From positions 2,480,001 to 2,544,000 of the forward strand of contig OZ017752.1 of the NCBI GenBank assembly GCA_963969365.1: DNA of 64,000 bases, in the 5' to 3' direction. This document shows, piece by piece, positions 1-64,000 of this stretch (positions are counted from its first letter, which is position 1; the number at the start of each line of letters is the position of its first letter). The notes beneath the pieces were generated by a model that saw nothing but the letters and a program-made list of their open reading frames with translations, searched no databases and was not told the origin of the DNA. The stretch comes from Asterochloris sp. CNOR1 (taxonomy: Eukaryota > Chlorophyta > Trebouxiophyceae > Trebouxiales > Trebouxiaceae). A program made the translations under genes and the position numbers.

Positions 1-959
1 CCCGGCCAAGCGCGTGCTGGAGGGTGCAGGTAGGCCAGTGTGGGTGCTGGTGATCATCCATAGCTGCAGCTGCTGCCCTGTGCAGGGTGGGTGCTTCTGT
101 GGCACAGCCAGTCCCCATGCACAGCATGGAAGTTCCCAACTAACAGGGTCATGGTTCCACACTTCATCCTCAAAAAGTTCTTATGCACAGCAAATGCCAC
201 GCACAGCATCGTGCACTCTGGCCGCCTCTTGTAAAGTCCCTCACAGCCTGGGCACAGTGGGTGATGCCATGTATGGCTACTACAGTTGGTATCAGTCTCA
301 CACCTGCCATGACCCGCCTGCCCGCAGGCAGCGCTGCTGCCCAGCGGCCAGGGACCCCTGTGCTGGGCGGCAAGCAGAGGGAGTCCAGGAGCCGGCCAGC
401 GGTGCAGGCAGCGCCTGCGCCTCCCTCTGTGGTGGCGGCCGCCCGCAGCCTGGCTGCAGCTGAGCACCAGTCTGCCCAGAGCACTCCACAGCCATCTCCT
501 GCCAGCCTTAACCGCTCCCTTCTGCAGCTGGAAGGCAGCACCCAGCCTGCAGCTGCCTCGCCCTCTGAGTTGCAGAGCAGGCTGTTGGCAGCTCCTGCTC
601 CGCCAGATGGTAATGAGACTGGCAAGCTGGCTCAGGGCATGAAGCTGACTGGCTCCCGACAGAGACTGAAGCAGTCACCAGCCCACACCATTGTGGCCCT
701 GCAGCACAGCACTGACACAGCAGACAGCAGTGAGACAGTCCCAAAGCTGCAGCTCCAGGCTGTGACGCCCACTGCACAGGTGCAGTCAGACGGCGGGGCA
801 GTGACGCTGGTGCCAGAGGGCAATGCCTGGGCTGAGCTGCAGTGGGAGTGCAGCAACCTGGCCACCATGTTTGGCATCACCAGCTCGTGGCTGGAGGAGC
901 AGCTCCGCGATGAGCGCCTGGTGCACCACATGTACAGTGACACCTGCAAGACCTCCTGA
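1..959 (+). CDS. 3' part of an unrecognised gene (partial at window edge)
   Basis: I do not recognise this protein. An exon at 1-29 (reading PAKRVLEGAG) joins in phase, across an intron at 30-327 with a GTAGGC donor and CCCGCAG acceptor, to a long last exon at 328-959 that stops with TGA. The visible 220 or so residues are mostly Ala/Pro/Ser/Gln-rich and look disordered. The last 45 residues are more ordered (WAELQWECSNLATMFG then ITSSWLEEQLRDERLVHHMY), which suggests a short helical C-terminal module. The 5' part lies outside the window. The matching splice phase and the TGTAA motif 136 nt past the stop support a real gene. Its function is unknown. Confidence 0.65.
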
Positions 960-1094
960 CCTGCCGCTCTGCCTCCCCTTGTGATGTACCTCTGCCTGCT
1001 TTCCACTCGCCCATTTCGTTGCTATTATGCTCCTCCAGACCACTCTCACTTTAGATGACTTTGTATTTACCAGCACCAAACCCTTTCAGTGATC

Positions 1095-1099
1095 TGTAA
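1095..1099 (+). terminator. TGTAA-type poly(A) signal
   Basis: A TGTAA pentamer lies 136 nt after the stop at 959. TGTAA is the usual poly(A) signal in chlorophyte algae, so it plausibly ends the transcript of the first gene. Confidence 0.45.
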
Positions 1100-1902
1100 G
1101 CTGCTTCCACAGCCAGTTGTTGGAGTGTTTTGAGATGTGACCAAGCCATGTGGCACAGCTTCACGCGCTGCCTGATCTGGGAGGGTGGAACCAGCATCAA
1201 TCTGGGTTAGAGGCCTGTCATGGGGAAGTTTGGTCAGATCTCCACAGCTGTGGTTCTAAGCTGCCCTCCTCATGAAGTAACCATCAGATTGGAGGAAGTG
1301 AAGCAAACTTGAGACCAGCCGCCCACTGAGGAGGTGCCAAACTCCACTGGTGCTGCCAAGTTCATGCATGAGGTACCTGCTGCCAAAATTGTACAAGAGG
1401 CTCACCCATGCCGCTACACTAGGCAAGGCCAAGCATCTGCGGCAGAGCAGTAGAACCCCAGGCAAGCACGGCCGCCTGATGCAGCAGTCATTGAGGATCT
1501 TTCCTGCCGCAGCACAGCTGCAAAACACCTGCTGCACAACACCTGCTGCACAATACCTGCTGTGTTCGCAGGCAGCACAGAGGAGCAGCCTGACCCCAAC
1601 ATCAGCAGACTGGCTCCGCACCTGCAACAGGAATGGGACCACGCGGCCAACGCCCCTCCTGGGCAGCATCATCATCGCACCCCAGAGCAGCAGGAAGGCC
1701 TGGTGGATTAGCGGCATGTGCAAGACCGGGCGGCAAACGCAAGTGGCAAGCGCAAATTGTAGCTTGCACAAAGGGCGCTGGATGCCCCTAAATGCTGGCA
1801 GAGCAGCCTGCCCCTGCAACGACCTGGCCCACAATCACCCAGAGGTGGAAGCCTCAGAGGGATGGGACCAGGAGGCCAACAAGGAAAGGACACCAGAGAT
1901 CA

Positions 1903-1928
1903 TGCCTGCCGCCATATGGCGGCAGGCA
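1903..1928. repeat. 26-bp perfect palindrome
   Basis: Reading in from either end gives TGCCTGCCGCCAT. The two 13-bp arms meet with no loop at ATAT, with no mismatch. It lies in the gap between two converging genes and could extrude a cruciform or bind a dimeric protein. Its role is unknown. Confidence 0.85.
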
Positions 1929-2592
1929 GCGGCATCAAGGCAGCCTGGAGGTGCGGCCTCTGTGGGCACAGCTGGTGCGCCCATGTTTGCAAAAGAACAA
2001 CTACAACACATGGAGTGTATGCCCCAAGTGTGCTCATGAGGCCCGATGCAAGATGACAAGGCAGCCCAGCATCAGCAGTGGAGCACCACACCTGATGGCC
2101 GAGTGGAACTGGAAAGCCAATGCAAGATGTGGCTGGCGCCCTCAGCAGGTCACTCTGGGCCCAGCCAACAAGGTGCACTGCATCGTGCAACATGAGTGCA
2201 AGCTGGGTCTGGTGCACAGATGGCAGGCGGTGCCACACAAAAGAATGAAGTCTGGCTCCCAGTCTCCATCTGACCACGCTGTGTGTGCTTGCAAATGCCT
2301 GGCTGTGCAGTGCCCAGAGCCAGCAGACCTGTGGGGCTCTTCCATGAATGGAGGCCAGGTCTCCTGGTGATGTAGCAATACAAATCAGTCGAGGTCGTGG
2401 CCTGGAGGGGTCCAGATGGCAGTCAGTGGCACCAAAGCATCTGTGGAATTGTCAACAATGTCAGAAAATATCAGGCAAAACTTGAAAAGTGGCTTTATCA
2501 GTGCCTTTTTTAATCTGGGTCCTTCAAGCAAGGTCAAACATGCTGTCGTCTGCCCAGGCTTGGCGCTGGTGCTAGTGCTGCGCAGCAAGCTG

Positions 2593-5500
2593 TCAAGGCT
2601 GCAGGGCTTTGCTGGACCCTGTGCGGCGGCGCTGCGCCATTTGCTGTCGGGCGATGAGTGCTGACTTACGCGCCTTAAGGGCTGATGCCTGCTGTGCAGT
2701 CTTGTCCTTCTGCTGCGCTTCCAGCTCTGCATCCCGCTGCTTTCGTGTCTCGTCAACCTCTGCAGGGCGCAGGACCGCAAGCTCTTATGAGGCAGCCTGA
2801 GCTGCAACACCTCAGACCTGGAACAGCCAGAGCCCCTAAAGTAGCTCTGGCAATGCGGAGCTTGCAGCTGTAGTCAAGCCCAAGCATGCCTACGTTGCCA
2901 GAGGAGCTGCAAGATATCCACATGCTCACACGGACACTGCACATCACAAAGAGCAGCCGTCACTTGCAAGCTTTCACCAACGACTTGCGCAGTCTTTGCC
3001 CTCTACGGTCTGGGCACACCTCTCTCGGCATACTGCTGCTTGGCAGCATCAAAGTGGCGCTTGGCATCAGGAGGCTTGGGAGGGAACACCTGCTCGCAGA
3101 GGCCCTGCCACTCTGCCAGAGCTGCAGCAGGGGTGGCACCGGCTGCGCCCCCACGGGGACGCCCGATGTCACGGAAGCGGTCTGCTCCCCCTGGGACCAC
3201 CAGCGACTGCAGGTGGTCAGTTTGGCACTCCATGCGCAGGGCCCTGGAGGAATGGCATGGATGTCAGGATGTGTGGCAGTGCATGCTTGGTGCAGCGCTC
3301 TGGGCTGCAGGAGGTTGCTGGGTCCACACAATGTCCTGCAGGCCTGCAGGCGCAGCACGTGGCCTGTCATGCTGTAGTCTGGCCCCAGGAGCATCAGCAG
3401 GGACTGCAGATGGTCTGGCCGGCACTGTTTGCGCAGTGCCCTGGGTCAGAACATGCAGGTGGCCCTGTGTCTGCAGAGAACACTGGCGCCCTGCAGGCAT
3501 GGCCTGCAGGTGGCGCCCTCTGCTGTGCAGTGCACACATATGAAGGGGTCCCATTTGGGGCTGCAGGCAGTCTGCTCGGCAGTCCCACCCCTGCCCGCAG
3601 GTAGCGCCTCGATTAGTCAGGCACATTGTCATCACCAGCACCGCACTCAGCACCCACATGCGCTTGTCCAGCCCCGTGAAGACCAGGTGGTTCAGCATGG
3701 CTCTAAAGTTGGCCAGCAGGGCCTTGTCTGCGGCACCCTCCTTGTGGATGGCGGCGCCGCCTGCCAGGCCCCCGAGAAACACCAGCGAGGCTCCGTGACT
3801 GTGGGCCACATGGCGGAGCGAGCAGGCCAGGACCTTGCGCACCTGCGGGCATGGCAGAGGCAGGGCTGAGGGGACTGTTGGTTGCCAGCAGGTGGCAGCC
3901 GTCGGGTGGCAGAAGCCCGTTCCTGTGTGTGCATGTCAGAGGTTGCTGGGAGCAAGCCAGGCCCCTGCACACCTGCAGGCATGGCCAGGGACACCACCTT
4001 CCAGTGGAGGCAGCCCTGATGGCACAAGCTTGTCCCAGAGGGCCAGCCTGCAGCCATAGAGGACTGGTTGCCACGCAGGCTGCCCTTTTTGAGCAAATGC
4101 CGGCAGAAGCGAAGGCCCTTGGGGCTTGGCCGCTGGCGCAGGGAGAGAGTCAGCACCTTGCACGCCTGCAGCCCGGCCACCGCCAGGACCCTGCAATTGG
4201 GCGGCCGCTGCCACTTGAAGGAATGGCATGTGTGTGTGCACAGCGCTGGTGCCTGGCAGCAGCGCACTCAAGCAAGACAGGGTGTCTGCCTGGCGGCAGG
4301 CATACAAATTGTGCTACTACTCTACCTCTGCATCGCTGCTCCGGAATGTGTCGTCCTTCAGTGCCGCGATGACGATGGCCACACCTGCACGGCAGCCAGG
4401 CCGCAGCTTCAGGTGACCACCAGCCTTGCACTTGCCGGTGCTGCTTGATAAAGCGCAACTTTGTTGCCGAGGACAGTCTGGCTTTGGGAACTGGCAGAGC
4501 AAGGGACTGCAAAGTGGCTGCGAGCCTCACTTTCTGGCAAAGCAGAGCCTTTACAAATTGCAGCCACTATGCCAGTTTTCGACAGCTGCTGCGCAGTCTG
4601 TGGATTTGCTGACATGCCGCCATGCCTGCTTGTCCTGCTTTGCCGGCGTCACCAAAGCAGCGGCCCCTCACCAGTGTGCTGCACCAGATCTGCGTCATCA
4701 TGCTGGCTCCCAAAGTAGCGCCGCGCCCGCAGGCGCAGCTGCTCGGGCAGCTTGGACCCACGGCGCTCCAGCGAGGCATATGTGGCTGCCAGCTTCCGCT
4801 GCACCTGGTCCAGCCAGAACAGGACTGTTGGCAGCACCTCTGCTGGACGGCCCAGGTCGGCTGTGATGACGACTGTCGCTGTGGCTACCTGCAGGGCAGC
4901 AGAGGCTGCTCTGGGTGGGGAAGGCACCACTTCCAGCTGCTCTGCTGAGCGTCGCAAGGCGCCTACAACGACGCCCATCACTGTGGCTACTTGGAGAGCA
5001 GCATACTGGAGAGTGTGGTTCAAGCTGGCTGCAGCCATGCAGGGGCAAGTTGTGGCGCCGCGCCAATAATCAGCAAGGGGCCTAGGCTGCTTAGTTCAGC
5101 GCTGTGCCTGCTGTAACGCAGGACAAGGCAAGTAAAGAAGCCTCTGCAGAGCAAAATGTGAGATCATGGGGTGCAAGGGTGGGGACTGTGACAGAGGGCA
5201 GGACTGTCTGTCTGTGGTGATTTGTGCCAGCTGGCCCCTGCAGCTGAACAGCAGTCAGGCCACCTGTCAGGGCCTGCTGCTGCAGCACGGTGCAAGCCAC
5301 CCTGTGCTGTTGTGCTGTGCCCTGCCCTGCAGTGGCTCATGGAAGAGAGGGCTTTCCCCTGCACTGAGGGGTTCATGCCCCCGCTGCGCAGCCATGTGCT
5401 GACCTGCAGCGGCGTTGAGAGAGGCTGTCCCTGCGCAGTCAGGGCGGCCGGCAACCCTGTGCAGTCGCGCACTGACCTGCAGCGGCCCCAGGAAGAGGTG

Positions 5501-6144
5501 GTCTCCCTCCGCTATGAGGGCTGCAAGGTCCTGACTGCCTGAGATCTCCCAGATGTGGGCCAGGTCCTTCCTATCCAGGCTGGCAACGGACTGCTTGCGG
5601 GCAAAGGTGTACTCAGAGCCCTCTGTGGGCTTGGGGGTCTCGCTCTGCATGGCCGCACAAAGTCAGGATGGTTACATTGTGCAGGCAGGTGGACGTGAGA
5701 GGCTTGCAGTGCCTGCTACACGCAGCCAGGACCTCATGCCTGCTGCCTGATGGTGCAACCACACATGCGCAAGCACATCCTTGGGTGCCTGGCTTAGCAG
5801 ATGGCCGAGCCTGCAGACTTGTATGCACGAGCATGCATCTGTGCATGCCTTGTCTGGGTAGAGGAACCTGTTGAGGAGCGTGGTCTTGCCGCTGCCCCTG
5901 GCACCCACAAAGTACAAGAAGGACTCTGGCCGAACGTCTGCACGGCAGCCAGCAATGATAATCTCAGGCTGATGATCTGCACGGCAGCCAGTAGTGGCTC
6001 CAGTGACGTATTCATTCTGCATGAGTGCAGAAGCTGCATGCACAGCGCGCCTGGCTTTCTGGCTTCTGCTCTGGCCCGCTCAATCAGCTGGGCCCAGATG
6101 GATCCAGGAGTATAGATGCTGGGAACCCCAGCTGTTGAGCTCAT
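2593..6144 (-). CDS. DYNC2LI1: Cytoplasmic dynein 2 (IFT) light intermediate chain
   Basis: This encodes the GTPase-like light intermediate chain of the retrograde intraflagellar transport dynein (D1bLIC in Chlamydomonas). The start [15 protein letters not shown] at 6144 leads into an amphipathic segment. A P-loop exon ([20 protein letters not shown], about 5872-5950) follows. Next come the [14 protein letters not shown] and [11 protein letters not shown] segments typical of DLICs (about 5490-5650), and an exon reading [19 protein letters not shown] (upper edge 4888). Further exons are [13 protein letters not shown] (about 4330-4384), [19 protein letters not shown] (upper edge 3842) and [10 protein letters not shown] (3020-3206). 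A charged C-terminal helix is encoded by 2593-2759. The gene has many exons, and two of its donors appear to be GC rather than GT. Its introns are full of copies of exon edges (see repeats). The family call is firm. Dynein 2 rather than dynein 1 is favoured because green plants and algae keep only the IFT form. Confidence 0.88.
3377..4199 (-). repeat. DYNC2LI1: Exon-edge copies in dynein LIC introns
   Basis: Read on the minus strand, the true exon start GTGCGCAAGGTCCTGGCC (edge at 3842) recurs with its CAG acceptor at edges 3972 ([10 protein letters not shown]) and 4165 ([11 protein letters not shown]). The next exon's start (LVVPGGAD, edge 3206) recurs at edge 3403 as LLMLLGPD. Each copy carries a CTGCAG acceptor followed by a degraded version of the exon. 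Confidence 0.8.
4880..5000 (-). repeat. DYNC2LI1: Copy of dynein LIC exon start, acceptor lost
   Basis: The exon beginning GTAGCCACAGCGACAGTC (edge 4888) is echoed 102 bp upstream in the intron (edge 4990) as GTAGCCACAGTGATGGGC, followed by a matching run ending in CAGCAGAG. The copy has CTCCAA in place of the CTGCAG acceptor, so it has lost its splice site. Confidence 0.8.
5937..5991 (-). repeat. DYNC2LI1: Duplicated 3' splice-site module
   Basis: A 16-bp sequence containing the acceptor CTGGCTGCCGTGCAG occurs at 5937-5952 and again at 5976-5991, 39 bp apart. The downstream copy (in gene direction) is the acceptor of the P-loop exon. The same 15-mer occurs a third time at 4385-4399 as the acceptor of another exon in this gene. 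Confidence 0.85.
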
Positions 6145-6750
6145 TGCTGATCAAAGCTGGCATTTGTGCATCCAGTGAGATCAGCTTGAGAAGCTTACAA
6201 GTGCGGTATGGGCGGCATGCAACTGTCAACGATGCACGTTTGACTGCTCGCTCTCCGGCGGTCTCAAAGCTTATCAGCGCAGCCTGCTCACCAGCCCCTG
6301 ATCCGACATGGGCTTGACCTCAGACAGCAGACGCTATGAGATGGACCCGGCAAGCCTTTACACTGCTTTGCAGGTGGACCACTGCACGGCAAAGCTGTGG
6401 TCTGGCATGCTGCTTGAGGACCACAAAGCCTGTGACGTGCAGCCCCGCATGATCATCACCGGGATTCACAGCCTCTGCCTGTGAGCTCCCCAGCCAAAAT
6501 GGATTCTATATGGCTGCCTGACAAACAGCAGGGTCGCAAGGGTCTTGCAAAGTCTGCTGCGTGCAGTGTTCTGTTGCTCCGCACGCTTCAAGGGTGTGCA
6601 AGGTGCAGGGCACCCAAATGGGGAATGTCCTGAGATGCAGGGGGTTTCAGAGTGTGTCTGATGTTGATCAAGTCAAGCAACGTTGTGGCCCGAGCTGACT
6701 GGCAGAGTGAGCCATGCCTGACGTCAAATAGGACACCTGCCTTATTGCAG
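6145..6750. other. Spacer between two minus-strand genes
   Basis: About 600 bp separate the makorin stop (6751) from the dynein LIC start (6144). It should hold the makorin 3' UTR and the dynein promoter. A minus-strand TGTAA (TTACA on the plus strand) at about 6357-6361 could be the makorin poly(A) signal. No gene is seen. Confidence 0.5.
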
Positions 6751-9700
6751 TCAGCGCAGCGTCCGCAAAGCCTGAACAGCTGATGGCATGTCGAAGAAGT
6801 CACTGAGCATGCTCTTGCGCATGATTTTGACATCCTCGTCCCCGCCTGCCAGGTGCCGCAGCTTGGTCGGCTCCTGCATGCAGATTCTGTGTGCTGCCCA
6901 TTCCACTAAGTCACTCACGTAGTAATCTGCATCGAGGCACGGCTGAATGGTGGCAAACACAATGATGACAAGGAAGCAACAGCACGGAAGCAGGATGGGA
7001 TTGTCATGCTGCACACAGGAACTCCTGCCCCCCAAACCTGCACTGGTAAGCCAATGCCACGCCAGTGAGATGTAAGTGCTTTGAGCTGATCAAAGATGCA
7101 CAATCCTGCAGCCAGGACATGTAGCGCACCTCAAGGGACCCATCCCGGTAGGCGTGCTTGTAGAAGCAGCTGGTACCAAAGGGGCAACGGCCCTCGCCAG
7201 AGTCAAAATGCCGGCAGTCAATGGTCTTCAGGCGCGTCTTGTAGGCTTCAATGATGCGCAGCCGCTCAGCCTGATTGCTGGGCCACACACTACTGGGAGT
7301 GACGAACCAGGATGCCTGGCGGCACACAGGGCAGGTACGCACAGCCTGCAGGGTCAGAAGTCACGAGGCAGTCAGGAGCAGAGTTTGCAGCGGGACTTTG
7401 TTTGGAAGCGCAGTGCCTTGAAAGGCAGCCAGCAGATGGGACGCTGCACCTTGTAAGGCGCCCCCCCTGCACAGAAGTGGCAAAGGTGAATGTGCAGTAC
7501 TTGGCTGAACATGCATGCTAACTGCCTATGATGCCACCAGGATCGGGACATCACATCTGCCAGGCACATGACAGGGCTGAGGACCATCTGCACAATTTTC
7601 TGGGGCATGCCTGAGCCTGCACCACAAGGATCCCACCTCATGTCGTCCAGAACAGGCCCCACTGTCTGATTGCAGGAGGTGGCAAAAAAGCAGCTCCTCT
7701 TCCCCTTGAGTCCTATTTGTGGCAGGATCAGTCAGACTTATCAGCTCACGATTCCAGGTCTGCCCCGCCATCCAATGGAGAGCGCCACCCACAGATGCAA
7801 GCCAGGCAGAATGGGTGTCCGTTGGCCAGCAGGCCACAACTAAATTTGGCTTTGCCTCTCCAGTCCTGTACCACCATCTGTCTGGGAGGACCACCTAGAG
7901 ATGCACTCAAGGCAGAGCAGGCCAGCAGTACCAGACACAACAAAGATCATGTATGGATCAGCCCTGCCTTCCATATAAGATTCCACCTGTGAATGCAGGC
8001 CTAGCAGAGGAACTCAATGGCCAGAGACTGTGATGGCCCACACTGTCCAGGCGCCACGCCCTCCCTGGCAGGGTACGTCTCACATGGGCAGCTCAGGCGG
8101 CCCAGACCCCTGATCATGGCCCCCCCTCAGACAGGCACCCTCCGCTCACATTATCAATGTCTGCCCCACCATCCGTGTGGGAGCGCCACCCACGGATGCA
8201 GGCAAGGCAGAAGGGGTGCTCGCAGGCGAGCAGGCCAAAGCGTCGCTCCCCCGGGCGCAGCTTCCCCATCACGCGCTCGTAGCAGATGCCGCACTCCACC
8301 TCCTGGCTGGCCGCAATAGAGGCCAGCCTGGCGTGGCGGCCCTGACAGTCTGCTGTGTGGGCTACGCTGGCCTCCTCGCTGTAGGGGTGCAGGGCAAAGC
8401 GCCCGCAGACCTGCACAGGGAAGGGGAGGTTGGCGCCATGGCTTCTGCCTGGGAGCGCTGAACTGCTCCCTGGCAGAGTGGCCGCTGACTGGCTTGCACC
8501 TGGCCCCCCATGGCGCTGCCCGTGCAGCAGACAGGAAGCGGCGCTGATGGCTGCCTCTGCTGCAACAGCATGCATGCTGTGCTAGGCTGCCTCTGCAAGC
8601 CTCAGCAGCACCTGCTGGCTGTCATCCCATGCAGGTCGAGCTAAAGCTTTCCTCAGGCTTTCAGCAACTGACAGCAATGGCTTCAACAGCACAGCTTTGC
8701 AAAGGCAGTCAGCCTGCCCACCTGACAAAGAAGTCCATGCACCAACGGGCACCTCTGTCCCCGTGCGCACTGCCCAGAGGACTGGAACTGCCCGCACAGC
8801 GGGCGCTCAGCCAGCTCTGCTGGATCCAGCTCAGGCGACGCCGATGGCTGAGCAAAGCCGTCTAGGGCATCCTGCTCCTCATTGGGGGTGCTGCTGCTGA
8901 AGCCCAGGGCCTGCAGATCATCGGCCGCCTCATCTGCAGCTGCAGCAGCATCTGCCTGCTCCCACCAGCTGTTGCCGCTCCCGCTGGGCTCGGCAGCTTC
9001 TGTGCCAGGCCCCCGCTGTTGCCAGTGCTTGTAGTATTCGCTGCAGGGAGCAGATTATTCCTGCTCAGGACAGAGCCTGACTGCTGCAAGGAGATGGGCG
9101 GGCAGGCAGGCATGCAGCACCATGTGCATGAGCTGCTGGGTACAGCTGTCAAGTGCCTGCCAGGGCTGATGTGCTTCAGGGACCCCTTGAGAGCAATTGG
9201 CAGCAGGCAATGTAGGAGCCTCTGTCCACAGGAGGCCGCGTGCATGTTGACCCAGAGTGGCTCAGGGATGAAAGCAGGCAGGATGCAGCAGTATGTGTAG
9301 GAGTTCCTGTCTGCTGGGCCAGGCATTTGGGCGGGCAGCATGCAGCAGCGGGAGCATGAGCTGCTGGCTGCCGGGGGCAGGCGCCTACCCGCTGCACATG
9401 CCACATGTTTGAGAGGAAGCACTCTGCAGCATGCTGTGTAGCGCCTGTAGTGCCACCGCAGGTGTTGGAGCTCACCTGCACTGTTTGTTCCATACTTCCC
9501 ACTCCTCTGGCGTGTACTGCTCTCTGCAACAGCCAAGGGAGCCTGTCTGAGTGGCTTGCTTCTACAATCTTGCACTGTGAATCAAGCACTGGTTCAAGCT
9601 GTGTCCCCTGGAGCATCTGGTGCAGAGATAGCTGCATCACCTATGAGAAGGCTCAAATCCAGCAGCCTTGTATGCAGCTCATCTGGCTGGGTTTCACTAC

Positions 9701-11224
9701 CTCTACCATTCCACTCAATTTCCAGGTGCACATCCCAGGCCGGAGCACCCAGCACAGGCTGCCCTTACAGCCCAGCAGGCTGAGCACCTGGCTGCGCAGG
9801 GCGCCATCTGCACTGCCTCTCATGAGCAGCGCGCTCTCAGGCTTGGCACCTCAAGCACAGGCCGCACCGCAGCCCAGAGTTCACACCCATCCATCATGCT
9901 GGTCTTCTGGTGCACCAGCACCATGAGCAGCCCACCTGCTCTGTCTCTCTAGCTCCACTCGTAACTCAGGCACGTCACCCCAGCGCAAAACCTTATGTTC
10001 GACATACTGCACACCCAGCTCGCCTGCATTGCCTCTGCTCTAACCCTGCAATCAGATTGTGCCAGTGCTAGACCCCAACCACAAGCTACCTTCATGTGCC
10101 CCACATGCAAGGTGCATGACATTTGCAGCTCGCCTAGACTGCTGCTCAGCATTTGCCTGTTCCTCAAGACATGGCCCTGGCCAGCCCCCCTGCATGAGCT
10201 GGTCATCCTGCCGCCCACCATGCACTCAAATGCTGCTCACCTGCACTGCCTCTCATACTCGGCCCATTCCTCTGGAGTGTACTCCTGCCCATAACCTTCC
10301 TCGCCCCAGGTGCCCTCCAGCTGCTCGCTGTGCCCGTTCTGTTCCGGCTTCTGGGCCGCAGAGGCCGCAGCAGCTGTTGAGTATGTAGGGGCTTGAGGCC
10401 CACATGCGTCCGAGCCAGAGGTGGCCACTGTGGCAGCCTCGCCAGGCTGCTCGCCCCTCAGAGCCAGGCGCTGCATGGGCTCAGCAGGCTGCCTGCTGCT
10501 GGTGGCTGCGTTTGTGGCTGGCTTGGGGACGGCCAGTGGCGGCACTACAGTCCTGCAGACATGCTGGAGAGGGCTGAGATTGTGCAGGTACAGCATCAGC
10601 CCAGGGCAATGACCTCTGCACAGCCTGGCAGGGTCTGCTGCCCAGTGTGAGGAAGGCTTCTGCTGCAGCGATACAGCTGTATGCAGGCTTACAAGAGGAG
10701 TACAGAAGGCTTCACCTGGGTTGCTGTTTGGGAGCATAAGTGGTGCGCACATGATCATAACGGCAGTTTGCCCCATAGCTGCAGTGCCCCGCAAGCCAAT
10801 ATTTGCAGACCTGGGGGGCATGGAAAGGGTGTGGTGTGAGAGAGCTGGTGTGACATGCTAGGGGATGCAAATGCCATCAGTAGGCAGCTGGGATGCCACT
10901 GTAAGCCATTGCTGCTGCAGCGAAAGGCAGTCAGCAAGGCAGACATGAGCAACACAGCAATGGCTGGCATTTCCTGTGAGGGCTCACCATGCTTTGGGGC
11001 TTGGACAGGTCATGGCTGAATGGGCAGCTGGTACCTCTGTTGCAGGCCCCATGCATGTGGTAGCGGCAGAGGACATCCTTGGTGGACCTGCCAGCACACA
11101 GCATAGAATTGATTTGCAGCACTTCTCTTGTGCACTGCGGCATAGCATTGGAGCAACCATACCCCTCTGCCATATGTCTCTTCCTCTGCTCCTCCTCCTG
11201 TGTGTCACCGAATGAAAGTGTCAC
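6751..11224 (-). CDS. MKRN: Makorin-type RING E3 ubiquitin ligase
   Basis: The domain order is that of makorins. The first CCCH zinc finger is VLCRYHMHGACNRGTSCPFSH (about 11000-11070), followed by a second (VCKYWLAGHCSYGANCRYDH, about 10745-10805). A long Ala/Gln-rich linker leads to a third CCCH (LCGQFQSSGQCARGQRCPLVH, about 8725-8800) and a Cys-His segment (VCGRFALHPYSEEA). The C3HC4 RING starts CGICYERV (8162-8330) and finishes RTCPVCR in the next exon. A fourth CCCH (CRHFDSGEGRCPFGTSCFYKH) and a conserved tail follow, with TGA at 6751. All RING ligands are present, so it should be an active ligase that may also bind RNA. The first coding exon is uncertain: a CAG acceptor just before STKDVLC suggests a tiny upstream exon, so 11224 is only the nearest in-frame ATG. 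Confidence 0.93.
7750..8330 (-). repeat. MKRN: Makorin RING exon and its decayed copy
   Basis: The true RING exon (about 8162-8330) is followed in the next intron by a decayed copy at about 7756-7890. The copy reads FSCGLLANGHPFCLACICGWRS where the true exon reads FGLLACEHPFCLACIRGWRS. It keeps a GTGAGC donor but has lost the first CxxC of the RING. It is therefore a pseudo-exon, not a usable alternative RING. Confidence 0.85.
9471..10290 (-). repeat. MKRN: Makorin linker exon end copied in downstream intron
   Basis: The end of the linker exon with its donor (plus-strand CTCACCTGCACTGCCTCTC, about 10236-10290) recurs at 9471-9525 (CTCACCTGCACTGTTTGTT, then CCTCTGGCGTGTACTGCTC against CCTCTGGAGTGTACTCCTG). 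Shorter traces are at about 9800 and 10018. The copies keep the exon-donor order. Confidence 0.75.
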
Positions 11225-12968
11225 ATGACTTCAGGTGTTGGGTCACACATCCATGTGAGACACCTTCAGAGTGCTGAAATGATTCTGAGCAGATCGTCGT
11301 GGAGCAGATCGTCGTGGAATAGTAGGGCCATCTGGTGCATAAGCTGCCGAGGTGCAACACTTGATGGTCTGTGCTTGGTCAGCACCTCTGAGAGGCTCAG
11401 AGCTTGCATGACATGCTCAGGCCTTGCATGACATGCTTACGTCACAAGCTAGCAGGCGTCCAGGCACCAGGCGACCCTAGTCCTGGCCTTCACAGGGGCA
11501 GGGAAATCTGGCTGTGCAGAGCAAGAGGGTGCTGTCTTTTCCTTCATTGTGCCACTGATTTGCTCCTGTTTCTGCAGACCCTGCGTCATCAAGAAATGGC
11601 ATTTATTGCCTCTTGCAGTCATGCTCTCTTTGCAGCTCAGAGGCATGCGTCTGATGCTGTTCAGGGGTCGGATTGGGCCTCCTCTGCCAGTCCGTCTTGT
11701 TGAGTCAGGAGCGCTGGCTATGCACAGTCTCACTGCTGCTTTCGGTAATCACAGGGGCACTGGACAGAACATTAGAGCTTGCCACCTCTACCCTGCTGAG
11801 GCTGCCCACCTGCCTGATGCCCTGTGCACCACAGGCGCCGCATGGCAACAGCGATTGTGGTCCTGCATGTCGGGAAGCTGGCAGCCCCTGGGACCCTTGA
11901 GCTGCAGGCTCCGTTGGGGGCTTTTGTGGTAGAACAAGCAGGTGACAAATTGACATTGGAGGAGCTGTGCTTCCTGTGTAGACGCCTGGCTCAGGCCACA
12001 GCTGTCACCCCCATGGTGGCCAGGCCTGCACCGTCCGCATGTGAGCAAGGGGTCCGCTCAGGGCAAAGTGTGGGTCATCACAGTCCGACGTAGGTATACC
12101 TAAGTGTCATTGTTGCCTGCTGCTGGCATCTGGAGGGCAGGTCGCTTCAGGGTCTGGGTGCAGGGAGCAACCTTGCCACAGCTGAGAGATGGAAGGCTCC
12201 CTTGAGGCCACTGGTGATGCAGAACATCTGCATGCTGACATTGCAAAGAATCCTCCCCAGACCCAGGTTTGACAGCACTGGCTGGGCACTCTGGGAATGC
12301 CTGCCATGCTGGCCTTCTCAGTATGCCGGGGCTGATACTAGTCTTACATCCAAGTCTCTTGGTAGTCGCGCTGTGTGTCTTGATGCCTGTTTGCCTGTGC
12401 AGGTGCAGGCGCAGGCATCAACCTGGACAGAGGTCACTTTGCAGTTGCCTCTTGATGGAAGCATGCTCAGATGCCCACTGATTCTGATCAACCTGAATCT
12501 TGACATGCTTTCGCTGGGGTGCAGACATTTTCAAGGTACAAGCTGCCAGTCAGCGCTTGCCCAGACCGACTCTGCTGGACAGATGCATGAGGCAATGCAC
12601 CAAACTGCACAGGTGGCAGTGTATTACTTGGGTTCATTGCAGACAAGGCATGACAGGGCCTTGCTGCTGCACACAATGACCGTCATCTTAAAGGAGCAGA
12701 CTTGCATATAGAAGCAGGCCCCAAAAACCCCTGACCCCTCATGAAGGCCTTCAGCACTATCACTGATTATGTACCATTCTGTGCCATTATCACATCTGAC
12801 TTCACTGGCCCTTCAAGTAGCGCTCAAGCAACTCTTTATTAGGCTTCGTTGGCGTGGCACCAGCTCAGCTGCCCTCTTCACAGGTCTTTCATACTCGATG
12901 CGGACACTCTACAAATTTGTGACTGTCACCAGCTAAGTTATGATGTTGTGGGTGGCCAGACACAATTT
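11225..12968. other. Intergenic gap with short tandem repeats
   Basis: This 1.7 kb upstream of makorin and downstream of the rhodanese-like gene should hold the makorin promoter. A 15-bp unit (GAGCAGATCGTCGTG) is repeated twice at about 11285-11316. A TTGCATGACATGCT unit is repeated at about 11403-11440. Open frames such as 11549-11932 and 12202-12711 show no domain and I do not accept them as genes. Confidence 0.45.
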
Positions 12969-15900
12969 TCACTCGTCCATGGCAGCCTGGGTGGCTGCCT
13001 GGTCAGTCTTCTCTGCACTCGAGTCTCTGGAGATCCGTCGGGTGCCGCTTGTTGCTGGCTCCGGCTTGGCCTGAATGCGCTGTGTGGCACTGTCAGGGGC
13101 TGCCTGCTCCTCCTCACTGCTGGAGCTTAATCTTGCAGGGGCGCCAGCATAGGCCAGTTCCCGCCCTTCAGCTTCCTCGTTTGACTTGGCTTCCTCTTGG
13201 CCCTGGCTGCTCCCTACAGAGATGCTGCGGGTGCCGCCACTGGGCACCAGGGCGGCTGCCTTGCTGAGCACTGTCCCGGTATCCTCTGCAAAGGCCTGCA
13301 GTGCAGCATGGTCCAACTGCAAAGCTGCATGCACCAGCTGTGGGTTCTTGGCCTGCCACATCTGCATCCCAACGCAGGGATGCCAAGCACTTGCAGAGCT
13401 GCAAGATGCCACATAGCAATCAGGTGGGCTCCAGTGCTGAGACACCAATCAAGTGGGATCCAGTGCTAAGACACTGAGGCGTGGGCCTTGCCAGACACAC
13501 TGCCTTTGGCAAAGGCAGGCTCCTCGTACTTCAGCTGCTGATGAGACCGCCTCACCTCAGCACTCTCGTAGCCTGTCACAACAGACACAGCGGTTGTGAA
13601 GAGGCCAATGACGGCAATGAATTGCAGCGTCAAATGGTAGTCGTATAGGGTCCACCCCACCAATGCGATGCCAGCCACACTCAGCAGGATGTTGAAGGGA
13701 TCACTGCATCACATGGCTGTGGTCATGCCGGGCATGCAGGGCTGTAAAGTATAAGTGCTGCCTGCGTACTGGGTGTCAGGTGGCAATCGCATCATGGCCC
13801 CTGTTTGGCTCCCCGCAGAGTATAATGCCGCAGCTGATGGACTGTGCTGCTGTGAAGTGACCACAAAGGGGGCTGGGGCTGGAGAAGCCTGCCACACAGC
13901 GCTGTGTCTGTGGTGGACACGGCGCCAGGATGACTTTTCGCCAACAGCACTTGAGAGGAACATGTGCAGACGGCGGCCACAGCCCTCCTCCTCAGGCAGC
14001 TGCCAGCAAATGGACGGCGCATGCATCAGCAGACCCCAATGACTGGTAAGGGCAAGAGCAAGCTCCCCTTGCCAGGCATACCCTGTGCGCCAGGGGACCA
14101 CCCCAGGGCTAACCTCAACACCGGCATGCCCCGGGCTGTGCGACGGCAAAGCCGCTTGCCCAACTCAGCTTCGGACTGACCTCAACACGCCACTGGCTGT
14201 GCTGACTGCCACCTCAAGCTCATCCTCTAGGGTCTCAAAGATGGAGCTGCTGTACTCTGCCACCGAGGGGCGCACGCCCAGGCCATCCTGTGCCCAGGCC
14301 CTGAACCCACCCTGCAGACACAGGTGTAGGGCGCTGAAACACAGCACCATCACTGACACGAACCCCCCAGGCCAGTCTGCCCCCAGGCTCTGAACTCCAC
14401 CTGCAGGTGGAGGCACAAGGCACTAAGGTGCGGGATTACTGCTGATGCAGACGCACAGGCTTTGAAACCCTGCAGGCGCAGGCACAGGCACTCCGACACA
14501 TCACCATTGCTGAAGTGCGCTATCAGGATGGCCTGCACCTCAAAGCTGAGTGGCGCTCCAACCTGCAAAGCACTGTGCGCGCGTAGACACAGGGCAATGC
14601 AGCTGCAAGGACTGTACCTGTCGAGCAGAATATGTCTGGGAAGGCAAGGAAGCCCAGGACTGCTGCTGTGCTGCAGAGGCTGGGCAGCCTTGCAGCCAAC
14701 GTGCCTTGCTTGCATCACAATGTACCTGTGGCTATGGCCTCTGCCTGCCTGGCTGTCCACCTTCAGGACAAATGCAGGGAGCAATGTGCCCGCAGCAGCG
14801 CAGCGCGCGGCCCTATGGCCCACCAGAATGTGCCTGTGCTTGGTGACCTCCTCCACCTGGCTGGCCTTGCTTTACAGTGCAATGAGGAGAGCGCCTGCAG
14901 CATTGCAGCATGCAGCCCTGTTGTCTGCCAGGATGTGGCCATGCCCTGTGGCTCCTTCACAACTGCCGGGCTATTCTTCAGGACAATCGGAGGGAATGAC
15001 GTACCCTCAGCACGGTTGCACGCAGCCCTGTCGTCCGCCTGATGGTCTTCGCGAGCTCCCTGGCTAAAGCTCCCTCTGACTGGTCCATGACAATCACACG
15101 GGTGCGGAACTTGATCTGTGCAGGATGGAGGAGTGTCAGAGGTCAGCTTAACAAGCTCTGACCACAAGGCATTGCTGTGACGGAGGGGTTGTGGCACCAT
15201 CAATGCTCTATGATCGACCCAAAGCGTCATCTCTTGTGTTGCGCTCAACTAGACTGATCATGGTATTGCTCCATGCGGTGGCAATGGCACTGCCACATGC
15301 TGCATGGCAAGCATGACCTGCCAGCCAGAGCGCTGAATGACTGAGATACCTGAGAAGCAGCGTCATGAGCGCTGGACCAGACAGACAGAGGCACTGGCTG
15401 CTTCAGGAGACAAGCGCTGATCTCACCTGAGACAGACCCGCCACCTGAGCTGCCCAGACGCAGTAGAGCACATCATTGGGCTTCCTGATCTGGCGCCGCA
15501 ACCCTGGAGCCAGCTCGGGCAGCTGTAGGGACACAGCCTTGCTGCGAGCAGCCCGCTTCAGCTCTAGTGTGCCCTCCCGCAGACGCTGGTCGTCCGTCCT
15601 GCAGTACACGAACAATGACATTCAGAGCTTGCAAGGAGTTTCTGCCACCGGCTTGAGATGAAGGAAAGCTGTAGCTTAGCTCCTGATTCCTGTCCTGCAG
15701 CACATGGGCAAGTGCAGCCAGTGCTACGCCCGGCAGCCGGGGCCCCAGGTGTTGGAGGACAGTTTGCACCTCATGCCTAGCTAATCTTTCCCAATTTGAG
15801 GTACATGATCTAGCACTGCAGCTCCTTGTGAAGCACAGCTTCACATGAACAGCTTCACGTAATGGCCAACCAGAGACATGAGGCTCTGGCGCACATGCAT

Positions 15901-18539
15901 CCATTGTATGCGCACATGTTCTGGAGTGCATGCTGCATCCCAGCATGGAGCTTACAGGTGCTGGCGCAGCCCCTAAGGCTGCGTGCAGGTTGCAGTGTCT
16001 GCTGCGACCGCAGTGGTCATTGCTGAATGGCAGGTCTGCCTGCAGGCAACAGCATCCAGACCTGCGTCACACAGGCTGCCGCTGAGGCGGCTTCGCCAGC
16101 AGCCTGGCTGACTTAGTCGTGCTTGACCCTGCGATGTGCCCACAGAATACCAGCCATTGGCACCATTGCAGTTCCTGACACATGTAGGTCCTCATTGCTG
16201 CCGCGCTGCAAGCACAAACAGCCTGCAGGCCAGATAGGACTCGTTTGACACAGCAGCCCACCTGATGTCAACCAGAACCACATTGTCCTCTTGCAGTGCC
16301 TTGAAGGCTGCGTCAGGTGCAATTTTGTTGCCAAAAGCTCCAGCACTGCGCAGACCAGCCAGCAGAGGGAGCCCCACAAGCACCCTGCAGGCAAGGCAAG
16401 AACACCACACTGAGGCAGGCACAGGGGGCTATGCCCTGAGCCAAATCAACACGTTGCGCAGAGCTGTGTAAGACTCCCTTCGACCGACACGGCCAAGTCT
16501 TGGCGAAACACATGAATCCTGAAGCGTATCAAGGGCAGAGCCCTGCAGCCCCTCGGAGAACAGCAGTCGTGTGACAATGCTCACACTAAAGCTGCAGCGC
16601 TGATGCGGGGGTCTGACTGAATCGCCTGTGCTGCCCGCCCTGTGAGGGGCCGCACTGTCGACCCAGCGTTGCGCAGCGCATCTGACACCTCAGGCGGCAG
16701 GGCGTTCAGCGCCGAGCTGGTTGCAGATTGCACCTGCAGGGCGGCAGGGGGAACATGTTGAGAGTAGTGCTGCACGTCTTGTGGCAGTCAGCGGCCTGCT
16801 TCAGCACCTGCAGGGCCACATCGGTGCCTGCTGCCCAGAGTTTTGTTTTGATCAGCTGTTTACTGTCTGCATGGGTGACCTCGAGCACCTTGCACATCTT
16901 CCCAAGCAGCTGCTGCCACTAGCACCACCGGCAATCAGAGAATCCTATTGCAGGCAAATTGAGCAGTACATGCTGACTTGACATTTGACCCTCAGCCTGG
17001 CCCAAACAACCTTGCCAATAACATTGCTGCAAGGGATCGTTCTCATTCGTACCACAAAGGCTCATGCTGTCTCCCCACCTGAGCAGATGCAGCGTACAGC
17101 CCTTGCTGGGCGGTCTGCTCAGCGGTCTGGAGCGCCTGCCCTGCACTGCTGGACAGCCCGCCAGTGGCACCATCAAGGGCACTGCTCGCGTCCACAAGTA
17201 CCTCGCTAGCGGCCTGCATCGAGCCACAGGCATGCATGAGAAGAACCTGTTCAGCCAAATGACACTGCCTAGCACGCGCACCCAGACCAACGCAAGGGAG
17301 TCTCCCCTGCTCAGATCACGACAGCAGGCTAACAGCTCTTGACTCAAGGCACCAAACACATGGCCGTTCCTGGGCAGTGGGCGGTGCAACAGGTGCCAGC
17401 AGCCGCCTGCTGAGGGCTGCTCCCTTGATGCACGCCAACCTGCTGGACTGAGGCCGCAGCCTGCCTGCCCTGCTCCAGCGCCCCAGACAGGCCTGACTGC
17501 ACAGAGGTGAGTAGCTCCTGCACGCTCTCTGCTGGCCCGGGTCCCGCCTGTGGGGCCGCCTGTGGACTGGGAGCCCCAGTACCCCCTGCTGGCGCCCTCA
17601 ACCCCTGCTTTGCAGCAGACATCTGCTGCTGGGCGCTGTCCTGCGCCTGCTGCAGCTGGGACTTGAGGCCTGAGAAGAAGCTCTGGCCATCCTGCCGCGG
17701 CTTGGGGCCCACGGACTGGCTTGCGTTGGCAGCCTGCTGCTTGAGGTCCTGCAGCATGCTCCCGAATCTGTCGGCATCAGGGCCTGCTGAGCTGGCAGCC
17801 TCCTGCGCTGAGCTTGCAGCATCGCCAGCAGACTGCAGGGCAGAGCTGCCGGCATCAGAACTTGACGGTGGCGCTGCTGACTTTGCAGCTGACTGGGCTG
17901 CCTCAGAGGCTGCCTGTGAAACTGAAAGTGTATCGCTGCCGCTGGTGGCCGGCTGCGCAGCCAAGCCTGAGCCCTGAGCAGCAGTGGAGCTGACAGCCTG
18001 TGCTGCGGAGTCAGCCGAGTCGGCAGCGGACTGTGCAGCTTGGGAGCCTGCCAGAGTGCCTGGTGAGGCTCCTGCCTTGAGACCAGAGCTCTGAGTGCTG
18101 GCTGTGCCGGCGGTCTGCCTGGCTGCTTTCTGAGCAGCACTGGCGGCAGACTCCACTTCAGGGGACGTGGTGTCTATGCCAGAGGACTGCAGAGCGTCCT
18201 TGAGGATGGCGCCGAGGTCTGTGTCGGCACTGGCGGCAGACTCCACCGAAGGGGAGGTGGTGTCTACGCCAGAGGACTGCAGAGCGTCCTTGAGAAGGGC
18301 GCCGAGGTCTGTGTCGGCATCAGAAACTGCAGCACGGACCCTGAGGCGCCTCCAAGAACCTGCAGTCCAGGGGCAGCTGTGAGCCTGGCAGGACTCCCAT
18401 TGACAAGCAGTGCAAGTGGACGTCTCCACAGCAAAGAGACACCAGGAGGACTGTGCAGGCCAGCACCTCGTTGCTGCCTGAGCCTCCCAGAGCGGCCAAG
18501 GCTGCTTGGCACACCAGCAATCCATGTGGCCTGCAGCAC
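12969..18539 (-). CDS. Chloroplast rhodanese-like thylakoid protein (At3g59780 type)
   Basis: The likely start at 18539 gives an Arg/Ser-rich transit peptide (MLQATWIAGVPSSLGRSG). It joins in phase to an exon with a VRAAVS cleavage-type motif. A long Ala/Ser/Gln-rich stretch (about 17344-18350) follows, then helical segments (ASSALDGATGGL, SALNALPPEVSDALRN). The rhodanese fold is split over exons: AFKALQEDNVVLVDIR (about 16265-16345), RTDDQRLREGTLELKRAAR (about 15425-15600), FRTRVIVMDQSEGALAREL (about 15010-15115) and GGFRAWAQDGLGVRPS (edge 14311). After it come two hydrophobic helices (ILLSVAGIALVGWTLYDY and LQFIAVIGLFTTAVSVV) and a long acidic tail. The order matches At3g59780 and is close to the plastid calcium sensor CAS. 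No clear catalytic Cys is seen, so it is probably non-enzymatic. The exact role is unknown. Confidence 0.82.
14311..14500 (-). repeat. Three tandem acceptor-plus-exon starts
   Basis: On the minus strand the exon start GGFRAWAQDGLG (edge 14311) is preceded in the intron by two more copies with their own CTGCAG acceptors: VEFRAWGQTGLG (edge 14400) and GFKACASAS (edge 14469). About 40 bp of upstream intron is copied with each unit. Confidence 0.85.
14640..15042 (-). repeat. Array of about four roughly 108-bp units from an exon-donor junction
   Basis: The exon ending in ARELAKTIRR followed by TGLRATVLR is echoed in the next intron. Related blocks lie at about 14972-15042 (true), 14868-14936, 14760-14830 and 14640-14726. 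Shared plus-strand words include CTTCAGGACAA and GCACGCAGCCCT-like stretches followed by an AATG/GATG edge. The copies get steadily more diverged away from the exon. Confidence 0.75.
18145..18324 (-). repeat. 90-bp in-frame coding duplication
   Basis: Two adjacent 90-bp units encode SADTDLGALLKDALQSSGVD and SADTDLGAILKDALQSSGID, each followed by TTSP and VESAA. The 30-residue duplication lies just after the predicted transit peptide of the rhodanese-like protein. It differs at few positions, so it is recent or homogenised. Confidence 0.9.
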
Positions 18540-18820
18540 AAAACCAAGATCAGCAACATGTTATGCATGCTCCACAGCACAACAACCGGGTATGCTGCAC
18601 ACCAACAGCACCCGCAGCGTGAAGCACGAAGTCACCTGGCTGTGGCAGGTGCATCCCCGAAATGCTGCACCCTGCATGGCAATCTTAGTTCACAATTCGG
18701 TCTTGACTGCAGCTTAAATGAGACTTTTGGATGCGTTCAGTTGATCTGATGCCACATATCTGTGGGAGTGGCTGGGATCCTGCTGGCTAGCATGTAGATC
18801 TAACCCGAGCCCATCTGACA
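18540..18820. promoter_or_regulatory. Shared divergent promoter region
   Basis: About 280 bp lie between the start of the minus-strand rhodanese-like gene and the start of the plus-strand BTB gene. Both 5' UTRs and promoters must fit here. No clear TATA element was identified. Confidence 0.4.
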
Positions 18821-19916
18821 ATGCACTACACTCACAGCATGGCATGGTCTGAAGCGTTCACCTTTGGAAACAAACCCCAACACACGCCACAGTTTTCATT
18901 CAATGGCAGCCAACAGACGCCCCAGTTTCCAGTCAATGGCAGATGTGGAGCTCACTCGATGACATTTGAAGGTCTGCCCTGCAGCACAGCTGGGCCCAAC
19001 TCGTTTGCGGGAGCTTTCGGCAGCTGGCATCAGGAAAAGGTGAGCAGCACTGCACTGGTGTGTGGAGCCAGCACTGTGCTATGCTGTGTTTTGCCGCTGG
19101 AGCTACAGATGCCCTCAATCACCTTCAGGACCCAGTGCTGTCAGCGGACTGCTACTGTGATGCCGAGGACTCTGGAGAGTTCATGCTCCTGGCAGATGTC
19201 AAGCTTGTCGTCCAGGGTGGCCAGGAGCTCCCAGCACACAGTCACATCCTGGCTGTCCATTCCCGAGTGCTGCTGAACCTGATCTCGGGCCTGGACACAC
19301 CTCCGACCCCTGCAAACCCCTTTGTCCTGAAGGAGGCCTGCGCTGCCTGGCCGCTTGACGATGTGCTTCTGCTTCTGAAGCATGCGTACAAGCGCTCCAA
19401 GTTTGCCACTGAAAGGGAGACATGGCGCCTGCTTGACATTGCAGGCATGGAGATCCGCGCCACTGAGCTGTGTCATGATGTGCTTCTGCCTCCAGAGTAT
19501 CACGTGTGCAGATGCTGCCAAGATGTCGCTGACCCATTATGCCCAAAATCGCAGATTTCTTTGATGCTGGTGCTCTGCTGAACCAGGCCAAGGAGCATCT
19601 GGAGGCTCTCTGCATGACAGGTGAGCTGTGTTGTGCTTGCACTTTGAACCAACAGAGCTGCGATGGGAAGGCCACGCCTGCAGATTTCAGAGGGCTGACG
19701 CCAGAGAGCGTTGGTGACCTCCTGCTGAAGGCTGAGAGGCTTCAGATGCCCTGCACCAGGCGCCGCTGCTTGGAGTTCATGTGGCACAGGTTCAGAGCAA
19801 TGTCTGCTCAGACCCTGTCGCGAGAAATATTGATGGCTCTTCTGGACCATGCTCAGGCCAAGTCTAGCCTGGGTCCACACCAGTGTGGGCTATTTGGCTC
19901 TGCAGGACATAGGTGA
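18821..19916 (+). CDS. BTB/POZ domain protein, possibly frameshifted
   Basis: The first exon (18821-19038) has a repeated QHTPQFSFNG / QQTPQFPVNG motif. After an intron ending at a GCCAG acceptor comes a BTB fold: FMLLADVKLVVQGGQELPAH, SHILAVHSRVLLNLISG, then PLDDVLLLLKHAYKRSK and WRLLDIAGMEIR. A later exon reads SITCADAAKM, and IADFFDAGALLNQAKEHLEA follows in another frame. The last exon is LTPESVGDLLLKAERLQMPC with a stop at 19916. BTB proteins often act as substrate adaptors of cullin-3 ligases, but no partner domain is seen here. The family call is firm; the frame change near 19520-19545 leaves the exact structure open. Confidence 0.75.
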
Positions 19917-20432
19917 TTGACACCCACGTCCAACATGCTGAAGACAGGGATTACCTGCTCTCAAACTCCGCTTGAAGCTGTAGACAATTCCAGCTTGCTT
20001 CTTGATGTCGCAGCCAGGTGTGTGATGTGACCTGCAAACATACGGGAAGGTATTGTCTGAGGCAACAAATCTAACACCTTTGTCCTGATTGTTCAATCAA
20101 GGGTACAGTCAAACAATCTCCTATGCTGCAATGCCCCAGCTTGATGATGTGTGCAACTGCCATAGCCACGTGTTTCAGCAATCAAGACAGACTTTGACAG
20201 ACCTCTTTGCTGACCATCCCTCAATGTTGCTTGCTGAGTATGTGCATGCAGCGCTGCCTCTGCATCAATCAGTGTTGCTTTGCCTACTCCGTATAGATCA
20301 CTCAGGCCCCAGACTTTGAATTTATTCCCTCTAAGTCAAAGCTGCCGGCCCAGCAAAGTCTACCACTTTTACCACGTTTGACTTGCGGCAGGCCTCCAGT
20401 CAAGGCCGCAGGTCAAGTGATTCCCGGCAACA
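19917..20432. other. Intergenic spacer upstream of SMC5
   Basis: About 500 bp between the BTB gene and the SMC5 start. It should hold the SMC5 promoter and the BTB 3' end. No coding or repeat feature was found. Confidence 0.4.
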
Positions 20433-23400
20433 ATGCCAGGGAAGAGGAGGAGGGATGATGCCTCAAGCAATTCTGCTGAGGTTCACACCCCAGGAACACC
20501 AGCAGTGGGGTGAGAGGCCCCCTTGCTTTGCCATCCAGATCTGTTCGCAAAAGCCAGAGTCTGCCAAGCAAAAGCAACTCGGTCTCTGCAGGGAGGCCAA
20601 GCCAAATCCAGGCTCCATCATTAAGCTGATTGTGAATAACATCATGGTGCGTCTCCTAGCATGTGCCACACACCCAGGTCAGGTTGTAGGTCGTGTCGTG
20701 CTGTGCTTAAAAACATCTCCCTGCCCATGCAGACATACAGGCACGCAGTCATTGAGCCTGGTGCAAGATTGAATTTGGTGCTGGGGCCAAATGGTGAGCA
20801 ATGACGCCTCTTCGGCCCTTGGCGAAGAGCTACACTCTCTGTCAGAGCACCAACCGCGTGGCATGTGCAGGCACTGGGAAGAGCTCTTTTGTGTGTGCCA
20901 TCTGTGTGGGACTCGGCGGCAGCCTCAAGGTGGGCTCTGCCTTCGCTATGTTTCAGCTCCTTGACGTGAAGGGAGCCCCACAGTCTTAGGGAGCCACCAT
21001 GCGGTGCCGTGTTTGCAGCTCCTTGGGCGTGCTGACAATGTGACGGACTTCATCACGCGTGGGGAGAGCTGGGGCTCGACTGAGGTTAGCTGGCAGCCCG
21101 CAGCAGCTGCTGAGGCGCTGGTGCTGGCACCTATTGAGTCTCTGGTCGGCTTGCTACCAGCTGTGGTTGCTTCCTAAAGAGGTGGCAGCTGTCAACGGGG
21201 GGTCCCAACAAAGCTGCTGGCGCGATGGAGTGACCCTGTTGCAAGGTTTCATGCACAAGAGCTGCGGAAAGTGTGCAGCACCTGTAACGGTGTACCACCA
21301 CCTGTTGTACCATGTTGTGCAGATCCACATTGCTACAGAGGACCCCACTAGGCCAGATGTGGTGTATCGCAAGATCACAAACGACGGCCGCTCTGAGTGG
21401 AAGTTGAATGGTGAGCCTCATGTCTGACAACAATGTTCAATTTGTCTGCTCTTGTTTGGTGCCTGTGGACAGCCTCCATGCTGTATGTACACTGCCTGCT
21501 TGGGGCCAGTCTGCAAAGCATGCCGGGGTGCAGCCTTTCCTGACACTCCTGGCCTGCCCTGAAAGGGACGAGTGGCTGCAGAGACCCAACACAACCTGAG
21601 CCTGCAACTGAGCACCTTGCTGCAGAGTCAAGTCCAACACCTCAGCTTGCCTGCCCGCTTGCAGGGGCGCCGAGCAATCAGAAGCACGTCAAGGCCCGAG
21701 TGGAGGACAAGCACAATGTCCAGCTGGACAACCTGTGCCAGGTGGGCTGTGCTGCGCAAACAGCAGGTGCATGTTCATGAAGTGCTGGCAGTGGGATGTG
21801 TGCAAGGAAGCCTACTATGGGGGCTGTCGTACATATTGTAACTGCTGCTTGGGCAGCAGGGCTTGCATCTGCACATGCTGCTGCCCAGGCGTCTGTCCTC
21901 AAGGCAAACGCTGCCAAGACTATTCAGGGACACTAGCCATGTCTGTGGCTGTGCTTGTGCCTGCTGCACCTCAGGTCCCAGGAACTGAATGCCAAAGGCA
22001 GCAGCACCTGCCACGCGCTGCTGCTGAAGTTTTATTGTCCCACCCGCAGGTCATCTGCCAGGATGTCAGACTCACAAGCGATGCAAAGACAGCGGCCATA
22101 GTCATTTGTTGCTGACCAAGACATTTGTTGCTGACCAAGGGGCTTCTTGACAACCTCCTGCTGAGCAGAATCCACTGCATGCCTCTGCAGTTCATGCCTC
22201 AGGACAAGGTGGCCAGCTTTGCGGCCCTATCGCCCACAGACCTGCTGCTGGTCACACAGAAGTCCATCGGCACCCAGGAGCTGCTTCAGCTGCACCGGCA
22301 ACTGATTGACAACCGTTGCGAGGAGAAGGATGAAAGGAAGGCCAGTATGGGAGGTCGTTCAGGAGTCCCAATGACTGACTGCTGTTGGCATGCCCAGCAT
22401 GGCTGTGCCCCATGCCAGCCTGCGCTTTGCCGGGTCGAGCAGCTAGCAAGTCAGCATGGGCTTCATTTGAGCACAACCCCTGTGGTGGCATGCAGGACAT
22501 ACATTGCATGCTTGCGCTGAGCCCCAGTGACCAGCTTTGAGTCCAGGTGGCATGCAATAGGCGCCTTGCATGCTGAATGGACAGCAGTTGCCATGTAGAG
22601 TTGTTGTGCAGCAGGCACATGAACAGCTACACACATGGCTGCCCCTGGCTCTGCTTGCGGCAATTGCTTTGAGGGCAGACAAGCCTTGCCTTAGGGGCAA
22701 AGCCATGCTGGGCAGCCAGCAGTCTTGTGTGTGTGGCCATGCAGCCTCACAATATGCTTAGCATCAGCTTTTGCCAGATGCACAGCACTTGCGATCTGCA
22801 CAAAGTAGGCCTGCATGGGACACTGGGCGCTCTGCAGCTCTCTCACACACATCACATTCCAGAACTGGGCTGCACTGCAGGCCCTGGAGGTTGCGGAGAC
22901 AGAGCTGGCAGGCCAGAGGAAGCAGCAGGAAGGGCTGCAGAAGGATGTCAAGCGCTGGGAAGAGCGCAAGCAGAAGGAGGATGAGGTAGGACTGCTGCTC
23001 AGTATGCCCTGTGGCGCTGTCAGCAAGCTCTGATGGGGCTGCATGAGCCATCTGCCCTTCTGTGGCCTCCAGCTGACCAATCGTGAGGCCTGGATTGCGC
23101 AGAAGCTAGGCCTAGCACTTCAAGGCAAGGGGCCTTTGAGCACATTCACACGAAGCCGCTTTCTCACCTTGACCAGCATGGGACTGGGTCTTCCAAAAGG
23201 CTGCCCGAAGCAGTCAGTACACACTCCCTGATACCCAGCAGGCTAAGCAGGTCTGCAGCAATTCGGCCTGAATTGTGCTTGATAGCAGTGGGGCTCATCA
23301 GAGGCTGCAGTGAGGCTCTGGGTGCCGCACTGTGCCTGTCAAGAGATTACCTTACTGCTGCTGCAGCCATGCACCCTGCGTGCCTTGGCCCCGTGCAGGC

Positions 23401-26400
23401 CCAGCATGCCTTGAAGCTAGAGTAGCAGACCAGCCTTTCTGGGCCACCCCTTGCTTGATGACTGCCTCACTGACTGCTCCTCTGGTCACTATGCACGCCA
23501 ACCAGGTCCACAGCAAGGTGCCTTGCCTGAAGCTGCAACAGTCTGCCCTACACAACTGACTTCTGTGCAGGCCAGCAGACAGGCTTGTCCAATGTTTCAC
23601 CCACTGTAGGTTGCCTCAGCACCCTTCTCGTCCTTATGCAGGCCAAGCAGGTCCGCAGCAAGGTGCCCTGGCTGGAGCTGCAGCAGGAGCAGGAGAAGTT
23701 CAGAAAAGACAAGGACATGCTGAAGGCTGCCAGGGAGTCGCTGGCCAGGCTGCAAGCGGAGCAGCAGGGCATGTCAGAGCCGTTCAAGTGAGGCACATGT
23801 CCTTGAGTGGAGCAGTATGCATTGATGTGCTAAGGCTGGCAATGGTAGCAAAAGGGTGTGGCAAAGCAGTCCAAGCTCGGCTGGTCAGCCCAGCCCTTGT
23901 GGGGGGCTCCTCAGCCCGACTGCAAGGTGAGCAGCAGGTCTCGTCAGAGCCCTATGAGTGGGCACTTTGGTCGACACCCACTGCAACTGAGTGCCCTGTA
24001 TGAGCCACCTCTGTGTGGTGGCCTGCGGCCAGAATGCAATGGTGACAACTGGAGTGCAAGATCTGTTCAAGTTTTTGGCAGGCTGCCATCTGTGAGCTTG
24101 GCCTTGCATGAGCATCTCTGGCGCCATGGGTGCGCCTATCTTGTGTGCCTGCAGACTGTGTGGCTCTCAGAGATGAGTTTGCTTGCTGGAAGGCCTGCCG
24201 GCAGCAGCCTGCATCTGACGGGAATGCAGTCCACTTCTCAGTCAGATCAGAATCCTGATAGCCTGCTCCCAAGCGCTGCCTTCCTTGACATGGGGCTCCA
24301 TCACATGCATATGCAAGTAAAGCAGCGCTAGGGGCAGATCCAGTCGGCCTCCGTGCCCTGCAGTGCGAAGAAGGAAAAGGCTGAGGTCAAGAAGTCAGAA
24401 GCCATCAGGCTGAAGAACTCTGTGGTGACAGACACCGCAGCGCTCAACACCTCACAGAGGAACCTACACGATCTGGTGAGTCAGCTCAGCGCTGGAAGCA
24501 GGCTGCACAACAGGCAGACGACTCGTTCTGCATTGCCCTGCGCTTGAGACTGTGTGGGTGAGCTGTGGTTGAGGCCAAGCCATAGTGGCTGACAATAAGA
24601 AACCACCCGAACATTGTTTCACTGTCTTAGTTATGCCCTGATGTACAACTGCCTCAGCCCTCAAGCAGAGCACTGTCCGTGATGTTTCTGCCAACCCCCT
24701 GCCTGGACTTGGGCAATGCAAGGACACACAACTACCTGATTCCATGAAGGTCAAGGAAGCAGCAGTGCGTACTAAGTGTACCCTGCTCAGCTTCGTGCCA
24801 CAAAGACTGAAGAGCTAGGAAGCGTCAAAACGAAATCATATGACGCCATCGAGTCATGGATGGCGGTCACAGGGCACGCCTGACTGCGCCCTGCTCTGCA
24901 ATGCTATGCAAAATGAACAGCTTGAGGAGTTCAAGGCCAAGACCTCCTGCTGCCACTGAGTCATGGCACGGGCAGAGCTTGCTGATGGGTCATGCCCTGC
25001 CTTGCTGTGCAGACCGACTCGCTAGGGAAGACCAGGGATGAGCTTGAAGACCTGGTCACCCACGCAGAGGCACGCAGGAGCCACATCGTGCGGGCAGAGG
25101 AGAAGCTCCAGCATGCAAGAGAGGAGCAGGTAAGGGCATCTGCTGCAAGATGTGAAGCCTTTGCAGCACGAATTCAGCACTCAGGCTGCAGCTGTTGTGG
25201 TTAAAGACAGGCTGTGAGCAGAATGGGCTGTAATGTGCAAGCAGCAGGCTGAGCCATGGTGCCATGCGCCTTGTCTCCATACGCTGCTACCTCACAGGCC
25301 AGCCTCCACCTCCAGCTCCAAGCACAGGAGCACCACACTGCAGGCACGTCTGCCAATACTAGCTGTGAGAGAATGCAGTGCAAGCTCAGCTCAGCACGCT
25401 GCTTGCACAGGCATCCCAGACAACAATCAGCCTGCATTTGCCGTCCTTGGTCTTTGGCCGGCACTGCTACCTGTGGTGCCAACAGGGGACAGGCCTCAGG
25501 CTTTGCACCCGGTTGTGGCAAAATGCTGCTTGCACAGGCAGCTCACTCTTGAGGCAGGCATGACCGCCACAGTGCTGTCTGTGGTTGATGGGTCACTAGC
25601 GGGGTACATCGCTGTCACCACCTGCTGCTTGCGCAGGCAGGAGCAGTGTCAGCGTGAAATTGCTTGCAGTCAGTGCTGCCTGAGTTGCCAACTGGAGCCA
25701 TGCTGCAGACTGTATATCTTGCTGTGCCAGCCTGCTGGTTGTGCAGGCACTCTTTGAGAACAGCCTGCAGCTGCAGACATGGCTGCTGTGCTTGCTCATG
25801 TGTCCGCATGATGGTGGATCTGCTGGATGGCCTGCCTTCGTATGCCAAGCAAAGGCGCTGGACCAGCGCAGGCGGCATGCTCTGCACTGCCAGCAGGGGA
25901 TGAGCCACAAGTCTGCCACCTTGCCGTTCCGGAAGTCTGGGTGCGCAAGCAGGCAAGCATTAGCCTGCAATCGCAGGCGGCGCTGCCTGCACCGCCTGTG
26001 GGCAATGGACCGCGGGCTGAGGAGCTGAGGCAGCGCATCGGCGAGAAGCACCAGCAGATGCATGGTTTCACCAGCGCAGAGGATGAGCTGAGGGATGCAC
26101 GGAGAGACATGGAGGAGAACCTGAGGGAGCTGAAGGGTGCGCTGCATGCCCGGAGTGGCTGTCCCTGAGCAGTGTGCTTCAGAGATGATGAAGGCGCATT
26201 TGCGCTTGGTGGTTCGCGCTGAGGCATGCCAGGCGGGAACAAGGGCAAGCCTCAAGGGAGTTGCAGGGTGCACTGAATTGTCTGAGCTACTGAAAATCTG
26301 AGCTGCTGAATAATCTGAGCTGGTCGCTGGGCCCGAGCACGGTGCCTGGGACATGGTTGAGGCACAAATTGCACCCTAAGATGGTCTGTGACAAGCTGAG

Positions 26401-29400
26401 GGATGCCAGGGGGAGATTTTGAGTTTGCACAGTCTGAGCGCTGGGCTGGTTTGCGACGAGGTGAGATGGTGCCAAAAGGGAGGAGGAGCCTGCGACAGCT
26501 AATGCATGCCCTTTTCAATGGCTGTGAGGCCCTACATTTGTGTTGTTGGCAGGATGCCCCATGCAATATCAGGGTGCTGCTGTTGGAGTTCTATACAAGC
26601 GAAGTGTTGAAGCAGCAGCTGAGGCAATGTTGGCATGATGGAAGAGAGCCAGCAGGAGATTGTGAGGTCCATCTTGCAAGGCTCACGGTGATCTCTTGCG
26701 AAGGTCATGCAGTTTGGGTAGTGTGCAGAAGCTGTGGTAGGTGGCATCCAGCCGGAGAACTCAAGCTTACTCATGAACCTCCATGAGTTTCAACTGCAGA
26801 GCACCTGGTGCTGCCCTGCAGGCCGCCAGAGCCAGCTGGAGAACGTGAGGCTGCAGCGCCTCAATGCCCTGAATGCCATGCGCTCCCTGTCGGGCATCAA
26901 GTACGCTGCCGACTGGATCGAGCAGGAGGCAGCCAAGGGGCGCTTCCGAGGCCAGGTCTTTGGGCCCATCGCAGTCGAGGTGGAGTGCCGGGACGCGGAG
27001 CATGTCAAGTACCTGGACCAGCACTGTGCAGGTCGGGCTGGGTTGGGGATTGAGGGAGCTCTGCAGTGAGAGGGCCCTTGAGGCAAGCTGCGTCTGGAGG
27101 GGGGGCAGGCAGCTGGCATGTGGCAGCGCAGTGCAGTTGGGGTCAACCATGTGTTGTACATGTGAATCAGCACTGCACGCTGGGAAGCTTGAGAGGATCT
27201 GGGTGGGCTGGGATGTTGGTGTGAGTCAGCGATATGCGGCTCTTTCAATGGAGTACAGAGCTTAGGGGCAGGGATCTGCAGGTGAGGCATGATCACTGGA
27301 TGATGGGCAGACAGCTTGGATTAGCCTGCACATGATGACAAGTTGGCGCCTAGAGTGATCACATGTAATGTGTTGATATGCTGCAGGTGTTCTGCAATGG
27401 TATGTCCTGCAGCGCTTGCTGCTCCTGCTGATCTAATGCTGCCTGCTGTTGTCCAGCAAGTCAGCAGGACGGCAGGGCAAGGCAGACTGGCTTGAAATCT
27501 GCCCAGCACTGCTCGCAGCTGGCTGCAGGCCTGCAGTCACCCCCCGCCTGAACTTTGCTGCTGTCCAAGGCTGCAGGTGGAATGCAGCAGTGGTCTTGTG
27601 AATAGCCTGCCTCGCAAATGCTTCCTCTTCCTGCAGCGGACGTGTGGCAATCCTTTGTGGTGCTGCACCCTGAGGATCAGGAGGCCATCATTGCCCACTT
27701 CGCCAGCTCGAATCAGTACAGGCCCCATGTCATCTGCCTGCACCGCTCGCCCAACGAGGCTATCCCATACCCTGCTGGCCAGGCCAGCATATACAGCAGG
27801 TGACACACAGCCAGATGAAGGGTTTTGAATCCTGGCATGTTGAGCATGCAGCACAGAGGAAGCTACGCCTGGCTGTCCAGCAATGTTTGCGTGGTGCTGC
27901 TCTGTGGACATCTTGCATCAGATGGTTGGGCAATGCCTGTCTTGGTGGCATGGTCAACCTCTTGTGCCTGCTGCCACCCGAAAGCAGTTCCTCAGCAATT
28001 GTGGCAAAGCTGTGCTGTAGCCTCTCCTCATGCCCTCAAAGGGCTGCATGTCCATCCAGGCATTGCCTGCAGCAGCTGAGGTGCTCAACCCCATCCTGCA
28101 GTAGCTGACAGGGTAGTTGCTGACTCTGTGCCCTCCCTGCAGATCTAGATGGAACGCCGCAAAAGTGTGCGGATAGTTGGCTGCGCGCCAACAGTTCTGG
28201 CCCATGCATCTAGTTTCACCCATTGCTCTTGAACATTGTGTGCCCTGCTTATGGCAGACTGCAGAAACGAGACCAGTCATGCTGGCCAGCCTCCTTCTCT
28301 AGCGTGCTGACGGTCCTTTCCCCGCCTGCAGCTATGGCATCACGCATACTCTGGACCAGGTGTTCGAAGCGTCCCACGTCATCAAACTGGCCCTGGTGGA
28401 CCAGTCCGGCATCAACTCCACCTTTGTTGGCACAGCGTAAGTCACCCACAGGTGCTTTCTGTGTGCTACACAGTTCCTGTGGGGCTTGCACCTGCTACAC
28501 CCCCATGCGGCTTTGGCAGGCTGGTCCAAGCATCGGACTGCGCCCCACAGGCAACGTCAGCTCCCCTCCATGCAGCCTTTGACGCAGCGGTCTGGCAGCG
28601 TCAGATGGGCACACCTTGCTGCTGATCCCAATGCACACTCCCGCTCTCAGCTTTGCCAGGGGTCCTCACCTGAACGGCCCAGCTCGAAACTGCAAAGCCG
28701 CAGCAGCCTGTCATACCTGAGAGCAGCGGGGCTGAGCGCACCCTAAAGCTTGTTTGCTCTGCTGCCTGCAGGCACACTGATGTGGAGAAGCTCATTGAGG
28801 ACCACCCTCGCATGCGCAACATTTTCACCCCCACAGCCAGCTACCGAGTACATCAGGTACACAATATCAGTGTCAACAACCCGATTACATCTGAACCCCT
28901 TGTTTGCCACTGCTCCACTGACACAGCATGTCTTGAAACCAGCAGAGCTCGGGTGCACAGGTGCCCAGACCTCAAGAGCACAGCTCAGCCTTTGCCTCAT
29001 TCTATGCTGCCAGTCTGTACATGACCTGCCTGCATTTACATGCATCACCTCTGACTCCTCCCAGCGGGTCAGGGTGTTGTGTGTCGATAATCACCTGTTG
29101 GTGCGCACCAGCCCAGGGCTGCCAGTGTCTCCCTGTCCTGCCTGCAGTCGCAGTACAACAAGACCAAGCAGGGCATCTCCCAAAGCGTGGAGGCTGTCCG
29201 GCCGCCGCGGCACCTGAGAGAGGGCACTGGCGGGCGGGCTGAGCTGGGGGCACTGGAGCGGGACATTCAGAGTATACAGGAGGTGGGTGCAGGGCTCCTC
29301 TCTTGCTGCTTACCAGCACCAGCAGTAAGGCTGCAGAAGGAGGTGAATTGTGTCAAAACCCACAATGGAGATGCCGGCAGAGGATGTACTGCCGTCCCGA

Positions 29401-32400
29401 GATGGCAAGGGGTGTGGGGAATTTGGGGCATGCCGCAAGTTGTCCAGTGCAGTTACAATGGGGATGAGCAGACAATTTAGAGCTGGGAGCCTGCACAAGT
29501 CAAGTCTCTGGGTGCTGAATCTGTTGAATGCTACAGCAGCCCTGCCGTCCACCCAACAGGACTTGCAACCCCTGCTGCTGTGCTGCAGGCAATCAATGAG
29601 AGCAAGCATGAGGCCGCGGAGAAGCAGAGGGATGCCCAGGCGCTGCAGAAGGAGATTGACAGGCTCAACGCAGAGAAGAGACAAGCGGAAGCAGAGAGGG
29701 CCAACATCGTGGTTCAGTGCGTGTGGCAGTTGTTTCTGCTGTGCGGGTCCTCATGCAGCTTGGCTGTTTGCTGGTGCTGCTTTGCTTGCGCCCTTTGCCA
29801 GCAGGTGGGGCATGGAGAGAAGGGGATAGCTGCCTGCTGCCTGGTTTGCTGCAGCTGTGGTGCACTCTGAGAGCTGCAGGCCTGCAGCTGCCTTTGCTGT
29901 TTGATTGGTGGTCCCAAGGTGCTGAGCTGACAGATAGCTCAGCCTGCTGGTGCATGCCCACCCCTGAATCACAGGCTCTGCCCCTTAGCATCCGCGCTGG
30001 GGAGCTCACCTGCAAGTGGCCCCCCCTGCAGGCACAACAATGCGAGGCGCAAGGTTGTGGCGGCTGAAAAGGAGGTGGCGCGTGTGAATGGAATGCCTGA
30101 CCCCCTGGTCAGAGAGCCGGCCCTCAGACGGGATGTTGCGCGTCTGACCCAGCTCGCAGTGGCTGAGGCAAGTCCGTCGTGGGTATCAAGGGTTGTGCAT
30201 CCTGTCAAGAGGCATGTGGTGGTCGCTTTGCCTGTCGGCGGGCTTCCACTTGGATGAGTGCCACTCAGGCGTGAGGTGACGCAACTGATCCAGCACGCTT
30301 TTAGAGGCCTGTCCTATGTGGATCTAGCAGGGAATGGGCAGGGCCTGCACAATCAACCTGCAGCCTTGTGGCCAGGGACTTTCGATGGCGGCTGCTGCCA
30401 GGCTAGTCTACCCAGCTGCTGCTGTGCGCAGCTGCAATCTGCAGGCATGACTGCATCTGAGCCTGCCATCCAGCAAGGGATGGACATGCTGCCCTCCATC
30501 TGCCAGGTCTTCTCGCCTACCCTGCAGCTGCCATCATGCTGCAATGAACAAGCCATGCTTCCCACTATGAGGGCGTCAGGGCAGCGCATCTTGATCTCTC
30601 TGCCCTGGCCGGTCCAAAAGCCCTGTTGTGCCTGCAGACTGGCACGGTTAGCACCACAGCAAGGGCGCTGTTCAACAGGCAGCTGCAGTACATGGCTGCA
30701 GACCTGGAAGCCCAGGAGCTTGCTGTCCAGGTCAGTGCTGAGCCTGCGTCCTGCATGTAGCCCATGCATGTGTCATGTATGCCATGGACGTGCATGGAGC
30801 ACAGTGTCTGGCCCTAGAAGATGTTCATGCCGCTGTCGTGCTGCCCTTTGCATGGAATCTTCAGAATGCTGCCCTGTGGCCCATGTGTTCCCTGTGGCCC
30901 CTCTAAGTGTGTACTGGGTGCCTGCTGCAATTTGCTGAGCCCCTGCGGCCCGTCCTGGCAGCCTCACAGCAGCCCAGCTCCAGACTCACCAAGAGATCAA
31001 GGACACACTCAGTCGGCAACAAGCCCTCTAGGCATCTCTCAGCGTTCCGTGTCCAAAAGGGCAGGTTGCTGGCAGCAGAATTGTGCCTCTCTGTGGACAA
31101 GGACATATGTTCCTATCGCTGCTCATGATCTTGTCCAGCTTGCGTCTGCAGTTGGAGCGCCTTGGCGAGGACGCACGCAGGCACGACAGGGAGGTCCGTG
31201 AATTGGAGGACAGCATTGGCCGCCTGTCTAACTGTGTGGACAGGGCGCGCACCAAAGTCCGGTGAGCGGCCTGCATGTGTCCTGCTGCAGCCCACAGGGA
31301 GGCTAGCTGAGCGCCACTGGCCACCTCTCCACTGATGTTCATCGGGCATGCACCACTGCCCGCAAGAGGCCTGCACAGAGTGCTTTGCAGCCTGTACATC
31401 CAAGCAAGGCCCTGACAAGCTCGCAGGAGCAGCTTTCTGTCTCAGGTTCACTTTGTAAGGAACAAGTTGCCCAGGCAGGGCGCATGCTGCCATGCATGGT
31501 TCTGCAAGGGTACCCTGCTTCTGCTCTGTGGCTATGGAATCTGAGGCTGGTGCAGGGACAAGCTGGCATCCAAGGTTGCCACACATGAAGTATCTGCCAA
31601 GCCACTGTCTCTGACAGGGCGTGGCCATGCCTCCTGCAACCAGCGTGCTTTCTTTCCGATCACCCTTCCTGGATACCTGAATGACGCCAGGGTTGCCCCA
31701 TGGGGGAAGAGACGCTTGTCAGTGAGATGCGATACCTGTTACTGATGGTGCAGCCAGCTTGCACTCAGTTTTGCAAGCCTGCCTGCAGGGATAAGCTGAA
31801 CATATCCAGGGTGCCCACGTGAAGGGGTTGCCAAACGCAGAAGCCTGTGTGCCACGCATGGCACAATTGTGTCTCGGCCGCCCTGCAGGGACACGCTGTG
31901 TGTGACCATGTACGGAGTGCTGGGCAGCAGAGCTGGGTCCCCCATTTGGTTGTGCCTGGTACTAGGCAGCTATGCCACCCTTTTCTACAGTGACAGGCTG
32001 AGAAATGCCAGGGCTGCCCTGGATGGGGGAATCTCATGCCCACAGGTTTCCCTGCATTCAGGCCCAGGCTGGGCTTGCAAACCGCCTGCCGTCCTGCAGG
32101 GACAAGCTGAATGATGCCAAGGCTGCCACGGGCGGAGTGGATGCCCGCGAAGACGAAGAGGTCAAGGGAATGTTTGCCCGGCTGCCGGCCACCCTCCCCG
32201 AGCTGCTGGAGCTGGCCAGCGAGCTGGAGGCTGAAGCTGAGGGCATCCAGCTGGGGAACCCACGAGTGGTGCGCTGTGCACTGCATGTGCTGTGTGCCCT
32301 GGAGGCGGGCCACCTGCTTGGCAGATGCAGTTGCTGAGTCTGCCTGTGTGCTTGTGAGGCAGTGCCGGGGGCTGAGGGCACCTAGCTGGGGAATGCGGGA

Positions 32401-35353
32401 GTGGTGCGCGGTGGGGTGGGATGCAGTTGCTGAGGCTGCCTGTGCTTGTGAGGCAGTGCCGGAGGCTGAGGGCATCCAGCTAGGGGGAGCGGCGTGCTGT
32501 GAGGTGAATGTGTCTGTGCCTGGGGACCTGGCTGCCCTGCAGACATGCCTGTTGGGCTGCCATGTGCTGCCAAATTGCTGTTGCTGGTCTGCCTAAGCTC
32601 TTGTGAGGTGAGTTTTGCCGAGGCTGGGGGCAGCTCTGAGTCCATGCATTGTATATTCTGAGCATTAGCAATGTAAGGATATGATCATTCTGGCAGCCTG
32701 GTGGGAGGGCTGCTTTGTGTAATACGAGAATTTTATGCAAGATGTGCTGCTGGGTGTCCTGGCAGCATGCATGCAATAGCTGAGTGCTGTCTCAGCCAGG
32801 GCTGCTTACAGCCCTGCAGGCGTTGCCGGCAGTCTGTCTGGGATGGCTGGCGGGGGGTGCCTGCAATCGTGCTGAGGTAACCCCTAAACCCTAAACCCAG
32901 CTTGACCTGCTGCTGCCATACATTGGTCCTGTCCTCTCAGCCTGCCTGGCTCTAGCCCAGTTGTGTGCCCTGCAGATGCAAGAGTTCCAGGAGCGCCGCG
33001 CTGCCATTGAGACGGCTGCGGAGAACCTGAAGGAGCTGCAAGAGGCAGTTGATGTGCGAGCGGCGCAGATCAAGCAACTGCATGTGGGTGACTGCCATGA
33101 CAAAACACACTGTTGGTGCACAGTGACCCCTGTGGTCTAGGTGGGGCCCAAGCATGTAAGAAGGGCTGTGGAAGTGCAGGCTGCCCCCGTCCATGGAGCT
33201 GCATCACAGCATGCTATTTGCCAACAGCGCCATGCACTCTTGGTACCTTGGCACGAGCACAGCAGGTCAAGAAGCTGCATGTTAGGGCCCTGCCTGCCCA
33301 TGTGCATCTGTATGTTAATTATTCACAACTCCTGCAAAGCAGTGAGGGGGTTGGACAATTGGCTCTTTCAGGGCTTGACAGCTTGCACTGCCAAAATTGT
33401 GGCCTCCACCTGAGGGACATGTGGACCTGCCTGTTCTTTGGCACAGGCATTCCGTGAGTGACTGGCCTCTAGGACTTCTGGCACCCCACTCGCAGCCCCT
33501 GCAGGGTTTACTGATCCCTGCTTACAGATGCTGCCTGTTCAGCTGGGCGCATGAGCAAGAGGTGCAGCTGCCTGGTGCAGGACCAGTGGCACCCACGCCT
33601 GAAGGCCATGGTGGCCACAATCAACTGCTCCTTCCAGCAGAACTGCAGCCAGGTCGGCTTCGCAGGGGAGGTCAGCCTGTATGAAGACGAGGACTATGAC
33701 AAGTACGCCATCCAGATCAGGTGAGTCCTGGAGGGGTTGGGCGTAGGGCATGTGTGACCACAAGCAAAGTCGCCGCTCAGGTGGCGCGGCTGCACCCTGG
33801 CCAGGAGGCATGCTGGGCACAGCATTTCGAGACAAAGTCTAGGTATAGCTGTAGCAGGCCTCTGCCCAGCATGGTCACGCTGCAGGGGCTTGCTGTGGGC
33901 TTGGCACATGGTCACAACACACCACAGACCTGTCACGCAGCTGCGGCGCTTTGGCCTTACGCCTCCTGCTGTTGCTCTGCACAACCATTTGAGAGACATG
34001 CCTGCAGTGAAACCTGTGTGTCACTGTGTGGCAGGCCCGCCCAGGACCTGTGCACTCAAGCAGCTGCCGTGCTTGTGCCTGGCTCCTGCTGTCTCTGCTT
34101 TGCACAAGCCGACACCTGTTGTGAGCAGGGCATACGCCTGCAGTGGAGTCTGCACGTGCTGCCCTGTGCAGCGCGGCAGACCCACCACTGAGCACCCAGT
34201 TGCACCCATCCAGCAAAGGTGCAGTGCCTGGGAGCGAGGTGTGCTTGCATGTCCCAAGCAGCGGTCAGACTCAGAGACCTCCTCCCTCTGGGTGCAGGGT
34301 CAAGTTTAGGGATGCTGAGGAGCTGCAGGTGCTGACAGGCACCCGGCAATCTGGCGGGGAGCGCTCGGTGTCCACCATGATGTACCTCATCTCAATTCAG
34401 GTGGGAGCACCTTTGATACAATGGTGTTTGGTCTGCTTAGACTTGTGTGAAGATGTGCTGGGCTCAGTTCAATGTCAGTGTGAGGTGCCTCAGCTAAGGC
34501 AGCTCTACTGCACAGAACAAGCAACACAACAAGGTAGGGCTGCAGTGCTTGTTGGGGCGCATGTATCTCATCTCAGTTCAGCTTGAGTACACGCAGTCCT
34601 GGTGCAATGCTAGTGCAAGCCGTGTGGTTTCAAGCTGCAAGGACAAGCTCCGCGCAGCTCCATGAAAGCCACACACATTCATCCTGTCTTTTGAGCTTGA
34701 AAGAGGCTCGGCCTTGCTGCTGCCAGGGAGAGTGCTATGCCCAAAGTGCACCGCTTCTAGGGTGAGCGCTTGCACCAGGGTCCTATGTGGAGGCAACTGC
34801 AGGCCACCTGCACCTGTGGGGAAGGTCTGCTGGAGGCTGCTCAGGATGCTTCTCGACCGAGACAGACCCAATATTCCTGTGTCCTGGCATGTGCGGGCGC
34901 TCTGTCCCTGTGGCTGACCATGTGCATGCACAGGGGCTGTTGTCTGGGGTTCTCAGGGGTTTACAGGCTTTCTAGCTACCACACTTCTCCAGGGGAAGGG
35001 CCGGCAAGTGCCCCTGCCCTGCCCTGCAGGAGGTGACCAAGTGCCCCTTCAGAATTGTGGATGAGATAAACCAGGGCATGGACCCAGTGAATGAGCGCAA
35101 GGTGTACCTGCAGCTGGTGCAGGCGGCTTGCCGCCCAGGCACCCCGCAGTGCTTCTTGATGACCCCCAAGCTGCTGCCGGGGCTGCCCTTTACCTCCGAT
35201 GTGCAGACCCTGCAGATCTGGAACGGCACAACCATCAGGCAGTGTGCTCAGAGCTACAAAAAGGTGGGCCGGTTCCAGACATCACTGTCTGGGGGCGGGT
35301 GTGGCGGTTCATCAGCACCAGGGTGCAGAGAACTGCAGGCCTTTGATGTTTGA
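20433..35353 (+). CDS. SMC5: SMC5, subunit of the SMC5/6 DNA repair complex
   Basis: SMC5 pairs with SMC6 in the nucleus to process recombination intermediates and stalled forks. Early exons are 20433-20509, 20592-20646, 20733-20793, 20871-20929, 21019-21084 and 21323-21410. They join in phase to read NPGSIIKLIVNNIMTYRH, then LVLGPNGTGKSSFVCAICVG (Walker A), GRADNVTDFITRGE and VQLDNLCQFMPQDKVASFA. Coiled-coil exons follow (for example 23642-23787). The hinge reads FVVLHPEDQEAIIAHF (27630-27800), THTLDQVFEASHVIKLALVD and DVEKLIEDHPRMRNIFTP (28330-28860). The second coil leads to the ABC signature SGGERSVSTMMYLISIQ (34357-34399) and Walker B CPFRIVDEINQGMDPVNERK (35041-35100). The stop at 35353 is supported by two TGTAA motifs downstream. 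With nearly 15 kb of DNA, most of the gene is intron. Confidence 0.97.
23491..23964 (+). repeat. SMC5: Echoes on both sides of an SMC5 coiled-coil exon
   Basis: The exon at 23642-23787 begins AKQVRSKVPWLELQQ. About 150 bp upstream, 23491-23545 reads ANQVHSKVPCLKLQQ, clearly a decayed copy. Downstream, 23914-23964 (CGACTGCAAGGTGAGCAGC, then GTCAGAGCCCTATGAGTGGG) copies the exon's end and donor (GGCTGCAAGCGGAGCAGC, then GTCAGAGCCGTTCAAGTGAGG). Confidence 0.85.
31671..32505 (+). repeat. SMC5: Multi-copy echoes around an SMC5 exon
   Basis: The exon from 32100 starts GGACAAGCTGAATGATGCC. Upstream copies are at 31671-31705 (GGATACCTGAATGACGCC), 31788-31826 (GGATAAGCTGAACATATCC), 31884-31910 (partial) and 31989-32034 (GTGACAGGCTGAGAAATGCC). 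The exon end, encoding EAEGIQLGN, is copied downstream at 32367-32409 and 32461-32505. This exon therefore has four upstream and two downstream echoes. Confidence 0.88.
32882..32898 (+). repeat. Interstitial telomeric repeat (CCCTAAA)2
   Basis: Two perfect CCCTAAA units plus CCC are at 32882-32898 inside an SMC5 intron. CCCTAAA/TTTAGGG is the plant-type telomere repeat also used by several trebouxiophyte algae. Confidence 0.85.
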
Positions 35354-35515
35354 GGTGATGTGTTTCAGGCCCCAGCTGACGCTGTGCCGACGTCTGCATG
35401 CAGAGCGACTTGTTGGGCAAGCGGCCACGCATCACTGCGATGACAGGATGAAAAGGGCAATGCGGCTGCTGTATATCACCATCAATAATCCACGCTGTCA
35501 GTGGTTATTGCTGAA

Positions 35516-35539
35516 TGTAATGAATGCCTGGAGATGTAA
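35516..35539 (+). terminator. SMC5: Two TGTAA poly(A) signals of SMC5
   Basis: TGTAA occurs at 35516-35520 and 35535-35539, 163 to 186 nt past the stop at 35353. This supports that stop as the real end of SMC5. Confidence 0.5.
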
Positions 35540-36093
35540 CAGTTTGTGTTCCTTGCCAAGCTCAGAGCTTGATGCCATGCAGTAATTGTGCAAACTTTGC
35601 AAATACTTTTACAAAGGCCAAGCAAAGCTGATGGCATGCGGCAAGGCCAGCAAATGGTCTTGCAGCGGGCTCATGATTAGGAAAATGCAGCTCAGTGGCA
35701 ACGGCTTGCCCCAACTAGAAAGGGAGGGGCATGAACTCGGGAATCAGCCTGCGGCTCCTGCTCTGCGCCGTTTCTTCTCCTGTCACAATTCCTGCTGCCG
35801 ACAGGCAGCTTTCGGCATAATTCCAGGCACGCTAACTCATAGGCGCAGAGTGACTCAGCAGCCAGCCAGGCACTGTGCCAGGTAATAAGACGTCCTCCAG
35901 GCTGCAGAGAGCATCGAACCCAGTATCTGAGGTTGGCCCTTTTGCTCATGCAGGGGCCTTTAAGCAAATTCATGTACAGACCTTGCTCAAGACAGCTTGG
36001 CAGGATGCCCAGCATAGAAGAAAGTGAGCGCCAGACATGAAAGTTTGTTTGCCAGCGGATTGACTAAACTCCCTTCTTGGTTTGCTGGTGCAG

Positions 36094-36359
36094 ATGAGTG
36101 CTGGGTGCAGCAGTGCGACCTGATGAGCAGTGCGGACGCATACGCTGAGCTACTGGCAGTCACCCGCAAGCAGAAGGAGGCCCCCAGCATCAGCAGTACC
36201 AAGGCGCCCCAGATCAAGACTGCAGAGCCTGCACACAAATCCCTGTCCAACGCTGCGAAGCCGGGCAAGCCTAGGCCTGAGGGAGGCTTTTGCACCACCC
36301 TCAAGGTCTCCCGCAAGATCAGGCGGGCAGTGGACATCCTATCCTTTGGCCTTAAATGA
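36094..36359 (+). CDS. Orphan coding exon, unrecognised
   Basis: An open stretch preceded by a good acceptor (GCTGGTGCAG) reads CWVQQCDLMSSADAYAELL and continues as a basic, Lys/Pro-rich segment to VSRKIRRAVDILSFGLK and TGA at 36359. Codon use is like the true exons. If it starts on its own, the first ATG is at 36122 (79 residues). It may be a small gene, or the last exon of a gene whose earlier exons I could not find. Joining it to SMC5 in this frame is not supported because the phase does not match. The 740 bp before it (35354-36093) and the 300 bp after it show no other coding signal. Confidence 0.4.
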
Positions 36360-36663
36360 TGTTTGTATAGCATGGCAGGTGATGTTAGCATGGAATGGAA
36401 TGTGACCAGTTGCATCATCCATTCCCCAGCAATGAAGCTCCCTCTCTCTGGCCCCGCTGCCCTGTTCCCACACACTTTGCATTGCACATGGCCGTCTACA
36501 ATAACATATCCCACGGCCCCTGCTTTTCATTGCCATTGAAGGCCCGCGGAAACGCTTTTCTCTTGTTCAACGGGGTTTCCGGTGTGTACATCACTCCAAG
36601 CTGTTCTGAATGGGTCATCACCCATGCAGGCCTGTCTGAAAGAATGGGTAGTGCTGCAGCTCC

Positions 36664-39600
36664 TCAGAGCTCAAAAAGCTGCTTGCCTTGCGACACATGT
36701 CGCTTGAAGGCCGCCTCATATGCTGCCTTGGCAGAGGGATCAGGCTGAACGACCTGCAGGAAGGCACAGCACCACTTGATAAAGCAGTGCAGCTCTGTGG
36801 TGCACAATCAACCAAACCCAAGTTGTCCTGGGGGAGCAGCAAGTCCTCCAAGACACAACTCCATGCACTGGGAGGCCGTTGCAGCGTTCCCATCAGCCAT
36901 GGCACCGCCCAGCATGTCGCCGCACCCGATCTACCAGACGTGGCCTGTGCAGATTGCTAGCTTGAGAAAAACAAGCACAGGACTGGCTTCCCTGTGCACC
37001 AGCACCCATGAAGTAGACTGCAGCAGCCCACCTCCACTGCCAGAGGCGGCGATTTCCCACACACATACCCTCACCAGCAGCAACACCACTGCCCAGCAGA
37101 ACAGCAGCAGCCCACCTCCTCTGCCAGGGGCGGCGAGTGCCCCTGCACAAACTCCGCGACCGGCACGCCGGACTGCACGGCGGCAGCCTGCAGCGCAGCC
37201 CCCAGCGCTGCCGACTCGGGCTCTGTGGGGAACACCAGCGGCAGCTGGAAGGAGTCTGCGATGATGCGGCGCCAGAGCCGGTTCTTTGAGCCGCCGCCCA
37301 CCACGCGCAGCTCCTTGGCCTTCAGCCCATAGCTCTCCATCATTTTCATACCTGTAGCACAGGACAGTGCGCGCAGGCTGTTGTCCTCAGTCTCACGACT
37401 GTCATCTTTTTTATCGAGGCGGAGGGCCTCAGCGTTGCAACTCAGATCACAGCAGGGTCAAGCCTGCAGCGGCCGCTAGTTCTTCATCATGGTGCTGCCT
37501 GCAGCAGTTGCACCATAAGCAGCCAGCCCTGGACCGCGTCAGGCTTGCCCTATATAGTGCCTCCTTCAGGCACTGGTCCAGCGTTTCATGTTGTACATAA
37601 GCACCAAACTTGTCAAAGCCAGGCAAAGTGAGCAGGGACTCCTTCTCTGGTGCTGGGTTTTAGGCACAGGGACTGCTGCAGATCAAGCACTCCAGCATGC
37701 TGCTTGCATCGATCATGAGGTTGCAGTGCCCATACCAACAGCTGGTCCTTCAGCATCTTGAAAGTCTGTGCAGCCCCACCTGCCAGGAGGGAGAAGGTGG
37801 CACCCTCCATGGCTGCCCTGTACAGCAGCCCCGGCCTGAGGCTGCCTGGGCGCAAGCCCAGCAGCACGCCCGTGGAGTGGGGCCAGTTGGGCGTCCGCTC
37901 GCCTGCAGGCAGCTCACACAATTGATAGTGTTAGCTGCCTAGCAGCCAGGGCTGCAATGAGTTGCATCGTGCTGCTGCAGCCGCTTGGCCTGTCAGTTGC
38001 GGCAGATTGTGCCCAGTGCTGCTCTGCAGAGTCCTGACTTGGGCCTGGCAGCACACACCCCAAAAACAATGTCAGCAGTCTGTCCAGAGCTCTGCAGCAC
38101 AGCCCAGTGGAGCTGTTGAGTTCCATCTTTGAACAGCAGGAGCTGCAGCGGCAGACCCCTGCCGACAGCCAGCACACTCCCTTTGTAGAGGCAGCTAGGC
38201 TCCCTGCAGCCACGCCAGTCCCCAGCCCTTCCCCAAAATGGGCTGCTGTTGGTAAATCTTGCCTGTAATGGGACTGCAGGGTCTGTGCCAGCAGCAGATT
38301 GCAGGTAATGGACCGCAGCATCGAAATCCGAGGGACAGCTCGCCCGCGCAGGAGGTCACCAAGTTTGTGGGGCAGTTGCTTGCCTGTTATGTAGGGCAGA
38401 AAGTTGACGCCGCTGCAGCCAGGCTCCTCCTTCTCAGCCAGCTGCGTGATGGTCTCATGGTCCAGATTAAAGGACTTGCGCACCTGCAGGCGATGCACGG
38501 ATTGGACGCTTGAGCGCCTTGCTGGCAGTGCGGGAGGTCCACAGCAGTTGCAGCTGTGCAGGCTGGAATGCACAATACGGTCATGCAGCAGGCTCTGGCC
38601 CTGCAGTGCATGCAAGAAGGGCCAGCATTGAGCCCTCAGTGCTCATGTGAAGATATGGCATGCATGCTTGCAGCCATCCGCCGAGGCTGTGTCCAGCCCA
38701 CCACAACCCTACACATTCTACAGGCAGGGCTCCTCCCCTGTGCACAGCTGGCAGCCCCCAGCCTGCATTCTCTCCTCGTCTCCTCACTTGCACACCAATG
38801 CAGCTGTCACTCACATCCTCTGTCACAGTGGTACAGTTCATGGTGCACAGCAGTGGCAGCCATGACCCTGAGGCATCGCAGAAGGGACTGACGGCGCCAG
38901 ACTTGTCCAGGATGGGCTTTGGCGACAGCCCAAACAGCGTGCCAGAGGTGCCCAGAGACATCACCCACCTGCACAGGCATGGGCATGGTAGCACACAAGG
39001 TCATGCAGGGAAGGATGTATGTGCACGTGCGCAGTGGCAGAACCATGTATGCGTGACATGCCAAGCAAGATGCACAAGGACTGTGAGACATCTGCCCTTT
39101 CAGGACAAGCGCTGAGCCCCTGAGGCTGACAGGGATCTGACAGAGCAAATTTAGAGAGGCTCAGCACACCATGCAACCCTTTGTGCCTGCAGGAAGCAGG
39201 TGCGGGCTGCGCCAGCAGGACCATCGGGCTCAGGGCAGTGTGTACTCACGTGCCCTCCTGGACTGCCCCTGCCCCCAGTGCACTCATCTGGTTGTCGCCG
39301 CTGCCGGCGCCGACAACCACGTCAGGGGTAAGGCCCAGCTGCTTGGCCACCCCTGGCCGCAGGGTCCCCACCGCCTGCAAGAATTTCAGTGAAAGCATTG
39401 CTCGATTGTCAGATGTCAGATGTCAGGTGAGCAGCAAGCAGCGCAGGTCGTTTGCAGGTAGTTTGCAGGCAACAGTAATCTTGTCACACAGGGAGCACTG
39501 CCAGCTTCATTCTAAGCAATTGTCAGTCTGGCGCAGCAGGTTTGCAGCTCAGCTTGCATGGCCAGCTGAGGTATTGAGGCAGTTAGCAAAATGCAGACAA

Positions 39601-41818
39601 GTCGACTCACTAGACACACAGTGTGCCCCTAAGCCATAGCTGGGCCCCTTAACTCAGTGCAGGCTGCAGCCACAGGTGCTGCAGCACCAATGATGGGAGC
39701 ATGCTCAGCCCTTGCCAGTATCTCCTTGATAGCATCAGCGTCTGGGGTTGCTGTGCAGCTTGCTGCCATTGCTGGCAGGGCATTTTGTGACCATTTGAGC
39801 TGCAAACCTGAAAGGGCCATGGGACAAAACAATTGCGAGCCGCAGTTAGGCCTGGAGGTGCACCCAGGCCAACACCACAGGCCACATCTGCAGCTACTGT
39901 ACTGCAGCACCATGAGCCCTACCTCATTGGGGGTAATGAGCTCTGGAAACTTGTTGTGCAGCTCGCTGTCGATGCTGGCCAGGCGAGTGGGGTCATAGTC
40001 CCGCTTGGCGGGGTCGAACAGCCCCGTCCCACTTGCATCTCCAGCCTGCAGGTGCGCCACACACACAGCATCAGGCTTCCTGGGGCTCCTCCAGGCCAAT
40101 TTGACTTTGTTCTAAGCCTGCAGGCACAGCACACATTGGGGAGACAACCAGTCTGGGCCAGGCAGTGCCAGTTTGAGCCGGGCTAGGTTGAGATGTACTT
40201 GCCGGCCAGGCAACGCAGCAGCCAGCACTGCCAACTGCAGAACCTTCATCAACACAGCTGCTTCGCCTCAGGTGTGTGGTGGGGCAGCAAGAGATGCAGA
40301 AGCAGCCACACTCTGCAATGCCCAGAGTCCCTCTGTCAGCTGCCTCCATGCTGCAATCAACCTGCCGTTGTATCACCCTAGCTGCTGCATCCAAGCAGTT
40401 ACCTGCGCAAAGCTGGGTACAAACGGAGCTCACCTCTGCACAGTAGCGCCCTGTCAGGTAGTAGTTGAAGTAGTCGTGGGGCAGCAGGACCTTGGCAAGC
40501 TTCTTGAAATTGTCAGGCTCGTTCTCCTTCAGCCAAGCAATCTTGGAGGCTGTGAAGCCGGGCACCAGGGTCCAGTCCCACATGGCCGACAGCTTCTTGG
40601 CCTGGGGAGCCGACTCCACATCACACCACAGCTTGGCGTTCCTGATGACCTGCAGGCACAGGAAAACCAGCTGGGCACCCAAATGAATAGTGGCTGTGAG
40701 GTTGGCGGCTGATCCGCTTGGGTGTGTCAACCTGGGAGCAGGACCCAGGAAGACATGCACAGAAGCCAGGGACGCGAGAAGGCTGCTTGGAGCATCAGTG
40801 GCTAGAGCAAAGCAGGCTCGCTCTTTAGCAGGCAGGGAAGGCCGCCCTGCATGTGCATCAGCTGCAAGCATTGCTTCACAGAGGGCAGGGTTCATTTTGC
40901 AGGCAGGCGCATCCCCTAGCTCTGGCCATCAGCATGCCCTGCTCGCAGCTGCAGCCCGCGTCTTTGCAGGTGGGGTGGCGCACCAAGTGTGCAGGTCTTG
41001 TGCACACCCATCACCATTATGCAGCCCGGCACAGGCAGCCTGGCCAGCGTCAGGGTGTCTCTCACTGGCCAGGCTGCCTCTCTCCCCATTGTGTGCGCGC
41101 AGCTGACAGTCTGTGGTGGTAGAGCCTGTGACTGGGGAGCTCATGCATGCTCGTGGGCTGCGGCCCTGGGTTTGACTCATACATCAAGCCAGCGTGGGCC
41201 CATGAGTGCAGGCAGCCTGCCCAGTGGACAGTTTATGCTCCATGCTCACCTCTCCATCCTTGTCCACAGGCACAAATCCGTGCTGCTGCCCACTGATGCC
41301 CAGCGACTTCACCGCAGCTTTGTCCACATTGGCCAAAGCCTCTGACAGGGCTGCAATGCCGCCCTGCAGGCGGTGAAGGGCAACATGCACGCCGGCTGCT
41401 GGCACAGCAACAGCTTCAGCAACAGCTGCTGAGGGGTGGCGGCTTGAGGCGCTGTGCGGCCTGCAGGTGCCGCAATGCAGGGCAGCTTGGCCCCTCAACA
41501 GAGGGGCAGGCGCACGCTGCTGTTTGCGCGATACGTGCACATGGTCAAACCTGGGACTATTCATCATTGTAATGCCCTCCAGATCCAGAACACAGCCCGC
41601 CAATGCAGCATCAGCAGCAGAGAAGCCTTTGTCAATGCCTCTGCACCAGGATCGCACCTCAATCCACAGAGAGGGGTGCTGCTCCGCCCTTCCCGGCACG
41701 TTTGACTGGAGGATGCCATATTGATATGCACCTCTGCTGACCACCTTGTTCTGGTCTGCATCATAGACCACTGCTTTGCATCCCTGAGTCCCCACATCCA
41801 GACCTAGGTGAAGGGCCA
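36664..41818 (-). CDS. XK: Xylulokinase (FGGY carbohydrate kinase)
   Basis: It phosphorylates D-xylulose to xylulose 5-phosphate, which enters the pentose phosphate pathway. From the start at 41818 the protein reads MALHLGLDVGTQGCKAVVYD (first phosphate-binding loop). Then follow LGISGQQHGFVPVDKDGE (about 41250-41315), AKLWCDVESAPQAKKLSA with the expected catalytic Asp (about 40580-40650), LPHDYFNYYLTGRYC and DASGTGLFDPAKRDYDPTRL. The second domain has VGAGSGDNQMSALGAG (about 39270-39325), WVMSLGTSGTLFG (about 38930-38970), ERTPNWPHSTGVLLGL and ELRVVGGGSKNRLWRRI. The last exon ends KQLFEL with TGA at 36664. All core motifs are present. An in-frame ATG five codons upstream (41834) is an alternative start. 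No plastid signal is seen, so it is probably cytosolic. It shares its promoter region with prolidase. Confidence 0.95.
37020..37150 (-). repeat. XK: Xylulokinase exon end and donor duplicated
   Basis: The end of the exon encoding HSPPLAEE with its GTGGGC donor (plus strand about 37104-37145) recurs 84 bp further into the intron at 37020-37060. Shared plus-strand words are GCAGCAGCCCACCTCC and GGCGGCGA. The donor is intact in the copy. Confidence 0.85.
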
Positions 41819-42202
41819 TGGCTGACCCCTGCAAGATCCAAAGTTTTCAGAAAGACATCGAAGCCTCGATTGATGCCGCTCGCCAAATTTCGCAGCTGCT
41901 CAGCAGGCTCATAAAACCCTATCATCTGGGTGCTGAAGCCCTAGACAGCTGGGTGCAGCCTCCCATGGTCCCTGCACCAAGCAGGATGCACTGCCAGGAA
42001 AGCTGCTGGCAGAGAGTCAGACAGGAAAGATTGCACGCTGCACCCCTTGACCCAGCACATTGGGGCAGAGGTTTGCAGAATCGGACACCGCATCAGCATG
42101 CCAACAGGCAGAGGCAGGCGCTGAAGGCAAGTGCTTGACTTTAGACATTTCCCGCGCCCTCTCAAAAGCACCGTCATAGTGCTGAGTGCACGGCAGACAA
42201 GC
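41819..42202. promoter_or_regulatory. Divergent promoter between xylulokinase and prolidase
   Basis: The two start codons are about 385 bp apart and point away from each other. Both promoters and 5' UTRs must lie here. I see no clear TATA box or other named element. Confidence 0.45.
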
Positions 42203-45200
42203 ATGACACACAGCCCACACATACAGGCGCCAAGGAGCAGCTTGGCACCAGCAGGGGAGGTTGCACCAAGGACCCGCCAGGGCGCGGCTGCTCCTTTTCC
42301 TGATTCTGCACCGCACCCTTTTGGGGACATCCTTCCGCTGAGGCAGCAGGCAGCAGAGACGAGAAAGAAAGTGGTGGACCAGCTGCAGGGAGGGGCCTTC
42401 ATCCTGATGCAGGTGTGTGTATGTGGCTGGGAGGCACTTGCACCAGGCTGAAACACCAGGCAGCCAGACAGTAACTTACCTCCCCGAGGTGGATCTGCCT
42501 CAATCCAAGGAAATGCTGCACAGCCAAGGTCTGACCTGGCCAGCCCAGGATGGCTCAGCACGGCCCTGAGGGCAAAGCCCTACCTGGGCATAGGTCTGCA
42601 GCAAAAGCCTGCGGTGTTGCGCCTGGTGCCTCCTGCAGGCCACTTCAGGCCTCAGAGACGCTCCAGCCAGCTTACTCCTGCCCCCAAAGCGCCCTGCTGA
42701 GTCAAGCTGCTGCCTCCATGTAGGGGGGCGACCATGTTTACAGGAACAGTGATGTGTACTTTCCATTCAGGCCTGAGAGCAACTTCTTTTATCTGACAGG
42801 TAAGGTGCAGTACCAGCAGTTGGTCTGCAGTATGCTTCTCCCAGGCTGTTGGTAGGCATGCAGACTGACCCTACTTAGGTCAGCTGAATCCCCTATCAGT
42901 CATCCAGCATGTTGTAGCCTCTGCTGCTTCAGTCATTGAGCAGAGTCCTTTTCACCACTGGTCGCAGCATCTGTGCTGTCTCAAATGAGCATTGGGCTCA
43001 TGTTTTGACTTGACATGTGCAGGCGTGCATGAGCCTGGCTATGCCTGCTTGATTGACACCACCGATGGCCACTTCACCCTGCTGGCGCCCAAGATTGACC
43101 CCCAGATGATCGTCTGGATGGTGAGCTGCCTGAGTGCATCCAAGCAATTCCCAGTTATGGGAGATATGGGTGTTGTGAAGCAGGCAGCGGGCTGCTCAAT
43201 GGGCACTGAAGAGCCTCCCAGACAGGCAGCACCAGCAGTCGCGGCGGGGCCAGCCACCTGAGCCCTGGTGGCTGGCTGCAGCTCTTGGTGGCTGCAGAGT
43301 AGCCTTGGCACTCATCCTGTGCCTGCACACCAGATGCTTGCATCGAGTTCAACAAGGAACTAAGAGTTAGGTGCCAGCAGGTGATGATGCATTGTGTGTG
43401 TGCAGCATGCTACGCCAGCAAGTGTCAGGCCTCTGCTACTGGCAGTCCCAGTCCCTGGTGACTCGTTGCAGCTCCTGCCAGCCGCAGGGAGAAGCCCTGC
43501 AGATGTACAGCAAATGCGCAACTGGAGCGCAGCAACGCGCTAAGGCCATGGGCTGGGGCAGCAGGTGCCATCACCACTGTGCGTGAAATGTGCTGTGCCA
43601 CCAAGCTCCAGGCATTTGGTGCTGGCTGCAGGGTGGGGCCCCGTCGCTGGACGAGCAGGCAGCCCAGTACGGCGCTGACAGCATTGCATTTGTGGATGAC
43701 CTTCACGGCATCCTGTCTGAGAACTCAGACCGCAGGCTGTATGCCCTGCCCTCTGGCGAAAAGCACGCCCAGCAGCTCACGAAGCAGGCAGGCTGTGGTA
43801 AGGCCCACCTTTGGGAGTCTGCCTGGTGCTGCTTGCAAACTGTGCTGTGCTGCTGTGCAGCTGCAGTGCACAGGCTGTGGGCCCTGGCTTTAGACGATAA
43901 GCACGCTCAGAGGAGGTAGGCTGCAGGGAGGCACCCTCTGTTGGTCTGCTGCTGCTTGGCAGGCTGCCATGAGCAGCAGCAGACCAACAGAGGGTGCCTC
44001 CCTACAGCCTGCCTCCTCTGCCAGCTGCTGAGCATGCCGATTGCAATGGGGAGCAGTGCACAGGCTGTGGGCCCTGCCCTTTAGGGAGCAGTATGCCCAG
44101 CAGCGGGCAGAGCAGGCAGCCTGTGGTGAGGCATCCCTTTAGGAGCTGGCTGTCTCTACCTGGCAGCTGCTGTGTACAGCATGGCAGACAGCTTGAGCGG
44201 CATGGAGCACTGGGGGGGCTGTGAGGCTCGCTTGGCGCAGGTGCCTGATGCGACAGGCACGATGATGCGCCTGCACCGCAGCTCATGCTGCCGGGCAGAA
44301 CCTTATTGATCCTTTGCAGATGCTGCTGCAGGACGTCTCCTGCATGTGGTGTGCCTGCACCGGGCAGGCAAACATGTTTGCGTGCCTTCAAAGCACAAAT
44401 GGTGATACACATCAGATGCCAGGTCTGCATTCACACTTGGCTGATGCTACAGCTCATGCCAAGCCACCGCTGCTGCCTGCATCCAGGCTGCACAAGCTGG
44501 GGCTGCTCCAGCCAGTTGCAGCTGACTGAAACATGTCCTGCCACCTGCAGGCAGGCTGCACAAACCAGAGCTGCTCCAAGCGGCCCTGCACCGCGCTCGC
44601 AGCATCAAGACACAGGCAGAGCTGGCCTGCCTACAGGTGAGTACTGCGCTTCAGCACAACTAGGGGGGTTTCAGGCGTTGAGTGCTTGCAGTGGGAGGCA
44701 TGATGGAGTCATGCCAGTTCTTGAGATGCACTGTGATGCACCTTGCCTGACTATCTGACCAGGTGCAGGACCCATGTAGGGTCCCTGGATGTGATCAAAC
44801 TGACCTTTGAACAATCCTGAGCTCAGGTGCTTAAACGCTCTCAGACACATGCACCGGCCTGGCAAATGCTGGCAGTGTGCTGCGCCGTGTCAGCTTCAGA
44901 CTTCGCAGAGCCGGTCTGCATGGCTCTCACATTGTCAAGTTCCTTACTGTGTCGACTCAGTTGCCTCACTGCTGTTCACTACTGCAGGCAGCCTGCTCCG
45001 TGTCAGCCCAAGCACATGCTGAAGCAGCCTGCGCAGCCGCGACGGCCTCCCATGAGTTCGCAATCGAAGCAGCCTTCCTGCGGGCCACCACTGCTGGGGG
45101 CTTACGCAGCCTGGGTTACCCCAGCATTGTTGCAGCAGGGCCCAACGCAGCCACGCTGCACTATGGGAGGAATGACAGTCCTGTGCGCCGCGGGGATCTG

Positions 45201-46940
45201 GTACTGATGGACGCAGGGGCTGAGTTCAGGCAAGTATGGCAGGTTAGTCAGGAGCTGCCTTCCCAACAGCAATCTCTGCCTCTACCCCTGCCTGTCAGCT
45301 CTGCTCCAGCACAAGGCATGCTGCACTGACAATCTGAGGCAACAGTGGCACCTGCTGCTGCTGGATGCCAGTCTCAACTTCAGGCAAGCGGCTGGGCTGC
45401 CTTATGAGGTGCAGCCCCTGCCTCTGCACTCAGTCCCTGTGGCGCCACATGAGATGTGGAGCTTGCCGTGGGTACTACATAGGCAGGGCCTGCCAGTTCA
45501 CTCCCTGACCAGGGGTCACGCAAATCCTTGCACCGGCATCCTGTAAGTTCAGCGTGCTGCTTAGCAGTGCTAAAGAGCGTCAGTCATCTTGTGTGCTGGC
45601 AGCTGCAAGTGCCGTCGAAGTCAGGTGGACCGCTGTGCAGGTGCCTGTCTGCGGACATCACCACAACATTCCCTGCGGGCAGCAAGTTCTCCTCCATGCA
45701 GCGGGACATCTATGGCGCCGTGCTGGAGATGCTGGTGAGTGCCGGCAGCCCTGCTTCTTTGGGCAGAGGTGCTTGCACATCGCCCTGCGGCTTGCTGCCG
45801 AGGCCTGCGTGCCTGAACAAGAGGAGGCTCCAGCCGAGGAGGCTCAAGCCTGCTGGTTAGGTGCCTGCAACCCGGCTTCCACAGGCAGGGCTGCTTGCAC
45901 ATGGAGCTCTGCGTTGTGGTGTTCAGGCCTGGATGCATGACCAAGAGGACGCCTCAGCATGCTGGGCAGGCGCCTGCAGCCATTGCTGATGTTGTGCCAG
46001 CAGCTTGCACATGGAGTGTCCCTTTTTGCTGTCCAAGCCTGCCACATGAGAATCCTGCTGCCACAGGCCGCTGCACAAGGTGTTCTCATTTCTGGCAGAG
46101 TCGCTGTCATGAAGGGGCCCCTGCTTATGCTCTGCAGGGCAGCTCAAGATGGCTCTACAAGCTGGCAAGCAGGGGCCGGTGCCCACACCTGCATGCGCAT
46201 CTGACGCCGTGAGGTGCCTCATGGCCCCTACCCCTGAGTGTTTCGTGGCGCCTGCCCTGCAGAGAAGCTCGATTGAGCTGTATAAGTCGGGCAAGCAGTG
46301 GCAGGAGCAGGTAGCCCTGCCCTCCAGGACGCGCCTGCTGCAGTTGTTGCTGGACCTGAGGCTGGTGCAGGGCTCCATGGACGAGCTGCTGGACAAGTCC
46401 ATTGACAGGGTGTTCATGCCCCACTCCCTGGGCCACTTCCTAGGTGAGGCACTGCAGCGTCCTGCATGGTGTCTTCCGTTTCAGCTGGAAGTCTGTCGGC
46501 TGGTGTCAGCATCTGCAGGCACGGGGCGAGCATGGGCACCGGCAGCGGCTGCATAGACTTGGTCTGTGATGCCCACCTCAGGCATGCGGCACCCCCGCCT
46601 TGTTCACACACGGGAAGCAATGTCCTGTGTTGCAGGGCTGGATGTGCATGATGTCAGCGAGAATGGCCCAGTGCCAGCCATGCTCAAACCTGGAAACTGT
46701 GTGACCTGTGAACCTGGCATCTACTTCAGCCCATCAGTAATTGACCCAGCGCTGGCAGACCCATCAAACAAGGGATTGTTGAACGTTGATAGACTAGCTC
46801 GCTTCACAGGGTTTGGCGGTGTGCGCCTTGAAGACAACATTGTCGTGCTGCAACATGGCAATCACAACCTCACTGGAGCTGTGCCCCGTGACATTGAGGC
46901 TGTAGAGAATGCTGCTCTAGGAAGTGCTTCTGCATTCTGA
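42203..46940 (+). CDS. PEPD: Xaa-Pro dipeptidase (prolidase)
   Basis: This M24 metallopeptidase cleaves dipeptides with C-terminal proline. Exons fitted by phase are 42203-42412, 42724-42799, 43023-43120, 43632-43797, 44551-44636, 44988-45229, 45641-45734, 46263-46443 and 46636-46940. The N-terminal domain reads FRPESNFFYLTG and VHEPGYACLIDTTDGHFTLL. The catalytic domain has both metal Asp residues (LVLMDAGAEF and SADITTTFP), the His (HSLGHFLGLDVHDV), and both Glu residues (TCEPGIYF and GVRLEDNIVV). All five ligands are therefore present. The intron after 45229 has a GC donor (AG|GCAAGT). The start is the first in-frame ATG before LRQQAAETRKKVVDQL; an upstream exon cannot be excluded. Confidence 0.95.
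43730..44130 (+). repeat. PEPD: Prolidase exon-end echoes
   Basis: The end of the exon (encoding YALPSGEKHAQQLTKQAGC, about 43738-43797) recurs at about 43868-43920 (GGCCCTGGCTTTAGACGATA, then AGCACGCTCAG) and at about 44058-44130 (GGCCCTGCCCTTTAGGGAGC, then GCAGGCAGCCTGTGGTGAGG). The second copy keeps a GGTGAGG donor and the following intron words. Confidence 0.85.
43911..44017. repeat. Long hairpin (46-bp inverted repeat, 15-bp loop)
   Basis: The arms 43911-43956 and 43972-44017 are inverted copies matching at 44 of 46 positions, around the loop TGGCAGGCTGCCATG. As RNA one mismatch can form a G-U pair. The hairpin sits in the fourth intron of prolidase, between two exon echoes. It may be a foldback (MITE-like) insertion or a small-RNA precursor. 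Confidence 0.88.
44478..44600 (+). repeat. PEPD: Echo of a prolidase exon start
   Basis: The exon at 44551 begins GCAGGCTGCACAAACCAGAG. About 70 bp upstream, 44481-44520 reads CCAGGCTGCACAAGCTGGGG and continues CTGCTCCAGCC, matching CTGCTCCAAGC in the exon. Confidence 0.8.
45740..46045 (+). repeat. PEPD: Intronic tandem repeat, three units
   Basis: Within the intron after 45734, units beginning TGCTTGCACAT recur at about 45768, 45890 and (as AGCTTGCACAT) 46003, so the period is 113-122 bp. Each holds a GCCTGxxTGC-like stretch and an AAGAGGA(G/C)GC block in the first two. They are too diverged to code. Confidence 0.7.
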
Positions 46941-47003
46941 GTCAGCCATTTCGAAACCGCCTGATCTCAATACCTGCATGCTGAACAGCACTTTTAGATG
47001 AAA

Positions 47004-47818
47004 CTAGTTTCGCCCTGAGCATGATGCTAATTGAAGCCATGCCCAGAATGAAGGCCCACCTAATGAATCAAGCACCCCTGCCACAGCCACATGAGGCTTG
47101 CAGATCTTCAGGTGAATCCCTTGCACCATGTGAAATTGCTGGAACAGGTCTGTCACCAGCTGTGCCGCCACTGACTCGAGCAGGTTGTGGGGCCTCCCCT
47201 CGAGTATCGTCTTGATGTGCCTGTGACATGCCTTTGCCTCAAGAAATGAAGAAGCCAACAGGCTCATTGGGTACAGCCAGGTTGTGAGCTGCGGGCCTCA
47301 AACTTGCTTGGTGCAGAAGCAAGTGATGGGCATAGCTACCTTGACATGTGCACGGATAGTGGATGAGCGGGCCCACTGACAGCAGCTACTGGTGCTGGTG
47401 TGCAGGTCACCACCCTTCAAAAGCCTCACCCATAGACTTGAGCATAGTTTATTGTGTCATGAAGACTGTCACTCCGGCCAGCCTTGCTCAAGTCACACAT
47501 CAGAGTGGCGTCCACCCTGAACTTTTGGCCCAGCACCCTCTCCTGCAGGATCCCACGACCTTTCCAACTCATGCGCTGCAGAATGAGCAGGGCAGATTTT
47601 GTCTAGCTGACCTCTGGAATTACCCCATGGAAGCCATGAAATAGTAGCCCATTCAGGTGAATCCTGTCCAAGCTCTCATCCTTTTTCCTGAGGGAATCGC
47701 TCGTGATGCCTGATGGGTGCAGCATGCTGTGCTCTCTGGCAGCCAGAACATGAGAAGGCCCTGGCATGCTGAGAATGCATTGCAGGGAGCGACACTGCTG
47801 CGCAGCAGATCGCAGCAT
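47004..47818 (-). CDS. folB: Dihydroneopterin aldolase (folate synthesis)
   Basis: It converts 7,8-dihydroneopterin to 6-hydroxymethyl-dihydropterin and glycolaldehyde in folate synthesis. Exon 1 (about 47610-47818) gives a 50-residue leader, then LDRIHLNGLLFHGFHGVIPE. Exon 2 (47430-47542) continues in phase ERVLGQKFRVD, then CDLSKAGRSDSLHDTINYAQ. Exon 3 (from 47220) reads KTILEGRPHNLLESVAAQL, then IHLKICKPHVAVAGVLDSLG. The conserved Glu (PEERVLGQ), the NLLES block and the KICKP lysine are present. The last residues (GPSFWAWLQLASCSGRN) are unlike the usual VEI-type end, so either the tail has diverged or a short extra exon was missed. The leader may be a mitochondrial targeting peptide. The stop lies only 63 bp from that of prolidase. 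Confidence 0.9.
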
Positions 47819-48217
47819 CGCGAGCTGACCTAACGATGGCAGAGTCTCATCCCCATTTCATGAAACTCCCAGCTCCATTCTAGTAAGAGCACATGAGGGC
47901 CCTACGCTAGGTGCTGTAGATGACTGTGAAGGGCCATCAACTGACAAGGGGCAAATCCATCTGGCGGAGAGTTAATTACTGATGTCGATGGCTGCCAGAG
48001 GAAATGATGCAATGGTACTCAGCAGACTGTCAGGCGATCCATGGGACTAAGGCACCCCAGCTGTGGACCATGCTGACATCAGCTGTGTGCGCGCTCATCA
48101 TCATGACGCAATTTGTCTTCATGTTGTGCATACGCTGCTGCCACTAGCTACTGCTGATATGTAAGGCTTTCCTGCGCAGAGATTTGGGACAGCACATCAT
48201 TCTCCTCCCAAAGGTCT

Positions 48218-51200
48218 TCAGACGCCCAGGAACCAGCAGCCTGCAGCACAGCACAGCAGTCTCATGGCGCAAGCAGGCACAACAAGAAGACAGGAGCTCT
48301 GTGGACCCACCTCGGGGACACCGCTGCTCTGTCTGCAGTCCTTGCTGCCCAGCTTTGGCCGAAGCTGCTGCTGGTGAGCTAGCGTGGCGCCCCAGTCACC
48401 TTGCCTGCTACTGGGCGGGCCATGCTGGCCAGCAGCAGGGCCGCCCAGCCCAGGGCCATGATGCTGAGACTGCACCGGGTGTGCCACCATGTCCTCCACC
48501 TCAGCAATCAAGTCCATCAGCGAGCTGTCAAACTGGGAGTGCTCTCGCGACGCCTGCTGGGCCCTGCAGCATGCATGGCATCTGTCAGGGCTTGAGCATT
48601 AGTGACTGCAATGCATGCTGACCTTCAGCTCATATCCCCCCAAGGACACAGCAGCAGCTGTCCAGTCCTGCCTGCCTGTGCTGACACAGCAGAACAAGGC
48701 TGCATGTCCAGGCTGCATGAGTCCTGCTGCACACCACCACAGGTGTCAAGGCCGGTCATCAAATTCTGAGACCTGCTTCGCTCACGGGTGGCCAGAGGTC
48801 TGCTGCTGTCTCGGTGCTGCAGGTGGGCTGGCCGCAGGGGAGGGCTGATTGCTGGCAACAGGGGGCTGCTGCTGTGCATGTGCTGCAGACCCGCCCCCTC
48901 CTGCATGCTGTGCCATGTGGCGTCCACCTCCCAGACCAGCATCCAGGGGCTCACTGGCTTGCCTGCAGGCTGGCAGCATCTGAGTGAGGGCTGCATCCCA
49001 CTACGACTCAAGAGTACATGGAAGTGTGACTGCTCTGGGCACTCCAGGCACAGGCCACGTGGCTCCCACACAGACTGCACAAGCGCGCTTGCAGCACATG
49101 CATGCTGCTCAGGGCATGGCCAATGCTGCTGCCAGCAGTTGCACCCTCATAGGCATACCTCTGCGTGTCCCCCAGCCATGCCTCTGCCTGCATAGCTTGC
49201 TGCTGAGCTGGTCGGGCGTCCTCCTTGCCCACATCTGAAGGCGCCCTGCACAGCAAATAGGTCAATCAAGAGTCACCTGACAGCGGCTGAGCAGGGTGCC
49301 GAGGCCCAAGTCGAGGCCACAAGACCTACAGATGAGGAGCAGCAGCCTTTGCCTCCACTTACGTCCATACACAGCGCCTCAACAAGACCCACATCATTGC
49401 TTCACCCCAGCCTTCTGCCTTGTGAAAACTGCTAAGACGTCATTGGGAGCCCAATTTTCATGACAGTTCCCCACGTATACCATATGTAGACACTGTGAAC
49501 AGCGCCAACATCATGCTCACCCCTGCACATGCGATCGCGTGGTGGCGCTGCCATCCCATGCGCTGCCCCCCTCGCTCTCTGACGGCATGAGAGCGGCTGC
49601 CCGCACGTCCTCATGCGTGCAGCCCGCAGATGCAGCAGCTGCAGCCCGCAGCACGATGCCCCCAGGGCCACCGCCGCGCAGGGGCAGGCCTGCTGCAACA
49701 ATGGCGGCTGCAGCCCTCTGCCGCCCATCCGTCGACTGATGGTGTGCGTGCGGGCTGCTGGGTGCGCTGCGCAGCGCTGCAGACACCACGGCACCAGGGG
49801 TGGCAACTGTCTCTGGGCTGCAAGCCCCCTGGCTTTCTGCAGGTGCTGGCAGCGCTGATGGCACCTGTGCAGCCTCAGGCCCTGACGCTGCAGGCGCAGC
49901 ATCATGTGCCCTGCTGGTGGCCTCAAGCGGGGACTGGGTGGCCCCTGCAGCTGCCACTTTGGCCCTGCCTGGAGCGTTTGGGTTCCCGGGCTGCGCATCC
50001 ACAAAGACAAAGGCGCCGCACTGCCCCAGGGACGGGTCAAACTGCAGCACCTTGCTGTGCAAGGCAGGCGCAGCAGCCTGCTGCAGGCTGCCGTGCCCCT
50101 CGTTCTGCATCTGCCAGGCAAACAGGGCAGCTGCCAGGTCTGTGAAGGGGCCACGCGCCTGCTGCTGCACTTCTGAAACTCTCTGCATTGAGGGTGCTCT
50201 GCAGGCAGCACGTCTGCAGCGTGAAGCATGCTTCGTTGCACATGAACGCAGGAATGCGGTGCAGTGCAGTCCAGGCAAAGGTTTGCAATGTGATGAGCTT
50301 GTTTCTCAGACCTAGGTGAACGAGCGCAGCCACTGTCGCCCAGGCTGCCACAGACAGCAGGTCTCAGCTATGGTCCAGGCTGATTGAAGACGTGCCATGA
50401 TCTGAACCTGTGTCATGCGGGCACACATGGTCCCAGAGCACTCACTGCTGCTTGTCAATCTGCCTCTGCACTGGCCGCACAGCAGGCTCAGCAGCCTGGC
50501 CTGAGCAGGAGCTCTCTGCATCAGACTCAGCAGGCTCTTGTGCAGCCGGTGGCGCGTGCAGGCCCCTGGGCTTGCAAGGGGAGCGCAGCTGGTGAGGGCT
50601 GCTGGCCTGCTGGAAGGGGAGCCTGCGCTGGGGTGCGCCTGTGTGCAGAGGCTCCCCGCAGCGCGGGCAGCTCGCACTGCACGCCCCTGCAAGCAGCCCG
50701 AGGGCAGTGGGCCGCCTGTCTGTCCGGCCAGTGGGGTGGCAGAGGGAATGATGGGATGCGTTGCAGCTGAAGGGCCTGGCTGGCCCCGGTGCAATTGCTG
50801 ACAATGCTGAAGGCAGCGCTGACGCCTATGACTGGATTCACGTGCCAGCAGCAGCAAAGCAGTCGTTCTGGCATTGGAAGCTGCTTGTACAGCCAGTGTC
50901 CGTTTCATGTTCCCTGTGCGGCGTCCCCAGCTCAGGCCCACAACATCTGCGTTTCCCATCTGCTGAGCAGGCTCCAGCTGTGGCTGCTAAAATGTAGCTT
51001 GCTGAAAGGCTTGCCTGCTGCGCACCAGGCCCCAATCTCTGGGGTAGCTGTGGGAGCCCATGGCGTCTGGGACTGGGCGATGGCTACTGCCTGCTGCTGT
51101 GCAGCCTGCGTGACGCTGACTGTGGTGGCAGCATGCTTGGCGGCGTCGATCACCCGCACCTTGTGCTGATAGGTGCGCAGCAGGGCGAAGGCATGGGTAA

Positions 51201-51840
51201 GCTTGGACCGCAGCCTGCAGCAGGTCACAGACTGGCTACTTGCAAAGGGATGGCAACTTGAGCAGCAGGCATGTAAAGGTGTTCAGAAGCATGACAATCT
51301 GTGACATCAGTAGTGGTCGGGCCTGTCTGCAGCCTGTTGGCAGGCATGCTCAGCGTTCAGCTGAAAGTACTGGCGCAGCCTGCTGCTTCCAGATCATACA
51401 GGCTGCGCACGCTGTGTTCTCCCGCACAATTTCTGCGTTCCTGTTGCGCAGCTGCTTCTGCTTCTCTTCATGCCGCCCTGCCGCCTGCAGCCAGTGGCTG
51501 TGCCTGCTCAGCCCAGAGAAGGACTTGAACTCAAAGCAGGGTGCCATGCAGCAGTTGAGCTGCACCTTGTCCTGAAGGCTCCTGAGCTGTGCTGCTTCCT
51601 GCCCAGAGCTGACCACCTGCACAAGGACAGCGCCAACATGGGCACCCCTTGGGTTGCATTGCATTGCCAGCATGCACGCTGCTGCCTAAGGCATGTGCAT
51701 ACCTGGCGGATGAGCTTGGCAACCTTCTCTTTGTCCTCCGGACAGAGGTCTTTCAATGTACAGGCAGCCAGTGTAGCCAGCCAGCAGTCCCAATCGATGG
51801 CTTTGTTGTGTCCTCACAAGACAGACATGCTGCTGTGAGC
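48218..51840 (-). CDS. Coiled-coil protein, possibly hinderin (KIAA1328)-like
   Basis: A multi-exon minus-strand gene. Near its start an exon reads NKAIDWDCWLATLAACTLKD, then LCPEDKEKVAKLIRQ (about 51704-51790). A coiled-coil exon follows (SSGQEAAQLRSLQDKVQLN, HEEKQKQLRNRNAEIVRENT, about 51420-51620), then LRSKLTHAFALLRTYQHKVR (about 51150-51210). Later exons include CPRCGEPLHTG (about 50640), a long Ala/Pro-rich exon (49517-about 50185), and SQFDSSLMDLIAEVEDMVAH (about 48480-48560). LKDLCxEDK followed by an (A/N)LI helix recalls animal hinderin, an SMC3-interacting coiled-coil protein. That resemblance is from memory and short. The first exon and the last exon (stop at 48218 or beyond a donor near 48310) are unsettled. 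That it is a gene is fairly sure; the family is tentative. Confidence 0.5.
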
Positions 51841-52387
51841 TCGCTGAAACGGTGAGCTGGGCCTCAACATGGCGATGGTCAAAGCTTCACAAGACACCTG
51901 TTGTTCTCTGCTTGTACAGAATGCAGGCAGCAGCAGCTGCCTGATAAGCAGTGACAGAGAGATCGAGTCTGCAGCTGCAGCACATATTTTTATATTTCAT
52001 ATTCGCAAACTGTGGCTCATTATCATTGCTGCTGTGACAAGCATAACAGTTGTGGCTGCACGGATTCATAAGCAAAGCTTTCTGTCTGCTTTTGAATTTG
52101 GACCTGCTGTTTGAGAGACAACAGGGCAACAACACTAGAGGTGAGGATTGGCTGAATGGGCCATTGCCTGAATGCAGTATGCTTTGATTGTCAGGTGTGT
52201 ATACTGTCAAGGGTCTGCTGCCCTGGTGTTGACTTGATAGCCTGCCACACACATGCAGGCCCCTCGTCAGCTGGGAGTCTGCTGCTCACCACTCTCAGGC
52301 AGCATGTGGGAAGAGGTGCGCCTCAAGGATCCAGTCTAGCTGTGCCTGGGGCTGGCCGGCTGCAAATTGTGCAGCTAGCCAGCTGGG
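51841..52387. promoter_or_regulatory. Divergent upstream region of SIZ1
   Basis: About 550 bp between the coiled-coil gene (-) and SIZ1 (+). It is more AT-rich than its surroundings around 51985-52110 (for example the ATATTTTTATATTTCATATT stretch). It probably holds both promoters. No named element could be assigned. Confidence 0.4.
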
Positions 52388-55300
52388 ATGGGAGATTTGC
52401 TGAAATCAAACGTCGCCACCTTCCGCATCAAGGAGCTGCAGCAGTGCCTGGACCTTCTAGGCCTCAGAAAGGCAGGGCGCAAGGCAGAGCTTTCGCAACG
52501 CCTTGTGGCCTTTGTGGAGCAGGGCAGTCCTGCCGAGGTGGAGAAGAAGGGTGAGCAAGCACTTCCTGGTGTGCTAGCAAATGCTGGAACAAACTTTGCG
52601 GTGCTCAGAACTGGAAGCACAGCCTATTGCATAGGCCTCCACATGCCTTCTGGTCATATGTGAGGTATGGCAGCACACAAAAGGCTCATAAAGTCTTAGA
52701 GGGGGGACCCTGCTTTGCTCGCATGGCTTGGAAGAGAGACCTTGCGTGGCAAGCTGCGGTTCCTTACCTGCATCATGGGCCCTGCGGGCCTTGCCAGCAT
52801 ACTACTGCCTGACAGATACGTGTTTCACGCATCACATGCATGTCAAGAAGTTTGCTCATGAGTCTCACTGTTGATGACATCTTCACACAGCAAGCTCCAC
52901 CAGCCTCACAAGTGTCTGCTGCAGTCGGCATCGTCAATAAGGTGCACGCAGTCATGCACGGCATTCCCACCAGCGAAGCCCCATCTGGTGCTGCGGCGCG
53001 GAGCTCAGCAGCAGCAGCGGCACAGAACTCACATGTACCAGCAGTTGACCAGAGGTAAGGCTGTACACCTTGTCGCTCTGCAGCTGCTCAGTATGGGGCG
53101 AACATCACTCATCCCTGACATGTGAAAAGAGCTGCACCGTGGATTGTAGATGGGATCCTTTCACATAGAGCTAGATTGCTTCTTCTCCAGCTGCCTGACA
53201 CCAGGTCATTGAGAGGATTTGTGCTGGCTGCTGCAGGGCTGCAGTGGCTTCCCGCTCTGCTCAAGCGCTGGGCCGAGCCAACACCACTATACGGTGCATC
53301 TGCAGGCAAAACCAGGATTTTGGGAGGCAGATGATTCAGTGTGAGGTGGGTAGTTGCGGTCAGCAGCAGCTCATGGCTTGCCAGCCATGCATGCTGTGGC
53401 AGTCTCTTGCAGGTATGTCGTACACTGTAAAGGCCTGCTCAGCCCCCTCTTCTACAGGCTGCCAGATTGATGGAAATTGATCACAACCTTCTGTCTTGGC
53501 CGCTGACAGGACAAGCGTCAGTACTGCTGCAGCAGGGCGGTCCTGTCAAGCTGCATCATCCTCCCAAACTCCTGGGATATGGCTGTTGGCATCTGGATTT
53601 TCAGAATTGACAGTGATATGTGCTTTCCACCCCGTGCACTGCCACGCCCGATGCACCAGCCAGGGCCAGTGCTGCACTGCAGCGGTAGTGAACAGGCAAT
53701 CTGGGCACTGCCATGATGGCCTGCTGGCTGCCTTTAGGAACGGACGGTGTAGCCTGCTGTCGATGGGCTGCCCCCTCCGTCAGACCAGCTCCTGGCCATC
53801 AAGTGCACAGGTGTCCCGGCCTGCCAACCCCCTGCGCGCCTGCAGGACCCAGAGTGCGGGGTGTGGCAGCACTGCAGCTGCGTGGGCTTGGCGCACGCAG
53901 ACCTCCCGGGCCAGTGGTTTTGCGAGCAGTGCAGAGCAGCGTTGGCAGACCCCTTCTGGCGGCGCACCCACCTATTTGACCAGCCTGTGCGCCTGCAGCG
54001 CCAGCAGCCGGCCAAATACACGCCATCTGGCTCCGCAGAGTATGTATGGGCGGGGGAGACGTTTGTGCAGGCCAGGGCGTCAGACCTTGACCCTGTCAGG
54101 CGGCAGCAGGAGCGAGTCATGGTGGGTGCCAGCTGCTTGGGCAGACATGTCGGATCCGGTCAGGCAAACGCGGTTGCGTTGCAAGCTGCTGGTTAAAAGC
54201 ACTTCTGCTGTCTGCGGAGTAGGGGGGGGGGGAAGGGCGGGGCAAGGGGGGTACTGGGGCGGGCTGTGGTCAGTGTTCCCGGCAGGGTGTGTCTGGCTTA
54301 AGTAACGATGCACAGTGTAGGTGAGCAGGGGGAAGCCATTCACGCGGGTTGGGCTGGTGGATTTTGCCCCTATCAGCAGCAAAAGCATGTGCCAGGCATG
54401 TTGTCGTAATTGGGTGCCCTGCCGGCCCCAGATTGGGTTCCCTGCCGGCCCGAAACACCTCAGCACGACAGGGGACCCCTCAGTCGTCTGCTCCGCTGCA
54501 CTGTACAGCAGCCTCACTGCTGAGGCGGTCCTTGCAAGTAGCCTGCATGCGCTCAACTGATCTGCTGTTCCCAGCTATCCAAAGTTTCACCCTTCAGCTT
54601 AGCAGCCTCATTGCCACAAGCATCCCGTAAGTTCGTTGCAAATGGACTGCAAACATTCCTGCAGACTGACCCATGAAAGTTGCTACAAAAGCAGCCTGAA
54701 GCATCCCCCACACTGCTGCGCTCGTAGCCTACATCCTGCCTCTGCGCTTCTACTGGCCTTGCTGCTGCTAGATCCTATGCACTGCTGCGCAGGCCACCGA
54801 CTGTGTACGGCCAGGCTCAGGAGCATTGGGTGCCGCTGTGTTGCAGGTGGCGTGCGTCCTGCTGACAGACAGCGTGCCCTTCCGGTTCAACTGGCCCCGC
54901 TCGTCAGACCTGCGCATCAACAATATGCAGTACCGCCCCTACACGCGCAACAACAGCACCAAGCTGGGGGACAATGCACGAGACGAGCCTGCCACAGTGG
55001 GCCAGATGATCAGCTCTAGCGGGCGCAATCGCGTAGCGCTGGCATGCATTGAGGAGCGAGAGCCTTTCTGTGAGTAATTTACACGTACCTTAGAGGCAGA
55101 AACCCTGCTGTGGGCCTTCCTGTCCTGCAGTCAGGAAGGTGTGTACTATGGGCTGCATGGGAGAAGCTTCTGTGAGTACTGCAGAGTCAGATCATCATCT
55201 TGACTGGAATCCACCAGGCGGCGCTGGCATGCATCACGGAGTGGGAGGCTCCTGTGAGTTCTGGCCTGCGTTTGGGATTGAGAAGCTGGTTTGGCTGCAC

Positions 55301-58300
55301 CAAGTCCAGCTTCTCTGAGTACATGGGAGTCAGAGATTCAGCTCCTGTCCTGGTGGCGTCTGCGCGCGTGGAGGAGTTGGGGTCTGTCTGTGACTTCGAC
55401 ATGCCTTGAAGTGAAGCTGCTCAGGACTGCATGTGGGAGCGGGACCCATTGGATGGGCTCCCATGTGCATCAAGATCTAGGGAGCAGTGTGTGCTCTCAA
55501 ATGCGCGGCTGTATAGCAGTTGGCAGCATTTGTTGCACTTGGAAGCTTAGGCTGAGGCAATGAGCAGTGGGAGCTTTTCTGATGTATGCCTGGCACAAGC
55601 AGCGCTCACAGCTGGTATACTGAGGGCAGCAAGCCATAGCTTTGCTGCAGGGGGCCTAGAGGTGTGAGGACCCTGCTGCTGAGGGATTCACTTGCAGCAG
55701 CTCTGCCAGCCTGTCTGGATACTACCTACCCAGGGACTGCTGCTGCTGCTGCTGCTGCCGGTCTGACGGTGCCTAGGGTGCCACTGCCTTTGCTGCTCTC
55801 CGTTAGGTTTCATTCTTATTTCAGCACTTCTGGTGGTGGCTACTGCAGGCCTGATGGTGTACCGGGCAACTCAGAGGACGCTGGAGGAGGTGAAAGCCCT
55901 CATGGCCGCCCCAGAGGCCCCGCAGGCTGCCCTGGAGCGCGTCAGCCGCCAGCTGGGGGGTGCCAAGGCGGATGCAAAGGGGATTGATGAGGATGAAGAG
56001 GACGACTTTGAGATGGGCAACACTGTAACCTCGCTGCGGGACCCCTTCACCAACATGCGCATAAAGGTGCCTGTCAGGTGAGCTGAAAGTTGCCCCTCAC
56101 GCCCTGAATAGGCTGCACACTCCAGCACTGGCAGGGTGAGCAAAGTGCTACAAGTCAGAGCTCGCTGACGATGATGTAGGAATTTCTATTTTATGGGCAC
56201 ATCAAGATGACCTGTTGAAGGTGTGGCACGCTTTGATGGGCCGATCTTGCATGTTGGCAAGACATGAGGTAGCATCAAGGCGTCACGCAGAGCAGATTCC
56301 AGGATGTTGCTGCAGGACTCCTTCACAGCGGTGCGTGTCAATGTTACGTTAGTGTCAAAGACCATCAAGTGGCTTACTTCAAGTTCATAGGGATACAGAG
56401 CATTGGCGACAGCTCAAGACCAAGATGCACATTCTTTGCACAGATCAACCTCTTCAGGGCCCAGTGCCTCTCCTCAGTGAGCAAGTGAAGTCAGTAAACT
56501 CAACCATTGACTTTCTGGTGCTGCATCATGCTGCAGGTTTGCCGGGGTCAAGGGTGTAGCTGCCTTTGACCTGGACACCTTCCTGGAGATGGCTCAGCGC
56601 ACTCGCAAGTGGCAGTGCCCCCACAGCATGCGCAACATGAGTGTGCGCCAGCTGCACCTGGATGGGTGGATGATGCAAGTGCTTCAGGCCCTACAGGCAA
56701 GTGGGGATGCTCACAGCTCTTCAAACCATCCTGAATGCTGAGGGGCCCACAAGCAAGACAGCCGGCTCCACCTCCTGCGAGGGTGTGACCGCTGGGTTTT
56801 TGTGGTGCTCAAGCCCCTTACAAGTAAGCTGTGCCTGGGCAGCCTGTCCGAAAAGAGGGCGGCTGGTTCACAGCAGGCTGCCTGCACGTAGGGCAAGGCA
56901 GACATCTTGAGCAGAGTCTCGCATGGGCCAGGCAGCACAGGGCAAATGCCGCTCAGCGCCCCTGCAATTGCAAGGCTGCATTGTGTAAAGCTCACAGAGG
57001 ACACAGGTCCTCAGACAGCTCCTCTCAGCCTGCAGGACAAAGCAGATGTTGCTGAGGTGGAGGTGGATCCGCAGGGGCGGTGGCGGCCTCTAGGTAGCTT
57101 GGGGCGGTGGTTCACCATACTGGAGGACCACTCCAGCATCCGCACCAGCCTGGCCGAGGCAGGCCGGATCAAGCCTGAGCCGGGCACTGAAGCTGCAGGT
57201 GAGTGCACCTTCGGAGCATCTTAGGCCCCTCCAGGGTAAAGTCATTTACAACTCTGACGGCACAATGTGGACAAGGGCGCTGGCTCAGTGGGCGCTGTGT
57301 TTGCCATTGAGGCTGCCTCAGATGCCCAGCTGCCCTGCCAATGCTGAGTGACAGCCTTGATGCCATGCGTAAATGAATGCATGCGTCACAGCAGGCCTTA
57401 TGCGCAGCAGGTATTTTCTGGGGGCGTCAGTGGGGGCGTCAGTGCAGGGACTCCTCGCACTGGTGCACAGCCCGTGCTTGGGTGATGTGACAGGTGTCAG
57501 ACGACTGCCATATTGTATGCAGCAGGTAGCCTGACCGATGCTCATAGTGTGCAACTGCCTCCATCAACAGCAGACGCCTTCTCCTATGCTACATTGTGAG
57601 GCGTCCTTGATGTTGGAAATCACAAGCAGGGATCCATGTATAGATTGTATCCTAGCTCAAGGCTCTACTCAATGGTGCAGGTGTCTGAGGGTTAGGGACA
57701 ATGGGTAGGAGTCTGTGGTCCAGCTGAATGTGCAAAGGCGTTCCTCCACCCATGATTCATGAACAGTCTCTGCAATTGTGGCCCTCATCCACACGCAGGT
57801 GCCTTTGGGGACGTGGACAGCGACGAGGAGTCTGAGGATGAAATGGAGGAGCTTCGGCGGGCAGCTGCTGCCATGAAGGCAGCCAGCACCAAGCCTAAGG
57901 ACGCAGACATCATCGTTCTAGACAGCTCTGATGACGAGACGCCCCCGCCGCTGCCACCGGCGGCATCCCCTTCTTCCACTGATATGGGAGCTCCCCCATT
58001 TTATCTTCAGGGCAACAAGCCCTCAGCAAGAGCGGCAGCTCCTGCTGCGCGGGCTGCAGCTTCCCCACCGTGGCTGACCCAGGCCCGGCAGAATAGCAGG
58101 GCGGTTGGCGCTGATGGCAGGCCCTGGCCAGACAGCATTGGCAATGCTGAGCAGCTTGCGCAGCCCCAGCGGCAGCAGCCCTCTGCCAATGTTCTGGGCG
58201 ACTCTGGGGCTGGGCTCCTGCAGGGCAACTCTGGAGGAGCTGGGCTCCAGCATGGCATCAGTGCCCACAAAGAGACGCAGCTGCAGCAGCCACCAATCAC

Positions 58301-61300
58301 CCTGCGGATGGGCCCAGACAGTGGCAGTTGGCAGGGCAGCGCTGGCAATGCTCCTGCGCAATACCAGCAATCATCTGGCTCAGCTCAGAGGGCAGACTCT
58401 GACGTTGCGGTGCGGGACAGCAGCGTTGCCCCAGGACAGAGCCAGCAGCCGCCTGCCGCAGCTTCAGGCTTGAGGCAGCTGCCGCCGTCCTTGGGCGGAC
58501 CTGGGCCGGCAGCTCCCGGGACCACTATGCCGGGCAGGGTGGCACCTCGCCAGCAGCAGCCGCCAGCGTCAGGCGGGCTGACAGTGCGCCTGCGGTTGCC
58601 TGGCAGGGGGAGTCAGCCGCCGTCGCAGCCAATGTCAAGGCCAGCCTCAGCGGGGGTGCATCTGCCCACCTCTCCTGGCTCGCCTCAGGTATCTTGGGCA
58701 GTGCTTGTGCAGTGCTGTTGGGATTCCAGGATCAGCGCCGGCAGCGCTGGGGCTGCCAAGTTGTCCTAGCTTGCCTAGGCATGCTATGCTGTGCTTGTGC
58801 ACAGAAAAGGCGGTGGTTGTGGGATCTCAGGGACAGCGTATGCACCCTGCTACTGCCGAGCTCTCAATGGTCACCTCAGGCGTGCCGCTGGTTTTTGTGA
58901 AAGCTGACTTGGGACTGCGGTGCGGCTGAGGGCTGGTTTTCCGAGAGCCCTGCTGCAGGCTTCATCTGCTAAAATCTTTGGCTGGGCTCAGGCGTATGCA
59001 TTGTTCAGCTTAGGGGGACCTTGCGGTTGGCACATGGAAGAGCTGCAGCGCCCAGCCTCCTGACTCGCTTTCTCGATCACTGATGCGTTAGCAGGCATCA
59101 TGGCGCCTGCCTGGACTGAATCCTGGTCTCCAGCAGCAGGCATGGCATTACTGCATTAGTGAGCGCTGGCATCATGAGCTTTGCAGTGGCACGTGTGTGT
59201 AGAGGTCGATGGCCAGACCTGAGCTTTCTGCAGTGGCCCCAGGTTTGTGTCAACTCCAGGAGTTGTGCTTTCAGCCCAAAGTGGTCAGCTTTGCAGGCTG
59301 GGCTGACTCCTCAGCACAGCTCATGCAGTCCTCCTCTGTTGTTGCAGGCTTCGCATGGCTCCCTCCTGGGCAAGCGCAAGGCTGCTGAGGAGCCAGCCGA
59401 GACCACAAGCCCCTTCAATTCGCCTCCGCACATGCCCATTGTGCCCAACGGGGTCAGCCGGTCTCAGGTGTGGCAGCATTCTCCTGTGTCCAACACACCC
59501 CTGTGATCAGCCCCACACACGCTCACATTGCAAAGCAGGGTCAGCAGGTGTTGGGTGACCCAGCACGGCTTTGCACGCGACTGCTGCAATGGGCTGCTGT
59601 CATGGTAGCGCCCTCCTTGGCTGGGTCCCGCATGACCATGACCGCTGATGCTTCCTGGGTCCCTGCATCTCCCCCCATGTCCCACTGCCTGCCAGCAGGA
59701 CCAGGGTGCAGGGCTGGACACTGTGCCTGCCTGCCATGCAGGGGCCTGTCCCTGTCATGCCGGCCGGCCCCACTGCCTCCTCTGGCCTCAATCTCCCAGG
59801 CTCCGCCACGGCCCCTGGCGGCCTGGACCCGCCGGGCACAGGCACCAGCACAGCAGCCTTCAGCGGCCTGCTCATCCCCGGCATGCCCCGCTCCCCAGCC
59901 ATGCCCAATGGAGGCACACAGTCCTACAGCATGTACACAGGCCTGTATGGCAGCCAGGCGCCGCAGCAGCAGCAGCAGGCGCCAGCCATGCTGGGAGTGC
60001 GGCACCCAGCCACGCTGCCCGGGCAGGTCCCTGCCCAGAGCGCAGGCTGGGGCTCCTCCGGGCTGCAGATGCCCTTTGCATCCTTGGCGGCAGGCGCCTC
60101 CTCTGTTCCATTGTCATTGCCCTTTACTTCGGTGACAGCCGCCCCCGTGCAGGTGACTTTGTGGCTGTCTTGCCCTGAGCCTGGAGCTTGCCGCATCCTC
60201 TGTGCAGATCAGGGTCCTTTGCCCTGCAGCTGAAAGAGCGACATGCTGCATGCATTTCCAGTGTGGAATTGGACGATTCTTGGCCTTCCTTGCAGCTTAT
60301 GGCATCTGGTGGCTCACTGCACTGCCAGACACACAAAAGCGTCCAGCACATCCCCACGGTTGCTAGGCATGCCGTGCACAGTGTCTGGCACCAGCCCACG
60401 TCTGCTGTCTTTGCAGTACCAGCTGGCAGAGAGCTGACCGCAACAACAGTCATCTCCTACTTGGTTCATTTGGGGCTGCAGCCTCAGTGACATGTGGGCC
60501 CTGCTGCAGGTGCCCTTGACCCAGGTGCCTGCTGCCTCACTGCAGCTGCCAGGTGCTGCCCTGCAGCCGCCGCCAGCGTCAGTGCAGCTGCCCACAGGCC
60601 GCGGCAGCCCCCTTCAGATGCCCACAGGGTCCTCCGCTCCAACCCCCGGCGCCCAGCAGGGGGTGACGTACCCATACAACAGCCACCACCCCCAGCAGCA
60701 GCCTGTAATGCCCATGGGCCACCTGTCGCCGGCCAAGTCCCCTGGCCTCAAGCTGCCAGGGCAGCAACCTCAAGCAAACGGCAGCAGTGCTTGGGGCAGT
60801 GGAGTGTCTATTTCTGCACGTAAGCTGGCGCTGGCGTGACACTGTGGCTTGCCTGAGAGATTGAAGTGGGGCCAGCAACCCCAGATGGACGGCTGCAGTG
60901 CTTGGGGGCAGCGCCGCATGCATCTCGATGCATGAGCTGGTGCTTGCATGATGTGGTAAATTGCTTAAGACATGTAGGCCTGGGGAGATTCGGGGGCTGA
61001 AGCTCCAGGCTGAAAAGATCTGGGGGCTGATGCCCTAGGGAGGCAGCGCTTGGGGCCAGCTTTGCAACTACATGCAAAGCCTGTGCCTGACATCAGCATC
61101 CTGTTTTACTCAAAAGGCCAGGCCAAGCCAGGAACAGCCCTGACTGTAGAAGGCTGTTTGCATGGGCCACTGGTGTGCCTGTCTCTGCACACGAGCGGCT
61201 GATGGCCCACACCCTGCTTTGTCCTGTTTTGCATTGCCACATGTCCACTCTAGCTCTACAATGCTGCAAGCACCTCTTGTCGGGTGCAACCTGCCCCTCT

Positions 61301-61468
61301 GTACACGTCATCAGGCACCTGTGATCTGCAGGAATGTCTGACGCTGAGCGGGCAAGTGCCGTGCGGGAGCTGACCTCCAAAGCCCGACCTCATCTGACCA
61401 ACTCCCATGGAGTCCGGTTACCGGGCGCCACAGCTGACCAGGCCATCGATCTGTCAGACTCTGAATGA
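52388..61468 (+). CDS. SIZ1: SIZ1/PIAS-type SUMO E3 ligase with degenerate SP-RING
   Basis: The order is that of plant SIZ1. An N-terminal SAP domain (IKELQQCLDLLGLRKAGRKA, 52430-52540) is followed by a PHD exon (ECGVWQHCSCVGLAHADLPG, then WFCEQCRAALADPFW, 53853-53970). The PINIT domain reads VPFRFNWPRSSDLRINN and VGQMISSSGRNRVALA (54847-55070). Then comes the SP-RING region (about 55825-56077 plus 56537-56696). A Pro/Gln-rich tail carries two SUMO-interacting motifs: DIIVLDSSDDE (57906-57938) and AIDLSDSE at the very C-terminus (61442-61465). In the SP-RING the usual Cys/His ligands are replaced (SLRDP for SLRCP, GVKGVAAFD for the CKHxxCFD motif, WQCPHS for WxCPxC) while the surrounding residues are kept. 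Classic zinc-dependent ligase activity is doubtful. An intron at 56697-57034 has a GC donor (CAG|GCAAGT). Confidence 0.92.
55038..55262 (+). repeat. SIZ1: SIZ1 exon-end echoes
   Basis: The PINIT exon end (VALACIEEREPFCE, with TGTGAGTA donor, 55036-55076) recurs at 55222-55262 as GCGCTGGCATGCATCACGGA, then CTCCTGTGAGTT. A shorter piece is at about 55160-55182 (GAAGCTTCTGTGAGTAC). Donor-like GTGAG sequences are kept. Confidence 0.8.
60765..61085 (+). repeat. SIZ1: Three copies of a SIZ1 exon-donor junction
   Basis: The exon end GGCAGCAGTGCTTGGGGCAG with its GTAAGCTGG donor (about 60765-60830) is echoed at about 60870-60955 (GCCAGCAACCCCAGATGGAC, then CAGTGCTTGGGGGCAG, then ATGAGCTGG). A weaker copy is at about 61040-61085 (GGCAGCGCTTGGGGCCAG). 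Confidence 0.8.
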
Positions 61469-62538
61469 GTCTTGCTGCAGCCTGCAGCTTCCATCTCCCT
61501 GCTGAGCATGAGTGCTTGATGGCCACAGAACGCTTGACTGCAATTAAGAGCCCTTGGAAGCATGTCAAATCCCTGATGCGACCTGAGCCATCAATGAGCA
61601 CTTCACTCAACAACAACATGGTGAGCTGGACTGGAGTCTGCTGCACTTCCAGGAATGGCAAATGTCTTTGACAGTTTGACACGAGCTGCCCAGCCACTGC
61701 ACAAAGGAGAGCATGTACTGCAAGTTGAACAGAGGCTTTGCCAGAAGCTTCAACAACCTCAGCCAGAGATGTGAGCAAATGGCAAGGTTGGACGATTCAG
61801 CATCATCGATCTCGTCAGGCAGACCTGATGTCAAGCCTGCACCTGCCCACTCGCTGCCTGAGTGCATCACGCTGATGTGCATACCGCACTGACCTCCAAA
61901 GTGCATCTAGTTTGGGAGCTCAATTGCACCTCAGCCGGTTGCACATGAACACAGCACAGGACTAGATTCTGCAACTGACCCAGCAGCCAGCTGCAAGCTT
62001 TGTTAGAGAATGCGTCATGCACAATGACCAACTTGTCCCAGCAGGGAAACTGGAAACATGTTGTCAAGGAACTTAATTGGAGCTGCAACATGAGCTGCAA
62101 CTCATGCAGCATTACGGCAGCAGGTGCAATTGGCAGGTGCAGTCACATCAGCTCAGGGCTCAGCCACCTAGGCTCATGCACCACACCCTCGCTGAGGGGC
62201 TCATGGTATCAGACAACATCAAGATTGCTCTGTCCAAAGAGTTTTGGTGACCCGTCGCACAAACATGCTGGGTTGCTCAAGGCCTGGCACCAATTATTGG
62301 TCACCTGCACTACTCTTGGTCGGAGTTGTTCGCATCCAAGTGGCTGAAGATCAAGCAGACCAGATCCATACAACTGAACATGAGGCATGGGGTTTTTTTA
62401 ACTGCAAAGACCAGTCAAATGAAGCGGCTGCATCGAGACGGGTTAAGCCTTCCCGTCCATGCAGCTGATCGACAAGCAAGTTGAAGAGCTCACTCAGTGG
62501 TCTTGTCTGCACATTGTATCTCGTTTTGCCCAACAGCA
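61469..62538. other. Intergenic region, no supported gene
   Basis: About 1.1 kb between the SIZ1 stop and the next predicted exon. Open frames are short and without domain content. It should hold the SIZ1 3' UTR and the promoter of the next gene. Confidence 0.4.
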
Positions 62539-63719
62539 TGGAGCACACTGATCGCTTTTACGACCAGGTGCTGGAGTGCAGTGGTACACGGCAGGCTTGG
62601 CTAGAGAGCCTCCAGCAAGGTCACCCTGCCACAGATCACAGTCATCAGGGAGTCGTGCCTCAGCCTGAGCATCAGCTGTTTCTGCAGCTTCTCACCATGC
62701 ATCAAGGCACTATACAGCCGCACCCGCAGCACAGCGGGGTGGCACAGCCGTCAGCCTGTGCGGCCTGCCAGGGGCAGGTGCTGCAGCTTCCTGTCGCTCA
62801 GATGGCACGACACAACCTAACCCAGAGCAGGGCCGAACCCCATTCAGTGCCTGCTGACCGCCATCCCACAAACCTCGCCACCGCGAGCGCCATATCACCA
62901 CAGCCTGCCCTCTTGGAGGGTGCCCCTGCTGCCTGTGATGGTGCCCTGGAACAGTCTGCCCCATTGCAGTCTGCTCCTGCCACCTGTGACAGCGCACGTG
63001 CACAGTCTGGCCACTCGGAGGCCGCTCCTGCCGCTGCATGGGCAGGTGCGCCGGCACCTGCTGCCTGGGAGGGCGCACACAGCTGCAGGTGGCACCCCAC
63101 AGATGCAGCGCAGACTCCACCTGAGACTGCCCAATCACCTGGGCCGCCGGCATGGCACCATCAGCAGTCTCCACAACAGACTGGGCAAGCGCTTGGCCAA
63201 GTCAGCCCTCAGCCACAGCAGCAGGTGGGGACACAGGTGACGACCCATGTGCGCCTGCACAGCTGCTATGAGAGAGGCAGTCGTGGGCTGCAGGTGATCT
63301 CTGCTATCTGAGGGCAAGGCTGTAGACTCAGTCACAACATGGGGGCCACCTGCCTGCGTGCACTGCAAAAAGTGGTTTGCCATGGCATGCAATTGCAGCA
63401 TGCAGCAGCTTCTCATTTGCTGTTGATCGCTGATTGCTGTCTTATGCTTGCAGGCCACAGGCTCACAGACTGGCCTCAGTGAGCATGGAAGCTGTCTGCT
63501 AGAGTCTGCTGACCAAGGAAGCACTCAGCTGAGAAGGTGAGCCAGGCATCACAGAGCTGCCATCATCCCACCTGCATCTGCATTGACGCAGCACCACCTG
63601 CAGAACCCTGGCACCTGCCCCAGGCGATTGGTATGTCACACAGTTGCAGGCCACCTAGCATGATGACTCAGGCAATGCAACCTGTGCCGACAGCATGCCC
63701 CAGCAAGCTGAAGTGGTGA
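62539..63719 (+). CDS. Predicted low-complexity protein, function unknown
   Basis: An exon after a TTTTGCCCAACAG acceptor opens at MEHTDRFYDQVLECSGTRQA and stays open for about 230 codons. It is rich in Gln, Pro, Ala and His, with a loosely repeated unit (GAPAACDGALEQSAP / SAPATCDSARAQSG). After a likely intron, an exon near 63454-63538 (ATGSQTGLSEHGSCLLES) joins towards a short end (AMQPVPTACPSKLKW, stop 63719). I recognise no domain. It may be a transcription-related disordered protein, but that is a guess. The 280 bp after it show nothing clear. Confidence 0.35.
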
Positions 63720-64000
63720 TAGGGGCCTTGGGCTGCCTGACACTGTTGCGGTGGATGTATGGCAGCGCTATTCATTCAGTATTCCCTGCCGATGCATCTT
63801 GCGACCTGCAGGAACATACAGAACACACAGCTGTTGTTGCTCAGCCAACTGCCAGTTGTTACAAGAGTCACTAGGATGCGCGCAAGCAGTCTGTGCACCT
63901 GTCAGTGGTGTTTACCTGGCTGCCCTCTCCGTAGGCAAAACAGTCTTAGCAGATTCTTACGTTGGTCTTGAGGCTGGAGTCATGAGGATGCTTGGCCCCA

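What the first reader, a model, noticed from the sequence alone, without database searches (positions are those of the whole stretch)
2593..61468. Introns are built from decaying copies of their own exon edges ('exon echoes') in at least seven genes
In the dynein LIC, makorin, rhodanese-like, SMC5, xylulokinase, prolidase and SIZ1 genes, introns next to an exon hold one to four degraded tandem copies of that exon's edge plus its splice site. Copies of exon starts lie upstream with a CAG acceptor; copies of exon ends lie downstream with a GTGAG-type donor. Units are usually 70-200 bp apart and diverge with distance. This cannot be chance: translated copies keep residues (for example AKQVRSKVPWLELQQ against ANQVHSKVPCLKLQQ). 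It suggests introns grow by repeated local duplication across the exon-intron boundary, after which one splice site is kept and the rest decay. I know of no name for this as a genome-wide habit in algae.
Basis: partly seen in the sequence, partly recalled or inferred. Interest (0 to 1): 0.8.

Follow-up and report, generated by a model that had tools for sequence, protein, structure and literature searches.

The report
Old tandem copies at exon edges
In this lichen alga many introns hold worn-down copies of the neighbouring exon's edge, and these are best read as the visible part of an old wave of small local DNA duplications that introns absorbed without harm.

Summary
The window is Asterochloris, a lichen green alga. 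The core observation is real. Direct self-similarity at offsets of 60-260 bp is over 100 times that at 4-5 kb; mirror images give none, reverse complements 5-11% as much. It recurs in a second chromosome block. In two genes with supported exons, 11 of 70 inner exon edges have an intronic copy. Pairs of an edge-crossing and a wholly intronic copy are twice random expectation in both blocks (30 vs 14.4; 29 vs 14.2).

'Introns are built from' echoes is too strong: 93 of 411 introns of at least 100 bp carry a detectable copy. Identity does not fall with distance. Nearly all copies are old: 7 of 179 pairs reach 85% identity. A neutral model of random local tandem duplication, with exons constant and introns decaying, gives the edge excess if the duplications have one old age, so an exon-directed mechanism is possible but not needed. 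Echoes show no protein-level selection; four arrays tested had no dispersed copies; intron gain by duplication is not the main pattern.

The parts
23642..23787 (+). SMC5 exon 9 (source of start echoes and an end echo)
   Evidence: 100% match of transcript-like P0121
23481..23541 (+). echo of exon 9 start plus its acceptor (AG changed to AC); offset 145
   Evidence: 51/61 identical, z 16.1
23238..23288 (+). second echo of exon 9 start; offset 400
   Evidence: z 7.6, identity 0.75; three-copy alignment
23914..23967 (+). echo of exon 9 end and donor
   Evidence: 41/53 identical, z 10.8
24772..24977 (+). weak echo of exon 11 start region (exon from 25013); offset 108
   Evidence: identity 0.62, z 7.5
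26218..26292 (+). echo of SMC5 exon 12 end (exon to 26136) with GTGC donor
   Evidence: 46/63 identical, z 8.7
31315..31392 (+). echo of SMC5 exon 21 end (exon to 31261); donor lost
   Evidence: 56/81 identical, z 8.1
32100..32268 (+). SMC5 exon 22 (three echoes upstream of its start, two downstream of its end)
   Evidence: P0121 mapping
31544..31604 (+). most distant upstream echo of exon 22 start, paired with the echo at 31776
   Evidence: z 9.5; four-copy alignment
31777..31843 (+). upstream echo of exon 22 start with CTGCAG
   Evidence: 49/69 identical, z 9.2
31985..32032 (+). nearest upstream echo of exon 22 start
   Evidence: z 6.6; four-copy alignment
32324..32559 (+). two tandem echoes of exon 22 end (echo-echo identity 0.86 against 0.70 and 0.73 to the exon)
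   Evidence: z 19.6 and 8.5, alignment
36996..37125 (-). echo of xylulokinase exon 9 end (exon 37351-37116) with GTGGGC donor; overlapping array, unit 81
   Evidence: 61/86 identical; z 14.9, classed XX because the copies overlap the exon
39706..39781 (-). echo of xylulokinase exon 4 end region (exon 40045-39923)
   Evidence: z 7.7
3377..3513 (-). dynein-2 LIC-like gene: echo of the exon start at 3243
   Evidence: z 11.7, identity 0.65
3950..3993 (-). dynein-2 LIC-like gene: echo of acceptor plus exon start at 3842
   Evidence: identity 0.82, z 11.0; alignment, where the gene finder seems to have misread it as a donor
4934..5005 (-). dynein-2 LIC-like gene: echo of the exon start at 4888
   Evidence: identity 0.71, z 10.9
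5212..5448 (-). dynein-2 LIC-like gene: tandem echoes downstream of exon end 5477
   Evidence: z 7.1 and 10.7
7728..7945 (-). makorin-like gene: two echoes of 8127-8241 (exon end region; classed exon-intergenic because the gene model stops short)
   Evidence: identity 0.76, z 26.7; 0.71, z 11.9
9886..10049 (-). makorin-like gene: echo of exon end at 10241
   Evidence: z 10.9
9470..9521 (-). makorin-like gene: echo of the same exon end (copy 10235-10286), called as an exon by the gene finder
   Evidence: identity 0.80, z 13.8
14655..15052 (-). multi-copy array, unit about 109, touching predicted exon edge 15005
   Evidence: z 19.2 and 11.8; no other copy found in the genome
43713..44302 (+). 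aminopeptidase P gene: three-copy array (offsets 137, 190, 328)
   Evidence: z 7.0, 12.2, 14.1; no dispersed copy found
45730..46004 (+). aminopeptidase P gene: intronic tandem array, offset 121
   Evidence: z 15.1; no other copy found in the genome
46128..46182 (+). aminopeptidase P gene: echo of the exon start at 46263
   Evidence: identity 0.75, z 10.3
59493..59565 (+). SIZ1-like gene: echo of exon end 59467
   Evidence: z 8.7
60870..60985 (+). SIZ1-like gene: echo of exon end 60819
   Evidence: z 10.1
61127..61226 (+). SIZ1-like gene: second echo of exon end 60819
   Evidence: z 8.3

Best explanation
This is the worn remnant of a genome-wide wave of short local tandem duplications (units mostly 60-260 bp, mainly in direct orientation) in the Asterochloris lineage. 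A duplication that fell wholly in an intron or between genes was neutral. One that crossed a single exon edge was also neutral, because splicing to the copy that still adjoins the intact exon removes the other copy. One that fell inside an exon or took in a whole exon was mostly selected against. Afterwards the exon stayed nearly constant while all intronic copies decayed, so pairs with one exon-edge copy stay recognisable longest and look like 'exon echoes'. Shown: the duplications, their orientation, offsets, placement, high divergence and absence from the SMC5 transcript-like sequence. Inferred: neutrality, the age model, extension from two sampled chromosomes to the whole genome, and the molecular cause (repair of nearby nicks or breaks, or replication slippage).
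For: Local direct excess over 100-fold with mirror, far and bacterial controls. Replicated on two chromosomes. Intron-intron pairs 12 and 13 (13.0 and 11.9 expected) and intergenic pairs 7 and 14 (13.5 and 20.9 expected): not confined to exon edges. 33 of 78 and 38 of 101 pairs have aligned length >=0.8 of the offset. Simulated random duplications of a single age K=0.25-0.3 per neutral site give edge:intron ratios of 1.65-3.7, against 47:14 observed for offsets 60-260. Uniform ages give 1.25-1.46 and 26-33% of pairs above 85% identity in the first parameter set, while 7 of 179 reach 85%. Mismatches in exonic parts are nearly even over codon positions (0.256, 0.267, 0.275). For two exon starts the echoes resemble the exon more than each other, one near-tie excepted. 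P0121 uses no echo. Four of four arrays searched have no copy elsewhere.
Against: The age was fitted, not measured: the simulated ratio runs from 1.1 at K=0.15 to 8.7-9.7 at K=0.35, and broad age ranges give 1.77-2.02 (K 0.15-0.45) or 1.55-1.62 (K 0.1-0.6), at or below the lower limit of the observed ratio (edge share 0.645-0.868, i.e. about 1.8-6.6). The clock model predicts more mismatch in the intronic part of edge-crossing copies (0.28-0.30) than at codon positions 1-2 (0.19-0.23 at K 0.25-0.3); observed values are equal (0.265 against 0.256-0.275). Annotation noise could blur this, and the two supported genes alone (0.276 against 0.268) cannot decide. Exon-interior/intron pairs are rarer (12 against 59 edge pairs) than simulated. 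Some local inverted copies also exist, which pure tandem duplication does not give. In one search the reverse-complement control of flanking pairs gave 3 of 70 at z>=3 (0 of 70 at z>=4). Most gene models come from a gene finder trained on the sequence itself. No related genome was compared. An earlier, less corrected pair set showed no edge excess in C1 (15 vs 14.8).
Confidence: 0.65

Rival explanations
1. Exon-edge-directed duplication: a process tied to splice sites or transcription (for instance nicking at transcription bubbles or error-prone repair) copies edges preferentially and makes copies that are divergent from birth.
For: Edge pairs are twice random expectation in both blocks, 0 of 1000 shuffles reaching the observed count; mismatch is equal in exonic and intronic parts and nearly even over codon positions, as if the echo alone changed; few young copies; a neutral wave spread over a broad range of ages gives too low an edge ratio.
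Against: Intron-intron and intergenic pairs exist at densities of 0.16-0.27 per kb; a neutral wave of one old age gives the same edge ratio; an echo-only model without edge preference gives a ratio near 1, so it needs a preference that nothing else shows.
Confidence: 0.13
2. Echoes are functional pseudo-exons or alternative splice sites, kept for regulated or mutually exclusive splicing.
For: Acceptor echoes keep AG in 19 of 27 (13.3 expected); JGI holds two models of the xylulokinase locus with different exon starts.
Against: No clear codon-position bias of mismatches, and 181 of 182 alignment gaps within exonic parts have a length not divisible by three; donors keep GT in 9 of 23, 10.7 expected; the SMC5 transcript-like sequence includes none; TGCAG is abundant in introns and well retained in noncoding pairs.
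Confidence: 0.05
3. Intron gain by tandem genomic duplication (exonic AGGT copied, both copies used as splice sites): the introns themselves were born this way.
For: 4 of 390 introns have donor and acceptor flanks matching at >=36 of 80 bases against 0.51 in shuffles, 3 at >=40 against 0.02.
Against: The best of these is better read as an acceptor echo misjudged by the gene finder (my reading); the mean is not raised (22.66 against 22.49 +- 0.21); echoes lie at the end of the intron opposite to that which this model predicts. Single introns of this origin are not excluded.
Confidence: 0.05
4. Dispersed elements (introners or other transposons) or composition artefacts.
For: Introners are reported in diverse eukaryotes (PMC9860276, search listing only).
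Against: Four arrays were found only at their own place in the 56-Mb genome, with the caveat that the search skips very common words; mirror-image control zero.
Confidence: 0.02

Closest known systems
Tandem genomic duplication as a source of introns (reviewed in PMC3443670, passages read)
   Same: Short direct duplication inside a gene that splicing can remove without changing the protein
   Different: There the copied segment is exonic with AGGT and the new intron lies between the two copies. Here existing introns absorb copies of their own edges, and only 4 of 390 introns even resemble the former pattern
Tandem exon duplication and mutually exclusive exons (PMC6071210, passages read)
   Same: Duplication that takes in exon and flanking intron
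   Different: There whole exons are copied and used. Here mostly one edge is copied, and the copies show no coding constraint and no use in the one transcript-like sequence seen
[quoted passage not shown] 2016, seen only as a reference in PMC8153287; content recalled)
   Same: Direct, adjacent short duplications
   Different: Those are fresh laboratory events; here the copies are old and junctions have decayed
Minisatellites (recalled)
   Same: Head-to-tail arrays in part
   Different: Few copies, units of about 100-200 bp, strong divergence, single locus

Membership tests
Local tandem duplication | direct orientation, short distance | tested here: met
   reverse complements occur at 5-11% of the direct rate at score >=18
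Local tandem duplication | single locus, no dispersed copies | tested here: met
   4 of 4 arrays searched; the other arrays were not searched
Local tandem duplication | head-to-tail contiguity | tested here: inconclusive
   aligned length >=0.8 of offset in 33 of 78 and 38 of 101 pairs; the rest too decayed or not contiguous
Local tandem duplication | junction microhomology or filler showing the repair route | not testable with these tools
   nearly all copies differ by 15% or more, so junctions cannot be read
Intron gain by tandem genomic duplication | donor flank and acceptor flank of one intron are copies of each other | tested here: not met
   not met as a general pattern: 4 of 390 at >=36/80 (0.51 expected), 3 at >=40 (0.02 expected), mean unchanged; one search printed the best eight
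Mutually exclusive or alternative exons | copies under protein-level constraint | tested here: not met
   mismatch 0.256, 0.267, 0.275 at codon positions 1-3, about 1137 sites each, 71 pairs
Mutually exclusive or alternative exons | copies present in mRNAs | tested here: inconclusive
   absent from one SMC5 transcript-like protein, 1055 aa; no RNA-seq available
Introners | many introns of one sequence family across the genome | tested here: not met
   4 of 4 arrays searched had no copy elsewhere

The most novel reading that the evidence does not exclude
Exon edges are preferred sites of an error-prone local copying process linked to splicing or transcription, which in a past episode added intron sequence genome-wide and made copies already divergent at birth; the twofold edge excess and the even mismatch across exonic and intronic parts would be its signature.
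Probability: 0.1. Interest if true: 0.85.

Novelty: new variant of a known kind. Interest (0 to 1): 0.47.

Why it matters
Where intron sequence comes from is a long-standing question, and most intron DNA is too decayed to tell. This genome seems to keep a readable layer: exon edges act as fixed references against which neighbouring intron copies can be dated. If the one-age wave is right, a rough hand estimate from the detection rates and the counts is that 18-38% of present intron length came from it (inference, strongly model-dependent). The echoes can also mislead gene finders, which may call them exons or splice sites, as mine did at 9476-9523 and probably at 3972.

Tried and rejected
Composition artefact: rejected by mirror, far-offset and bacterial controls. 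Dispersed element: rejected for four arrays. Intron gain by duplication: rejected as the main pattern. Functional exons: no clear codon signal. Uniform-rate duplication: rejected by the lack of young pairs. 'Identity falls with distance': not found. In-frame preference of offsets between exonic copies: 4 of 8 and 2 of 9 divisible by three, none evident. Retention of acceptor AG looked meaningful until common 5-mers were checked in noncoding pairs. Substitution spectrum: Ti/Tv 0.79 exon to echo, 0.66 for intron-intron pairs, 0.38 in chance alignments: homology, nothing special. One search printed zeros because its program did not run; those numbers are void. In one search three of ten alignments are trivial self-matches of overlapping stretches and were ignored. 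One search used a weaker filter (score >=24, offset 60-700, low-complexity pairs dropped) and showed edge excess in the window only (IX 23 vs 11.4; C1 15 vs 14.8); the composition-corrected set shows it in both. Searches were malformed; one search crashed and was rerun.

Rows left out: predicted genes with less than 300 coding bases; pairs with offset under 40; comparisons with simulations use offsets 60-260 only, where 14 XX and 8 EI pairs were also seen; introns under 60 bp or with an exon under about 40 bp, leaving 390 introns; of 59 IX pairs 2 at gene ends were dropped, the other 57 giving 58 edges. The figure 11 of 70 edges is a hand count: it includes the xylulokinase edge at 37116, classed XX, and leaves out the SMC5 edge at 22191, whose partner is not in the adjacent intron. 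Confidence in the best explanation was lowered from 0.68 to 0.65 (and the directed rival raised from 0.12 to 0.13) on rereading, because broad-age simulations and the inverted excess had been left out.
Full report
WHAT THE SEQUENCE IS. The window is G000:C7:2480001-2544000 of a 56.38-Mb genome in 21 contigs. A predicted xylulokinase from it matches a JGI Asterochloris protein (P0001, 'Astpho2'). Mapped with a spliced aligner that I wrote, its ten exons match but for one residue among the codons counted. SMC5 matches P0121, a protein on a 3426-base contig, at 100% of counted codons in 27 exons spread over 14.9 kb. A 1055-residue frame on a contig that short must come from spliced RNA (inference), so it shows which SMC5 exons are used. 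Dynein light intermediate chain is supported by a match to dynein-2 LIC1 (E 2e-31). SP-RING and PHD fingers (SIZ1-like), an M24 peptidase domain, and CCCH fingers with a weak RING match (makorin-like) were found by Pfam.

WHERE THEY LIE. Exons came from the two supported genes and, elsewhere, from a self-trained gene finder whose splice consensus converged on AG|GTGAG and CTGCAG|G. Against random shifts, pairs of an edge-crossing copy and a wholly intronic copy are enriched: 30 observed, 14.4 expected in C7; 29 observed, 14.2 expected in C1; none of 1000 shuffles reached these. Intron-intron pairs are as expected (12 vs 13.0; 13 vs 11.9). Intergenic-intergenic pairs are fewer (7 vs 13.5; 14 vs 20.9), and so are pairs of two edge-crossing copies (8 vs 14.0; 12 vs 17.3). 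In SMC5 and xylulokinase, a separate test of every exon against every intron gave 5 of 70 flanking pairs at z>=3 against 12 of 1225 non-flanking pairs (Fisher p 0.0015). The reverse-complement control gave 3 of 70 at that level, so z>=3 is not clean. At z>=5 the counts are 3 of 70 against 1 of 1225 (p 0.0006), with 0 of 70 for the reverse complement. By the z>=6 pair list, eleven of their 70 inner exon edges have an echo (hand count). Of 58 echoed edges overall, 50 have the echo in the adjacent intron: 27 acceptors, 23 donors.

ANATOMY. The clearest case is SMC5 exon 22, with three echoes upstream of its start and two downstream of its end. The two downstream echoes are 86% alike, against 70% and 73% to the exon, so one was probably copied from the other later. 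For the starts of exons 9 and 22 the echoes resemble the exon more than each other, save that two far echoes of exon 22 are about as alike (0.54) as one is to the exon (0.53); this is the star shape expected if the exon stayed put. Copies run through the splice site into intron sequence, so they look like DNA-level duplications, not copies of mature RNA.

AGE AND SELECTION. Identities centre on 60-75%; 0 of 78 and 7 of 101 pairs reach 85%. Simulated duplications of uniform age would give 26-33% such pairs in the first parameter set. Loss of young copies cannot make young ones rarer than old ones at a constant birth rate, so the rate must have fallen, or copies were born divergent (inference). 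Mismatches in exonic parts are nearly even across codon positions (0.256, 0.267, 0.275) and equal to those in intronic parts (0.265), so echoes seem to evolve free of the protein code.

WHY EDGES STAND OUT. I simulated tandem duplications placed at random over the annotated introns and their flanks, rejected those that would reach past the flanking exon, and let introns drift with exons constrained. With a single age of K=0.25-0.3 substitutions per neutral site the detectable edge:intron ratio is 1.65-3.7, against 3.4 observed for offsets 60-260 (47:14, 95% interval of the edge share 0.65-0.87). So exon conservation plus one old age suffices. The age is fitted: younger ages give about 1.1-1.3, older ones above 8, and broad age ranges 1.55-2.02. 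The model also does not reproduce the equality of exonic and intronic mismatch. That leaves room for an edge-directed process, which I put at about one in ten.

LITERATURE. Nine searches of the open-licence PubMed Central library listed no paper that I recognised, from titles and abstract beginnings, as reporting decayed exon-edge copies as a genome-wide feature of an alga. Subscription papers and preprints were not covered. Related ideas are intron gain by tandem genomic duplication (PMC3443670, passages), duplication of exons with flanking introns (PMC6071210, passages), and tandem duplications after adjacent single-strand breaks in plants (Schiml et al. 2016, seen only as a reference in PMC8153287; the paper itself not held).

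VERDICT. A real feature, found on both chromosomes sampled and overstated in the finding, best explained as the visible remnant of old, general local duplication filtered by splicing and selection.

Noticed in passing
43908-44020: A 113-bp near-perfect hairpin (49-bp arms, 47 of 49 positions paired, predicted -113.8 kcal/mol) inside the three-copy array of the aminopeptidase P gene; no other copy found in the genome. It looks younger than the direct repeats around it; could be a small-RNA precursor or a fold-back duplication.
   Followed up: partly
18137-18319: In-frame 90-bp coding tandem duplication, 92% matches, in an Ala/Ser-rich predicted protein; one of few young duplications seen.
   Followed up: no
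window, 40 kb beside it, and C1 block: Predicted acceptors have a strong CTGCAG|G consensus with little polypyrimidine tract, yet TGCAG occurs 6.6 times per kb inside introns while CAGGTGAG occurs 0.01-0.02 times per kb.
   Followed up: partly
22191-22340 and 30032-30167: Two SMC5 exons appear to end at GC rather than GT donors in the mapping of the transcript-like protein.
   Followed up: no
21841-21969 with 22606-22723: Inverted repeat of about 130 bp, 69% identical, in two SMC5 introns on either side of exon 22191-22340; with the reverse-complement excess it suggests a minor class of local inverted copies.
   Followed up: no
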